Below are positions 1 to 64,000 of a DNA stretch of 64,000 bases, one piece after another. Numbering within the stretch: the stretch's first letter is position 1; each line of letters opens with the position of its first letter. The stretch comes from Dysidea avara (Eukaryota; Porifera; Demospongiae; Dictyoceratida; Dysideidae): positions 45,017,391 to 45,081,390 of the forward strand of contig NC_089272.1 in assembly GCF_963678975.1 (NCBI RefSeq), read 5' to 3'. Both the position numbers and the translations under genes were made by a program. The notes below the pieces were generated by a model that had not been told where the DNA came from, searched no databases, and saw only the letters and a program-made list of their open reading frames with translations.

Positions 1-90
1 ACACAGATATTTGAAAAGACTGGGTGAACCCCATGACGTGTCAAGAAATACATACAATTCTTCTGATACAAATTTTTTTGCAACTTCTGA

Positions 91-332
91 TTAGGCCACT
101 CCTTTCCTTTTAAGATGCAAAAATAGTACAAATGCAAATTTGTGTTGACTTGATAGCATTGCTCACACATGAGCTAACACTGTTACAAGATCACGTTTAC
201 TGAGCCTGTACAGTATGCAAGAATAACCGGAAAATAATGGAAGAATACAGAATAATGGAATATTTAGAGCTGACAGTAACCAGATGCAGGTGGTGGATAG
301 GAAACCTAAACAATTTATTTGGAGTGGCCTTA
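91..332. repeat. Small foldback (MITE-like) element, tentative
   Basis: TTAGGCCACTCC at 91-102 faces GGAGTGGCCTTA at 321-332, an 11/12 inverted match about 240 bp apart. The stretch between them has no convincing coding potential. I see no clear target duplication, so the class is unknown. Confidence 0.35.
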
Positions 333-1430
333 CTATAGGGTGTACAAACAAAAATGACTGTACCACCTTACCATTGGTGCACCATCTAGTGGGAACCCCG
401 GCCCACAACACCTACAGTTTTGTAGTAATCAATGCCTAGCAACCTGCATGAGCAGAGCTACAGAGACTAAATATAAAGCTGCAGTGATTGAAGTAATGGT
501 CAGACATGTACATATTACACTTTCTGACCAAAATTGGTAGCAATTTCTCATACTGCGCATGCTCGGACGGAAGTCCATCCAAAATTCACTCACTGTTGGT
601 AGAAAATTCACCCAGACAAAATGCATATCAAACTTAATGATGCTTCAAGGTAAAGAAAATATTCAACATATGAATAAGTTTTACGAATTTCTGATCAAAT
701 ATTGTTTTGTTCAGACAAGACAGTACTAAGCAGTGATAAACATACGTATGATGTATGTACACTACACATACACATACGAAGACTGTACGACCACTGGTCT
801 AAACAAAGGTAGATAAATTAATTCACTGTCCTCTGACTAGATGACTTTCTACATGAGTGATCTCAGGGAGAGACTTTACAAAAGTCAGCAAGCCTCTAGG
901 AAGGTAGGTCAACCTCTACAACTATAATGTGGCCTGAATCACTGACCTGGGCCGACACTTGCAAAAGCATATAAAATGTGTTAAGAGCTAGTGTAAGGTA
1001 ATTTTGCCCATTGATGGCTTGCAAGGCCACTGTTGGGGAAACCCCTTTCCTCCACTACTTATTCAGGGACAAGGGCGTTGCCATTAGCAATACCACCAAG
1101 TGGTGCATTTCCAGGCCCATGGCGTAGATGTCAGCAGCAAAGTTCTCACACGTGCAAAGCAAGACGCTACCCAGTGAACCAGCACTGGGACATGCAATCT
1201 GTGCACTCCTCAGGTGCTACAAGTCCGTGTAGGTAAATCTCCAGGGGCATGACTAGCGACCTACAGGAGGCTGCACCATATCTCACAGGTGTAGGCATAC
1301 AAGTCGCACCTGGACGTTCATCCACTGTGAGAGACATGGGAATTAGCTTCCCAGTTAACACAAGGTACCAATTGAGGTTACAGCTGGGTGAGTACTCTGC
1401 TTCCCCAGTTGACGCATCACCAGGTCTCCA
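333..1430. other. Gene-free stretch
   Basis: No convincing gene is visible on either strand. Short ORFs here lack domain features, splice context or biased composition. Part of 1030-1430 may be the body of the SINE-like repeat whose head lies at 1440-1560. Confidence 0.5.
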
Positions 1431-1439
1431 TTTAACAGC

Positions 1440-1560
1440 TGGAACAATGTGAGTAAAGTTTCTTGTTCAAGGAAGCAACATCTCCAACTGAGAATAATAT
1501 CAGGAACCTTTCAATTAATTAACAGGCCAGTGCTCTAACCACACACATGTGTGTACACGC
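1440..1560 (-). repeat. tRNA-derived SINE head (candidate)
   Basis: Read on the minus strand, this has an A-box-like block (GTGGTTAGAGCACTGG) followed about 30 nt later by a weaker B-box-like GGTTCCTGATA. That spacing is typical of a tRNA-derived SINE head. The cloverleaf is not intact, so it is not called as a tRNA gene. Class and 3' limit are inferred. Confidence 0.35.
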
Positions 1561-2051
1561 ATGCATACGTAGTAAGATACTCCTGCAGTAATCATGAAGG
1601 TATCAGGGAAAGGCTCCTATATATACTGGAGAGTGTTCACATTTATTTAGTGAACATTTTTACTCCTGGTAGAGTCTCCTATAATCATTTAAACAGCAGT
1701 ACCCAATGTATTATGTAGGGGTCACCTGTCACATCAGCAAACTTGAATTCTGATATATTTAATCAACCCTGGTGGAGAGTGGTGAATTCAGTTGCTGCAC
1801 ACATATAGTGCTTCCCTGATTACACTGGTCTGATGCACCTATCAATGCCAAGCCCCGTACCCATAAGCTGACTGAGGATTTGACATCTACCTTATGTCTT
1901 GTGTCACCCCTCGAGTGCTTAACAACAAGCCAAAAACTATCCAACAGAAATGCTTCTTACGTAAGAGGCGAAGATAAGTACATTAGAATTCCTTGTATTG
2001 GCCTAGGGAAGCATTGGTAAGTGCATAAATTACGTAGTGGTAGGAAGACAA

Positions 2052-2070
2052 CCCCCCCCCCCCCCCCCCC
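2052..2070. repeat. Poly-C homopolymer
   Basis: Nineteen consecutive C residues. Tracts of this kind are prone to length error in sequencing and assembly. Confidence 0.95.
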
Positions 2071-2950
2071 ACTCTTCTAAAATGGTAACAATTTCACTGT
2101 ACTTAGGTTGAGCTTGCTCAACAATCCAATGATGCTCCAGACAGTTGTTAAATTTTACTTTAAAGATGTGCTCAGATTCAGTCTTGGTTTATTAAATGAC
2201 AAACAGTATATGACTACCTATACTAAATATCTGAGAGCCTAAATTTTACGAATAAGCAAAATAGCACATACAACTAGAAAGTGTGGATTCCAAGTCAGCT
2301 TGCTTTAAATCACATGCACAACCAACAGAAATTATATTAAACTTTTTTTAAAAATGGCGACACAACCATTAAAAGTAGTACCCTTTGGGATGATCCAACT
2401 TAATTTTTCATGGAAGAAAAATCTCTGTTCGATTGTAATTAGTTAGTGCCTCATGGTATCATACACTTAGGGCCACTACGATGTCAATCCCACACTTGAT
2501 CACACAAATTAAGTGTACAACAGGTTCAGCATCTGTAGTGAGTGTAGTTATTGTGCACATTTGTATGTCAGCAGCTAGTGTAGCTATATAAACCTTCACC
2601 CATCACCCCACCAAAATTTCTGATTCCCCTCAATATTTACTTTACCAGCTAGCTACAGGCATTGGAGTATGAATACTGAAGTAAGGCAGAGCCTGTAAGC
2701 GTGAAAACAAATGAATCCAGAGTATACACACGAGGAAACATACTCATAACAACTGTTACTCATTTGACCTACTTGTTGATTATCCACGGTTGCAGTTGCA
2801 ATTGGTTGCATCTATGATCTGAGCGCATTGAGCGAAATTAAACAAGCGCACCAAAGTGGTTTCCATGGTTACAAGCGCCTGTTTCCCGTCGCATATCGGG
2901 ATTCATTCATTATGATTGGAATGCGCTAGGGGGGTTGGGTCAAAACCTGT

Positions 2951-3030
2951 ATGACTGGTCTGGGTATAGTGACAATCCAGGCAAGTTCGTCCTGCTAGTT
3001 AACCCTGTTTAACCTGCTGTTAAACTTGAT
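2951..3030. repeat. Dispersed repeat, uninterrupted copy
   Basis: The sequence from GACTGGTCTGGGTATAGTG through GTTAACCCTG and TGTTAAACTT is repeated at 8100-8140 plus 8621-8665. There an element of about 480 bp sits in the middle. This copy therefore serves as the empty-site reference for that insertion. Confidence 0.75.
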
Positions 3031-3133
3031 GGCAAACTGTGGTATATAATTGATTATGCTTTGTGACTACACTACATAGGTGCTCCACACATTCTGTGAA
3101 ATCGTTATCCAAAAGGTAAACAAGTCTCTAATA

Positions 3134-3470
3134 CACTGTAAAAATTTAGTAGTGAATTGCTCTGCCACAATACTCACTACTTTTTGTAGCGAACATCACT
3201 ACTTGGTGATCAATGTAGTGAACGTCACTACAAAATTAGTAGTGAACGTCACTACTTTGTGATCAATGTAGTGAACGTCACTACAAAATTAGTAGTGAAC
3301 GTCACTACTTGGTGATCAATGTAGTGAACGTCACTACAAAATTAGTAGTGAACGTCACTACAAAATTAGTAGTGAACGTCACTACACAAAAATAGTGAGT
3401 ATTGTGGCAGACATTGGTAGTGACATTCACTACATTTAGTAGTGACGTTCACTAGTTTGTTTTTACTGTG
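3134..3470. mobile_element. TA-flanked MITE filled with palindromic GTAGTGAACGTCACTAC units
   Basis: CACTGTAAAAA (from 3134) and TTTTTACTGTG (to 3470) form terminal inverted repeats, each flanked by TA (3132-3133, 3471-3472). A second inverted pair (CTGCCACAATACTCACTA and its complement) lies inside. The interior is a run of the 17-bp palindrome GTAGTGAACGTCACTAC, separated by AAAATTA or TTGGTGATCAAT. TA duplication and short ends fit a Tc1/mariner-type non-autonomous element; the superfamily is inferred. Confidence 0.75.
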
Positions 3471-3819
3471 TAACAGGTGCCTAAATCAACCAATAATTAA
3501 TAACACAATTATTCGGGATACGACTAAATATACGCTCTCTCCCTCGAGCACTGTGCTCTCTTGGGAGGACATGCATGTATTGTATTCATATCCCTCATAA
3601 GCTTGTTATAAAATAGCGAATAATGTGATAATTAAAGTACTAATTAAGTGGTGGTCTGTTTAACTCTACCTTGAAAAGAAATCTCCTGGCTGTGCCACTA
3701 ATAATCTACATCAACTTTCATTACAACATACTTTAAGGTACATGAACATAGCCTAAACATTATAAAGATCACACAATCTCTGCAAAGTTTAGCTTAAGAG
3801 TAAATAGCAATACACACGT

Positions 3820-3825
3820 TTTATT
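3820..3825 (-). terminator. Polyadenylation signal overlapping the stop codon
   Basis: On the minus strand the last codons read CAA TAA AAC, so AATAAA contains the stop codon of the dioxygenase ORF. If used, the 3' UTR would be only about 10-30 nt. No GU-rich element was tested. Confidence 0.4.
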
Positions 3826-5437
3826 GTTCAAATGAGCTGCTGTCACTATTTGCTTCAGTATCTTCAAATGAACTACAGGTGCTACTATAGCTGTCTCTAC
3901 TAAAACTTGTAAAACAAGTTTTTGCGTTATCCTTAATCTTCACAGATGTTCCAGACTGATCTTTTCCCTCAATCAGCATTACCAGCTGTTGGCGACTTTT
4001 ACTCCAGTTTGGAATTCCAATCAAAATAACTGCAGCCTTGTAAAACACTTCTAAACGTGGTTCATTTCCATAGCATAACATAGCTGCAGCTGGTTCATTG
4101 AAGTGTGGATTTTGACACCAGGTAATACTCTCACGTTTATATTTGCAAAGATTTTGACCAAACAGTTCACCTAAAGATTGCTTATCATCATATTCGTCAT
4201 AATAAAAATCTCCGTGCTTAAAATCATCAGGCTTTCTTAGTGCATATCCCCCCCGAGAATTCAGTAATGGTTTGATATGAACATGCAGACCTAGGAGCTT
4301 GGCACTGTTGAATATAATGTAATCTGCACCTTTTAATTTCAGATGAATTGGTGAGCTGGATATAACTTGAAGTATCTTTTTCCTATCATCGCCTGTGATT
4401 CTAACTTCTTCTAATTTCCTTTCTTGATCTATATTTGATTTGCTAATAAATTTTTTAATAGGACAATTCTGTAGCTTGCTTATGATCTCTGCCTTGCCTA
4501 CAGAAAAGTTGATGTTAACAAACAAATCTGTCCACTGCAAATCAAATGTGTAAGAATAATGTGTGTTGAAGCCTAGTACACCTCCATCACGCATAAACAT
4601 GGGATTGCTGAGGACTGCTTGAAGTGTCCTGAAAAAAGGGTTACTCGTTATGTTGATTGTGGATCTACTGAGATCAGCACCATAGTAGAGATTGTATGTA
4701 AGGGTGACTCGATATCCTTCAGTAACTGGAAGAACTTCATGTTCAATATCACTGAAGAATGCAGCCCAACATAAACTATCCAATGGATCAGAGGCAGTAG
4801 AAGACCAATCATACTTTATTTCTTTCTTCTGGTGACGTACAACAAGCTCTCCACCACTAAACTGAGTTGGCAAACAAACCACAAGACTACCAAACATCTG
4901 TCCTGACCGAGGTGTGTCAACATGAGACTTAAAAAAGCCACCAGGTACATAGATGTTCAACTTGTACAGTTCTGCTTGCAAACTAACAGCTGCACAATTT
5001 GGATTGATTAGTCCAATATCTCCAAGAATTGGAGTGTCACAGAGTTGAAATGTTGTTGCAAAATCCTTTGGGTCTAATTTAAAGGCATTACGATAGTTTT
5101 TGTCAATCACACTATCTCCTTTGTATCCAAAGCTAGCAACAGTGCACGCATTAAGTAACTTACTCATGGCTGTTTGGTCTGAACCAGGAAATTGTATGGA
5201 ACACCACATCACTTCAGCTTCCTTAGCTACTGCAGTAGTTGAAAGGACATTATGTGGTACTGTAGTCTTATAAACTACTGACACTGTCCTATCAGGAAGT
5301 AATTTCAATTTTCCATCACAGCTGAATCTGCCAGAGATGCTATCAGCCATGTGACCAAGATTTGATATTAATGACTTCTCAGCTATCTTTTTCAGTGGCT
5401 CTGGATCCTCAAACCTTTGCCTTTTAATATACCACAT
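3821..5437 (-). CDS. 2-oxoglutarate/Fe(II)-dependent dioxygenase (prolyl-4-hydroxylase-type)
   Basis: Intact single-exon ORF of 538 residues. The catalytic core spans residues ~155-255. The HxD pair is H172/D174 (FFKSHVDTPR), the distal iron-binding histidine is H233 (SDIEHEV), and R243 (EGYRVTLTYNL), ten residues on, is placed to bind the 2-oxoglutarate carboxylate. This H-x-D...H...R order is the signature of the 2OG-Fe(II) oxygenase double-stranded beta-helix, so hydroxylase activity is likely. The substrate is unknown. The N-terminal ~150 and C-terminal ~280 residues match nothing I recognise. There is no obvious signal peptide, and the C-terminus is Ser-rich and acidic, suggesting a cytosolic or nuclear protein rather than an ER collagen hydroxylase. 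The start is the first Met of the open frame. An upstream exon cannot be excluded, since AAAAATAG just before the ATG could act as an acceptor. The stop TAA lies within an AATAAA signal. Confidence 0.85.
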   Translation of the reverse strand: MWYIKRQRFEDPEPLKKIAEKSLISNLGHMADSISGRFSCDGKLKLLPDRTVSVVYKTTVPHNVLSTTAVAKEAEVMWCSIQFPGSDQTAMSKLLNACTVASFGYKGDSVIDKNYRNAFKLDPKDFATTFQLCDTPILGDIGLINPNCAAVSLQAELYKLNIYVPGGFFKSHVDTPRSGQMFGSLVVCLPTQFSGGELVVRHQKKEIKYDWSSTASDPLDSLCWAAFFSDIEHEVLPVTEGYRVTLTYNLYYGADLSRSTINITSNPFFRTLQAVLSNPMFMRDGGVLGFNTHYSYTFDLQWTDLFVNINFSVGKAEIISKLQNCPIKKFISKSNIDQERKLEEVRITGDDRKKILQVISSSPIHLKLKGADYIIFNSAKLLGLHVHIKPLLNSRGGYALRKPDDFKHGDFYYDEYDDKQSLGELFGQNLCKYKRESITWCQNPHFNEPAAAMLCYGNEPRLEVFYKAAVILIGIPNWSKSRQQLVMLIEGKDQSGTSVKIKDNAKTCFTSFSRDSYSSTCSSFEDTEANSDSSSFEQ

Positions 5438-5868
5438 CTCTATTTTTAAGACCTTCAGGCTGCACAGCGAATGCTAAAGTTGGACCTGTTTGAACAGGAA
5501 TATGATGTTAACAATACACTTGTGTACTATTTCATAACATAATCAGCAAATTCCATATCAAACATGTTAGAACAAGACAACTCTTGCTGAGTGGCCATCT
5601 CTTAATGACCAAGGACCAATCAAGTATAGCTATGTTTCAGACACATACTTCATAACCTCAAGCCAACTCATTATAGTGGCCATGCAGGTCCCAAACAAGG
5701 TGTACTTCATGACCTTATTAAAAGACCATCTACTGTAATTATTGTGGTATATTAACAAGAGTACATAATAAAAATAGTGAAGGAGAGCGTCTAACTAGGA
5801 CACTTTCAGCCAAAATCACAGTGTAGTATAGAGCATCAATACATTGACAGAACAAAAGCTTTACCTTA

Positions 5869-5963
5869 CTCAACACCTGATCAACAGCACTCAACACCTG
5901 ATCAACAGCACTCAACACCTGATCAACAGCACTCAACACCTGATCAACAGCACTCAACACCTA
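5869..5963. repeat. 21-bp tandem repeat (about 4.5 copies)
   Basis: CTCAACACCTGATCAACAG, with a 21-bp period, is repeated almost perfectly. A multiple-of-three period keeps an incidental minus-strand frame open (LSAVDQV repeats), but no other sign of a gene is present. Confidence 0.9.
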
Positions 5964-5969
5964 TCAACA

Positions 5970-7240
5970 GATCTCTATAATCAGTAAAAGTGTTAATTTG
6001 TTCAAAGATCATCGTCTATTCAATAATACCCAGTGATTTTGTAAAGGCTGCATTGGCAGTTAGACACTCTCCCTCCCTATTTTTATTATGTACTCTTGAT
6101 ATTAAGTAATGTATATACTCAAGGAAATTTATAGTCTATTTTATGACCTCATAGAATAGACCATAAATGTCTCTACTATAATTTTGTTCCAAACTTGCCT
6201 CAAAAGTCATCAGACTAATCATACCATAAGTCAGTTAGCTCATAACAGAGTTTGTCATACAAAATGTAGTGGTTATATGAAGCTTTCTCCACGCATGTAT
6301 ATACTGTGTGCCAAGGGCGTATAGAGGGGGGATTCAGGAAACCAGCAAAAAAAAGACAATTTATAAATAATCTGCCTCAGTAAGTATGCAATTATTAGTA
6401 CTATCTAACTAGAGGTACAAATACAATATGCTACCTTTCAGAATCAGTCTTTCACTGTGAGTCTCACTAGCATCAATACAAGTCAATTGCGCTATAATTA
6501 GAGTATTGTTATAATCGATTGTGGGTTTTTAAGTTTACCATGGAAATGCCTTCTAACAAGTCACAGGTGATGATAGATGGCTTTTTTCAAACAAAGAGAA
6601 GGTGCATATATAACTATTATAGTAATGTACTATTTGTTTTATTGATTATTGCTGAGTATAGTTTAGTGCTAATATTACACAATTCTTTTAACCGTATAGC
6701 TGTCCATATTCTTACTGATGGAAACCCCATTATAAGAATCCTGGATACGCACCTGTGTGTTATATGTATGTATCAAAGTCTCATAAGGAACTAAAGGAAG
6801 TGTCTACTTAGATGTCTTATTTAAAGTAAATGCGTGTCTGCTACTTGGCTATAATCAGGGCTTACACAGTGGCGGATACAGTGGGGTTGTAGTGGTTTCA
6901 GCTGAAACCCCCTCTGAAAATAGTGTTTTTACAGATCGTGTGGGTGATAAAATCACCAAGAGTAATACATAGTGCATTATATTGGGACTTCTTCTACTGA
7001 CTAAACTTCATACTTTGTCTTTGAAATCACTGAAAATTCCATTACGGTGTTAAGCGCCTCAAAATAATTATCGTTTTAACGAGTACAAGTGCTGTTTTTT
7101 CTTCAGAATTTTCTGCAAAGTCCTGGATTAGTAAGATCAATTCAACTGTGAAATAATGTTGTGTAGTGACTTTTACTGATTCATTGCTAGCTAGTTTACG
7201 CCATACACTGTAAACTCTGAAATATGGTCATTTTGTATGA
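5970..7240. other. Gene-free stretch with a GGCGGAT-type repeat end
   Basis: No gene supported. At about 6868-6930 a CACAGTGGCGGAT end followed by a self-complementary GGTTTCAGCTGAAACC resembles the terminus of the element at 8142-8620. No partner end was found nearby, so it is treated as a fragment. Confidence 0.45.
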
Positions 7241-7248
7241 CTCCTGTG

Positions 7249-7595
7249 TATAGTGCTGTACACCAGTGTCCAATTAACTGGTGTTGTCTAGGTCAGCCAA
7301 TAACTGGTGAAGAAACCTTTAAACCAGTTATTACCCACCCACTTGGTAAACCATAACCTGCTGACAAGTGTTAACATCATAATATAACCTCAAAGAACAT
7401 GTAAATATGTGATTGTAATAACTGTTATTGCTAGACAAGCTGTTGATGGTCACTTTGGTACCACCCTAAACCTTCCAGTAGGCTTGTTGACTCACATTAT
7501 GTCTGCCAATATACAAACAAACCAATTAACTGGTTATTGCCAATTATTGGTAGGCAATTAATGGGTGACAAAAATTTTGTAGGTGTACAGCACTA
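7249..7595. mobile_element. hAT-type MITE with perfect 8-bp target duplication
   Basis: The ends TAGTGCTGTACACC and GGTGTACAGCACTA are exact inverted repeats. The octamer CTCCTGTG lies at 7241-7248 and again at 7596-7603. An 8-bp duplication with short TAG/CTA ends is the hallmark of hAT transposition. No coding sequence is inside, so it is non-autonomous. Confidence 0.8.
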
Positions 7596-7603
7596 CTCCT
7601 GTG

Positions 7604-8100
7604 GCAATTTTGTACAGACTCAATGAGTCAAACACTGATCCTGGAATGCATCCATGTAAGCTATGCATTATAAAGGATGGGATTATGGGCTTGATATTGG
7701 TGCTACATAAGTAGATTCAACTAACACCAGAGCCTGCAGGACATTACCCTTGGGCAATTGTCTGCCTACATACTAGCCATCATGTCTGTCTTCTTATTGT
7801 TTCATGCTCAAGTACTTCCTGAAAATGACACATCAGTTAGTTTTCCTCTGCATTTGGGGATAACCCTTTTCAACTTCCTCAGAGACAAAAGAGCACTAAG
7901 TAATACTCTAAATAATACTCACTGCCCATGTCACATTAACTATTTTGTAGTTAATGAAAGAAGAGATTGAGGAGGTGGGTGGGACGGAAAGATAACAACT
8001 CGCTAACTGTTTATTGAAAATGTGCTGGAATGGCCCCCCTTATAGACCTCTTTGAAGTGCGTGCTAAAATTATTGTAATGGGCTGGGGGGGGGGGGTGCA
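7604..8100. other. Gene-free stretch
   Basis: No supported gene. The ORF on the plus strand at 7758-7970 has no recognisable domain or splice context. A G run of about 10 lies near 8085-8096. Confidence 0.4.
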
Positions 8101-8141
8101 TGATTGGTCTGGGTATAGTGACAATCCAGGCAAGCTTGTCA

Positions 8142-8620
8142 CAGTGGCGGATCTAGGATTTTTAAAAGGGGGTTTCTGAAAGTTGGTATAGTTGAATAAG
8201 GCACCTGATGACATTTCTCCAGACAATTTTGAGATTTTAGAAGCTCTGAGAGTGAATTTTAGGCTACTTTTAGTTAGTAATTACAATAAATCCGATGCTT
8301 TAAACTGCAAATACTATAGGCCAAAGATTGTGACTATAAGCTGTAGTTTTGATTGCTCTATTAGAGTAGTTACTTGACTGCTTTATTAGAGTATCTCGAT
8401 CGGTTTCAATGCAGTGAGAGATGAAAAGTGGTGTTGCTGAGGGTTTAATAGCTATAAATGGTGTTAGTTAAGTGCAGCTGCTTGCATGCTACTGAAATAC
8501 AGTGGTACATAGTTGTTTGATATGACAAATTGTCAGTGCAACAATGTTTATGTATTTAGACTGCTAATTTTAAAAGGGGGTTTCTGTCGAAACCCCAGAA
8601 ACCATCTGGATCCGCCACTG
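8142..8620. mobile_element. GGCGGATC-type MITE inserted into an older repeat
   Basis: CAGTGGCGGATC at the left and GATCCGCCACTG at the right are inverted ends, each followed internally by AAAAGGGGGTTTCTG-like sequence. The flanks rejoin to match the uninterrupted repeat at 2951-3030, which proves an insertion. The flanking overlap is short (GTC or TGTC), more like a 3-4-bp than an 8-bp target duplication, so the superfamily is left open. It contains the paired CTATTAGAGTA motif at 8351-8400. Confidence 0.75.
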
Positions 8621-8934
8621 TGTCCTGCTAGTTAACCCTGTTTAACTTGCTGTTAAACTTGTAATAAACACCCCTCAGGAATGATGTAATAATCACCGTT
8701 TTGCTTTACATCATTGCTCCAGAGTTGTTTATCCACTGAAGAATCCTAGCACTGCATGTCTTACCTATACCAGTTATAATTTTATGTACAGCAGAGGAGT
8801 TGGCATTTATGGTCCCTCCTTTGGTTAACAAGAATGTAGCTTTTCCTAGCAACCAACCTTTATATTTTGAAAGGACATGATGTCCTGCCAAATCCAACTA
8901 TGGTTGGTAAATGGGTAAAATTCCATCTGTAACA

Positions 8935-8985
8935 TTGGCGGATCTAGAAATTTTTATTGGGGGTTTCAGGTTCAGAAAGTTTTCA
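8935..8985. repeat. Fragment of a GGCGGATC-type MITE end
   Basis: TTGGCGGATCTAGAAATTT followed by GGGGGTTTCAGG matches the left end of the 8142-8620 element. No right end is seen nearby. Confidence 0.5.
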
Positions 8986-9488
8986 ATAACTGTGATACCA
9001 GACTGTCCAGCTGGGATGAATGTATGTTAACTCATGATAGCTCAGTAACCTGAACAATCCTAGTAATGTATGTCTTAGTAATTTAGATGATGGCCCCTGT
9101 ATTCTGTAATTTTGTTAGTAACCCACAAAGTATGCAATTTGTTTGTCAAAAGTGGCTAGCCTGTGTACAGGTCTCTACTACAATAAAACCTTGCATACTT
9201 TGTAAATATCAAAGCATTCTCTGAATGCCATTGTCTAAAGCAGTTTTGTGGCTGTGACAAAACACTCAGGTTAAAGTGCTGTGTGTTTGTCCAGTCAACT
9301 ACACGTTTGTCCAACCAACTGCAAGTTTGTCAGGGAAGTTGCCCTGAACTTAAAAGTTCTTATCATAAGCCCTGGTCAAGACTCACGGTAGTGAGTCGCA
9401 CAGCCAAGAAACTACTAAGCGCATGCCCAATTAAAAGACGCGCGGCCACTACTGTGAGTTATTTGTGTGTAGGGACGGTTTTGCAATA
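8986..9488. other. Gene-free stretch
   Basis: Nothing supported. GTCCAGTCAACTACACG and GTCCAACCAACTGCAAG near 9289-9330 form a short imperfect duplication. Confidence 0.4.
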
Positions 9489-10134
9489 CCGTATTTCTAT
9501 AAATATAAGCTGCGAGAAATTTTCACGAGTGAAATTTTCGTGTTAAACATTTTTCACCAGTGTCCTCTAGTGACGAAAATTTTTTAGCAATGAATTATGT
9601 AGCTTTATTTATTCGTTAAAATTATACTGTCCTTTTTGTATTTAGGAGAAGCAGAACAACCAGCAGTGAAACTTAAGTGTGGCATCTCCATTCCATGGAG
9701 GCTGCACCCTGAGAGTTGTCCGCCGGTCACAAACTCAAGCCGAGTGGACTGGAGTGGAATTGCTGTAGCTAGAAGCTCATTCCATGCAATTTACATATTC
9801 GCATATATTTATACTTCATTTAATGGGTCCTGTAGTAGCTGTCTATCATATGGCATGGCATCATTGCCAAAGCTATCGCTGGCGGCGAAATCCCCAGGCG
9901 AGGACCCAGTGGCAGCTCTCCCCTGGGATGTAGGAGGCCATTCTTGTCTTATTAAAATACTGCAGCAAAGACATACTCTTGAAAGGCCAACGGCCAAGCT
10001 TCGACAGAAAGCAGTTACTGAATTTATTCAACTTCTCTAATATTACGTTAGTAAAAAAATTTCGCGTAATTAATTTTCGTCGGATGCTAGCTTTGACGAA
10101 ATATTTTTAACGGTTTATAAATATAGAAATACGG
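9489..10134. mobile_element. TA-flanked CCGTATTTCTATA foldback element
   Basis: CCGTATTTCTATAAATATAA at the left is mirrored by TATAGAAATACGG at the right, with TA at 9487-9488 and 10135-10136. The interior includes a 134-codon plus-strand ORF (9636-10040) with an acceptor-like TTTTGTATTTAG just upstream, which may be captured host sequence. Superfamily inferred as Tc1/mariner-like from the TA duplication. Confidence 0.65.
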
Positions 10135-10136
10135 TA

Positions 10137-11443
10137 TTAGCCCTGGATTATGCTCAATGGATTTGTATTGCGTTACGTGTAAAAACAATCTTTAGGAGTC
10201 ACCATCATCATCTTGCAACCTCGCTAAAATATAAAAATAGGCGTATTTACACATATTTCACTTTATTTCTCTACCGTATGTTGTTACACTTACCATCATG
10301 TTATACCAGTCAACATAGCCGTGTTTGTATAGTCCATATAGCACTGACATTATCTAATTCTGGTTTGTCCATACGTGTATTTTCTTCAATCAAACCTCTA
10401 ATCCCTATAATAACTTTTAAAGACACGATGTGGACACAAGCCCTATTGTCTGATAAACAAGCTGTGAAAGCGTGCAGAACCGTAAGTTCTCTAGGGAAGG
10501 CGTTTTAAGCAGAAATCTTTAAAACTCCTATTTAGTGCCATGCCTCATGCGAGCGTTGATAATTGGCAGAAGTCTTATAAATAAGGTGTGAAAGCGTGAA
10601 GAACATACAGTACTAGAAAGATGTTTCAAACATAATTCTTGTGCCACACCACACATGGTGTATTAAACTTGCTTAACATTTGTGACTTGTCAACTCGCTT
10701 GTCAAGCTTCTGGTAGAGCTCAAACCAGCTTGTTAGCTACATAGCATTACCCACCCTAACCACTCCCATTGTGGCTTTCATCATGTATGTCACTTAATAT
10801 ACATGTTACATAACAAAATACATCACATTAATCGTTCGTGATATTAACAATAAAATTCTGACTATAAAATGCGATAGTGACGTAACCTATGAATTAGTTT
10901 ATTTCCATCACAACTGTATACCTCATCCTGGAAAATCAAGAGATCATAAACAATAACGCTAAGATCTTACCAGGCCAGATAAATCTCATTGTTGACCTTG
11001 ATATTACTTTGGTCCCACCACAACAGTATAATCCGGAAACATCTGAGATCACAAATGATAACAGAGCGACGGTTATTTGGTATTCGGTCCGTCCACCTTG
11101 TCAACAATCCTGCCACGAGATAATACTGGAATTTGAGCTACTAGAAGTTTCACCTGATGGATCTCAGTGAATTGGCACTGCTTACACATACGTCTAAAAT
11201 ACCCATTGCATCAACATGGTGAATCAGTGTGATCTGATCCTTGATCTAATCACTTTCGTTAACCTCCAGCACCAAATGAACTTGCTTAATATCTGACAAC
11301 ACAAGAGACCAATCCCCCAACAAGCAGGTACTGAAGTAAGAAGATAATGTATAAAAAACTAACATGCCAGGCTGGTGGATCCTCCTGGCTTAACTACAGA
11401 GTGACAAGCAGGCATCAAATACAATCCACCTACAATCTGAGTA
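10137..11443. other. Gene-free stretch; half of a direct repeat
   Basis: No gene supported. The sequence at about 11086-11285 is related to 12680-12895 in the same orientation (shared blocks near GGTCCGT.CACCTTGT and TTTCGTTA.CCTCCA). The pair flanks the pogo-like element. Confidence 0.45.
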
Positions 11444-12542
11444 CAATGGAACCTCTCTTATCCAGCCAGTCTGGCACCTACTACTGTATCAGGAATGTCC
11501 TAAACTGTGCTAAAGCAAAGTAATGTTATTGCTATCAGTTGTGCTGTGCAGTTTAGTGTGCAGAATTGAAGTCACTACAGAGCATTCATGGTCCCTCCCC
11601 TAGCTTTAAAAAAATACATTATCACCTAGCAACCAAGTGGTAGTTATCATTAGTAGAATAAACAAGCCACCAAACAGCTTTCAACTGCAAACTTCATTGT
11701 GGTCAATAAACTAGAAGCCACATGACTAATTTAGGCTGTGCAGGCAATGGAGGTGCCCAAATAGAGGTTTCTGGATAATAGAGGTGTCTGAAATATAGAG
11801 GTGTCTGAAATATAGAGGTGTCTGGATAATAGGTTTCCAGCTGAGGGAGAATTGCAACAACATAATTCCTCTGTATGTTAACTAACCTGAATTTACAACA
11901 CTCTTTTTCATCTGAGTTCCTGTATGGTTCCAAGTTATGCAAGACCACATCCAATTTCTACTGGGTGAACTGCTACAACCAGGTGGCTTACAAAAACCAA
12001 CAAGTGGGTATTAAATACAATATCCCTAAATCTGGGTACTGGAAAATATCACTATGCACCAAATGTAAACTGACCAGGGTATTAAAAGTTTGGTCGCACA
12101 ATAACAGTATGTACGCCTGATCCTGGAAATTCAGAAAACATACCTGAGATAATAAACAACTACATTCCTTGTTATGTAGACTGACCTGGAAATTCATAAC
12201 ACCCTTGATATGTCACTACAGTCCATGTATACTTGACAACTGAGAACTACAAAAAGAACACAATATATGGTACAATTCCTCTATATATTAACTGACCTGA
12301 AATTCATCACACTCAGTTTCTGCCTGGTCACAAGTTATGTGACCATATCCAACTGCTACTGCTAGTGGGTGAACTGCATGCTATGACCAGATAACCTGTA
12401 AAAACTGAAAGGTGGGCATTTAATACATATAGCTTTATTACATATAGCTTTTACACCTAAAAAAATCTGTCACTTTTTACACAAACAACACATTTGGGGA
12501 TTTAAAAGACTACACAGAGACCTGATTAGTCAGGTTTCACTG
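11444..12542. mobile_element. Pogo/Tigger-like non-autonomous element (candidate)
   Basis: Left end CAATGGAACCTCTCTTATCC after TA (11442-11443). Right end ...CCTGATTAGTCAGGTTTCACTG before TA (12543-12544). CAGTGGAACCTC-like ends with TA duplication are typical of pogo/Tigger. The ends are only moderately similar and no transposase is visible. Confidence 0.45.
11759..11840. repeat. 18-bp tandem repeat
   Basis: Four to five copies of ATAGAGGTGTCTGAAAT or its variant GGATAATAGAGGT, lying inside the pogo-like element. Confidence 0.75.
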
Positions 12543-12551
12543 TATATCAAT

Positions 12552-12734
12552 TCAGCCATTTAGACCAGTATGCAGTATGAATGAGTACATACAAACATTA
12601 CACACGTTATATTCGCTAGTTACTTCTTCAACCTGCAACCAAAGTTCTTGGACTTCTGCCGATGTAAGTGGCAGGTGGCAGTTGGTCCGTACACCTTGTT
12701 GACAATCTCGCCATGAGGTACGTAATACCAGCAT
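12552..12734 (-). CDS. Candidate first exon, unknown product
   Basis: A minus-strand frame starts with ATG at 12734 and has balanced, protein-like composition (about 46 residues) up to a possible donor after GAATATAAC, near 12603. A divergent plus-strand candidate exon starts at 12993, so the ~260-bp gap could hold a two-way promoter. No family is recognised and no downstream exon was found. Confidence 0.2.
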   Translation of the reverse strand: MLVLRTSWRDCQQGVRTNCHLPLTSAEVQELWLQVEEVTSEYNVCNVCMYSFILHTGLNG

Positions 12735-12992
12735 TTGCTGTTACTTAGTCTTAGTAGCATTAGAAGTTTTCAGCTCTGCACAGGTCCAAAAACCCTCACA
12801 GTTAATCAGTGTGGCGATTGCGGGCGATGTGTCACTTTACACACTGAGGCGAACTTCACTCCTCGTTTCGTTAGCCTCCAATACCAGCATATAGAGTATA
12901 TCATTGAGTACTCAGCATTCTAGACTCTTACTTCTTTCTTTAAGCGCTGCTCAAGCGTTGTAGTTTCTCACAAGGGGTAGTTTCTCAAAGAC

Positions 12993-13148
12993 ATGGAATC
13001 AGCATGGACTGCAATTTTCTTAAACATTCAATTAAAAACCACGTATCGCGTGTGTCCGCTTGAGGTGATCAGGGACTTTCCACGAAATTTCCCCCACGTG
13101 ATAGTTGTCAAGCTGGATTCTGGTGGTATGCCATGGTTCTACAATACG
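12993..13148 (+). CDS. Candidate first exon, unknown product
   Basis: ATG-initiated frame of exactly 52 codons ending at a good donor (ACG|GTACGTTT). Composition is protein-like, with a VIVVKLDSGGMPWFY segment, but no family is recognised. No partner exon was identified downstream before the 87-bp minisatellite. It might be a relic of a gene disrupted by repeats. Confidence 0.25.
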
Positions 13149-13755
13149 GTACGTTTACTTTAATATAGTATGAGGCTAATAAGCTGTCAAGAATTATTTG
13201 TGCACTGCTAAATTAATTAAGTTACTGATTTTTGTGTGATAAGTGCGCTTGAGGAAGGATCTGGGGGAGAAGACTAATGTTTTGACAGCAGTTGATGATG
13301 GCTGGGCAAAGATCTGCGAGAACTACTGACAGTACTGTGATGGTAGGGCAAAATGCCCACCCCTATAGCTCTGTCTAGGGGCATTAACTAGCATTACCTA
13401 CAGCTATTTTGCTGATACATCCGGAGACCTGCAGAGTAAAAGTGAAAGTGGTAGTAAGGCTCATCCTATTTATATTCTGCTGAACAGGCAGGGAGTTTGG
13501 GAGTATGCTCCCTGAGGAAAGTGTAAGTACTACAACTTTTTAGTTTTAATTGTTTCATCAAGTATAAAAATTCAGTCAAAAAGTGATGATCAAGGCTCTG
13601 GTCCTATACACTGGTTGCATCTACACTGTGCTGTGATACCCTTGAGGGGTTAATACCAGCATTGTCCATGGCAATACTATTCCATCTCCCCGAGTCTTGG
13701 TGATTGATTTCCCCATTCCTTTCTCTGCTGCTCCAATCCTGACCCCCAGTCCCCC

Positions 13756-14530
13756 AGATAGCCAAGGTACATACTATGTACAACTCAAGTTATCCATAGT
13801 ATCTTTAGTTACTATAGTAACTTTATATTGATGGTAGTGCCCTAGATAGCCAAGATACATACTATGTACAACTCAAGTTGTCCATAGTATCTTTAGTTAC
13901 TAAGTAACTTTATATTGATGGTAGTCCCCCAGATAACCATGGTGCGTACTATGTACAACTCAAGTTATCCATAGTATCTTTAGTTACTAAGTAACTTAAT
14001 ATTGGTGGTAGTCTCCCAGATAGCCAAGGTATATACTATGTACAACTCAAGTTATCCATAGTATCTTTAGTTACTAAGTAACTTAATATTGGTGGTAGTC
14101 CCCCAGATAGCCATGGTGCGTACTATGTACAACTCAAGTTATCCATAGTATCTTTAGTTACTAAGTAACTTTATATTGATGGTAGTCCCCCAGATAACCA
14201 TGGTGCGTACTATGTACAACTCAAGTTATCCATTGTATCTTTAGTTACTAAGTAACTTTATATTGATGGTAGTCCCCCAGATAACCATGGTGCGTACTAT
14301 GTACAACTCAAGTTATCCATAGTATCTTTAGTTACTAAGTAACTTTATATTGATGGTAGTCCCCCAGATAGCCATTGTGCATACTATGTAAAACTCAAAT
14401 TATCCATAATATCTTTTAGTTACTAAGAAACTTTATATTGGTGGTAGCCCTCCAGATAGCCAAGGCACATACTATTGATAACTCAAGTTGTCCATAATAC
14501 TCTATCATTAGTTACTGTCACCCTGTACTT
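13756..14530. repeat. 87-bp minisatellite, nine copies
   Basis: Units begin AGATAGCCAAGG or AGATAACCATGG at 13756, 13844, 13931, 14018, 14105, 14192, 14279, 14366 and 14454, giving a period of 87-88 bp. Each unit includes ACTATGTACAACTCAAG, the block ATCTTTAGTTACTAAGTAAC and TTGRTGGTAGTCCCCC. The first two and last two units are the most diverged, as expected for unequal exchange within an array. Confidence 0.95.
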
Positions 14531-15018
14531 AAGAAAGCTCATGTTATACTTTGGATACCCAGTGGCAGTATCAGACTAACCTCAATCCTGAAGCTGTGAA
14601 CACAATACAAAAAGTGGTTATAATATTATGATAATAACAATTAAGAGTCCATAATGTACTCTTATTAAAGACTCTTGATAATAGTGACAAAATGTGGCTG
14701 TGTATATACTGTGAACTATTAGGCACTTGGAAGTTTACTTTTGAACATAAGGTGTCTGAAGCATTTACCATACGCAGATATGGGATATTCTAACAGTAAT
14801 TGTCACATGCAGTAAAGATAGATTTACTTTAATAGAACAGTCATACTACACTGTAAAGTCATACTTCTGAACGGTGTTATGAAACAGTCATTAGTATGTA
14901 TGGCTTTTTATAACACTTTCAGACAAGATGACAGGTGCATCTTTGACTCTCCAAGATAATATTCTGTATTAATTTTAATTGCTCATTTTCAAAGATCATC
15001 TAAAAGTTACCTTTTTAC
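14531..15018. other. Gene-free stretch
   Basis: No gene supported; AT-rich sequence between the minisatellite and the long hairpin. Confidence 0.4.
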
Positions 15019-15954
15019 CAATTTGTAGAGTATATCACTGACAAAAATGAGTGATATCCATCCCAAAACACCTTCGCTATAAAAAAAGGTGCGTCCAAGA
15101 AACTACCAGTACCTGGAATCTTATGTAAAAAACAGCTCAGAAAAGTACCTAGTAACTTAAAGAGCTGATATCTGGAGCGGCCAAGAATACAACTAACTAC
15201 AATTACTAAAGTTTTAACCCATGCAACAACACCTGGCTGTAAAGCAGATACATGTACAATTATACATTGAAGTAAAAGTAACTGGCAACTGAAACAGCTG
15301 ATATCTGAAGTGGCCAAGAATGAATGTTCATATACAACTAATTCAAAATTTAAACATTGAACCTTTATCATTCAGCTGTGTTCTATATTCACTCTTGCTG
15401 CATTCTTAAGTAATTTCTTTTAATTCTATATATAATAATTGGCTGGTAATTTGGCCACCTTTTTTTGTTCTATATACTGACTATTAAAAAAGGCAGTCAA
15501 ATTACCAGCCAATTATAGAATTAAAAGAAATTACTTAAGGATGCAGCAAGAGTGAATATAGAACACAGCTGAATGATAAAGGTTCAATGTTTAAATTTTG
15601 AATTAGTTGTATATGAACATTCATTCTTGGCCACTTCAGATATCAGCTGTTTCAGTTGCCAGTTACTTTTACTTCAATGTATAATTGTACATGTATCTGC
15701 TTTACAGCCAGGTGTTGTTGCATGGATTAAAACTTTAGTAATTGTAGTTGTATTCTTGGCCGCTCCAGATATCAGCTCTTCAAGTTACCAGATACTTTTC
15801 TGAGCTGTTTTTTTAATATAGGATTCCAGGTACTGGTAGTTTCTTGGATGCACCTTTTTTTTACAGCGAGTGTGTTTTTGGGATGGATATGATTTACATC
15901 CAGCAGTCTATCTAAGTTATCATGCAAGCCATATCAAGTTATTCTACAAATTGC
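15019..15954. repeat. Long inverted repeat, about 0.94 kb
   Basis: The arms run from about 15019-15465 and 15485-15954. Each carries the same sequence in opposite orientation, from CAATTTGTAGAGTA / TATTCTACAAATTG at the outer ends to AATTGGCTGGTAATTTG at the centre. The apparent ORFs on the two arms (15015-15371 minus and 15573-15803 plus) are the same sequence and not genes. It may be a foldback element; no clear target duplication was identified. Confidence 0.85.
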
Positions 15955-16178
15955 AGAAAACTTTAAGACACCTCTGCACACCACTGACTGTGACACTGTC
16001 ATTGTAGCTAACTACAAATTAAAGAGGAGAAATGATAACCATGCACATACCAGCTGTTATGTATCCATTTTTACACCGTAGTACTTAGTACTGGTAGTAC
16101 TGTTACTTTATTTACTTATTTTACAGTGTGTGTATTCAAATTAGCATGCGTGATGCAATTTCAGTTAAACGGAATTAA

Positions 16179-16489
16179 GGTTACGGTATAGTCACGGGCA
16201 ATCATTCAAAATTTTGAATGCCTATCGATTCTTTTTGAGAAGTCCATAAAACCAGTCTAGCAGCGTGAAAAGTTTTAAATGAAGGTGAAGCCCTTCATAT
16301 TAATGTTTTTATGTAGCTACAGTGTAGTTTGAGGCAGGTGGAACACTGCAATTTGTTGTAGTAACACAAGTAAGCCAACCCCGTACATAGCTCAGCTCCA
16401 GCTGTCACTACCATGTTTTTCCACCGCAAAATACAGCAAAAGCTGTAGGCTCTATTGGCATTTCTGGGGCATAGTGATACTGTATATTA
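16179..16489. mobile_element. TTAA-flanked element, copy 1, left half
   Basis: Starts GGTTACGGTATAGTCACGGG directly after TTAA (16175-16178) and matches the first ~310 bp of the complete copy at 45489-46218. It stops at GATACTGTATATTAAAT, where the 31-bp-array insertion begins. The rest resumes at 21535. Confidence 0.85.
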
Positions 16490-16819
16490 AATCTAATCCA
16501 AAACAGCCAAGCTGTAAAAAAAGAGTGCGGCCCTGAGAAAGGCTATGGTGAAAAAAGATGTGAAATCCAAGGTGGCGGCCAAGAAATGGCTGTGATGGTA
16601 GGTTAATGGTAAAAATTTTAATAACGACAATTCAAGTGAATTTTGTGCCAAGACCAAGCGGCACCAAATTCACTGAATTGTTGTTATTAAAATTTTTACC
16701 ATTAACCTACCATCACAGCCATTTCTTGGCCGCCACCTTGGATTTCACATCTTTTTTCACCATAGCCTTTCTCAGGGCCGCACTCTTTTTTTACAGCTTG
16801 GCTGTTTTGGATTAGATTT
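16490..16819. repeat. 330-bp near-perfect palindrome at the start of the large insertion
   Basis: AATCTAATCCAAAACAGCC at the left and its complement at the right bound two ~155-bp arms that meet at GTGCCAAGACCAAGCGGCAC. A related single arm occurs at 57290-57375. The palindrome lies between the TTAA element's left half and the 31-bp array. Confidence 0.85.
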
Positions 16820-16904
16820 CACTTCTTTTTGCATTTGTATACCCCAAAGCCGGCCTATGGCCGGCTTTAGGGCTTTTTAACCTGTCATTTTTTTCTTTAC
16901 TACA

Positions 16905-19900
16905 TGAAGAAGAAAAGATGAAGCAGGGTGATTTCTTTGTAGCTGACCTCTCTGCAAGGTGATCCTTCTAGCTGATCCCTCTACCGGATAACTTGTTTGT
17001 AGCTGAACTCTCTACAAGGTGATTTGTTTGTAGCTGAACTTTCTACAAGGTAACTTCTTCTAGCTGATCTTTCTACAGGGTGATTTGTTTGTAGCTGAAT
17101 TCTCTACAGGGCGATTTGTTTGCAGCTAAACTGCTGAACTCTCTACAATGTAACTTCTTCTAGCTAAACTCTCTACGGGTGGCTTGTTTCTAGCTGATCT
17201 CTCTACAGGGTGACTTGTTTGTAGCTGAACTCTCTACAAGGTGATTTGTTTGTAGCTGAACTCTCTACAAGGTAACTTCTTCTAGCTGATCTTTCTACAG
17301 GGTGATTTGTTTGTAGCTGAATTCTCTACAGGGCGATTTGTTTGCAGCTAAACTGCTGAACTCTCTACAATGTAACTTCTTCTAGCTAAACTCTCTACGG
17401 GTGGCTTGTTTCTAGCTGATCTCTCTACAGGGTGACTTGTTTCTAGCTGAACTCTCTACAGGGCGATTTGTTTGCAGCTGAACTCTCTACAAGGTAGCTT
17501 CTTTGTAGCTGAACTCTCTACAATGTAACTTCTTCTAGCTGAATTCTCTACGGGTGGCTTGTTTCTAGCTGATCTCTCTACAGGGTGACTTGTTTCTAGC
17601 TGAACTCTCTACAGGGTGATTTGTTTGTAGCTGAACTCTCTACAAGGTAACTTCTTCTAGCTGACCTTTCTACAGGGTGATTTGTTTGTAGCTGAATTCT
17701 CTACATGGTAGTTTCTTTGTAGCTGAACTCTCTACAATGTAACTTCTTCTAGCTGAACTCTCTACAGGATGACTTGTTTCTAGCTCATCTCTCTACAGGG
17801 TGACTTGTTTGTAGCTGAACTGTCTACAGGGTGATTTGTTTGTAGCTGAACTCTCTACAAGGTAACTTCTTCTAGCTGAACTCTCTACAGGATGACTTGT
17901 TTCTAGCTGATCTCTCTACAGGGTGACTTGTTTGTAGTTGAACTCTCTACAGGGTGATTTGTTTGTAGCTGAACTCTCTACAAGGTAACTTTTTCTAGCT
18001 GAACTCTCTACATGGTGACTTGTTTCTAGCTGAACTCTCTACAATGTAACTTCTTCTAGCTGAACTCTCTACGGGTGGCTTGTTTCTAGCTGATCTCTCT
18101 ACAGGGTGACTTGTTTCTAGCTGAACTCTCTACAGGGTGATTTGTTTGTAGCTGAACTCTCTACAAGGTAACTTCTTCTAGCTGACCTTTCTACAGGGTG
18201 ATTTGTTTGTAGCTGAACTCTCTACAAGGTAACTTCTTCTAGCTGATCTTTCTACAGGGTGATTTGTTTGTAGCTGAACTCTCTACAGGGCGATTTATTT
18301 GCAGCTGAACTCTCTACATGGTAGTTTCTTTGTAGCTGAACTCTGTACAACGTAACTTCTTCTAGCTGAACTCTCTACAGGATGACTTGTTTCTAGCTGA
18401 TCTCTCTACAGGGTGACTTGTTTGTAACTGAACTTTCTACAGGGTGATTTGTTTGTAGCTGAACTCTCTACAAGGTAACTTCTTCTAGCTGATCTTTCTA
18501 CAGGGTGATTTGTTTGTAGTTGAATTCTCTACAGGTGATTTGTTTGCAGCTGAACTCTTTTACATGGTGGTTTCTTTGTAGCTGAACTCTCTACAAAGTG
18601 ACTTCTTCTAGCTGATCTATCTACAGGATGACTTGTTTCTAACTGAACTCTCTACAGTGTGATCTGTTAATAGCAGAACTTTCTACTAGGTGATTTGTTT
18701 GCAGCTAAACTCTTTGCATGATTGTTTCTTTGTAACTGAACTCTCTACAAGGTGACTTCTTCTAGCTGATCTCTCTACAGGATGACTTGTTTCTAACTGA
18801 ACTCTCTACAGTGTGATCTGTTCGTAGCAGAACTTTTTACTGGGTGATTTGTTTGTAGCTAAACTCTTTGCATGATTGTTTCTTTGTAACTGAACTCTCT
18901 ACAAGGTAACTTCTTCTAGCTGATCTATCCAAAGGGTAATTTGTTTGTAGCTGAATTCTCTACAGGGTGATTTGTTTGTAGCTGAACTCTCTACAAGGTG
19001 ATTTGTTTGTAGCTGAACTCTACAAGGTAACTTATTCTAGCTGATCTTTCTACAGGGTGATTTGTTTGTAGCTGAATTCTCTACAGGGCGATTTGTTTGC
19101 AGCTAAACTCTCTACATGGTAGTTTCTTTGTAGCTGAACTCTCTACAATGTAACTTCTTCTAGCTGAACTCTCTACATGGTGACTTGTTTGTAGCTGAAC
19201 TCTCTACAGGGTGATTTGTTTGTAGCTGAACTCTCTACAAGGTAACTTCTTCTAGCTGACCTTTCTACAGGGTGATTTGTTTGTAGCTAAATTCTCTACA
19301 GGGCGATTTGTTTGCAGCTGAACTCTCTACAAGGTAGCTTCTTTGTAGCTGAACTCTCTACAATGTAACTTCTTCTAGCTGAACTCTCTACGGGTGGCTT
19401 GTTTCTAACAGAACTCTCAACAGGGTGATCTGTTCATAGCTGAACTTTCTACTGGGTGATTTGTTTGCAGCTGAACTCTCTACAGGGTGATTTGTTTGTA
19501 GCTGAACTCTCTACAAGGTGATTTGTTTGTAGCTGAACTCTACAAGGTAACTTATTCTAGCTGATCTTTCTACAGGGTGATTTGTTTGTAGCTGAATTCT
19601 CTACAGGGTGATTTGTTTGTAGCTGAACTCTCTACAAGGTGATTTGTTTGTAGCTGAACTCTACAAGGTAACTTATTCTAGCTGATCTTTCTACAGGGTG
19701 ATTTGTTTGTAGCTGAATTCTCTACAGGGCGATTTGTTTGCAGCTAAACTCTCTACATGGTAGTTTCTTTGTAGCTGAACTCTCTACAATGTAACTTCTT
19801 CTAGCTGAACTCTCTACATGGTGACTTGTTTGTAGCTGAACTCTCTACAGGGTGATTTGTTTGTAGCTGAACTCTCTACAAGGTAACTTCTTCTAGCTGA

Positions 19901-20660
19901 CCTTTCTACAGGGTGATTTGTTTGTAGCTAAATTCTCTACAGGGCGATTTGTTTGCAGCTGAACTCTCTACAAGGTAGCTTCTTTGTAGCTGAACTCTCT
20001 ACAATGTAACTTCTTCTAGCTGAACTCTCTACAGGATGACTTGTTTCTAACAGAACTCTCAACAGGGTGATCTGTTCATAGCTGAACTTTCTACTGGGTG
20101 ATTTGTTTGCAGCTGAACTCTCTACATGGTGGTTTCTTTGTAGCTGAACTCTCTACAAAGTGACTTCTTCTAGCTGATCTATCTACAGGATGACTTGTTT
20201 CTAACTGAACTCTCTACAGTGTGATCTGTTAATAGCAGAACTTTCTACTAGGTGATTTGTTTGCAGCTAAACTCTTTGCATGATTGTTTCTTTGTAACTG
20301 AACTCTCTACAAGGTGACTTCTTCTAGCTGATCTCTCTACAGGATGACTTGTTTCTAACTGAACTCTCTACAGTGTGATCTGTTCGTAGCAGAACTTTTT
20401 ACTGGGTGATTTGTTTGTAGCTAAACTCTTTGCATGATTGTTTCTTTGTAACTGAACTCTCTACAAGGTAACTTCTTCTAGCTGATCTCTCTACAGGGCA
20501 ATTTGTTTGTAGCTGAATTCTCTACAGGGTGATTTATTTGAGCTGAACTCTCTACATGATGGCTTATTTGTAGCTGAACTGTCTATTTGGTACCTTCTTC
20601 TAGCTGATCTGACTACAGGGTGACTTGTTTGTAGCTGAATTTCCTACAGAATAACTTACA
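16905..20660. repeat. Satellite array of a 31-bp unit (about 120 copies)
   Basis: The unit is approximately GGTGATTTGTTTGTAGCTGA followed by ACTCTCTACAA. Variants such as GTAACTTCTTCTAGCTGATC alternate in recurring orders. The period is not a multiple of three and no frame stays open, so it is non-coding. Blocks of several hundred bp recur (for example 18547-18920 with 20105-20490, and 19020-19400 with 19540-20040), showing higher-order duplication. Confidence 0.95.
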
Positions 20661-20689
20661 ATGTAATATAACTCAGTAAATTATAAATG

Positions 20690-21534
20690 CAGCTGAATGC
20701 TTTATTAGGGTGACTGTTCTATTAGAGTATCTCGATCTCCCATTTGCTGCACCTAGTTGCCTTTCGAATCATAACTCAGTGATTTGTAATCCGATTCTTC
20801 TGTACTACTGCAAGGACTTTCTATGATGATTATTCCAGCTACATACTGATTTTCAGCTCGTTGCTCTAAGCGGTTTGCCTGGTAGATACGAAAACTAATA
20901 GTTTTTTTATTCATAAAAATCCATCGCGTAATTTTGACACAGGTTGGGTTTCGTGTCATATCTCCATGGTCTTTATCTCGATTCCTTTCAAACCACAAAA
21001 AGGCACTCCTACGATGGTTGCTCCATCTACATATCAATTTTCAACTGATTCCTCCAAGGCGTTTACCCTGTAGGCGTGACAGACCTTCGACCTTATTTTA
21101 CGCAAATAATCGGTCATAACTCCGTGAATATTCATCGGATTCCTACCAAAGTTGGTACGGAGATCCGCCTTAATGAGCCCTTTAAGTGTGCCAAATTTCA
21201 GCCAAATCCGAGCACGCATTCGTGTTTTATGGCGAATTTTGCGAAGTGTGCGAAATGAAGAAGATGAAGAAGAAGAAGAAGAAAAAAAAAACGAAGAAAT
21301 TAAAACGACATTTTGTTCGCTCGTATCTCGGAAATGGCTAGAGCGATTTTCTTCAAATTTGGTATGTAGACTCCCCTAGCTGGGCGGCATGTCTCCAGCA
21401 AATTTGGTTCCAATCGGATAAGGGATCACAGAGCTACATAGGTGTGAAAATTGCGTTTTCTTTCTTCCTGTTAATATACTCACGGTGTGGCGCGCCGGCT
21501 TCTTGGGCCGCACGACACACTATCGTGTGTCTTG
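20690..21534. repeat. Unique tail of the array insertion, ending in a hairpin
   Basis: The segment begins with the CTATTAGAGTATCTCGATC motif at 20712-20737, continues without a convincing gene, and ends with the stem GACACACTATCGTGTGTC followed by TTG. After this the TTAA element resumes. The GAA-rich stretch at 21255-21295 makes short spurious ORFs. It belongs to the same insertion as the array. Confidence 0.6.
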
Positions 21535-21954
21535 ATTTATTAGGTCCTGTGGAAGCATTTTTGGCGTGTTTCTTCCAGATACAAGCCTTCAAACTAATCA
21601 AAGAGCTTGTTTCACTCGAAAAAACTACTAAAAGTTCAATAAAATGTCTATACAACCAGTAACTTAAAAAATCGCTTCCACAGGACCTAGATATTTTAGT
21701 TGTTTAGTCACTTGTGTTGAAATTATAAGGATTCAGTAATCTGTTAGTCTGGTTTTTGGGTGGCACATTTTTATAAACATCGCTCTATTGTGGACCACAC
21801 ACCCAAGAACAGTCATTGTTCTGTAGTAAAAACAAACAAGCACAATTAGTTGTATTGCTAACACAACACAGTTGTTGAAATTATTTATCCTGGTTTGGTT
21901 TAAAGCAGGTTTTGTAATTTGTTCTGCCCACGCTTTTTAAACTATTCTGTAACC
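21535..21954. mobile_element. TTAA-flanked element, copy 1, right half
   Basis: Resumes at TTATTAGGTCCTGTGGAAG and ends CTATTCTGTAACC before TTAA (21955-21958), as in the complete copy at 45489-46218. The two halves together are about 731 bp, matching the 730 bp of the intact copy. Confidence 0.85.
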
Positions 21955-22036
21955 TTAAGTGAAATCTACAGTAGGATAGTCTAAATAATTATTTCCGACT
22001 CGGAGTCCCGAAATATTATTAATCGCTACTAGTATC

Positions 22037-22258
22037 TAGTCTCGCATTGCCAAACCGCTTTTTCTCCCACGGCACATATCAATTGAAAATTATAAGCGCC
22101 ATGGGAGAAAAAGCACCGCGTTGTAAATTATAATTTACAATTGATAAGCGCTGTGGGAGAAAAAGTGGTCTGGTAACACGAGACTAACTAGTCAGGCGTT
22201 TATAATTTACAATTGATAAGTGCCGTGGGAGAAAAAGCAGTCTGGCAATGCGAGACTA
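22037..22258. mobile_element. TAGTCTCGC-type palindromic MITE, compound copy
   Basis: TAGTCTCGCATTGCC at 22037 is mirrored by CGAGACTA at 22179-22185 and again by GGCAATGCGAGACTA ending at 22259, so three arms are present. The first pair is flanked by ACTAGTATC / ACTAGTCAG (6 of 9 matching). Related to the element at 59604-59965. Confidence 0.65.
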
Positions 22259-22339
22259 CATGGACGCTTCTGTCGCTTCAATGGTACCTCACGCATACTC
22301 AAGTTTCTTTGTCGATGCATTATGACGTAATATAACTGA

Positions 22340-22775
22340 CAAACCACAATACACTATTTATTTATTAATACTTTACAGGACTGTACAGATCAATAAACAA
22401 AATTAAACAATATTTAATAGCTTAAACGATTAAAATTACAGAACTGAAGGTCTGCCAGTGTCTTGCACTGGTAGCCATAATTAATTACTTACAAATTATA
22501 ATAAGCTATATAACTACAAAAAATAATAATTACAAGGGATAGCTATAAAGAGTACAAGTTAAAGAATAAAGTAGTTTGTAGGAGCTGGAATGTTTAAACA
22601 TTTGGAACAGGGGCAGTGAAAAAAAAGTACATAGATTATTACTGTCAAATTTGTTAACAAAATGATTCCAAAAATAATTCTTGAGTTTGAATTTGATAGT
22701 TTGAAGGGTTTGGGATGGGTCAATTAATAAAGCTGTTCCACAATCTGGATATACGGTAGAAGTAGGAATTCATTA
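22340..22775 (-). mobile_element. LINE 3' region
   Basis: Minus-strand sequence following the stop of the LINE ORF. It includes the hairpin-like ACCAGTGCAAGACACTGG at about 22455-22475, a feature seen near the 3' ends of CR1/L2-type elements. The exact 3' end and target duplication are not resolved. Confidence 0.45.
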
Positions 22776-23573
22776 TTACACTGTTTTTACAGTAGATGCT
22801 GTCATGTGCCTGAGTTTGTATCCTGCTGATCTTGTAGGTCCAGAGATAAATTCTACAAAGTTTAATATGTTGAACTTTTCAGATGGAAATTTTACTGATT
22901 TTATAAAAACCATGATGTCGGCTAAATCGTAAATATACATTAGTGGAAGAAGTTTCAGTCTCAAAAGCCTTTCTTTGTAGTTACTGGTGTAGTCGTTATG
23001 AACATATTTGGTTGCCCTTCTTTGTACTCTTTCTAACACTTCAATATCAGATAGTAAATAGGGCTTCCACAAGCAAGAACAATACATTAAAGTAGATCTA
23101 ATCATTGAAACATACAGATTCTTCCTAGTCTGCAAACAATAACTGTCTTAAATATGTGGCAAAGTAATCCAAAAGATTTATAAGCTGTAGAAGTAATGTT
23201 TTGATAGTGTAATCTCCATGATAAACTATCAGAAAAATAGATACCAAGATCTGTACAGCTATCAGAGCAAGAAATGGTATTTTTCCATGGATAGCATACA
23301 ATGAATTAAATTTGTTGTGATAACGTAAAAATATAAATTTTGGAACACTGAAGGCAAGGTTATTGTTATTACTCCAATGAGAAACTGATGAAAAATCTTC
23401 TTGAAATCTATGGATATACAACTCAGACTTTATTTTCATAAAGCACTTTGTATCATCAGCAAAACAAACATATTGGATGAATGAATAGCAGAGGGAAGGT
23501 CATTAATGTAAATTAGATAGAGTAAGGGGCCAAGTATACTTCCCTGTGGTACACCTGACAATATGGGTAAGCA
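22776..23573 (-). pseudogene. LINE reverse transcriptase, C-terminal part (broken)
   Basis: The minus-strand translation shows [19 protein letters not shown] (RT palm region), then FADDTK (the catalytic DD motif), then further downstream the characteristic tail LYVSMIRSTLMYCSCLWKP and RVQRRATKYV typical of non-LTR RT C-termini. At least two frameshifts separate these blocks (between about 23130 and 23250). The upstream part of the same gene lies at 27260-28640, separated by an inserted DNA transposon. CR1/L2/jockey-type by motif style; clade inferred. Non-functional. Confidence 0.8.
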
Positions 23574-23652
23574 ATGGCGCATTTTCATAACGAAAAATTA
23601 GAACATTAGAACGGGGAGGTTGCACATTTATTAGGAAAGTTTGGTATTGATA

Positions 23653-25061
23653 ATGGTTCACTTTTGTGCCGTTCCAGGTTGCAGTAACGACTCTGTGAAG
23701 AAGCCGGAGTTGTCATACCATCGACTACCTTTACACAACAAGAACTTACTTCGACACTGGATACATAAAATAGGACGGACAAATCTACCACTCAACGAGA
23801 ACACCCGGGTATGTAGCAAACACTTTGTCAATTCAGTGAATAGTCGAATACGAATAGATGAATTCCCTTCACTAAAGTGTCCTAGACTTTCGACATCGGT
23901 TTCTGTGCCAGCCAAGAGTTGAAATAGGTAGCGTTTAGAGACGATGAAGACTGATGACAGTTCATCTGGTAGTGATGTTGTTGACGATGGCATGCATGAA
24001 TTTAACTCTGACCAGTGCTGTAGTACCGAGCTTACCACAGTTGGGTTCCCTACCACAGTTGAGATCAAGCGCATGGAGGAGGAAATTGAAGCAATGAAAC
24101 AACAAATCATTGAATTAAAAAAGGAAAATGCGTCACTAAAATTTACTTTAAGCAACATTGCTGATAATGACAAAAAAAGTTTCATTTTATACAGGGTTTC
24201 CTAGTTACGCTGCATTGATGGCTTGCTTCAAGTTTCTTGGTCCAGCAGTTAATGAATTAATATACTGGAACTCAAAAGTTGAGGACAGTGCTGGTGAAAA
24301 AAAGAAGGGCCGTCCAAGAACGTTAGCACCTATTGAAGAATTTTTTCTTGTGCTGGTAAGACTCAGGCTGGGGCATCTTGAGCAAGTTCTTGCAGATCGA
24401 TTTGGCATGTCTTGTTCAACGATATCAAGAATATTTACCACATGGATTAATTTCTTGTATTTGAAGTTAAAAGAAATTCCTCTATGGCCACCAAGAGATG
24501 TTGTCCAAAATACTATGCCCAAATGCTTCCGAGACCTGTACCCAACAACTCGAGTTGTCATTGATGCGACGGAAGTGTGCATTGAAAAGCCATCATTACC
24601 AGACATCCAGCAGATGACATTTTCTAGTTACAAAAACAACAACACCTTTAAAGGTCTCATAGGAATTTCTACATCTGGAGCGATCACCTTTGTTTCTAGT
24701 CTTTTTTCTGGCTGCATATCGGATAAAGAGCTCACAAGACAAAGTGGGATACTGGATTTGCTCCAAAAGGGTGATTCTGTTATGGCAGACAGGGGGTTCG
24801 ACATCCAAACAGATTTGATACCCCTTGGAGTTAAACTAAACATTCCACCTTTTTTTAAAGGAAAAGCCCAGCTATCAGAGAAGGAGATGACTCAGACCCG
24901 CCGCATAGCTTCAGTGCGCATACATGTTGAAAGAGCAATGGAGCGTATAAAGAATTACCATATATTTGACAAAGACATTCCAGCTTCTTTAACTGATCTG
25001 GCAGATCAAATGTTTTTTTGTATGTTCCGTGTTGAGTAATCTTTGGCCCCCATTATGTTAG
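23653..25061 (+). pseudogene. ISL2EU transposase: THAP zinc finger + coiled coil + DDE domain (broken)
   Basis: From ATG 23653 the first ~80 codons form a THAP domain: C5, C10, C54, H57, with W36 and the HRLP and FP motifs, for sequence-specific DNA binding. After two in-frame stops (TGA 23920, a TAG shortly after) the same frame gives a coiled coil (EEEIEAMKQQIIELKKENA). A one-base shift at an A7 run (about 24170) then opens the catalytic part. This has a helix-turn-helix (LADRFGMSCSTISRIFTTW) and the DDE triad in VVIDATEV, SVMADRGFD and IHVERAMERIK. A second shift at a T7 run (~25014) restores the usual ...LSNLWPP ending. The catalytic residues are all present. Two stops plus two homopolymer shifts argue for a dead copy, unless the shifts are sequence errors. 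Confidence 0.85.
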
Positions 25062-25117
25062 CCCTACATTATGTGAATAGTATTGTACACTGTACGAATG
25101 GTTCGAATAACAAAATT

Positions 25118-27175
25118 TCACAAGTAATAAGAAGGCTTGTACATGGAATATACAATTTCTGGTAAAATTTCATTCTCAAAGTAATCAGTTAGTTGAGGGA
25201 CACTATTTTTTATCCATTCCGAGTCCGAATAAATCCTTTCTATCAAGATGCCTTCAGTAGTGTACACACAGAAATCACACCACTCACAAAAATCTGATGA
25301 CACGTACAGCTGAAGCTGAACTTGGTGGTAGTACTGGTGAGTACTTTTAAGGCCAAACACTCCATTATCTGAAATATTGCAATAAAAATTTGGGTCTTTG
25401 CATGCTTCTTCTGGTGACACATCTTGCTTAGTGTAGGGACATTTCAGTTCAAGAAGACCTTGAGCAGTGCTGCCTGCACTCTCCACAATAATTCCATCTG
25501 GAGATGACCCAAACCAACCCTCTCTAGGGTGGATAATAAAGCCACTCAACCTCACTGTTAATGTAGCATGGCCATGACCTCACATGGTGTTTACATATGC
25601 TTAACATGCAGCAGCTTCATTGTCCTGCCCCCATTTAATAGGTGCTGGAAGAGGATTTAGTGGTTTGCTGTACAAGACAGATTTCAATAAAGCAGGAGTT
25701 CTAGCCTTTTGTCCTAAAATCTGACCGCATTTGAATCTGACCGCATTTGTAACCAGTTATTCTCTTCTGCCTGACCTCGAACCAAAGGCAACACTGTGAC
25801 TGTAACCGGGTAGCCTGTTCTATCTTTTGTCGTACTTCACTGCTGACCTGCAGCTCTTCCTTCACAATCCTACACCCCTCTCTCATTTCTTCGGCATCCC
25901 ATGGACAGGCTATTGTAATAGTTGGCTGTTGTCTGGTTTCTGACACTAAACTAGTCATGGTGTCTACACCAACCTTCCTGCTGTATGTGTGGTCATGAAG
26001 AGCTCTCTCTACACTAGGTACAAGAATGCAATTGAATGCACATGGCTGGTTGATGCTGAGAAGGTCAGCTCTCAAAATGTCCAGAGCTTTGGTATCTGTC
26101 GCACGCAAGTGTGATGGTCTCGGATCATAGTTGGTAGGAGTACGTGAGCTTTCCCGACGATTCAAGTTTACAGCATTAATACTGATTTTGTGACCTTTCA
26201 AATCTGTGACTGGCTTGGCATCTAGCTTTTTCCCCCTTGGCTTGATCCACTCTTGCAAAAGTAAAAAATTCTGCCATTATCACAGAAACTCATAAACAAA
26301 TAACAGAGAGCACCTATGTGCTTGCAAGTGCCTGCAGGTCCTTTCCCGGCTGGACACCTACACTTAGCACCAGTGATCTCCCACTTGCTATGTGACATCA
26401 ACAATTCAACTTTGTAAGTGGTGTCCTTTTTCATTTCCGGAAGGCAATATGCCCTTAGCCACAAGGTATCATTTGTATTAAATACCTCCACTTGCTGCAG
26501 GTGGCCACAATGAAAAAGGTTCATTGCTGACTGATTAATGGCCTTAAAATCACCACAAAGACGTGAATCGCAAACCTGGCGAGTTACAAAGTAGCCAACA
26601 ATCTGGGCATTTGTAAATTTGGGCACATTATCTGGTGACCTATAGAACTCTTTGATATCAGTCCATTTATCAGTTTCCGGCGCCCCATAACCTTCATCAG
26701 TCACAGTGGAAACATCATCTGGATTTATCACAATGTCTGCCCATCCATACTGTATGTACGCTCTCACCCTGGAGAAAGAAAATAAACAAGGAAGTACACT
26801 CAGCACATGTTGCTGTAGACCTTCAGTGCTGGTCATTGTAAAGTTGTACAATACAATACTCATAGATTTACTATCTCTCAACAAACAAGGAAGTACAACC
26901 TTATAGTTATAAGTCTATGCAGCCAAACCTTGTGCCAAACACATGTAGCAAACCTGGGGTTGTTTACCACGCTATGTCAGTGTTATGTTTCAATCGTACC
27001 TCGCTACTAAATCCGCCTTCTTGCCTTTCAAAGGAGCACCTCTACAGGTTAGCCATCGCTTCAACTCAGGGATTTTCAGCTCACTAGGATCCCGACCTTG
27101 TAATGAAGCACCAGGAACATCTTCGCACAATTCCATCGTGTAAACAGTCGTATTGGCTCGCAACAGTTCCACCAC
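25118..27175 (-). pseudogene. ISL2EU accessory protein: SAP - SWIM - YqaJ nuclease (broken)
   Basis: Exon 1 (27175 to ~27000) encodes a SAP DNA-binding motif (LKIPELKRWLTCRGAPLKGK) and ends at AG|GTACGATTG. The acceptor TTTCTTTCTCCAG at ~26768 joins in frame to VRAYIQYGWADI. The next part carries a SWIM zinc finger (CRCPAGKGPAGTCKH, CxC...CxH). A frameshift near a T6 run (~26265) precedes a segment leading to WFEVRQKRITGYKCG, the start of the YqaJ/lambda-exonuclease-like fold. The nuclease core continues at 25118-25555 with SPDG, LLELKCPY (ExK) and QVQLQLYV. Further breaks lie between about 25570 and 25745. ISL2EU elements are known to carry a YqaJ-domain gene opposite the transposase; its role in transposition is not established. 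Confidence 0.8.
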
Positions 27176-27259
27176 AATACCAAAACTTTCCTAATAAACG
27201 CGCAACCCCCCGTTCCGTAATTTCTAATGTCCTAATTTTTCGTTATGAAAATGTGCCAT

Positions 27260-28640
27260 TAGACAAACAGTTGTTGATAGAAACACATTGTACCCTATTG
27301 TTTAGGTATGATTTAAACCACTTCCAAAGAGTTGCAGTGATCCCAATGTTCCAGAGTTTCACCAATAGTTGATTGTGTGGCACACTGTCAAAAGCCTTTC
27401 GAAAGTCTATGTGAACAACATCCACTTCATCCTTGGAAGTTATCAGTTGGTGGTGATATAAAGTAATTGTTGTAGGGTTGTTGCATCCAGGGAGTTGGCT
27501 GGAATGTTTAAATCATTAGGATTTGGTTCTAGGGAAGTACTTCTAGTAAAAACAGAGAAAAAGTACTGATTGAAAAGCTCAGCTTTATAATGATCGGTGT
27601 TAGCTACATTAGAATTGAAATGTAACTGTGGAGGTAGAGTATGAGACTTAGTAAATTGTTTTATATATCTGTATATTCTTGGATCTTGATTTGTCCAAAA
27701 AGTTTTGGATAAAATTTCGTTCGTAATTGGATTTGGCCACCTTGCTTGCATCTTGGAAAGAACACTGGGAACTTTTGAAAATTGTTAGTAGTAGGCTGTT
27801 TACTGTATTTACGCTGAAGTGTCTGTAAACACTTAATAAGATGACATAGATGAGGAGTGAACCATACAGGAAATTGACGTACTCTTATTTTCACTTAGGA
27901 ATAAAAAGGTTCATACCGGAAAGGATATGGTTCTTTAATATGTTCCAGATTTCTTCTACATCTGTTAAATTGCAAATTACACCAAAGTCACAATTCAATA
28001 GGTATTCATTAAGACCAACATAGTCACCTTTGGCATAATTAAATGTCTCCTTAGTGACAGGTTTTGGTATAATATTCTTACAGCAGATGGCCAAGGTAAT
28101 CAAGTGGTGGTATGATGAAATGCACTGGTACTCCAGAGGGTGAACAGTTAAGTCAACTATGTTATCGGCATTATCAGTCAAAATTATATCGAGCACATTA
28201 CCATATTTATGAGTTGGACAAGTCACTAGTTGTTCAAGGTTAGATTGGAATATGAACCCACAAAAATTGGTAGAACTTGTTGAGCTTCCAGCAAGAGTGG
28301 ACCAATCAATATCAGGCATATTAAAGTCACCAAATATTTTACATGACTGGGTAGGGATTGTAAATAGTTAATAAGTTCAGTATGATATTCCACTGTGGCA
28401 TTTGAAGGTACATACAACAGATTATAGTTGGCACCAACGACATGGAAACAGTAACAACCTCCAGATTAGGAGGGCTTGGAAGCTGTTCACTTGGAAACTC
28501 ATGACTAGCAGCAATCATCACCCCACCACCACAGGAATCTCTATCTGTTCTATAAACTGTATACCTATGTGGCAAAATGTTGGAATCAAGCACAGCATTA
28601 TAATAGCCATGTTTCAGACAGGCCGATTATTTTGAAATTT
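27260..28640 (-). pseudogene. LINE endonuclease and N-terminal reverse transcriptase (broken)
   Basis: Minus-strand order. Apurinic-endonuclease-like domain: LSETWL near 28600, YRTDRDSCGGGVMIA, MPDIDWSTL, and VLDIILTDNADN, a late-EN motif. Then linker sequence (ITNEILSKTFWTN; HYKAELFNQYFFSVF). Then the RT fingers (VVHIDFRKAFDSVPHNQLL; WFKSYLNNRVQCVSINN). Several frameshifts occur (about 28330, 27890, 27740, 27440). The first ~40 EN residues are missing, so the copy is 5'-truncated. The RT continues at 23573 on the other side of the ISL2EU insertion. Confidence 0.8.
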
Positions 28641-28867
28641 GAAGCATATATAAAATTCTGGAAAAATCGAAGGTTTTTTGTCAAGCTCCTACAGTTCTGC
28701 ATGCAGACTTGTACCCCAGAAGGGAGTCAAGAAGAGGAAGTTGTAGTGGTAGTATCCATGGTAGCAACAGTGGATACAGTTGGAGATGCTGAGCCAGGTG
28801 TGAATCCTGTGGTATCAGCTTGGCCAAATAATATACATGTAGCTTTCCCTTCACATACAGTTTGTCT

Positions 28868-28955
28868 CCCACACCATACCCATACCCACACACATACTTA
28901 TTTCATTACTGGGTTGTGCCACCACAGAAGGTTGGCTATTAATAATGATTGACCA
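28868..28955. repeat. Direct repeat, copy 1 (partner 29428-29518)
   Basis: The block from CCCACACCATACC through TATTTCATTACTGGGTTGTG to AATGATTGACCACTAG recurs nearly unchanged at 29428-29518. The partner overlaps the 3' end of the tyrosine-recombinase relic, so the pair may be the terminal or split repeats of the DIRS element. That link is inference. Confidence 0.75.
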
Positions 28956-29427
28956 CTAGCATACATACAAATCCTATACAACAACTAACTAATACTTAAT
29001 CAGATCTTGCATTACAGAAAAAACTGCATGAGCAATGGAGTGGGGGCTAGTAAAATAAAAATAAGCTCAACAAAAAAAAAATTGAGCACCCAGCCCAAGG
29101 TAACTCAAGGAAAAACCTGCTGGCCTTTTTTTTTTTTTTGACCGTACAGGAAAAACCCAAAAGGCTCCACTCCAATGCATGTATATGTTAAAGTCAAAAG
29201 TTCTCTGTCTGTCCGCTCCGGTTATCTGATGTGAGTTAAGGAATTTCACAGGGGAGGGTGGGTGGGTCCAACCTGTTTCAACACACGTGGTTTAGAGTGA
29301 ATTATAACACATCACAACACACTTTTACTACTAGGCGTCACGTGCAGACATGACGCAACACTATCAGTAGTAACATGGGAGCTTATTTTCTGTCTAATTC
29401 ATTGTATTCAAATGCCAGAAAATACAC

Positions 29428-29518
29428 CTCCCACACCATACCATACCCACACACACTACTTATTTCATTACTGGGTTGTGTCACCACAGAAGATTGCTAT
29501 TAATAATGATTGACCACT
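29428..29518. repeat. Direct repeat, copy 2
   Basis: Same orientation and sequence as 28868-28955 apart from small indels. It lies at the end of the DIRS recombinase gene on the minus strand. Confidence 0.75.
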
Positions 29519-30241
29519 AGAGAGACCAAAGAAGGTGTTTACAAGATACAGTTCCAAGCTTTGGGAGACTTGCAGCCTGCTATCCTTCACGTATCCATCC
29601 TTGGCAGATTCAGAACACCATCTTCCATGTCTTTTAAACAGCCTATCAGGCACTTTAGCATTAGCTGCTGCTGTAGCACCACCAGATCTCATACTGTGCA
29701 GGTCTCATACTGTGCAGGTCTCATACTGTGCAGGTCTCATACTGTGCAGGCCAAAATCGTTGACATTGAATCCAAGGCTGGACAGCAAGCCAAATCTTTC
29801 TGCATTATCAACAATCATTTCCAGCATTTTCACTGTTAACGGTTCCTTCTTAACTACTGGCCTAGCATGAGTTCACTTCAGCCCTTCTAGTGCAACCTTA
29901 ACAAGTGGGTGTGTTGATGGAGAGGTAATTCCTGCACTAGAATGAATCCATGAAAGGGTGTTACAGGCTTCTTCTGCAGCTGACTTCGACTGCATCCTAT
30001 CACCCAGGTGCTGGAGATACAAGGCTACTTCACGGGGTTTAGTGGGAATCGAGACTAGGTTATGTGAGGTTGCCCACGTCTTCCACCTTCCAAATGCACC
30101 CAAATATTCATTGATGGTGCTATCAGCATGACTGTGTAGGATTGTAGTAGGCAGTTTTCTTACCAAAGCCTTTAGCTCCAGGTCCTCCATATCGCTCATC
30201 AGCTTCCAGCTGCCTTCCATCAGAACACCTGTGGGACACAT
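29468..30241 (-). pseudogene. DIRS-type tyrosine recombinase, internally deleted
   Basis: The N-terminal part (30241-29873) is the SAM-like core-binding domain (ADSTINEYLGAFGRWKTWA, ALYLQHLGDRM). The C-terminal part (29692-29468) has HSMRSGGATAA, FKRHGRW and KDGYV, the HxxR box, H/W box and catalytic Tyr region of tyrosine recombinases. The stretch that should carry the first catalytic Arg is missing. In its place is a 16-bp tandem repeat that encodes LHSMR. Non-functional. DIRS assignment rests on the matching RNase H relic upstream on the same strand (32840-33780). Confidence 0.75.
29687..29750. repeat. 16-bp tandem repeat, four copies, of a recombinase HxxR box
   Basis: TCTCATACTGTGCAGG at 29687, 29703, 29719 and 29735. 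On the minus strand one unit encodes the LHSMR segment of the recombinase. Because 16 is not a multiple of three, only one copy is in frame with the downstream part. Confidence 0.9.
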
Positions 30242-30842
30242 GTGTCAGTATTACGTAATATACTTCCCTTGCATGCACGGACCAACTCTGTGTGGGGGAT
30301 AACATCATGCAGTTACATGCAACACCTTGGTTAAGATACAGGCTACACTTCAGTTATCTCTCTATATAGTGTTCATTTACTTTGTCTGCCTCAGCAGAGT
30401 ACCATTTACAGGTGAACCATTCCAAGGTACCAGACTGTACCAATCTGTACCAACAGTACTTTTACCTCAGCACTGTAAGCTCTGGGTACTAATTCATTTG
30501 TGTCAGCACTACTGCAGCTCTTTCCACAAAGCCACTGTATCAGTCCAATAAATATTTCATCAAGGCCAAGGCCTTTTTAACTGAAGAAGCAATACTAACA
30601 CTATGGGCATCAATTAGAAAAGACCTTTACATTAGTCAGCACTGTAGTAAGGCTACTATATTTATCAACAATACATGAGCTAAGTCCAATAACCCAGGTG
30701 TAGCCAGCACTGTAGGCCTGTTCACTAGTCAGATAAACTCAGCTCTGTAGGCTGCATTAATGCTGTCAGGCATCATTGACCAACTACAATCACTCCAGCA
30801 CAGCAAAATAATTTTCATTAGCACTGTAGGCTGTGGCCATTC
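30242..30842. other. Interior of the DIRS relic, no gene
   Basis: No recognisable coding sequence. Position between recombinase and RNase H relics suggests decayed DIRS sequence. Confidence 0.35.
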
Positions 30843-30846
30843 CTTA

Positions 30847-32712
30847 GCAGAGGCGGATCTAGGATTTCAGAAAGGGGGTGCTAACATGAATGGTTGGTTG
30901 GCTAAGAAAAGCAACAACTGGTTAATACAAATACAGTGTGTAGCTAGTGTGCAAAGCACACTCAACATGTGGAGCATGTTCTATCTAGGGGGTCTGGGGG
31001 CATGCCCCCACAGAAAAATTTTGCAAATTTAACCTATTCAGTATTAAATTTGGTAATATTTTTGACTGAAAAATGATGTCACTTTGTTTAAGTGATTCAC
31101 AATGCTTGCAAAGCATTGTGAGTCACCTAAGTGTAATAATGATTAAATGACACCATTATTCCAGAATAGTTGTAGCTAATAGTAGCTGTCATATATAAGG
31201 GCACAGCCAGTAACTAAAAATCTATTCTTCACATAAAGAACAGGAAGGGGAAGGATATGAATATCGACCAGCTATACATGAGTTTGTGTTTGAAATACCT
31301 TAATTTAGCGGTAAATTAAATTTAGCAATTTAATGGTTTTTCTGCTAATTGATCACGAATTAATAAAATTTATATTGTAAATTCATCAAAATACAACATC
31401 GCCAAATTTAGTGTATTGCTTGGCGTAAGGTATAGCTAGTGTGCTTTACAGTCTCATGGTTCAAACTATAACGTCCAAAGAGTAAAAATGAAGAGAGGGC
31501 TTGAGAAGGCAAGTACTGTATACACTCACCATCAGTGTACATGTAGAGTACACATATGTAGAATTACCAGCTAGGGGGCCAGGGTCTGGAGTGATGCGTC
31601 CTCTGGAAATTTTTGGCTATCACAAGATTGAATCTGGAAACTACTTTTAACCAAATACTCTATTGTACTGAAAGATTGTGGGTACAAGATGGATGAGTGC
31701 AGTTTTAGAAAAACAGAACAAGCTAGCTACACTTTTAAATGCTATTGGATTATAAGGCAATACATAATAGTAGATTGTCAAAGACAGTATACACAGGTCG
31801 ATTGGAGCTTAAGGTCACTGTAGAGATTTAAAATGCACACAAAAATAACTTCAACTTTGTAATATAACCACAGACTGTTCTGTTGCTATTTCAATCTGAC
31901 TTTTTACAACTATGGCCCCATGCATCATCATATAAATTTTTTACAACATGAGTCCAAAGTCACTTACATATACAACTAGTTTTTGGCCACAACTAACCCC
32001 CTTATAACGTGACAACATAAATGAGCGTAAATGCTGCAGTATCGTTTGAGCTTATAAAGTTAATCATGAACTTCAAGGGGCAGTTTGGGAGTGCAAACCC
32101 TGTATGACATTAAATTTTATTAGCTTCAATTGATGCTAGATTCAGATAAATGCACCATGGAACTTTGGTACTGATGAAGCAAAAACAAACAGTTCTCAGA
32201 TGTTACAGCCTTGTTAACTATATACATTCTAAGAAATTAACTGTTGTACTTAAGCATGTCAACCCAAGCATCAAGTTTGTAGCAACAACTGAAAATACCC
32301 ACTATAATATTAAACTATTTGACAGAAGTTGTTCTCAGAAAGTGATTAGTATATGGTAGGATTTTGGAGCAATGGTAAGATAGCAGTGCACAGGTCAAGA
32401 AAACACACTGACAACTTCTTGAAAAGAAAACATTATAATGGATGTTCTATTAGAGTAATTGACTATTTTATTAGAGTATTTTGATTTCTAGCAGCTGTTT
32501 AGGTTAAGTCTCACACCAAAAGTATAATTTGAACCTCTGTTAGAAAGATTAGCCATTCTCCCTTCTTTTTCCATCTTTTCATTACCTATGCATATGTATA
32601 AGATGCAATTGAATCTGTACTGCAACTTCTAGAAGCTTCCTAGCTTGCAAATAGTAAAATTTTGGAGGGGGGTGCTTCAGCATCCCAAGCACCCCCCTTA
32701 AATCCGCCCTTG
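30847..32712. mobile_element. GGCGGATC-type element, 1.87 kb, non-coding
   Basis: Left end AGAGGCGGATCTAGGATTTC...AGGGGGTGC is mirrored by GCACCCCCCTTAAATCCGCC at the right. CTTAGCA occurs at 30843-30849 and 32713-32719, suggesting a 5-7-bp duplication. The interior has no supported gene, and carries the paired CTATTAGAGTA motif at 32441-32486. It splits the DIRS relic. Confidence 0.7.
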
Positions 32713-32839
32713 CTTAGCACTATTTTTGTTTTTATTTTGTTTATTTGTATATAAGCTTGTTTCATACAATACTGTGCTGCTAGCAAGAAGGAATACAGAT
32801 ACAATGGAGGCACATTTTTTCTTTATAGCTACACTGAGG

Positions 32840-33780
32840 GTGCTCTTTTTTGGGTAGTAAAATCTAGCTGTAGTGCCAAAACTGGAGTGTTGGGTATGCC
32901 TTTAAACAGATTGTGACCTGTTTCACCTGGTAGGAACAGGGTTTCACTGTTAGGGAGCTCGGCCATCCCCACAACTGAATCTATCGGGTTCTCACCATCA
33001 GGGGCCAAAAGGGGGAAGACACCTACTGGGGTTAATCAGAGTTCCCTTACAATGTGTACTTTGAGCATGCCTAATGACTCTGGGGATTAAATAGACAGGG
33101 GGACACCACCAATTATTCTCTCCTGTCCAGGTGCAGGTAAAAGCGTCTACAGCTTCTGATCCTGGTGACCAAAATCTTGAGGTAAAGCATTCGAGCTGTG
33201 CGTTACAGTAGATGGGTTAGCAAACTGGTCAACTGTATGAGGACCCCACAAGGCATCCAACCAGCTGAAAAAAGAAGGGTTCAACATCCAGTCATTGTAG
33301 TCAACAATACGACTATAGTAGTCTGCTAATTCACTTTGCTCCCTTGGGATCCACTCAGGCTCTGTCCGTATATTATTACTCACACATGCAGAGAACTTCG
33401 GTTGTATGGCAAACTTTTTACTTCCACACTGGACAATTCTGACCACATTCTGTTTGTCAGTAACCAACGCACACGCTCATTTTTTTAACTTAGTCTGGAA
33501 TGATTCTAATACCATCCTCACAGCTCTTAATTCTCTCAAAGTTGAGCTTTGTGTTGCTTCATCACGTGACCACTACCCATTAGCAACAACATTCCAATGC
33601 TCCACGAATTACCTCCCATAACCAGCGGCACTTGCATATGAATACACCACTCTGACTGCGGAAGCTGTGGGCCATATCTTCTGACCATTAAAGTGAGATA
33701 TCTCATCCATTCAAAACTGCAATTCATCCAATGCTTCCTTTGACAGTGCTAACCTTTGGCACCAAGATTGACTGCTCTAT
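32840..33780 (-). pseudogene. DIRS-type RT-RNase H region (decayed)
   Basis: Minus-strand fragments in several frames: SKEALDELQF and FNGQKIWP (upstream), STLRELRAVRMVLESFQ, VTDKQNVVRIVQ, EWIPREQSELADYYSRI, DALWGPHTVDQFA, and finally GENNWWCPPVYLIPRVIRHA. This is the characteristic RNase H to C-terminus order of DIRS retroelements. In-frame stops and frameshifts are frequent, so it is inactive. The recombinase of the same element lies at 29468-30241, beyond a MITE insertion. Confidence 0.75.
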
Positions 33781-35360
33781 AAGGGAGCATCAGTTAATTT
33801 TCATGGAAGTAAGCTCCATAGTTTGAAATATCCATATTAGATTCTAGGGTTATGCTGATTTTTACTGCCACACGTATTTCCCCATCATTTCATTTGATTA
33901 AGAGGGCACACTATTATTGCCTATGGATTCACATACAAAATGACGATTTTCATTAATCTCTGCTCTCTTTAAACTCCTTTTTGTATCAGATGTGTTTGTG
34001 GTACTTAAAAATCACCATCTCCAGTTAGGAGTATACTGACATAAAAAAGACTCAGTTTAATGTAAAGTATGCGAATTCTGCCAATTTTGGATCTATATAG
34101 TCTGTCATTTTTAGTTCTGTGGTTTTTAAACTTTGCCTGAGTTACTGAATTCTCTAAATGTTCTATGAAAAACAGCGATCTCCTTTTTGAAGCCATAGTA
34201 ATCATAACTAAATCTGTTTCCATACTTCTAAAGACAATACTATTTAAACCACTACAAGAATTTTAGTGTAGTTTTACAATTAGCTGTAGGAGAAGAATCA
34301 ACTTTAGTATAAAGTTATAGTGTTTTGTACCCATGCCATACATGTAATTTTTACATGTATATGCTTTGGAGGGTTTCACTCATAGTCAGATTTGCACTAA
34401 ACAGAAGTATTATGCCTCAACTAAAATATTATAATATTCATTAGGTGACCAACGGTATATATCTATGCTGGCTTTTACAAATTCAAATAAAACACATAAT
34501 TTTATTCATGGAAGCCATAGGACATAGTTGCTTGCTTTCTTAACCAAATATTGAGGATATGCAGTTCAGCTTTCAAGATTGCTGCACTGATACAGGAGCT
34601 ACATTGCATAATGTAGCCAAAAGAATGTGAAAAAAGGTTAAGTTTACAGTGAAGTTTACGAGTAAGAAGTTGATCCTTGATTGGAACTGATCATATGATG
34701 GAGGATGACTATAATTATGTAGCTACATCTAAAGAAGATAATTGCCAAACTAGAGTTAGTTTAGTTAGCAAAATCAGTGCCTGTTATACAGACCCTGGAA
34801 AGTATAAAGGTATGTATGAATAAAGTCAAGTACTATGAATAATGGTAGTTAATAACTTACCTGCCAGCACTCTACATTTGGAATTTTCTGATAAAAAATA
34901 GAAAATCACCTGAAAAAGTGGCCTAATGCTGGCATATTTGATGCAGGCCTACCGCTGGCTATTAATTTTGTCATTTTAATTTCATGTAGAAACTACAGAA
35001 TTGTGATAAAGAATAAAAAGAAAGGATGAAAGTAATTATGTCCCAGTCTCCAACGATGTCATCAAGTATTATCCAAAAAAATCTAGTGGATCTCACTTGG
35101 AAAGCAGTTGCTAGACCCATTCGAATGATTCAGGAAACTGTCTACTCCAAGGACGTCCATGAATTGAAGGATGGGTACAGAATTAAAAGAAATTACCTAC
35201 ACATATCCCGTGTTGTATACCAGTAACCAGTGACCAAGACAAATAGTCAAGGAAACTTCAGTGATTACAATTAATTTGAGTTATTTACTTCTTTGCTACA
35301 ACACATAGTTTTGTAAATGTAAATGACTACAGTGTGCGCCACTGAAATTAGTTATTAAAA
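33781..35360. other. Gene-free stretch
   Basis: No supported gene. At 34920-34957 one end of the AGGCCTGMATCA-type repeat (GCATATTTGATGCAGGCCTA) is visible without a partner. Confidence 0.4.
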
Positions 35361-35698
35361 TAGTGCTGAAACGAATAGCAATTTTTATTATTCGAATAAT
35401 TGTTAACAAAATGACTGAATATTTGACTATTCTTTAAGCTAATACGTCTCTTAAAATGTACTGAAACCTTTTGTTAGAGAGCAAGGTAAAGCCTAAGAGC
35501 TATTTTTATGTTTTATAAAATATAATGTTTACATCATAGATACATCACTTCATTCACAATCTTAAGTTTCAAGACTGGCTTTTCCATCTAAATAAAAAAT
35601 ATACCAAGTGCTAGTGATTATTCGAATAGTATGTTAATGAATTGAATAGTATTATACTGACCGAATAGTCAAATAACTGAATAATCGTTTTAGCACTA
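35361..35698. mobile_element. hAT-type MITE, 338 bp
   Basis: Ends TAGTGCTGAAACGA and TCGTTTTAGCACTA are inverted repeats. The flanks TATTAAAA (35353-35360) and TATTAAAG (35699-35706) match at 7 of 8 bases, fitting the 8-bp duplication of hAT elements. The interior is rich in ATTCGAATA palindromes. Confidence 0.7.
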
Positions 35699-35849
35699 TA
35701 TTAAAGTTTGAATGTAATATTGAGAATACAATTCTAAATGCAGTAATGCTATTAAAGTCATATTGAGAATACAAGTCTATACGCAGCAAATCTATGCATA
35801 GTGTATGAATATATACATTCATAAACAGCGTCAGTTTAAACATGCCACT

Positions 35850-36052
35850 CTAGATGTCACACTGCTTGTGACAAACTTCAGGTATTGGTGTACAGGTTGG
35901 GGGAAAATAATTCCACTCTCCGTTAATACACTGCAGAACATATGATCCTCTTATGTTAAAGCCTTGTCCACATGTGAAGAATGCAAACTTCCCATCATCA
36001 GCGACTGTCACAAAACCATTTCTTGGAGGCTTTATTGTTGGACATGGCTGTT
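35850..36052 (-). CDS. Terminal exon: sushi (CCP) domain and stop
   Basis: Phase-1 start after CATTACAG. CPTIKPPRNGFVTV, FFTCGQGFNIRGSYVL, CINGEWNYFPPTC supply the four cysteines and GF/W residues of a complement control protein domain. After a short tail with two more Cys (PEVCHKQCDI) the frame stops. No membrane segment follows. No clear AATAAA immediately downstream was established. Confidence 0.85.
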
Positions 36053-39000
36053 CTGTAATGAAAGCCACCATAATTTACAAGTATCTTAAATATTGGTTGT
36101 GTATGCTTGTGTTTCTTACCTTCAACAACTACTATAACATTAGCTTGATCAACATAATCAACACCTTTAACTTGATTCCTGCCTATACAGACGTACACAG
36201 TAGTGTGTGGAGAATCAGTAGGAACCAAAAATATTTGTTGATATAATTCTTCTAGTGGATGTACAGGGACACCATCACCATGCCATTGTACAGTGGGTAT
36301 GGGTAGTCCTTCCGCTGCACAGTAAAGTAGCAACTGAGTACCAACCTTTACTATGTGAGGAGACTGTGATGGACTGATGATCATTTGTGGAGGTTCTGAA
36401 GAATATGCGGCACAAGTATATAAATTATACAATTGAATAGAATGATTATTGCAATGTTGAACATCTCTATGCATCACTATTAATGAGTATAACATCGTTG
36501 CTCAACCTTATAAGCTACATGCCCTTCCTAAACTGACTCACCCAAGTAGATCTCTGTGATATTTGACTGCATTACTAATCAGGCAACTTAGCAGCATCAC
36601 CATTATATACATATCTTTCAATTTTTAGGCACAACTCATACAAGACATCAGCGTACACAATATAGACTCCAGCAAGCATATAACCAAATCACTTTTATAA
36701 CTTAATCATGCAATAATAACAATCTGTATAGTATATTACATAATACAGTGCTCTCTCAATTATCTGAGCAATCAGTTATCTGAATATATTATAGTAAAAA
36801 TGACTGTTCTATTAGAGTAATTTTTCTAGGTGTACATTCTATTAGAGTATTTGAACAGGGCTCTGTACATAAATTAATTGGCTTCAATTAACTATACTTT
36901 TCAATTATCTGAACATACCGTGGTACCAAGCAAGTTGAGGGAACACTGCACAGTTGTTCAGAACAATTTGTACCATAATTAGTTTCAACAGTCAAATATG
37001 CAGCTAGCTACACTGTATTTACATATGTCATGTGCCGATGCACACAACTGATATCAAAGTGCATTATTACACTTTATAAACTTACGTGTCACATTTAGTA
37101 CAACACTGTCATTTCCTGTTATTGGTGGATTGGTATTAATCACTACTTTACAATGATATTCCTGATCATTGTTACTTTTGCTTAGAACTGGAACAGTGAA
37201 GAAATCTGTGAAGTTGTTTATCAAGCTTCCTTGTATATCCTCAACTCTTCTCACTTCAGTATCACCAGTGGTCCAAATGATATCAACTGTAGCAGCAATA
37301 TCGCTTGCTGCTGCAATGTTACACTCTAAAGTCAGTGACTGCCCAACCACTTGTTCACAAGGAGCAACAACTTGTACAATAGGTGTTGGAACTATGAAGG
37401 ATAACACCAGATAATAAGTATGATTATGTCAATCGTAAATTTTATGTACTAATGCACAACAAAAAAATGCTTACTAGCACATAATTGATTTATTACAGAC
37501 TGCTGCAGTTGTTGTACATTAAATGAACTGAAGGAAAATCTACGATATACAAATCTCGGATCACTTGCAATGGTGTGCAGTTCAAAGAAATCAGCTGCAT
37601 CAATCCCAACAGCATAAACATCATAAATATTTGCTTCATGAATATTGTTTGCAACTATCTGTGTTGAAAACCGATTATTTGATCTTCCAGCAGTGAATAA
37701 AATAGCAATATTTGAGGTGTCAGTTCTCAATCCTAGTGTATCGTTTTGTGCACTTGAAAGTAGAAGTCTTAGAGCAGTGTCTGTATTGGTAGGAAACAAA
37801 CCACTATATGGTAATTCATCAATGGCTGGCAATAGGGTCTCTAAACTGGTGTGCTCTTCAAGGTCAAACTGAATATGAGCAGTTCTGTCAAACAAGATCA
37901 TGCCAACTGAACTGTTAGGAGATCCAACTTTCAATGCAATACTAATACTTTCAGCAAAATCTCTAACAAGCTGAAACTCAAATGATCTAACAGCAAAAGA
38001 ACGATCAAGTACAAATACCACATCTCTTGCTTGAAATGGACAATCTGTGAATAAAAGTAAGTAATTTTAGTATAAATTACCAACCTAATACTGTAATTAC
38101 ATACCTGTTTGTGGACATAATCTGCACTGCCTGCCTAAATTAAATGCTACTCCAGAAAGAACATTGCAGCACTCTGAAAAACTTGTAATAGCCCCAATTG
38201 GATTTCCGGTGCAACGAGTGTTCAGATAGCAAGATGGTGCTAAAGTCAGAGAATTACAAACTTACAACTAATTGTTTTGTAGCATATAATTGATACTTAT
38301 CTGCATTTCGTATCAGTTAAACATACTGTATTATGATTTTTAGGACCACTACTTATGAAATAGACAATAATAGTATGCAGTTTAGTGGTAAAAGTTGAAC
38401 TTAAAATGATTTAGCCTGTCTGTACATGTGTAACATTAACATTACTGGGTGTACAGTGCCATGCTTTAGTTCTCGTATCACATACGCACATATAAAAATA
38501 TTCACCTTGAAAGTCTAATTCAATCCTTCCACTACCACTAACAAGTTGTATTGGTGAGAAAATAAATACGTCGCAGCGATAGCCACTAAAACTATCATCT
38601 GCATTTAGTGAAGGAATAAATAGTGAGTCCTCAAACACTACTGAATCATTACTGATGTTTCCAGCTACAGTAACAAATCTCACTAGTCTTGTACTTCCTA
38701 GTAAATTGTTTATCGCAAACCATTGGATTGTTGCATTAGTGGTAATTCCTCTTGCAGCAGTGACAGTACAATCAAGTTGAAGTGACTCTCCAAATACCAT
38801 GTCATCCATGGTTGTGACATTTACAACGGGAGCTGGAACTGTAATAATACTATAATAATTTAATTTGTACATACAATGTGAATTGTGTAAATGCACTGTG
38901 TTGACTAAAGTCATGTGTATAGTCATACTAAATTGGTATTTGGACATTAATAATTATTTAGTCCCTGCATGGTTACTGAATAACATCCATGACCACTCAA

Positions 39001-42000
39001 TATTTTGTTTAGCAAATAAGTAGATCTTCTGATACCAAAAGTAATACTTCAAATATTTTGCATGCATTAAGTTGTGCAATTGCTCTGACAAGTTTACAAA
39101 ATGTAATAATGCACTTTGATATCAGTTGGTTGCATCAGCTCAATGCACGCACAAGTTAATGCATGCATTTATATTTCATCCATTGTCTAGCCAAATATTA
39201 GTCACATAATTACTTACAAAGTGATGCTAAGTAACTACAGTGGAACCTCAGTTATCCATACCTCAGTTATCTGGATTCTTAGTTTACCAGACTACGAAAA
39301 TGACTGCTCTATTAGAGTAGTGACTGTTCTATTAGGGTAGTTGAAAATACTGATCATTTTTCTCTATGCTATTTAAATTATTTATGCATGGTTTCAGAGA
39401 TACGGACTTTTCAGACTTATGGACCACCCTTGGTTCCAAGGGGTTTGGATAACTGAGGTTCCACTGTAGGTAGTGTTGCTGAATTTTCAAACTTAATTCA
39501 CCAAACTATACTATTGAAATCTATCAAATTAGGACACCGTATGTCTGACTGCATGGCTATTGTGAAAACCCAAAGATGAGTAACTTGAAAACTTTGGCCA
39601 AAGCCAACTGGAATAGACAGATTTCGGTGTATTTCACTACTAACATCTAGTCATAGTGCCACCAATACATAGCTATAAGTATGTGCTCACTGGTTAAATC
39701 TAATCTAATGGTTGAATTAGCAGAATCTTCTATCATCAAGTTACATATGTAGTTCCCTTCATCTCCCTCCATTAGGTAATCAAATCGAATAATGGTAGTG
39801 TATATATTACCAATGGAATCATCAGTGGTAAGAACTGTTGGTACAACTGTGATCCTGTTAGAACTTGTAATCCCCACCCAATTGAGATTAACCAAATTAA
39901 GATCAACAGTTGAAGTAATTGTTACAGTACACACTATATCAATTGCTTCTCCAATTATTCCTCGTGAAACATCAGGATCTAAGAATGTCCTTGGTGTGGG
40001 TGCTATAAAATAAATATATTTGCATAATAATTTTTGCACATAAGCATATAATTAATTGATTAAAATTTTGGCCCAAAGGAAACTATATAATTAATTGTGA
40101 CCAGGACTGCAAAAATAGGGCATGTGGGCACATGAAATTTGCTTACCTTTTCAAACTTTAATGATGTATAACTTTTTATGTGATTAAACTACAGTAATGC
40201 AATTTTCCCCAATTATTAAGATTTAGTTGGCTTTATGAATGTAAATATGTAATTCCTGTGCTGAGATATAACTTGTTATGCAATGGGCTGTAGTTTGTGC
40301 CCACATGCCCTATTTTCACAGGCCAGGTCACAAGTATTAAGTATTAATTAATTGTTCAGGAAAGTAGTAACTATTGAAAAATGTAATTTTTGATTATTCT
40401 GTCATTCTGCTGTTCCATTATTCTGGGTTTTACTGCTTCCCAATAATTCAGACATCTCCAGAATGTGTTAATATCCTACAACTAATTATTCACATGCATT
40501 AATTACTTACTGAAGCATAGCTGTTCAGTCACTTCTTCCAGTATTCTCTGAGCACTGAAACTATCAAAAAAACTTGTAGAGAAAACAAGAGATGGGTCAC
40601 TTGCTATTGTGCGGAGTTCAGATAAGCTATTTCCACCAATTCCAACAGCATAAACATCAAATATATTTGTTGCATGAAGTCGGAATGCTGCTGATTGTGT
40701 TGAAAATGAACTTCTAGATAACCCATCAGTAATAAATATTGCAACATTTGATGTTTCATTTCTTAATTGTAAACTTCCAAATTGTGCAGAAGTTCTTAAG
40801 AAATCCAATGCCCTTGCCGTATCTGTCCTAAAGCCACGATTATATGGTAAGCCAGGATTAATAGCTGGTAACAGAGTACTTAAGCTGGTGTGTCTTGATA
40901 TATTAAATTGAAGACGCACAAAATCATCAAATAAAATTACACCCACTAAGCTTTCAGGAGAATTGGCTATAAGAGTAGCAGTAATGTTCTCAGTGAACTC
41001 CCTGACCAGCTGAAACCTGGAGAATCCAATGCTGCTAGTGGTGTCAATTACAAACACCACATCTTTAACAGCCACAAAGGTGCAATCTACGAAAAATATT
41101 CAAGAAAATTAATTCACGTGCTTTAATATTGACATTAATTGAGGGTGAATAGACATGATCGACTTGTTACTGATTGACTTATCAATGGACAACAGTCATA
41201 ATTATAATAATATACTCACTTGGACTAATAGGACATGGTTGACATCTACTATCTAAGTCATATGACACACCAGAGTATTTCGTGCAACAGTCAGAGAAGG
41301 TGATAGTTTGATTGAGTGGATCTCCACTGCAACTACTTGTGATGTAGCAAGATGGTACTATAGATTATACAGACATGATAATAAATATTACAGTGACCGT
41401 ATAGTAAGTTGATGTGTGTACTATACTCACCTGGAAAGTCCAATATGATAAATCTACTCCTCACAATTCTAGGAGAAGTATTAAAGATCACAGTACATTG
41501 ATATACTCTACCATCATCACGGACACGTAATGGTTGGGTGACTAACAGATTACTGTAAATTGCTGAATTGTTTGTAATGTCTGGTATTATTCCATCCACT
41601 CTCCTCACTGTTGTATTACCAGTAGTCCATATAATATCCACTCTACTAGAAATGCCTCTCACACTAATAACATTACATTGTAAAGTTGTCAATTGTCCAA
41701 ATGTTGGTGTGTTCAGTGTAGTAACCTCCACAACAGGGAGTGGTACTGTGTAAGAAAGAGTGTTCATTTTAATACCACACAAAATTTTATTCATATGCAT
41801 CAAATTATATAATTATTCACTCATACTCAGTATTACACATCATATGACTGTCTACAGTGTAAGGAATGGCAGTTAAATCTGCATGTAAAGCTGATAACTA
41901 ATTGAATTTGTTTATTAGGTAAATACTGCCAACTGTTTTAATTTTATGTACTAAAGTACATGTAAGTTTTCAGTATTCTATAGTGAAGTTACTGCATATA

Positions 42001-45000
42001 TGTACATACATACTTCTGAAATTCTGCAGCCGAACAGTTTGAGATTCAAACATGTCATCTGCTACAAGATTGCATGTGTAATTTCCTTCATCTCCTTCCA
42101 TTAGATAAGCAAATTGAAGTACTGTAGTGTACGTGAAGCTAAATGCATTGCTAGTGATATTGGTTGGTGTAACAGTGACCCTGTTGTCAGATGTGATGAT
42201 GTTCTCTGAGTCCAACCAAATCAGCTGCACTGAATTAGGATCAATAGCAGATGTTATTGTGACTGAACAGATAAGATCTTGCATTTGTCCAATAGTTCCA
42301 GAGAAAAAACCACTGGGTTGCAATGAAATTCTAGGAGAAGGAACTATAGAAAAATACATACAATGTTTGAATAGTTATACTGACACTAACTGTTGGTGCA
42401 GTGTTCTTACCAGAGCACAGTTGATCTGTTATATTCATTTTCAGTTCTTGCAGGGCAAATTCGCTATAGAAATTTGTAAAGTACACAAATCTTGGATCAC
42501 TTGCAATGGTACGGAGTTCATTAGTGTCAGCACTACCAAATCCAATAGCATAAATATCAAATATATTTGCTGCATGAAGTGCAGCTGCTGCAGATTGTGT
42601 AAGAAATTGATTACTAGATCGTCCATCAGTAATAACTATTGCAATGTTAGATGTTTCATTTCGTATTTCCAATGCCCCATTCTGTGCACTAGATAATAAA
42701 AACTCCAATGCATTGCCTGTGTTAGTGCTAAAATAACTGTTGATATATGGTAAGCCTGGATTAATAGCTGGCAGTAGTGTAGATAAACTAGTATGCCTTT
42801 GCAGGTTAAACTGAAGACGAGTGAACCAGTCAAATAGAATTACTCCAACTCTGCTATCTGGAGAGATGAGTTTCAAATCAGTAGTTACATTTGCCACAAA
42901 TTCTCTTATATGCTGAAAGCGAAAACTTCCAATACTTCTGGTGGTGTCAATTAAAAACACTACATCTTTAACTACTTCAATAGAACAACCTGAAATGAAA
43001 TCCATAGCATAGACATTATAACCTGCATACAGTGTATATGTGTGTACCTGTTGTAGGGCACAGTAAGCATTGTTCATTTGAAACAAATGATACACCAGAA
43101 AGCTCAAAGCAGCACTGATTGAATGATATGGAATCATTAAATGAAGCAGAATCATTAAACGATAGAGAGTCACTACCAATTGATCCCCCAGCACATCTAG
43201 TTGTGTTAAAACATACTGGTGCTATGGAATAAAATGATACGATAAAATTGTGTGATATCTTTGCCCACAAAATAAGATGTGGTACATTGATTACTTTTTT
43301 TACATTGCTCTGTGAAGTCAACATTATACATAAGCTACTGTAATTATGGAATAACACAGAGAGAACACAAATACAAGTCTGAGTATAATGTTACTGTATT
43401 TAGATCAAAAGTGAACATGTTGCCGTGCACTCTAATCAGTCTAATGACAGTTATTTTTGCACACAACACATGTAAAACTAAAAAAAAATATTTTAAGTTC
43501 TCAACACTTTTAATACCTATGGATTACTTTTAGTGATTGAGCTGTTTTACTGACACTTATACAGCACCATACAGTGACACACATGTATAAAGTACATGTA
43601 TTGCTCTTAACAACAGCGCACACTGTTCAATCCAGATATAATATAGAGCTTACCAAAAAAGTCCAACATCACGCTTCCACTAAAGCTGATTGGAGGATTC
43701 TTATTAATTAGAACTGTACATTGGTAAATTCTGCCATTATCAAGTGCAGTTAGTTCAGGTAGTACAAGTGAATCAGTGTAGATTGCAGAATTGTTGTTGT
43801 TGGTGGCTGAAGTATCATTAACTATCCTCACTGTCCTACCATCAACAGTCCATATAATATCTACAGCACTACTGATTCCTATGACAGTAATAACTGTACA
43901 GTCCAGTGTGAATGGATCACCCAAAACTTGGTCATCAAGTGTAGTGACCAGCACAACTGGGTTTGGCACTGCAGAATATAAGACATCAATAATAAATACA
44001 CACCATAACACTCTGTACTTGCTTAATGCTACTTATGCACTTACATCTGAAATTTGTCAACTCTACTGCCTGAAACTTTACTGTGTCATTTACTACTGAG
44101 TAGCAGATGTAGTTACCCTGGTCATCTTCAAACAAAGGATCAAACCGAAGAGTCGTAGATAAGGTGCTGCTGTTTAAACCGGTGGAGTTATCAGCTGAGA
44201 TGATAGTTATTCTGCCATCATCAGTGGTTATGTTGTCAGCATTCAACCACTCTAGCTCAACAGTATCAGGATCAATCTCAGACGGTACAGTAACAGAGCA
44301 GATTACATCTTGTCTTTGTCCCTTGGTGTTTTGTAAAAAACCACTTGGATTAAAAGAGATTATTGGACCAACAGCTCCTGTATGCAAATAATCCAAATAT
44401 GTGAATGTACTAACTACAGTGAACATACCTGAACAAAGATTTTCTATAATGCTTTCCCGTAACTGTCTAAGTCCAGTGCTGTTGAACTGATTTGAAAAGA
44501 AAACAAGTTCTGGATCACTAGCAATTGCATTGAGTTCTGATATGTCAGCACCATCAACTCCAACAGCAAAAACATCAAATAGGTTTGCAGCATGCAGTGA
44601 AGCTGCAGCTGATAGGGTTGCTGATCGACTGTTAGATCTTCCATCAGTTATAACAATTGCTACATTAGCAACTCCATTCCTAATTCCCAATGCTCCATTT
44701 TGGGAACTGGACAATAACAATGTCAGTGCCTCTGCAGTATCAGTTCCTCCACCACTGTAAGGTAGCCCAGGATTAATAGCTGGTAACAGTGTGTTTAAAC
44801 TGGTGTGATCTCGGAGATCAAATTGTATATGGGCATTACTTTCAAACAAGATAACTCCCACTCTACTCTGAGGAGAAGAACCTACAACATTAGCTACAAT
44901 GTTAGCAATGAACTCCCTAATTAGTTGAAATCGAGAACTTCCAATGCTTCCAGAGGCATCAATAACAAACACCAAATCTAGTGGTGCATTAGATGAACAT

Positions 45001-48000
45001 CTACATTCTACAAAAGGAAATTCCTTAATCTCATGAACTCATCAACAAAAAATATACAATATTTAAGCTATATGCATATCTATCTACTTACATATGTTTG
45101 GGCAAATGCAAACATATAGAGCCACGTGTATCACTATCACTATACCTTTACATGTTCTGATGCAAGAACTTTACAATATTTTAAAGCAGTATACTAGTTA
45201 GTGACTTAATGAAAAACAAGACGTTGTGATGTTTCGTGATGTTTAAGTACTGCTTGAATGCAGAGTAAATCCTGGGTCCCAGGCTGTGTGGTTCCTCAGG
45301 CACTTTCCCAGACTGCAAACTGTCTGTGGATCAATTCACCACCTGGTCTGGGATTTATTTCTGCATTCAACTAGAGTTTTAGTAACATGTTTCTGACTCC
45401 CTGCTACACAGGCTTGTAGTAGCCTTCTTTGTAGGTCCCTAGTAGGATAGTAACTAAAAATGTAGATAATAATGTTCATAGCTTTTAAGGTTACTGTATA
45501 GTCACGGGCAATCATTCAAAATTTTGAATTCCTATCGATACTTTTGAGAAGCCCATAAAACCAGGCTAGCAGCGTGAAAAGTTTTAAATGAAGGTGAAGC
45601 CCTTCATATTTAATGTTTTTATGTAGCTACAGTGTAGTGTGAGGCAGGTGGAACACTACAATTTGTTGTAGTAACACAAGTAAGCCAGTCCGTACATTGC
45701 TCAGCTCCAGCTGTCGCTACCATCTTTTTCCGCTGCCAAATACAGCAAACGCTGTAGGCTCTATTGGCATTTCTGGGGCATAGTGATACTGTATATTAAA
45801 TTTATTAGGTCCTGTGGAAGCGTTTTTGGCATGTTTCTTCCCAGTGACTCAGATACAAGCCTTCAAAGAGCTTGTTTCACTCGAAAAAACTACTAAAGTT
45901 CAATAAAACGTCTATACAACCAGTAACTTAAAAAATTGCTCCCACAGGACCTAGATATTTTAGTTGTTTAGCCACTTGTGTTGAAATTATAAGGATTCAG
46001 TAATCTGTTAGTCTGGTTTTTGGCGGCACGTTTTTATAAAACATCGCTCTATTGTGGACCACACACCCAAGAACAGTCGTTGTTCTGTAGTGAAAACAAA
46101 CAAGCACAATTAGTTGTATTGCTAATACAACACAGTTTTTGAAATTATTTATCCTTGCTTGGGTTAAAGCAGGTTTTGTAATTTGTTCCGCCCACACATT
46201 TTAAACTATTCTGTAACCTTAAAATAGAGCTATTAAAAACCACTTGTTATGCAGGTCTTTAGTTCAATAACTGGCTAAGAATCTTTGTAACATAATAAAT
46301 CCACCTACCTGGTTAGCCATAAAGTAAGCCCTAATATGGACATTAGCCTATTGAGATTTATTTTCTATACAGATCAGCTATACAACTAGTGAGTTGTAGG
46401 AGGTGACTCATTGTTACACTTGCTAGACAAAACAATTTTATAAAATCATCTAGGATAAAAATGTGACCATAGATGAAGTTTAAATGTGAAAACACATGAT
46501 TTATGAGAACATGATGACTGAGATGTTCTAATAGCCAGAACAGTCACATGGAATGAAATATGTCACAAGATACAAAACATTAAATAATCAAATTAAAGAT
46601 TCAAACTAGGGGCTCCATACCTAATGCCAAGAGTTCTAACTATTGCCAACTATCCATCTTCCTTAGTTTCTACCTTACAGTGTATAAATGAACATTCTTG
46701 AATAAATCTATTTTATAGTTCATAAGCTGAAAGATTTGGTAAGTTATATTATTGCAATTAAAAGCACAAAGGCGATTGCTCTATTAGGAACCAATTGACA
46801 AACTGAATTTTTTCACAGCACAATTTTACAAGTTTAACTTTTTTTACAGCTCAGCTGCTTTGGTTTATATGTATTTAGCTATACACATGCATCTACATCT
46901 AAACATACCAGATGCTGGTGGGATAGGTACAGTAAAATGTGTTGTAGCAGTAGTTGGTGGAAATGAATGTATCACCACCTCACACTCATAGGTGCTACCA
47001 ATATCATCAATACTCAGTGACGATGTGATAACTAATGAGCCATCGTAAACTGAATGATTTCCATTGTTTCTGGCTAATATGTTGTTTTGTCTTCTCACTT
47101 GAGTGTTGCCAGTTCTCCATATAATGTCCACTCTACTGGTAATTGCTATCAAAGTGACTGCACTACATTGCAGTGCCAGTGGCTGGTTAATTGTTGGGAT
47201 ATTAGTTGCAGTGATTTCAACAAAAGTAGAGGAATCAATACCTATACATGTGAAATAACAAAGTACGGACAATAGTAAGCTATTGCATACACCATATAAC
47301 TGCAGTGTGTACAGTATAGTAAGACACTGTAAAAAGATTAACAGACAAGGAAGCCTCTGGGATTAAATGAATTAGAACCCACAATCAATATTATTCAATA
47401 CAATTGCACATGTTCACGTTGATGATGCGATCTCTGCTCTCATGGCAACAGGCGCTACTTGGAATTATTTGTGCTGAATCCTGTCTCCATGGCTAAATCT
47501 GCTGTAAGCATGCCAAAAACTGGTTGCAAGTTGCATGCCAAACGATCTGTTATCCCTATCCTATGGAAGGGGTGCTATATACTGAATCCTGTCAAAACAT
47601 AGCTGGTTACAAAGAATGCATCCAAAATTTTACATGTCACATAGTGTTATTATTTTACTGCATACAAAGCTGTCTTTAACCTACTGTATCTAAAAATGCT
47701 GCATGTACATGCCTCTCCACCTAGATACTTTATTCTATTCATGGTATTCTAAATTAGCTTACCATATAAGAATAGCACGACTGAGTAGAATTTTTAATTA
47801 GTTTATATCAGTTTTAAAATATTCCTAGCACTAAAGACATTAAAAAGTGCTAGACAAGTACTAAATGCTAAAACTAAATTAGCTTACCTACTGCCTCTTA
47901 GTCTGGCACTGCCTGCCCTTCGCAAAAAAAGAGTCTAGTGAAATACAGATACGTACAATGTCGTTTCAAAAAGAAATACCACACGTAACTGTTTGTTATG

Positions 48001-51000
48001 TCAGATTATTGCCCTTCAATTTTAACACTGCGAAGGGGCAGGCGGTGCCAGCCTACTTAACCTGTGTTTCCTGGTTACTCTAATTTACACCCATCATGCG
48101 ATCTTCCTGCATAATTTCTAGATATTACTGCCTTGCCCTGCTTGGCTTTTTGTCCTGGTTTGGCCTACTGCCTTATCTGGTGTACTTACTTGCTTTGTCT
48201 ATTGCCATACTGGGATTATTCCCCTGCTTGGCTCATTGCCTGCTTGTCCCACTGCCCTACCTGGGTTACTGCCTTACTTACCTTACTGCTCTGTATAAAA
48301 TTCCAGCATGGCAACAGACTAAGCAGGCAGTGAGCCAAGCAGGTCAGTAAGCCAGTAAGCCAAGCAGTGATCCCAGCATGGAAGCAGGGCAGCTAGCCAA
48401 ATCAGTAAGCCAAACAAGACAGTAGGCCAAGCAAGACAAGTAGGCCAAACACGTCAGTACGCCAAGGAAGGAAGTAGGTTGAGCAAGGCAGTAGGCCAAG
48501 GAGGGAAATAAGGAAGTAGGCCAAGCAGGGCAGTAGCTAATCCCAGCAAGATAATAGACCAAAACTGTGCTGGGATTACTGCCCTGCATGGCTTGTTGCC
48601 CTGTTTGGCCTACTGTCATGCTGGGATCACTGCTTGACCTCTTGCCTTGTTTGGCTTACTACCTTAATTAGCCCACTGCCTTGCATGGCTTACAGCCCTG
48701 CATGGCCTACTGCCATGCTTGGCTATACTTCCCTGTTCGGTTAACTGCTCTGCCTTGTACTAATGATGATGACTCTAAGTATCCTTGCTGTGTACCTACA
48801 TACCGTATCACTGGTGTTGCTGTGGCTACTGCAGCTGCTTCATTATAATATAATTGTAGTGCTATCTTGAGCAATTCCTATACAGTACATCTAAGCCTTG
48901 GTTACATCTCATTTTGAAGGCTACCAATGCAACACAGGATGAGTTACTCCACCTGACCCAATCTTTGCATGGAAAATAACCACCAGTCAAAGACAATCCA
49001 TTCCATCATAGCCATCGTCGTGGCAGACACTCCTACTTGTCTTGTTCAAGTCATGTATTAGTACACTAGTCAAGGGTCAGAGTCTCATAGTCACTGCCCA
49101 TTGTTTCATGAAGGCTGCAGGTTTCCCCTCTCACAAGTTACACTCTACAGCTGACTGCAACCTACAAATTTTAATGAGCAGAATTTTTCCAGCCATAGCA
49201 ATAGCATGGTAATGCATATGAAATGCACAAACAACCTCCTATTTTTCCATGACTTCTCTCCAGAGCTGACACCAGCCATTAGACCGTTTAGAGTCCAGAC
49301 CACCATATCATGTATGACAGACAATTGCACCATTGTATAGCTGTATATTGCACCATTGTATAGCTGTATATTGCCAACTATTATTATGCTGTGCATTGCT
49401 GACTATGGTGTGCATGATACTTTAGTTGTTCATCAAAATCTTTTGCTGTTTTATTGCCCATCATACATTTATTGCCCATCATACATCTCAAATGTATTGT
49501 TGTTTATTACACACCCCTCATTGTTTATGGCATGTCATGCAATGCACTTGTCTGCTTGTCAGGGACACATCATGCACAGCTTATTGTTTTGCTTGTCATT
49601 TGTCATTATTAATTTGTCATGCAGTGTTCATTGTTTGTTTCTTATCATGCATTGCAACTTGTGTTTGTTGCTCATCATGCGTCACTTGCTGTTTGTGGCT
49701 TCTCATGCATTGCTCATTGTTTGTGGCTTTTTGTGGCTTATAATATTGCTCTTTATTTATTGTTTGTTTGCTTATCATATATCCCCATTGTTGGTTGCTT
49801 ATTGTGCATTACTCATTGTTTGCTGTGTGTTTCCTATTACGCATTGTTCATTATTTGTTGCTTATTGTGCATTACTCATTTTTGGTGTTCATTGCTAGGC
49901 CTGAGTCAAATATGCTCAATTTTTTCCCAAAGTGCTTTCAGGAATTTTCCTGCCTATTATGCTCTTCAGTATTTCCATTATGCTTGCAGTATAGTCTTAG
50001 GTTAATAACATTTCTTACCATGATGTTAATCATTGAATGCTCTATTAGAGTATATCACTACAAAGTGACTGTTTTGTTAGAGAGTATCAATCTACATTTC
50101 CACTTACTGCTCTTAATAGGGAGTCTCAATCTATTTTCAAGGAATTAAGCTCCATAGTTACCTAAGGTAACTATGCAAACATTTTCTGGCATAGCATTTT
50201 AGCCTACTATACTTGTATCATGCTGGCATGTTTGATGCAGACCTATCCATTGTTCATTGTTTGTTGCTATTAATTGTACATTGCATGCACTTAGCTGCTT
50301 ATCATGTATTGATTGCTCGTCATGCATTATGCATTACTTACTGTTTGTTGTTAATTGTGCAGCACTCCACTGACTGCCACTTTATTGTGCTTTACTTAGA
50401 GTACCATGCTAGCAAAGGTTGACAGAAATTGGGTGAAGTCAGGCTGCTTGATATGTCTTAGAACTTGCTATAGTGGTAGAGATGCAGCAGCTAGCTTCCT
50501 GATCAAGGCAGATGCAGGTGTACTTAGCGTCCAGCAATGTCCTGGGTTGCCCAATTTAACCCCAAAATATGCATATAGCATTAGTGCATCCCATATAAGG
50601 GAGTGCAATCAAGCTTATGATGGTAAACACGATTTATCATTGTAAATTAGGTTAACAGACAAGGAAGCCTGTGTATGGTTGGAATTAGAACCCTAATTTT
50701 CGATACCATTGCACATGTGAACATTTATCACATGATTGCTACTCTCATGGCAATGGTGCTATATACTTGGAATTGCTTGTGCTAAATCCTGTCTCAATGG
50801 TTAAATCCACCATAAGCATGCCAAAACATCCACCCTCTCTTGTTTTTATCCTAACATACCCAAATCCTGACTTGAGTTATCATACATACTTTGTATAAAA
50901 TTAACACAGTTGGCAACCCAGGACATTGGTGCAGTCAAGCTGCTTGATATGTCTTAGAACTTGCTATAGTAACAGAGATGCAGCAGCTAGCTTCCTGACC

Positions 51001-54000
51001 AAGGCAATAGCAGTGCACTTAGTATTGCACAATTTAACCCTAAAATATGCATAATAGTGCTAGCTCATCTTATTGGAGTTCTGGTGGGGTGAAGTGGTTT
51101 CTTAGATAGCATGTATTAAGAGTGTCTCCATGCCAGGATTACCTTAAGGTTAAACCAATAGGAACAAAATAAATGAGAATAACTTATTAGACTCATGCAT
51201 CTAATCCCACTGCTACTTTAAATAGTGGGCAGGATAGACAAATGAAACATTCATTAACCATTCTGTAAGTCTGACAAAATCTGTAAAAGGTACAGTACCT
51301 TTCTGCACAAGAATCACTTTTTCACTGTACGTCACCAAGAGTAAGCTAGGCTGTTCCGCTAATGATTTCCACTACTTTATGTGCCCTTGTTTCTGAAGTC
51401 CTGTAAATCCACTGGTGACAATCCGAGGCCCTAATTCCGCTCCAGTTATGCTGGAACAGCTCATATTGACACAGCCAGAGAGCAGAAATCAGATGGATGC
51501 TTTCTGGACCTGTAATGAGTGCTCTCAGTTGATAGAGTCTTCCACTGTCCTCAGATTGTGAGCCTTGTAACTTCACTTATCTTTTTCCTTTCATTTCATG
51601 CCCCTATAAGTTGTCCCCCCACCCACTACCCTATTACTATCTCCTGTAATACTAAAACAAGATTGGAAAAACCTTCAAAAGTATCTAAATTTTGAATGGC
51701 ATTATTGTGCTCTGCCAGTACAATGAGTGCCAATGGATAGCTTCACTCATGGTAAAAATTTGTTGGGTACAACTTTGGCAATTGGCAGGTTATTTATAGT
51801 TTGGTGTGCAATATGAAACAAGCTACTGAAGCCTGTCTAATCAGGACACTGTATGCTTAACTGCATGGCCACTGTACCTCAAGATGTGTAACTTGAATAC
51901 TTAGGCCCAAAGCCAACTACTTTTACAGTATTTCACTAATAATTATTCCTTTTTCTAATTGTAGTCATGGTACTGTCAATACATAGTTATATACGTATGA
52001 GCTCACTGATTAAATCTAATCTAATGGTTGAATTGGCAGAATCTTCTATCATCAAGTTACATATGTAGTTCCCTTCATCTCCCTCCATTAGGTAATCAAA
52101 TTGAATAATGGTAGTGTATATATTACCAATAGAATCATCAGTGGTAAGAACTGTTGGTACAACTGTGATCCTGTTAGAACTTGTAATCCCCACCCAATTG
52201 AGATTAACCAAATTAGAATCAACAGTTGAAGTAATTGTTACCGTACACACTATATCGATTGCTTCTCCAATTATTCCTCGTGGAACATCTGGATCTAAGA
52301 ATGTCCTTGGTGTGGGTGCTATAAAATAAATATAATTGCACAATGATTACTGTATACAAGCATACATATTAATTCAGACATCTCCAGAATGTGTTAATAT
52401 CTTACAACTAAAGATTTACATATGGTACATCACAATTACTTACTGAAGCATAGCTGTTCAGTCACTTCTTCCAGTATTCTCTGAGCACTGAAGCTATCAA
52501 AAAAACTTGTAGAGAAAACAAGAGATGGGTCACTTGCTATTGTGCGGAGTTCAGATAAGCTATTTCCACCAATTCCAACAGCATAAACATCAAATATATT
52601 TGTTGCATGAAGTCGGAATGCTGCTGATTGTGTTGAAAATGAACTTCTAGATAACCCATCAGTAATAAATATTGCAACATTTGATGTTTCATTTCTTAAT
52701 TGCAAACTTCCAAATTGTGCAGAAGTTCTTAAGAAATCCAATGCCCTTGCTGTATCTGTCCTAAAGCCACGATAATATGGTAAGCCAGGATTAATAGCTG
52801 GTAACAGAGTACTTAAGCTGGTATGTCTTGATATATTAAATTGAAGACGTGCAAAATCATCAAATAAAATTACACCCACTAAACTTTCAGGAGAATTGGC
52901 TATAAGAGTAGCAGTAATGTTTTCAGTTAATTCCCTGACCAGCTGAAACCTGGAGAATCCAATACTGCTAGTGGTGTCAATTACAAACACCACATCTTTA
53001 ACAGCCACAAAGGTGCAATCTACGAAAAAATATTCAAGAAAATTAATTAATACATATGTGTTAATATTAACAATAAGTAAGGGTAAATAGATCATGACTT
53101 ATTATTGATCGACTGATCACGGACAATGGCCATGTATATGTTACTAATACTCACTTGGACTAATAGGACATGGTTGACATCTACTATCCAAGTCATATGA
53201 CACGCCAGAGAACCTTGTGCAACAGTCAGAGAAGGTGATAGTTTGATTGAGTGGGTCTCCACTACAACCACTTGTGATGTAGCAAGATGGAACTATAGAA
53301 TAATTATAGTGACATAATATAAAATACTAATAGTAACTGTATTGTAAATTGATGTTTGTACTACCGTATACTCACCCGGAAAGTCCAATATGATAAATCT
53401 ACTCCTCACAATTCTAGGAGAAGTATTAAAGATCACAGTACATTGATATACTCTACCATCATCAGGGATAAGTAATGGTTGTGTGACTAACAGATCATTG
53501 TAAATTGCTGAATTGTTTGTAATGTCTGGTACTATTCCATCCACTCTCCTCTCTGTTGTATTACCAGTAGTCCATATAATATCCACTCTACTAGAAATGC
53601 CTCTCACACTAATAGCACTACATTGTAAAGTTGTCGATAGTCCAAGTGTTGGTGTGTTCAGTGTAGTGACTTCCACAACAGGGAGTGGTACTGTGTAAGA
53701 AAAAGTATTCATTTTAATACCACACAAAATTTTATTCATATGCATCAAATTATATAATTATTCATATTCATATGTATGCATTCTGTTAGAATGTATCATG
53801 AAAACTGGGACAGTGTAAGGCATAAAAGTTTAATGTACATGCACAGCTGATAACTATTTGTAATTTGTTTATTTGGTAAATACTGCCATTTGTTTTAATT
53901 TTATGTACTAAAGTACATATAAGTTTTCATTATTCTATAGTGAAGCTACTGTATACATTATATGCTGTATGTGCATCCATACTTCTGAAATTCTGCAGCC

Positions 54001-57000
54001 GAACAGTTTGAGATTCAAGCATGTCATCTGCTACAAGATTACATGTGTAGTTTCCTTCATCACCTTCCATTAGATAAGCAAATTGAAGTACAGTAGTGTA
54101 TGTGAAACTGAATGCATTGCTAGTGATATTGGTTGGTGTAACAGTGACCCTGTTGTCAGATGTGATGATGTTCTCAGAGTCCAACCAAATCAGCTGCACT
54201 GAATCAGGATCAATAGCAGATGTTATTGTGACTGAACAGATAAGATCTTGCATTTGTCCAATAGTTCCAGAGAAAAAACCACTGGGTTGCAATGAAATTC
54301 CAGGAGAAGGAACTATAGAAAAATACATACAATGTTTGAATAGTTATACTGACACTAACTGTTGGTGCAGTGTTCTTACCAGAGCACAGTTGATCTGTTA
54401 TATTCATTTTCAGTTCTTGCAGGGCAAATTCACTATAGAAATTTGTAAAGTAAACAAATCTTGGATCACTTGCAATGGTATGGAGTTCATTAATGCCAGC
54501 ACTACCAAATCCAATAGCATAAATATCAAATATATTTGCTGCATGAAGAGCAGCTGCAGCAGATTGTGTAAGAAATTGATTATCAGATAATCCATCAGTG
54601 ATGACTATCGCAATGTTAGATGTTTCATTTCGTATTCCCAACACCCCATTCTGTGCACTAGATAATAAAAACTCCAATGCATTGCCTGTGTTAGTGCTAA
54701 AATAACTGTTGATATATGGTAAGCCTGGATTAATAGCTGGCAGTAGTGTAGATAAACTAGTATGCCTTTGCAGGTTAAACTGAAGACGAGTGAACCAGTC
54801 AAATAGAATTACTCCAACCCTGCTATCTGGAGAGATGAGTTTCAAATCAGTAGTTACATTTGCTACAAATTCTCTTATATGCTGAAAGCGAAAACTTCCA
54901 ATACTTCTGGTGGTGTCAATTAAAAACACTATATCTTTAACTACTTCAATAGAACAATCTGAAATGAAATGCATAGCACTGACATTATACCCTGCATAGG
55001 TAGGTAGGTAGGTACGTACGTACATACATACATACATACATACATACATACATACATACATACATACATACATACATACATACATACATACATACAGTAC
55101 TACAGTGTGTATGTGTTTACCTGTTTTGGGGCACAGTAAGCATTGTCCATTTGAAGCATATGATATACCAGAAAGCTCAAAGCAGCATTGCCTGAATGAT
55201 ATGGAATCATTAAATGATGCAGCAGAGTCATTAAATGATACAGAGTCGTTATTAATAATTGATCCTCCATCACATATAGTTGTGTTAAAACATACTGGTG
55301 CTATGAAATAAAATAATAAGATACAATTGTGTGATATCTTTGCACACAAAATAAGATATGTGCATTGATAAATTAATTTGATTACTTAATGTATTCATTT
55401 ATAATGCTCTGTGTAAGATCAGTCAACACAGCTATTCATCCCTCATTAAAGCCACATACACGCATAATCAAATACATAATACGGTACTGTAGTTATTGTA
55501 TGTATTTGAACAGCACAAAACAAATACAAGTCTGAGTGTATAGAGAAATTTATATTTTGATCAAAAGTGAACTTACTGCAGTGTGTTTGTGCTTAACACA
55601 TTGGCAGTTAAACTGTATAGTGAATAAAATGAATAGTATGTTTTCACTGGGTAACATTATTGTTATGGGTATGATCTGGTGCACTTTGGTTTTGCGTGCA
55701 CATCACATGTAAAGCTAAAACAAGTTAATTCCTACGGATTACTTTAATTACCTAAATTACCTTAATTACCTATGGATTACTTTTAGTGACTGATCAATTA
55801 CTTTTAGTGATTGAATTGTTTCACAGATTCTTATACTGCACCATAGAGTAATTAACGAGTAAGCAACAACACACAAATAGATGCTGTGTGCATTCTTGCT
55901 CAGTCCACACAATGTATAGGGCTTACCAAAAAAGTTCAACATCATGCTTCCACTAAAGCTGACTGGAGGATTCTTATTAATTAGAACTGTACACTGGTAA
56001 ATTCTACCATTATCAAGTGCAGTTAGTTCAGGTAGTGCAAGTGAATCAGTGTAGATTGCAGAATTGTTGCTGATGGTGGCTAAAGTATCATTAACTATCC
56101 TCACTGTCCTACCATCAACACTCCATATAATATCTACAGCACTACTGATTCCTATGACGGTAATAACTGTACAGTCCAGCATAAATGGATCACCCAAAAC
56201 TTGATCATCAAGTGTAGTGACTAGCACAACTGGGTTTGGCACTGCAGAATATAAGACTTCAATAATAATTACATATCATTCTGTACTTGCTTTAATGTGA
56301 CTGTATGTATTTACATCAAGGTCTGCATCATATATGCCAGCGTAAAATAAAAAGCATATAATAGGCTGTGGAGTGCTATGCCAGTATAAGGCCAGCATAT
56401 TAGGCAAATATTTCAAGCTATGGAGCTTAATTCCATGAAAATAGATTGATACTCCAAATAGAGCAGTCAGATGAAATTGCACATAATTCTTTAGATCAAT
56501 ACTCTCTAATAGAACAGTTACTTTGTATTGAAATACTCTAATAGAGCATTCATTGATTAATATATTCCAAGATAATCGTAAGAAACTTTTTGATAACCCA
56601 GGAACATAACACAAGCATAATGGGAACACTGAAGAGCGTAATTAGTGAAAAGTTTAGAAAATTTCTGAAAGTATTTTGGCAAAATTTGAGCATATTTGAC
56701 TCACATCTGAAATTAGTCAACTCGACTGTCTGAAACATCATTGTGTCATTTACTACTGAGTAGCAGGTGTAGTTGTCCTGGTCATCTTCAAACAAAGGAT
56801 CAAACCGAAGAGTCGTAGATAAGGTGCTGCTGTTTAAACCGGTGGAGTTATCAGCTGAGATGATAGTTATTCTGCCATCATCTGTGGTTATGTTGTCAGC
56901 ATTCAGCCACTCTAGCTCAACAGTATCAGGATCAACCTCAGATGGCACAGTAACAGAGCAGATTACATCTTGTCTCTGTCCCTTGGTGTTTTGTAGAAAA

Positions 57001-58015
57001 CCACTTGGATTAAAAGAGATTATTGGACCAACAGCTCCTGTATACAAATATAAATAAAAATATTTAGTTTACATTGTTTTAGTGTCAATACTTGAAGAAT
57101 ACAAGGGTATTGCTTAAGTTTTGATTCCAAGAGGCACAAAGTATGGTAATGAAATTCTGTGATTTATGTAACAGTTGCAGCTTTGTATGGCTGTTTTAAC
57201 TTTAAAAAACTTATCGCATAATTGGAAGAGGAAAAGCATAAAAATTAGCATACTACTGTTACTACTAGCATACTACTATTATCCTACCATCATAGCCATT
57301 TCTTGGCCACCACTTTTGATTTCACAATGTTTTACCCTGCCTTTTTAGGGGCCACGTTTTTTGCCATTTTGATTTAGATTGTAGACATATTATAAAACCA
57401 CAATACATCTTCGGTACCTAACAAATATGAACACCACATTTCTCATACCTCCTATATCTTGTCTACTACAATGTACAATATGTATTCCAGTTGGTCTTTG
57501 CAGTCCAGAACTTATTGTGACACGTTGTGAGTTAGGAGTACGTTTACTTATTCTTTCAATAGAATTATGAGACCAATCCGTCCAATATAGATAATCCCCA
57601 AACACTGTTATAGAAAATGGGTGGAAGGAGCCACTTAACAAAATGACAATATTGTTTCCATCCAAGTCTCCTTTGGCAATAATATCAGTGAAAGCATCTG
57701 CCCAGTAAAGTGCAGGCTCAGTGAAGTCAATAGTTACAGCATTTGGCCACACCAAGTTTTGTGTGATGATGGTTTGTCTACCACTACCATCTAAGCGCAT
57801 CCTTTCAATACGAGGGTTCGATCCCCAGTCAGTCATATACAAGGTATTATCCATGGGATTAAGTGCAATTCCTCTGGGCTCATCTGCATTACTAACAAGT
57901 ATCCTTCTAAAATTTCCATCAAGATCTGACTGTTCTAAGGTATTAGTCCCAGTATCAGTCCAATATAAATTGTCATTGATCCAATCAACAGCCAAACCAT
58001 CTGGTACACTCAGTC
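35850..58015 (-). CDS. Mosaic extracellular protein: YWTD, repeated VWA-Ig-Ig-Cys cassettes, sushi (27 exons)
   Basis: Twenty-seven minus-strand exons between 58015 and the stop at 35850 have consensus GT-AG borders and start and end in phase 1. The 26 internal ones are all multiples of three, so they splice in one frame (about 3,150 residues in this window). Order: YWTD propeller; Ig-Ig-Cys; VWA-Ig-Ig-Cys; VWA-Ig-Ig (no Cys); VWA-Ig-Ig-Cys; VWA-Ig-Ig-Cys; VWA-Ig-Ig-Cys; VWA-Ig-Ig-sushi-stop. VWA, Ig and sushi domains are adhesive and matrix or receptor modules, so a secreted or cell-surface role in adhesion or recognition is likely. I see no membrane segment after the sushi domain, so the end seems secreted. 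The 5' end is not in view. It could instead be two adjacent genes (57.5-52 kb and 47.2-35.9 kb), but uniform phase and continued cassette order favour one. Confidence 0.7.
36120..36395 (-). CDS. Exon: Ig domain, I-set-like
   Basis: 92 codons: PPQMIISPSQSPHIVKVGTQ, cysteines in LLYCAAEGLP and YVCIGRNQ, W in VQWHGDG. The AEGLPIPTVQWHGDG segment is typical of I-set Ig domains of matrix and adhesion proteins and differs from types a and b. Donor GTAAGAAAC. Confidence 0.85.
36746..36948. mobile_element. Pogo-like MITE in an intron, 203 bp
   Basis: TA then CAGTGCTCTCTCAATTATC at the left; GAGGGAACACTG at the right (next bases CA, a mutated TA). It lies in the intron between the exons at 37086 and 36395, and contains the paired CTATTAGAGTA motif at 36802-36851. 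Confidence 0.6.
37086..37391 (-). CDS. Exon: Ig domain, type b-like
   Basis: 102 codons, VPTPIVQVVAPCEQ start. Cysteines in LECNIA and YHCKVV, W in DIIWTTGD, plus an extra Cys near the N-terminus. It follows the last VWA directly, so the type-a Ig is absent here. Donor GTAAGTTT. Confidence 0.87.
37475..38044 (-). CDS. Exon: VWA domain with degenerate MIDAS
   Basis: 190 codons with a clear VWA fold (RDVVFVLD, VGMILFD, TSLETLLPAID, YDVYAVGI). The metal site is altered: the first loop reads DRSFA (Ser to Ala) and the third LFTAGRS (Asp to Ala). Metal-dependent ligand binding is therefore unlikely for this most C-terminal VWA. Donor GTAAGCAT. Confidence 0.9.
38105..38239 (-). CDS. Exon: small Cys-rich module
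   Basis: 45 codons: PSCYLNTRCTGNP, FSECCNVLSGVAFNL, CRLCPQTG. Shortest of the five modules. Donor GTATGTAA. Confidence 0.8.
38506..38838 (-). CDS. Exon: Ig domain, type b
   Basis: 111 codons, VPAPVVNVTTMDDM start. Cysteines in LDCTVTA and YRCDVF, W in TIQWFAIN. Donor GTGAATAT. Single copy. Confidence 0.87.
39238..39466. mobile_element. Pogo/Tigger-type MITE in an intron, 229 bp
   Basis: Exact inverted ends beginning CAGTGGAACCTCAGTTATCC with TA on both sides (39236-39237, 39467-39468). CAGTGGAACCTC ends with TA duplication are classic for pogo/Tigger. It contains the paired CTATTAGAGTA motif at 39302-39342. It lies just outside the duplicated block. Confidence 0.8.
39691..40002 (-). CDS. 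Exon: Ig domain, type a
   Basis: 104 codons, APTPRTFLDPDVSRG start. Cysteines in DIVCTVTI and NYICNLM. Donor GTGAGCAC. Last exon shared with the duplicated block; exons 3' of it have no second copy. Confidence 0.88.
40096..40333. mobile_element. Foldback MITE in an intron, 238 bp
   Basis: TTGTGACC and ATAGGGCATGTGGGCACA at the left are mirrored by TGTGCCCACATGCCCTAT and GGTCACAA at the right, about 37 bp of inverted end. Absent from the paralogous intron (52319-52443, only ~125 bp), so it was gained after the duplication, or lost from the other copy. Confidence 0.75.
40511..41086 (-). CDS. Exon: VWA domain
   Basis: 192 codons, MIDAS DTTSS, FRTDTARA, FITDGLS. Acceptor TTTTTCGTAG|ATTGC, donor GTAAGTAAT. 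Confidence 0.9.
41220..41357 (-). CDS. Exon: small Cys-rich module
   Basis: 46 codons: PSCYITSSCSGDP, FSDCCTKYSGVSYDL, CQPCPISPS. Donor GTGAGTATA. Confidence 0.8.
41431..41745 (-). CDS. Exon: Ig domain, type b
   Basis: 105 codons, VPLPVVEVTTLNTPTF start. Cysteines in LQCNVI and YQCTVIF. Donor GTGAGTATAG. Confidence 0.88.
42014..42343 (-). CDS. Exon: Ig domain, type a
   Basis: 110 codons, VPSPRISLQPSGFF start. Cysteines in LICSVTI and NYTCNLV. Donor GTATGTATG. Confidence 0.88.
42411..42989 (-). CDS. Exon: VWA domain
   Basis: 193 codons, MIDAS DTTRS, STNTGNA, VITDGRSS. Starts with CSIEVVKDVVF after TTTCAG. Donor GTAAGAAC. Confidence 0.9.
43048..43221 (-). CDS. Exon: small Cys-rich module
   Basis: 58 codons: PVCFNTTRCAGG, then SLSFND/SASFND/SISFN repeats, then QCCFELSGVSF and CLLCP. 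The SFND repeat insert is shared only with the 55121 exon. Donor GTACACAC. Confidence 0.75.
43654..43968 (-). CDS. Exon: Ig domain, type b
   Basis: 105 codons, VPNPVVLVTTLDDQ start. Cysteines in LDCTVI and YQCTVL, W in DIIWTVDG. Donor GTAAGC. Confidence 0.88.
44045..44377 (-). CDS. Exon: Ig domain, type a
   Basis: 111 codons, GAVGPIISFNPSGFLQ start. Cysteines in DVICSVTV and NYICYSV. Donor GTAAGT, in contrast to the repeat-derived donor of the paralogous exon at 56705. Confidence 0.88.
44429..45007 (-). CDS. Exon: VWA domain (unique)
   Basis: 193 codons, with canonical MIDAS DASGS, GGTDTAEA and VITDGRSN. Starts CRCSSNAPLDL after acceptor TTTTGTAG|AATG. This is the only VWA of the six with an unmodified DxSxS loop. 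In the duplicated block at 57 kb the corresponding place is taken by the YWTD exon. Confidence 0.9.
45254..45370. repeat. Small foldback in an intron
   Basis: TTGAATGCAGAGTAAATCC and GGGATTTATTTCTGCATTCAA face each other across about 80 bp. MITE-like; class unknown. Confidence 0.6.
45489..46218. mobile_element. TTAA-flanked element, intact copy, 730 bp
   Basis: Begins GGTTACTGTATAG after TTAA (45485-45488) and ends CTATTCTGTAACC before TTAA (46219-46222). TTAA duplication is the mark of piggyBac and Kolobok transposition. No coding sequence is inside. It lies in the intron between exons 46909 and 45007. Two further copies in the window are each interrupted by another element. Confidence 0.8.
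46909..47241 (-). CDS. Exon: Ig domain, type b (unique)
   Basis: 111 codons. Cysteines in LQCSAV and YECEVV, W in DIIWRTGN. It is the type-b partner of the type-a exon at 52007-52318, with about 4.8 kb of repeat-filled intron between. No Cys-rich exon follows before the next VWA. Donor GTATGTTT. Confidence 0.85.
47338..47560. repeat. Dispersed repeat, SINE candidate (partner 50652-50836)
   Basis: Starts TTAACAGACAAGGAAGCCT and shares CTCATGGCAA, GTGCTRAATCCTGTCTC and TAAGCATGCCAAAA with 50652-50836. Read on the minus strand both have a B-box-like GGGTTCTAATTC, which suggests a tRNA-derived SINE, but the A box is weak. Confidence 0.5.
47899..48055. mobile_element. Short MITE, about 157 bp
   Basis: TAGTCTGGCACTGCCTGCC-CTTCGC at the left and GCGAAGGGGCAGGCGGTGCC at the right are inverted ends of ~27 bp. 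Target duplication unclear. Confidence 0.65.
48120..48760. repeat. Degenerate minisatellite that switches orientation
   Basis: A ~20-bp unit like CTGCCCTGCTTGGCTTACTG is repeated forwards in 48120-48300, as its complement (CAGTAAGCCAAGCAGGGCAG) in 48315-48555, and forwards again in 48565-48760. The ORFs on both strands are low-complexity artefacts. Confidence 0.8.
49380..49890. repeat. Degenerate tandem array (CATTG.TTGTTGCTTATCATG type)
   Basis: Imperfect units of about 30-40 bp such as CATTGTTTGTTGCTTATCATG repeat in one orientation, with scattered units to 50370. The hydrophobic ORFs here derive from this low-complexity composition and are not called genes. Confidence 0.7.
49896..50245. 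mobile_element. AGGCCTGMRTCA-type MITE, copy 1
   Basis: Ends TAGGCCTGAGTCAAATATGC and GCATGTTTGATGCAGACCTA are imperfect inverted repeats. It contains the paired CTATTAGAGTA motif at 50035-50092. Related copies at 56318-56702 and about 61490-61893. Confidence 0.65.
50440..50600. repeat. Direct repeat, copy 1 (partner 50932-51072)
   Basis: CTGCTTGATATGTCTTAGAA through GCAGCAGCTAGCTTCCTGA to CAATTTAACCC recurs at 50932-51072. The flanks also share CCCAGGACATTG or its complement. Confidence 0.75.
50652..50836. repeat. Dispersed repeat, SINE candidate, copy 2
   Basis: Partner of 47338-47560; see there for the shared blocks. It lies between the two direct repeats 50440-50600 and 50932-51072. Confidence 0.5.
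50932..51072. repeat. Direct repeat, copy 2
   Basis: Same orientation as 50440-50600, with a few substitutions and small deletions. Confidence 0.75.
51073..51839. other. Intronic stretch without recognised features
   Basis: Part of the long intron between exons 52007 and 47241. A minus-strand ORF at 51346-51576 has no known motif or splice context. Confidence 0.4.
52007..52318 (-). CDS. Exon: Ig domain, type a (copy of 39691-40002)
   Basis: 104 codons, APTPRTFLDPDVPRG start. Cysteines in DIVCTVTI and NYICNLM, W in NLNWVG. Four residue differences from 39691-40002. Last exon of the duplicated block. Confidence 0.88.
52444..53019 (-). CDS. Exon: VWA domain (copy of 40511-41086)
   Basis: 192 codons. 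MIDAS: DTTSS, FRTDTARA, FITDGLS. Only three residue differences from the partner exon within the VWA fold (L for F, A for V, Y for N). Donor GTAAGTAAT. Confidence 0.9.
53155..53292 (-). CDS. Exon: small Cys-rich module (copy of 41220-41357)
   Basis: 46 codons: PSCYITSGCSGDP, FSDCCTRFSGVSYDL, CQPCPISPS. Same C..C..CC..CxxC layout as the other modules, without the Ser-rich insert. Donor GTGAGTATT. Confidence 0.8.
53376..53690 (-). CDS. Exon: Ig domain, type b (copy of 41431-41745)
   Basis: 105 codons, VPLPVVEVTTLNTP start. Cysteines in LQCSAI and YQCTVIF, W in DIIWTTGN. Donor GTGAGTATAC. Confidence 0.88.
53983..54312 (-). CDS. Exon: Ig domain, type a (copy of 42014-42343)
   Basis: 110 codons. 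Cysteines in LICSVTI and NYTCNLV with the DEGNYTC motif, W in QLIWLDSE. Three residue differences from 42014-42343. Donor GTATGGATG. Confidence 0.88.
54380..54958 (-). CDS. Exon: VWA domain (copy of 42411-42989)
   Basis: 193 codons. Metal-ion-dependent adhesion site (MIDAS) is complete in variant form: DTTRS (DxTxS), STNTGNA for the Thr, VITDGLSD for the Asp. Ends DQLCSG. Donor GTAAGAAC. Confidence 0.9.
54997..55096. repeat. Tetranucleotide microsatellite in an intron
   Basis: About 25 units: TAGG x4, then TACG, then a long CATA run. It lies in the intron between the Cys-rich exon and the next VWA exon. The paralogous intron at 42990-43047 has no such tract. Confidence 0.95.
55121..55300 (-). 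CDS. Exon: small Cys-rich module (copy of 43048-43221)
   Basis: 60 codons with the pattern C-x5-C, a Ser/Asp/Asn-rich SFNDS insert, CCFELSGISYAS, then CLLCP. The paired CC and terminal CxxCP recall TB-type (fibrillin-like) modules; this is a resemblance only. The insert has SFNDS-like repeats. A (CATA)n run lies 25 nt downstream of its donor. Confidence 0.75.
55927..56241 (-). CDS. Exon: Ig domain, type b (copy of 43654-43968)
   Basis: 105 codons, VPNPVVLVTT-type start (M in place of V by codon reading of the junction). Cysteines in LDCTV and YQCTV, W in DIIWSVDG. About nine residue differences from 43654-43968, the most diverged pair in the duplication. Donor GTAAGC. Confidence 0.85.
56318..56702. 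mobile_element. AGGCCTGMRTCA-type MITE inserted at a splice donor
   Basis: Inserted between ACATC (56313-56317) and ACATC (56703-56707), directly at the 3' border of the Ig exon 56705-57037. The paralogous intron at 43969-44044 lacks it. On the minus strand its first bases GAGTC follow the GT of the donor. It carries the reverse complement of the paired CTATTAGAGTA motif (about 56497-56550). Confidence 0.8.
56705..57037 (-). CDS. Exon: Ig domain, type a (copy of 44045-44377)
   Basis: 111 codons, starting GAVGPIISFNPSGF. The Ig cysteines are in DVICSVTV and NYTCYSV, with W in ELEWLNAD. It differs from its partner exon at 44045-44377 by about six residues. The donor is GT followed by GAGT, where the GAGT comes from a repeat inserted directly beside the exon. 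Confidence 0.85.
57290..57375. repeat. Fragment related to the palindrome arm at 16690-16819
   Basis: CTACCATCATAGCCATTTCT TGGCC, GATTTCACA, and GATTTAGATT follow the same order as the right arm of the 16490-16819 palindrome. Confidence 0.6.
57449..58015 (-). CDS. Exon: LDL-receptor class B (YWTD) propeller repeats
   Basis: 189 codons with about four YWTD-type repeats: DNLYWTDTGTNTLEQSDLDG, NTLYMTDWGSNPRIERMRLD, ALYWADAFTDIIAKGDLDG and DYLYWTDWSHNSIERI. This covers part of a six-bladed propeller, so more blades should lie in upstream exons. Acceptor TATTTAG|GACTG, donor GG|GTATGAGA. It stands where the cassette pattern would place a VWA exon. Confidence 0.85.
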
Positions 58016-58970
58016 CTAAATATGTATACATACATGTACATAAATGCCATGAATTATCATGCTCCATATAAATAATTATATTAAGATATTTGATAGCATG
58101 TCATGTGGCCCAAGAAAGCCAGCACACCACACAGTGGATAGGAAGAAAATAAAGCACATATAGCTCCATGGTTCCTTTTCCAAGTAAACGAATTTTATAG
58201 CATAGTTGCCCATCTGCTAGGGCAGTCCATGTACCAAATTTGAAAGAAATCACCCCAGCCATTCCTGAGACATAAGCAACCAAATTTTCAGGGTTGCTTT
58301 CTTCATCTTATCGCATTTTTGCTACTGCATAAAGCTCATACATGTTATCCAATTCAGTATAGAAATTTGGCACATAAAAGGGGATGAATTTTAGTATTTC
58401 TAGTACGAATCTGATGAAAACTTAAAGAGTTATGACCAATGATTTGTGTGAAAAGATTGACTTATCACACCTACAGGGTAATGAATGAGTTAAAAGTTAG
58501 TTTTTTGATAGATCAGCCATCATAAGAGTGCTTTCGGTGGCTTGACAAAGACCATGGTGATATAACGCAAAAACAAATATGTTTAACAATTACATTACTA
58601 AGTTTCATGCTAAAAAAGTTGATGTGCTACCTCCAAAAACCACATGCTAAGCTAATGTAAGTGTTTTACTACTGTATGCCTGAATTGTAGACATTCATTT
58701 AACCAAAAATGCTTATAGATTTGCTTTTGTCTTGTAACAATACACACGGCAATTGTAATGTTTCATAATATGAAATTCTGAATAGTTCATAATTCACTAC
58801 TTAATTCATGATTTATTAATTATCAGTTTGTTTTTAGGCCCTTTAAGAATCAAAAAAGCAAAGAAAAATTGAAACTTTGGTTGCCCATATTTTGTGAATG
58901 GCAGTAGCAAATTCAATTAAATTAATTTTTCTGTGTGGCCTACCCTGTCTGGTGGACAACTACAGAATAA
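58016..58970. other. No recognised gene
   Basis: Upstream of the YWTD exon. No further propeller exon was recognised. It could be intron of the large gene. Confidence 0.4.
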
Positions 58971-58974
58971 GATG

Positions 58975-59060
58975 TAGGGCTGTACCGACACTGATATTAT
59001 ATCAATATCGGTACTGATATTATATCAATATCGGTACTGATATTAAGAGTATCGCTATCG
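58975..59060. repeat. hAT-like end with short tandem repeat
   Basis: TAGGGCTGTACCGACACTG resembles a hAT terminus. It is followed by tandem ATATCAATATCGGTACTG units. No second end found. Confidence 0.45.
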
Positions 59061-59151
59061 GTCAATTACAAGTCTATAGTACAGATACTTCACTTGGTTA
59101 GTGTAAGTACTAGTAAAAGTACTATGAAAAGCACCTATATAGCTAGCTTAA

Positions 59152-60245
59152 GGAATAGTTTACAATGCGTGGGCAGAACAAATTACAAAACCTGCTTTAA
59201 ACCAAGCAGGAATAAATAATTTCAACAACTGTGTTGTGTTAGCAATACAACTAATTGTGCTTGTTTGTTTTTACTACAGAACAACGACTGTTCTTGGGTG
59301 TGTGGTCTACAATAGAACGATGTTTTATAAAAACGCGCCGCCAAAAACCAGACTAACAGATTACTGAATCCTTATAATTTCAACACAAGTGACTAAACAA
59401 CTAAAATATCTAGGTCCTGTGGAAGCGATTTTTTAAGTTACTCAGGGGTTGTATAGGCGTTTTATTGAACTTTTAGTAGTTTTTTCGAGTGAAACAAGCT
59501 CTTTGAAGGCTTGTATCTGAGTCACTGTGAAGAAACACGTCAAAAACGCTTCCACAGGACCTAATAAATTTAATATACAGTATCACTATGCCCCAGAAAA
59601 GCCTAGTCTCGCGCAGCCAGACCACTATTTCTCCCCACGGCGCTTATCGATTAGAGATTATAAGCGCCTGCTCGAAATAGGGTCTGGTACACTTCCAATA
59701 GGCCAGTTGTGACAGCACCTCGATTAGAATTCATAGGTGTTGATATTTAAATGCACCCTTAAAATTTAATTTAAAAAGAACCAACATGCAATGGCGAATT
59801 CTTACGTGTGCTTGTTAACACCTTTTCGAGCGGCATAATTCGACACCTCGGGTGCTGTCACAACTGGCCTATTGGAAGTGTACCAGACCCTATTTCGAGC
59901 AGGCGCTTATAATCTCTAATCGATAAGCGCCGTGGGGAGAAATAGTGGTTGGCTGCGCGAGACTAAGAAAAGCCAATAGAGCCTACAGCTTTTGCTGTAT
60001 TTGGTGGCGGAAAAACATGGTAGTGACAGCGGTGTACGGGCTGGCTTACTTGTGTTACTACAACAAATTGTAGTGTTCCACCTGCCTCAAACTACACTGT
60101 AGCTACATAAAAACATTAAATATGAAGGGCTTCACCTTCATTTAAAATTTTTCACGCTGCTAGACTGGTTTTATGGGCTTCTCAAAAAGTATTGATAGGC
60201 ATTCCGGCAAAATTTTGAATGATTGCCTGTGACTATACCGTAACC
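59152..60245. mobile_element. TTAA-flanked element, copy 3, inverted and interrupted
   Basis: Reverse orientation relative to 45489-46218. TTAA at 59148-59151 and 60246-60249. The right end GACTATACCGTAACC is intact and the left end has lost about six bases. Removing the 362-bp insertion and one copy of its 9-bp duplication leaves about 723 bp, matching the other copies. Confidence 0.8.
59604..59965. mobile_element. Palindromic TAGTCTCGC element with perfect 9-bp target duplication
   Basis: TAGTCTCGCGCAGCC at 59604 and GGCTGCGCGAGACTA at 59965 begin two arms that stay complementary for at least 120 bp each. AGAAAAGCC lies at 59595-59603 and 59966-59974. Long inverted repeats with a 9-bp duplication fit Mutator-like (MULE) transposition; no coding sequence is present. 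Confidence 0.8.
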
Positions 60246-60532
60246 TTAAGTGACTTTGTAGACAAGTGGTAAGATCCTGGACTACATTGTGACTTGCTCT
60301 GGGTTCAATTCTACAGGTGGTTATGCTTTTTTTTTTCATTTTGGACAGGCTCAGTCGAGTGATGGGCTGTTTGGCCTTGTGACGTCTCAACAAAAGGAAG
60401 TCGAAAAGGCTATCTATTGAATGGGTGAGTACAAGTTCAAGGAAAACTATTGTCACTTGGAAGTTGAATTGGAAGCAGTTCAGTAGTTTAAAATGATGCC
60501 TGAGCAAAGGAAAAAATAATATAATTGGCAAA

Positions 60533-61320
60533 GTGCTTAAAGAAACCTGCATCCCTTATGATTCAGAGCTTGAGCTACCCAGTACCAGTGGATACCGTCA
60601 ACTAGTGATGCATGTACATCTTCCATTACCTCCAGATAAATCCAACATCACTTCTTTGCCAGCCAATTATGCAACATCCCTGTGGAATAAAGTGGAGGCT
60701 TTACTGAACACTCCCAACAGAGTTTGCAATGCTCCTGGAATGGAAGATGTTAAAAGTGTTGCCAGTGCATGAATCTGGCGGAAGGCGTCATATAGTGGCA
60801 CGGGGTACAAAGGGATTATTACAATGTGATCAGAATTGCTTGGGTTGGAAAGTTCAGTGAATTTGTTCTCATGTGCTGGCTGCAGCTGAATCAATGGGGT
60901 GCCTTGATGAGTTTTTGAGAAGTTACAAAGGTAATAAAACTGTTCCCAAAACTGTGGGGGAAAAGCCATGTAAGCCAAAGCGCAAGAGCCTTGGTAACTG
61001 TCTACAAAGGACTGAGATTGAAGTTGTAGTTGATTCTCTTGTAACTTCTGCTTCCACTAATGTGTTAACTAACGATTATTGTAGCCAGGTTTCACCTGTT
61101 GCTGTTACAGCGTCTTGTGGAAGTGGTCAGCACCTAATTTCAGGTACATGTAGTCAAATTTTACAGTTGAATGTTAACCCATCACCTACTAGTACTAGTA
61201 CTGTTACTGTTCCAGTCCAAATGATGTCAACTACACATACTCAGTCTAGAGTGGGTAGCACTGAACTATTTCAGTTGAAGTTCCTAACTGTTTTGATTAA
61301 AATAATATGTTGGATGTAGT
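60533..61320 (+). pseudogene. SWIM-like zinc-finger protein relic
   Basis: An open segment (60533-60772, VHLPLPPDKSNITSLP...) is followed after a frameshift by SGGRRHIVARGTKGLLQCDQ, then NCLGWKVQ, an in-frame TGA, then ICSHVLAAAESMGCLDEFLR. The C...C....C.H arrangement with SHVLAAAE resembles SWIM-type zinc fingers of transposon-linked proteins. A Lys/Arg patch (KPCKPKRK) and a Ser/Thr-rich tail follow to ~61319. One frameshift and one stop make it a likely pseudogene. Family assignment is tentative. Confidence 0.45.
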
Positions 61321-61489
61321 GGATCATATAGTAGATCAGCTGATGGTAAATCTTTAACACCACCATTGGACCTTATTTTGGTGAGGAAAGAACAGCACTT
61401 GTATTTCAACAATGCTACAGGGAAACAACAGTTGTCTGCACCATCTAATGTGCATTGTCATGCTAATTTATCTTGTCCTCGTCAGAGAT

Positions 61490-61893
61490 AGATTTGAGCC
61501 TATTATACTTTTGAAATTGCCTATTATGCCTTTGAGCAATGCTCCAAAATTTCCCCTATTATGCTCCACTTATGCCCAGTTGTGTCCCATTATGCTCCAA
61601 ATATGCTCATATAAATTGTGGCATGACTGCTCTATTAGAGTATCTAGGAACAGGATATTTCAACATGCGGTGACTGTTCTATTAGAGCATATTGATCTTT
61701 AACTTTTTCACAACATAGCTGTAAATCTGATGTTTGCATACTATCCCATTCTGCATCACACAAAAAATAGGCTGAGTTTCAGCTTCTCTGGTAAACAATG
61801 CAGAAAAATTGTGCTTATTATGTTGGCATTATGCTCAATGCTTTTGGCAACCTATTATGCCCAAAATTAAGCAGGCATAATCGGCGCAGGCCT
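61490..61893. mobile_element. AGGCCTG-type repeat, third copy (diverged)
   Basis: Bounded by GAGCCTATTATAC and GCAGGCCTATT, with repeated CCTATTATGC words inside. It contains the paired motif at 61624-61697. Boundaries are approximate. Confidence 0.5.
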
Positions 61894-61899
61894 ATTCAG

Positions 61900-62880
61900 A
61901 GATTCCCTACTTTTGATCCCAATTTAATTGAAATGCCAGATGATGTGAAGGAGAGGCTGCAACCAACTCATTGGTTCTTTTTGGTCCAAACATTTGGATT
62001 AACGCTTGGTTGAAATTAAACTGTGGAATTTTCACTTAATTTGACTTGGCTTGATTACTACAACTGTTATTAATTATCCACTAACTAGCTAACTGTTTAG
62101 TGTTCTTGGTATACATTTAGTTTTTATTTGTTAGGATCATTGAAAACTCAGTTTCGTACATCGTGATCAACGTTACTTACTTGTTGATCCATCTTCTTTT
62201 GCATGCTGTGTTGACTGTATCACTCACTTATTTAATTTCTATATTGTGTCACTACATTGCTAATTATAATACTCGTATAAACATCATGGTATGCAACTTC
62301 AACTTAGGATTGTGGCATAGGTGGGGTAGCACTTTGATAATGTAATGGGTGAACAGTTAAAGAGAAAACCATCAGTACTGATGAAGTGGTTCAAACAAAT
62401 ACATAACTTTGGTCACATGCAACTATGTAGCTAAGGCAACAAAAGCAAACATGGCAAGTGAATATATGAAAAATTAGAGGAATGCAGCTGGTGAACTTTG
62501 GGACCCTATTAGGCAAGTGATTTGTATAGCTACAGTAACTATAGTGTGCGAATTCTTCACTTAGGAAGGTGGTCTTTATAAACAGGTGGCCTTTAAGATG
62601 GGTTTTGTGGTGCTTCTCTCATGTGATATGGTTTTCTCTCCCGTAGTAGTAGTAGTAGCCGTATATAGTGGTGTATCTAATCAAACATCTGTAATTCCAG
62701 CCTGTCCGCTTTGTTCTAGGTTTTTCTTTTTCTTTTACCAATGGTTAGTCCCATTGTGTTCTGTTCCATTCCTGATTCCAGTTATTATAATTTGCCTCTG
62801 TGTTGTTTACAAAAATCACGCGTAAACATGTCAAGCCCTCACGTGCTAACTAGCATTGCATTATTATGACGCAGCAAAAA
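61900..62880. other. No recognised gene
   Basis: AT-rich sequence with short ORFs lacking motifs. A plus-strand Val-rich ORF near 62640 arises from a (GTA)n run. Confidence 0.4.
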
Positions 62881-62904
62881 CCCAATACAACAGCCAATTC
62901 ACAT

Positions 62905-63267
62905 TCAAACCACCTGTGGGGGTGAATTTGTGTAATCCACTTTCAATTCAAATCGCCTTAATGCGCATTCTGTGTGGATACGAGTAATTTGAATCAAAGT
63001 GCATTTAATTCGCATTATTTTGTCACATGGACATGCCTTAAAATTACTAGCTTTCAAGTCAATTTCATTCAGCACATTGGTGTGAACTTCTTTAGAGGTA
63101 GAGATCAAGGTTGCATCATCAGCATATGCCTTTGTAGAGTGTAACTTTGGTTTTCCTTTCCAGTAAGGCTTCCATTGTTTAAGCCCTGCTGCTGGACAAT
63201 GAAACAAACCTAGGCAAGTACTAGTAACAGGATAGCCATTCAAACAAAACAGTTTCAGAAATAACAT
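62905..63267 (-). pseudogene. LINE reverse transcriptase fragment
   Basis: The minus-strand frame contains PYWKGKPKLHSTKAYADDAT and LNEIDLKASNF. YADD is the RT catalytic motif in its usual context. Upstream and downstream RT blocks are missing, so it is a short relic, different from the LINE at 22-28 kb (which has FADD). Confidence 0.65.
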
Positions 63268-63537
63268 TGGAAGAGTCGATGCAATTTCTTGTAAACTACA
63301 AAAGGTTTGAGCTATGATGATTATCCTATATGCATACTAATTTTTAAGTCATACCCAAAATCAGTTTACCCTGTAGGTGCGACAACAAGTCAGCCTTTTT
63401 AATGCAATCAAATATAAGGAAAAATTTGGAAATTTAAGTTGATCATTTTTCCATATACTTGTTTGTTACATTACTATAACTGGTGAACCTGCACATACAT
63501 ACCACATCAAAAGAAAGGATGGTACCAGAGTAACAAA

Positions 63538-63835
63538 TGCATGCCACAGCTATCAATTACTGACTCAAAAGTGAAGTGGCCATTACACTCTGCTTCAGCC
63601 TGTTACACAGTGTTACAAACAAAGAACAGCAGGAAAAGTCCTCTGCAATCAATACAGTCACCACCAAAAACACGGATGATTCATGTGCCCCAACTTCCAA
63701 TTACTGACTCAAAATGTGAAGTGGCCATTACGATTTGATTTAACCCCTGTTATACAGTGTTACCATGAAGAACAGTGTTAGAAGTGTCACTGCAATCAAT
63801 CAAGTTACCATGTAAAATACAGACGATTCTCATTT
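63538..63835. repeat. Tandem duplication, two copies of ~149 bp
   Basis: AATTACTGACTCAAAA..GTGAAGTGGCCATTAC, CAGTGTTAC and CTGCAATCAAT recur in the same order in 63538-63686 and 63687-63835. Confidence 0.8.
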
Positions 63836-64000
63836 AACAAATGTAGGAAGCCATGCATTGCGCTACTGTGACTTGACACCTTGGGCTGTCAGCAAAAAGA
63901 ATGAGACACAAAAGAGGACAAAGGTAAGTCCATGATGCGTGCATTTTATGAACTGCAGTGAGTCAAAATTCACATCTCGGGATGAAATGATGTCGAGCAG

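Follow-up and report, generated by a model that had tools for sequence, protein, structure and literature searches.

Exon organization of the window gene

The window, which is the whole stretch of 64,000 nucleotides analyzed here (contig C1:45017391-45081390, where contig C1 is NC_089272.1, within a 550.8-Mb genome), is referred to as locus A. On its minus strand, we identified 27 exons between positions 58015 and 35850, each preceded by an AG acceptor and, in all but the last, followed by a GT donor, with all borders in phase 1 (Table 1). Each of the first 26 exons has a length divisible by three, and joining all 27 yields one stop-free frame of 3149 residues whose sole stop lies at its end. 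These results confirm the exon inventory of an earlier note on this DNA (six VWA, 14 Ig-like, five Cys-rich, one sushi, and one YWTD exon on one strand) as well as its description of the phases and lengths. With 26 of 26 internal introns in phase 1 and exons the size of domains, the chain is a class 1-1 mosaic. The 3149 residues include 59 sequons for N-glycosylation and 79 cysteines; no transmembrane exon was seen in the chain, whose frame closes after the sushi domain. Two introns, at 67.0-58.0 kb and 52.0-47.2 kb, are long and rich in repeats, and the second (4765 nt) is the longest of the 26 internal introns of the chain.

Three other features lie elsewhere in the window: a 550-aa open frame on the minus strand (3821-5473) that resembles a 2OG-Fe(II) oxygenase by eye, a 295-aa frame on the plus strand (24152-25039) that, by eye and by its motif, resembles a DDE transposase, and a 3.7-kb minisatellite (16924-20639) with a 31-bp unit and higher-order periods of 92 and 123.

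Table 1. Exons of the window gene and its fusion intron, in transcript order (window coordinates).
Feature	Position	Strand	Basis
YWTD propeller, second part, phase 1-1	57449..58015	-	Pfam Ldl_recept_b 103.1 bits; splice sites
IgA-type Ig s1, opens partial core S	56705..57037	-	homology, splice sites
IgB-type Ig s1 (S)	55927..56241	-	homology, splice sites
Cys module s1 (S)	55121..55300	-	splice sites, Cys alignment
VWA s1 (S)	54380..54958	-	homology, splice sites
IgA-type Ig s2 (S)	53983..54312	-	homology, splice sites
IgB-type Ig s2 (S)	53376..53690	-	homology, splice sites
Cys module s2 (S)	53155..53292	-	splice sites, Cys alignment, genome matches
VWA s2 (S)	52444..53019	-	homology, splice sites
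IgA-type Ig s3, closes S	52007..52318	-	homology, splice sites
Fusion intron	47242..52006	-	intron alignments
Ig47, IgB-type, core exon 1	46909..47241	-	Pfam ig 23.8 bits (cut-off 21.8); Ig tree
VWA0, canonical first MIDAS motif DxSGS	44429..45007	-	Pfam VWA 131.6 bits
IgA1	44045..44377	-	homology; predicted model; sub-threshold Pfam Ig
IgB1	43654..43968	-	Pfam ig 29.4 bits
Cys1	43048..43221	-	splice sites, Cys alignment
VWA1 (DTTxS)	42411..42989	-	homology, splice sites, motif
IgA2	42014..42343	-	splice sites, paralog core comparison
IgB2	41431..41745	-	splice sites, paralog core comparison
Cys2	41220..41357	-	splice sites, genome matches
VWA2 (DTTSS)	40511..41086	-	homology, splice sites, motif
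IgA3	39691..40002	-	splice sites, paralog core comparison
IgB3	38506..38838	-	splice sites, paralog core comparison
Cys3	38105..38239	-	splice sites, paralog core comparison, genome matches
VWA3, degenerate MIDAS (DxSFA)	37475..38044	-	Pfam VWA 109.6 bits
IgB4	37086..37391	-	sub-threshold Pfam I-set; Ig tree
IgL	36120..36395	-	Pfam Ig_3 35.8 bits
Sushi with stop codon	35850..36052	-	Pfam Sushi 29.6 bits

Domain identity and the repeat unit

The domain search that the earlier note had suggested was run with Pfam on 10 of the 27 exons, and the other 17 were assigned by homology to these 10. The curated cut-off was passed by both VWA exons, the YWTD and sushi exons, and three of the five Ig exons; IgA1 and IgB4 gave Ig scores below it, and the one Cys exon scanned had no match. 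The predicted model of IgA1 is mostly beta, with seven strands and a pLDDT of 76.4. Cys-Trp-Cys and D-x-G-x-Y-x-C are hallmarks of Ig domains, and both are present in the alignment of the IgA exons. For the six IgA exons, the evidence for a putative Ig identity consists of this mostly beta model, the sub-threshold Pfam scores, and the hallmarks. For the Cys module, six cysteines are invariant across the five window copies, while its AlphaFold model (pLDDT 49) is unusable for the fold. All 14 genome matches to a Cys2 query fall within the core family (25 of 25 candidates scored), a query that did not pick up Cys1-type copies and that a distant form elsewhere could escape.

In a tree of Ig exons from three loci, with midpoint rooting, the IgA exons separate from the IgB exons and Ig47; therefore, the repeat unit is IgB-(Cys)-VWA-IgA. 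The regular repeated order in the earlier description of a VWA-Ig-Ig-Cys cassette holds, but its unit has to be redrawn. A VWA tree was left unused, as five of its nine outgroups, taken simply as the longest open reading frames, were placed within the family groups. The comparison of MIDAS motifs covers the first motif, the search pattern for the third having matched no row: it is DxSGS in seven of seven VWA0 exons, DTTxS in eight of eight VWA1 and seven of eight VWA2 exons (VWA2 of locus C2 has DTSRS), and DxSFA in six of six VWA3 exons. From this distribution, metal-dependent binding would most likely be performed by the first VWA.

A family with a conserved 17-exon core

Using the window exons as tblastn queries against fetched genomic regions, we identified six relatives of the window gene: one near contig C1:44.72 Mb (locus B) and five at contig C1:21.28-21.40 Mb (loci C1 to C5). 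A core of 17 exons is complete at six loci, namely the window (47241-35850, minus strand), locus B, which is 330 kb away, and four loci in the array at contig C1:21.3 Mb, always in the order Ig47, VWA0, IgA1, IgB1, Cys1, VWA1, IgA2, IgB2, Cys2, VWA2, IgA3, IgB3, Cys3, VWA3, IgB4, IgL, and sushi. All six complete cores have four VWA exons and an identical end and stop position of the sushi exon. There are two partial cores: S in the window (57037-52007) and C5, which consists of the first 11 core exons. Core identity among paralogs is 87-94%, and no family exon has an internal stop. The IgL exon exists in six copies with at least 90% identity, the next best match having 52% (best 150 of 214 candidates scored). 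Among 96 homologous paralog exons, 186 of the 187 testable splice sites stand at the homologous phase-1 position, a count that leaves out five sushi 3' ends that agree by definition (191 of 192 with them). Conservation in six complete cores and at these splice sites speaks against a chance origin of the exon chain.

The stretches at contig C1:44.61-44.75 and 44.93-45.08 Mb are likely a large segmental duplication, with matching features offset by ~300-330 kb. The window also lies inside a stretch (contig C1:44.6-47.5 Mb) that is very dense in NIDO exons. Genome-wide, scoring the best 150 among 396 candidates gave at least 158 NIDO matches; contig C1 carries most of the matches listed, many of them at 44.6-47.5 Mb.

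Heads ahead of the core

The domains ahead of the core, here called heads, differ among the loci. C3 and C5 have a signal peptide and NIDO; B has NIDO and an Ig-like exon scoring below the Pfam cut-off; locus C1 has a signal peptide, an Ig-like exon (called by eye, with no Pfam match, and adjoining IgL at 73 in the Ig tree), FN3, and SRCR; and for locus C2 a signal peptide was found and nothing further. Signal peptides were thus found in four relatives (C1, C2, C3, and C5), and no start codon with signal peptide was found for the window gene or for B. Loci C1 and C3 resemble each other from the upstream sequence to the end of the signal peptide; from there to the core, they share no match of at least 150 nt. 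A minisatellite at B 34900-32400 (contig C1:44.748-44.751 Mb) lies just upstream of the NIDO of B, where the first NIDO exon is expected.

The head of the window gene extends beyond the window edge, with NIDO at 78798-76309 and the first part of the YWTD propeller at 67262-67023 (contig C1:45084413-45084652), in window numbering continued past 64000. The presence of an LDL-receptor-B propeller, reported earlier, therefore stands, but the exon inside the window is its second part and not a complete YWTD domain, and the gene does not start at the propeller. The first part scores below the Pfam threshold (14.6 against a cut-off of 21), and a similar two-exon YWTD split, both exons 1-1, was also found after a VWA exon at contig C5:19.63 Mb. 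The inner introns of the NIDO exons are in phase 0. NIDO and YWTD stand in order and in phase, and would form one transcript; between NIDO3 and YWTD1, we found no EGF-like pattern and one low-complexity exon candidate. Upstream of NIDO, on the same strand, lie an IgGFc-binding exon (Pfam, 135 bits), an FN3-like exon (by eye, with no Pfam fn3 match), and an EGF-like exon (by eye), which ends in phase 0 as NIDO requires.

NIDO identity is 62% between the window and B, 46% between the window and C3, 41% between B and C3, and 93% between C3 and C5; by comparison, identity to a NIDO gene from a different chromosome is 47-56%. The nearest relatives of the window NIDO3 exon are at contig C1:45.23 Mb (93%) and 45.19 Mb (92%), compared with 66% for B and 52% for C3 and C5. 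Because NIDO3 is 92-93% like that of neighboring NIDO genes and 52-66% like that of its own family, the heads appear to be recruited. Neither of those two sites appears among the VWA matches (best 150 of 187) or the LDLR-B matches listed. The SRCR of locus C1 has its nearest relatives on contigs C2 and C8 (77-79%), and among the best 150 of 884 candidates scored none lies at another family locus. The window YWTD is nearest to copies at contig C1:39.05 and 38.86 Mb (74 and 77%), and none of 38 YWTD matches is at the B or C loci.

The double core and its fusion intron

In the window, the nine exons of S (from IgA to IgA3) stand upstream of Ig47. They lack Ig47, VWA0, and the entire 3' part of the core, include no sushi or stop exon of their own, and end in the phase-1 donor of IgA3. 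A second double gene was identified at contig C1:21.39 Mb, where the 11 exons of C5 stand upstream of the Ig47 of C4. Both fusion introns resemble the start of the IgA3-to-IgB3 intron for ~180 nt and then the head-to-Ig47 intron, and the switch point is the same in both, base 1227 of the head-to-Ig47 intron of locus C1. The two fusion introns align across this point (73% over 969 nt), and the C5/C4 one has ~1.4 kb of other sequence ahead of the shared part. The shared breakpoint and the homology across the switch therefore point to one ancestral unequal crossover, and the simplest reading of the alignments is a single origin of the double core, in which the intron following IgA3 recombined unequally with the intron preceding Ig47. 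S clusters with the window core (88) rather than with C5; if the double core did arise once, gene conversion or homogenization must have followed. The in-frame gain of whole blocks, which the earlier note had anticipated, is thus borne out. Free gain and loss of cassettes is not, as the six complete cores all have the same 17 exons with exactly four VWAs; the extra VWA units are not free cassettes because they come from one ancestral partial-core fusion.

It is unlikely, in our assessment, that the window instead holds two adjacent genes, with an upstream NIDO-YWTD gene ending with S and a single-core gene starting near Ig47. Such a division would agree with B, C1, and C3, which are single cores with their own heads, with C2, which has a signal-peptide exon, and with the unusual length of the fusion intron, which holds six loosely signal-like ATG frames; the loose hydrophobic-start test behind these frames gave none in the C5/C4 intron and many false ones in the control. 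Yet no coding exon was found in the window fusion intron or in the one ahead of C4 by an exon finder that in the same run detects the NIDO exons of C3, and tblastn gave no match to a family signal peptide or NIDO in either. The end of S in a donor and the switch point common to both loci also argue against two genes.

Selection on the core

The comparison between S and the window core gave a dN of 0.028, a dS of 0.101, and an omega of 0.28 over 1015 codons, with single exons from 0.10 to 0.96 (the latter in IgB_s2). Private changes are 28 synonymous and 23 non-synonymous in S and 29 and 24 in the window core; the corresponding omega is ~0.25 in each and 0.26-0.51 in the other six blocks. Judging from these ratios, both halves of the double core are under purifying selection. 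Across core exons, the mean omega, a pairwise average for each exon, ranges from 0.17 (Cys2) to 0.51 (IgB2). By this measure, neither diversifying selection nor any sign of hypervariable recognition exons was seen in the core, and the values would suit a conserved scaffold.

A role as a polymorphic molecule of self/non-self recognition seems improbable to us; the earlier note had named such recognition as one candidate function, next to adhesion. The family is clustered, converting, and modular, with exchanged heads, and the window sits inside a large region of NIDO genes, as could be expected of such a molecule; but the core sequence gives this proposal no support in its omega values, and the exons contain no Calx-beta, the feature that the part of PMC10815962 cited here names for demosponge aggregation factors. 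We consider it very unlikely that unequal crossover left S as a decaying pseudogene fragment that splicing skips: the absence of Ig47, VWA0, and the whole 3' part would fit a remnant, but nine of its nine exons are open, its overall omega is low (IgB_s2 alone excepted), and its private changes match those of the window core. Slightly less likely still is an assembly artefact, with uncollapsed haplotypes producing the extra block or the copy 330 kb away. At the 3' side, 11.8 kb of loci A and B match at 96% identity, and features match at 300-330 kb offsets; but identity falls to 82-92% further 5', the heads differ, S and the main block diverge at a dS of 0.10 (the longer aligned blocks go as low as 84.6%, and one of 67 nt has 76%), and the fusion switch point recurs ~24 Mb away.

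Interpretation and comparison with known systems

We consider it probable that the window contains the larger part of one secreted mosaic adhesion gene, with a constant core, exchanged heads, and a double core formed once; that the chain runs unbroken from NIDO to sushi is inferred from phase, from strand, and from the second, homologous case. The family would keep its 17-exon core while the domains ahead of it are exchanged through phase-1 introns. In the window gene, NIDO and a two-exon YWTD propeller would be followed by the partial core S and then by the full core, with IgGFc-binding, FN3-like, and EGF-like exons possibly preceding NIDO; the double core would have been kept at two loci. 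The core may be a multivalent rod, extended and glycosylated, in which the first VWA uses a metal site to bind a partner, and the head may decide the target, be it matrix, other cells, or microbes. Secretion is suggested by the signal peptides of the relatives, by the lack of any transmembrane exon seen, and by the closing of the frame after the sushi domain.

No description of this architecture was found in searches of an open-access library of papers, in agreement with the earlier note. As in nidogen, NIDO exons are followed by a YWTD propeller, here upstream of an Ig/VWA part, and the two would belong to one chain. In nidogen, NIDO and the propeller are separated by a G2F beta-barrel and EGF modules; we know of no nidogen with a VWA or Ig core, and the window NIDO3 exon is nearest to local NIDO genes. 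Hemicentin also combines VWA and Ig within one secreted protein, but its one VWA is N-terminal and precedes a long array of Ig repeats and EGFs, whereas the window gene alternates six VWAs with Ig, has a Cys module of its own, and ends in sushi. The best sequence match of VWA0 to a solved structure is collagen VI alpha-3 (301.6 bits for the whole chain). Collagen VI has a triple-helix region between VWA domains; in contrast, the window gene has Ig between its VWAs, and no collagenous stretch was seen by eye in the 27-exon translation.

The NIDO, SRCR, and VWA plus Calx-beta repertoires of this genome, together with its many short introns, would fit a sponge. Sponge aggregation factors are proteoglycans with individual- or species-specific adhesion. 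In the window gene, Pfam found no Calx-beta in the 10 exons scanned, to which the other 17 are homologous. According to PMC10815962, allorecognition in demosponges is controlled by aggregation factors that contain Calx-beta. PMC8242945 reports for one sponge more than 600 SRCRs, combined with sushi, FN3, or EGF, and the legend of its Figure 1 also places NIDO and IgGFc-binding among the domains. The present family is similar to these SRCR and pattern-recognition mosaics in the partners of SRCR; however, section 13 of PMC8242945 describes no VWA-Ig core that carries a NIDO or SRCR head. Class 1-1 exon shuffling, to which the 26 phase-1 introns of the window chain conform, is reviewed in PMC8001218, as far as its cited part extends; unlike in that setting, the exchange can here be seen between paralogs of recent age, and its switch points lie in introns.

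It has been held that phase 1-1 exon shuffling built the extracellular proteins of animals, mostly on the inference of ancient events. The different heads on 87-94% identical cores, with switch points still readable, mean that shuffling can be studied in recent copies, and the pattern suggests that one secreted rod is being fitted by evolution with new heads for binding. Should individuals differ in their heads as well, the family would become a candidate for a recognition system. A broader proposal, which we offer tentatively and regard as doubtful, is germline head swapping in an early-branching animal, in which recombination would recur in phase-1 introns and join heads from the large NIDO, SRCR, and YWTD repertoires to a shared signal-peptide end and a constant 17-exon core; the products would be recognition proteins specific to a lineage or an individual.

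VWA exons were also observed in other settings of this genome. At contig C11:6429001-6435000 (L034), a VWA exon is followed by Calx-beta exons, all phase 1-1, possibly an aggregation-factor-like gene, and at contig C8:33.575-33.595 Mb (L031-L032), VWA and sushi exons, again phase 1-1, suggest that VWA modules are reused with other partners.
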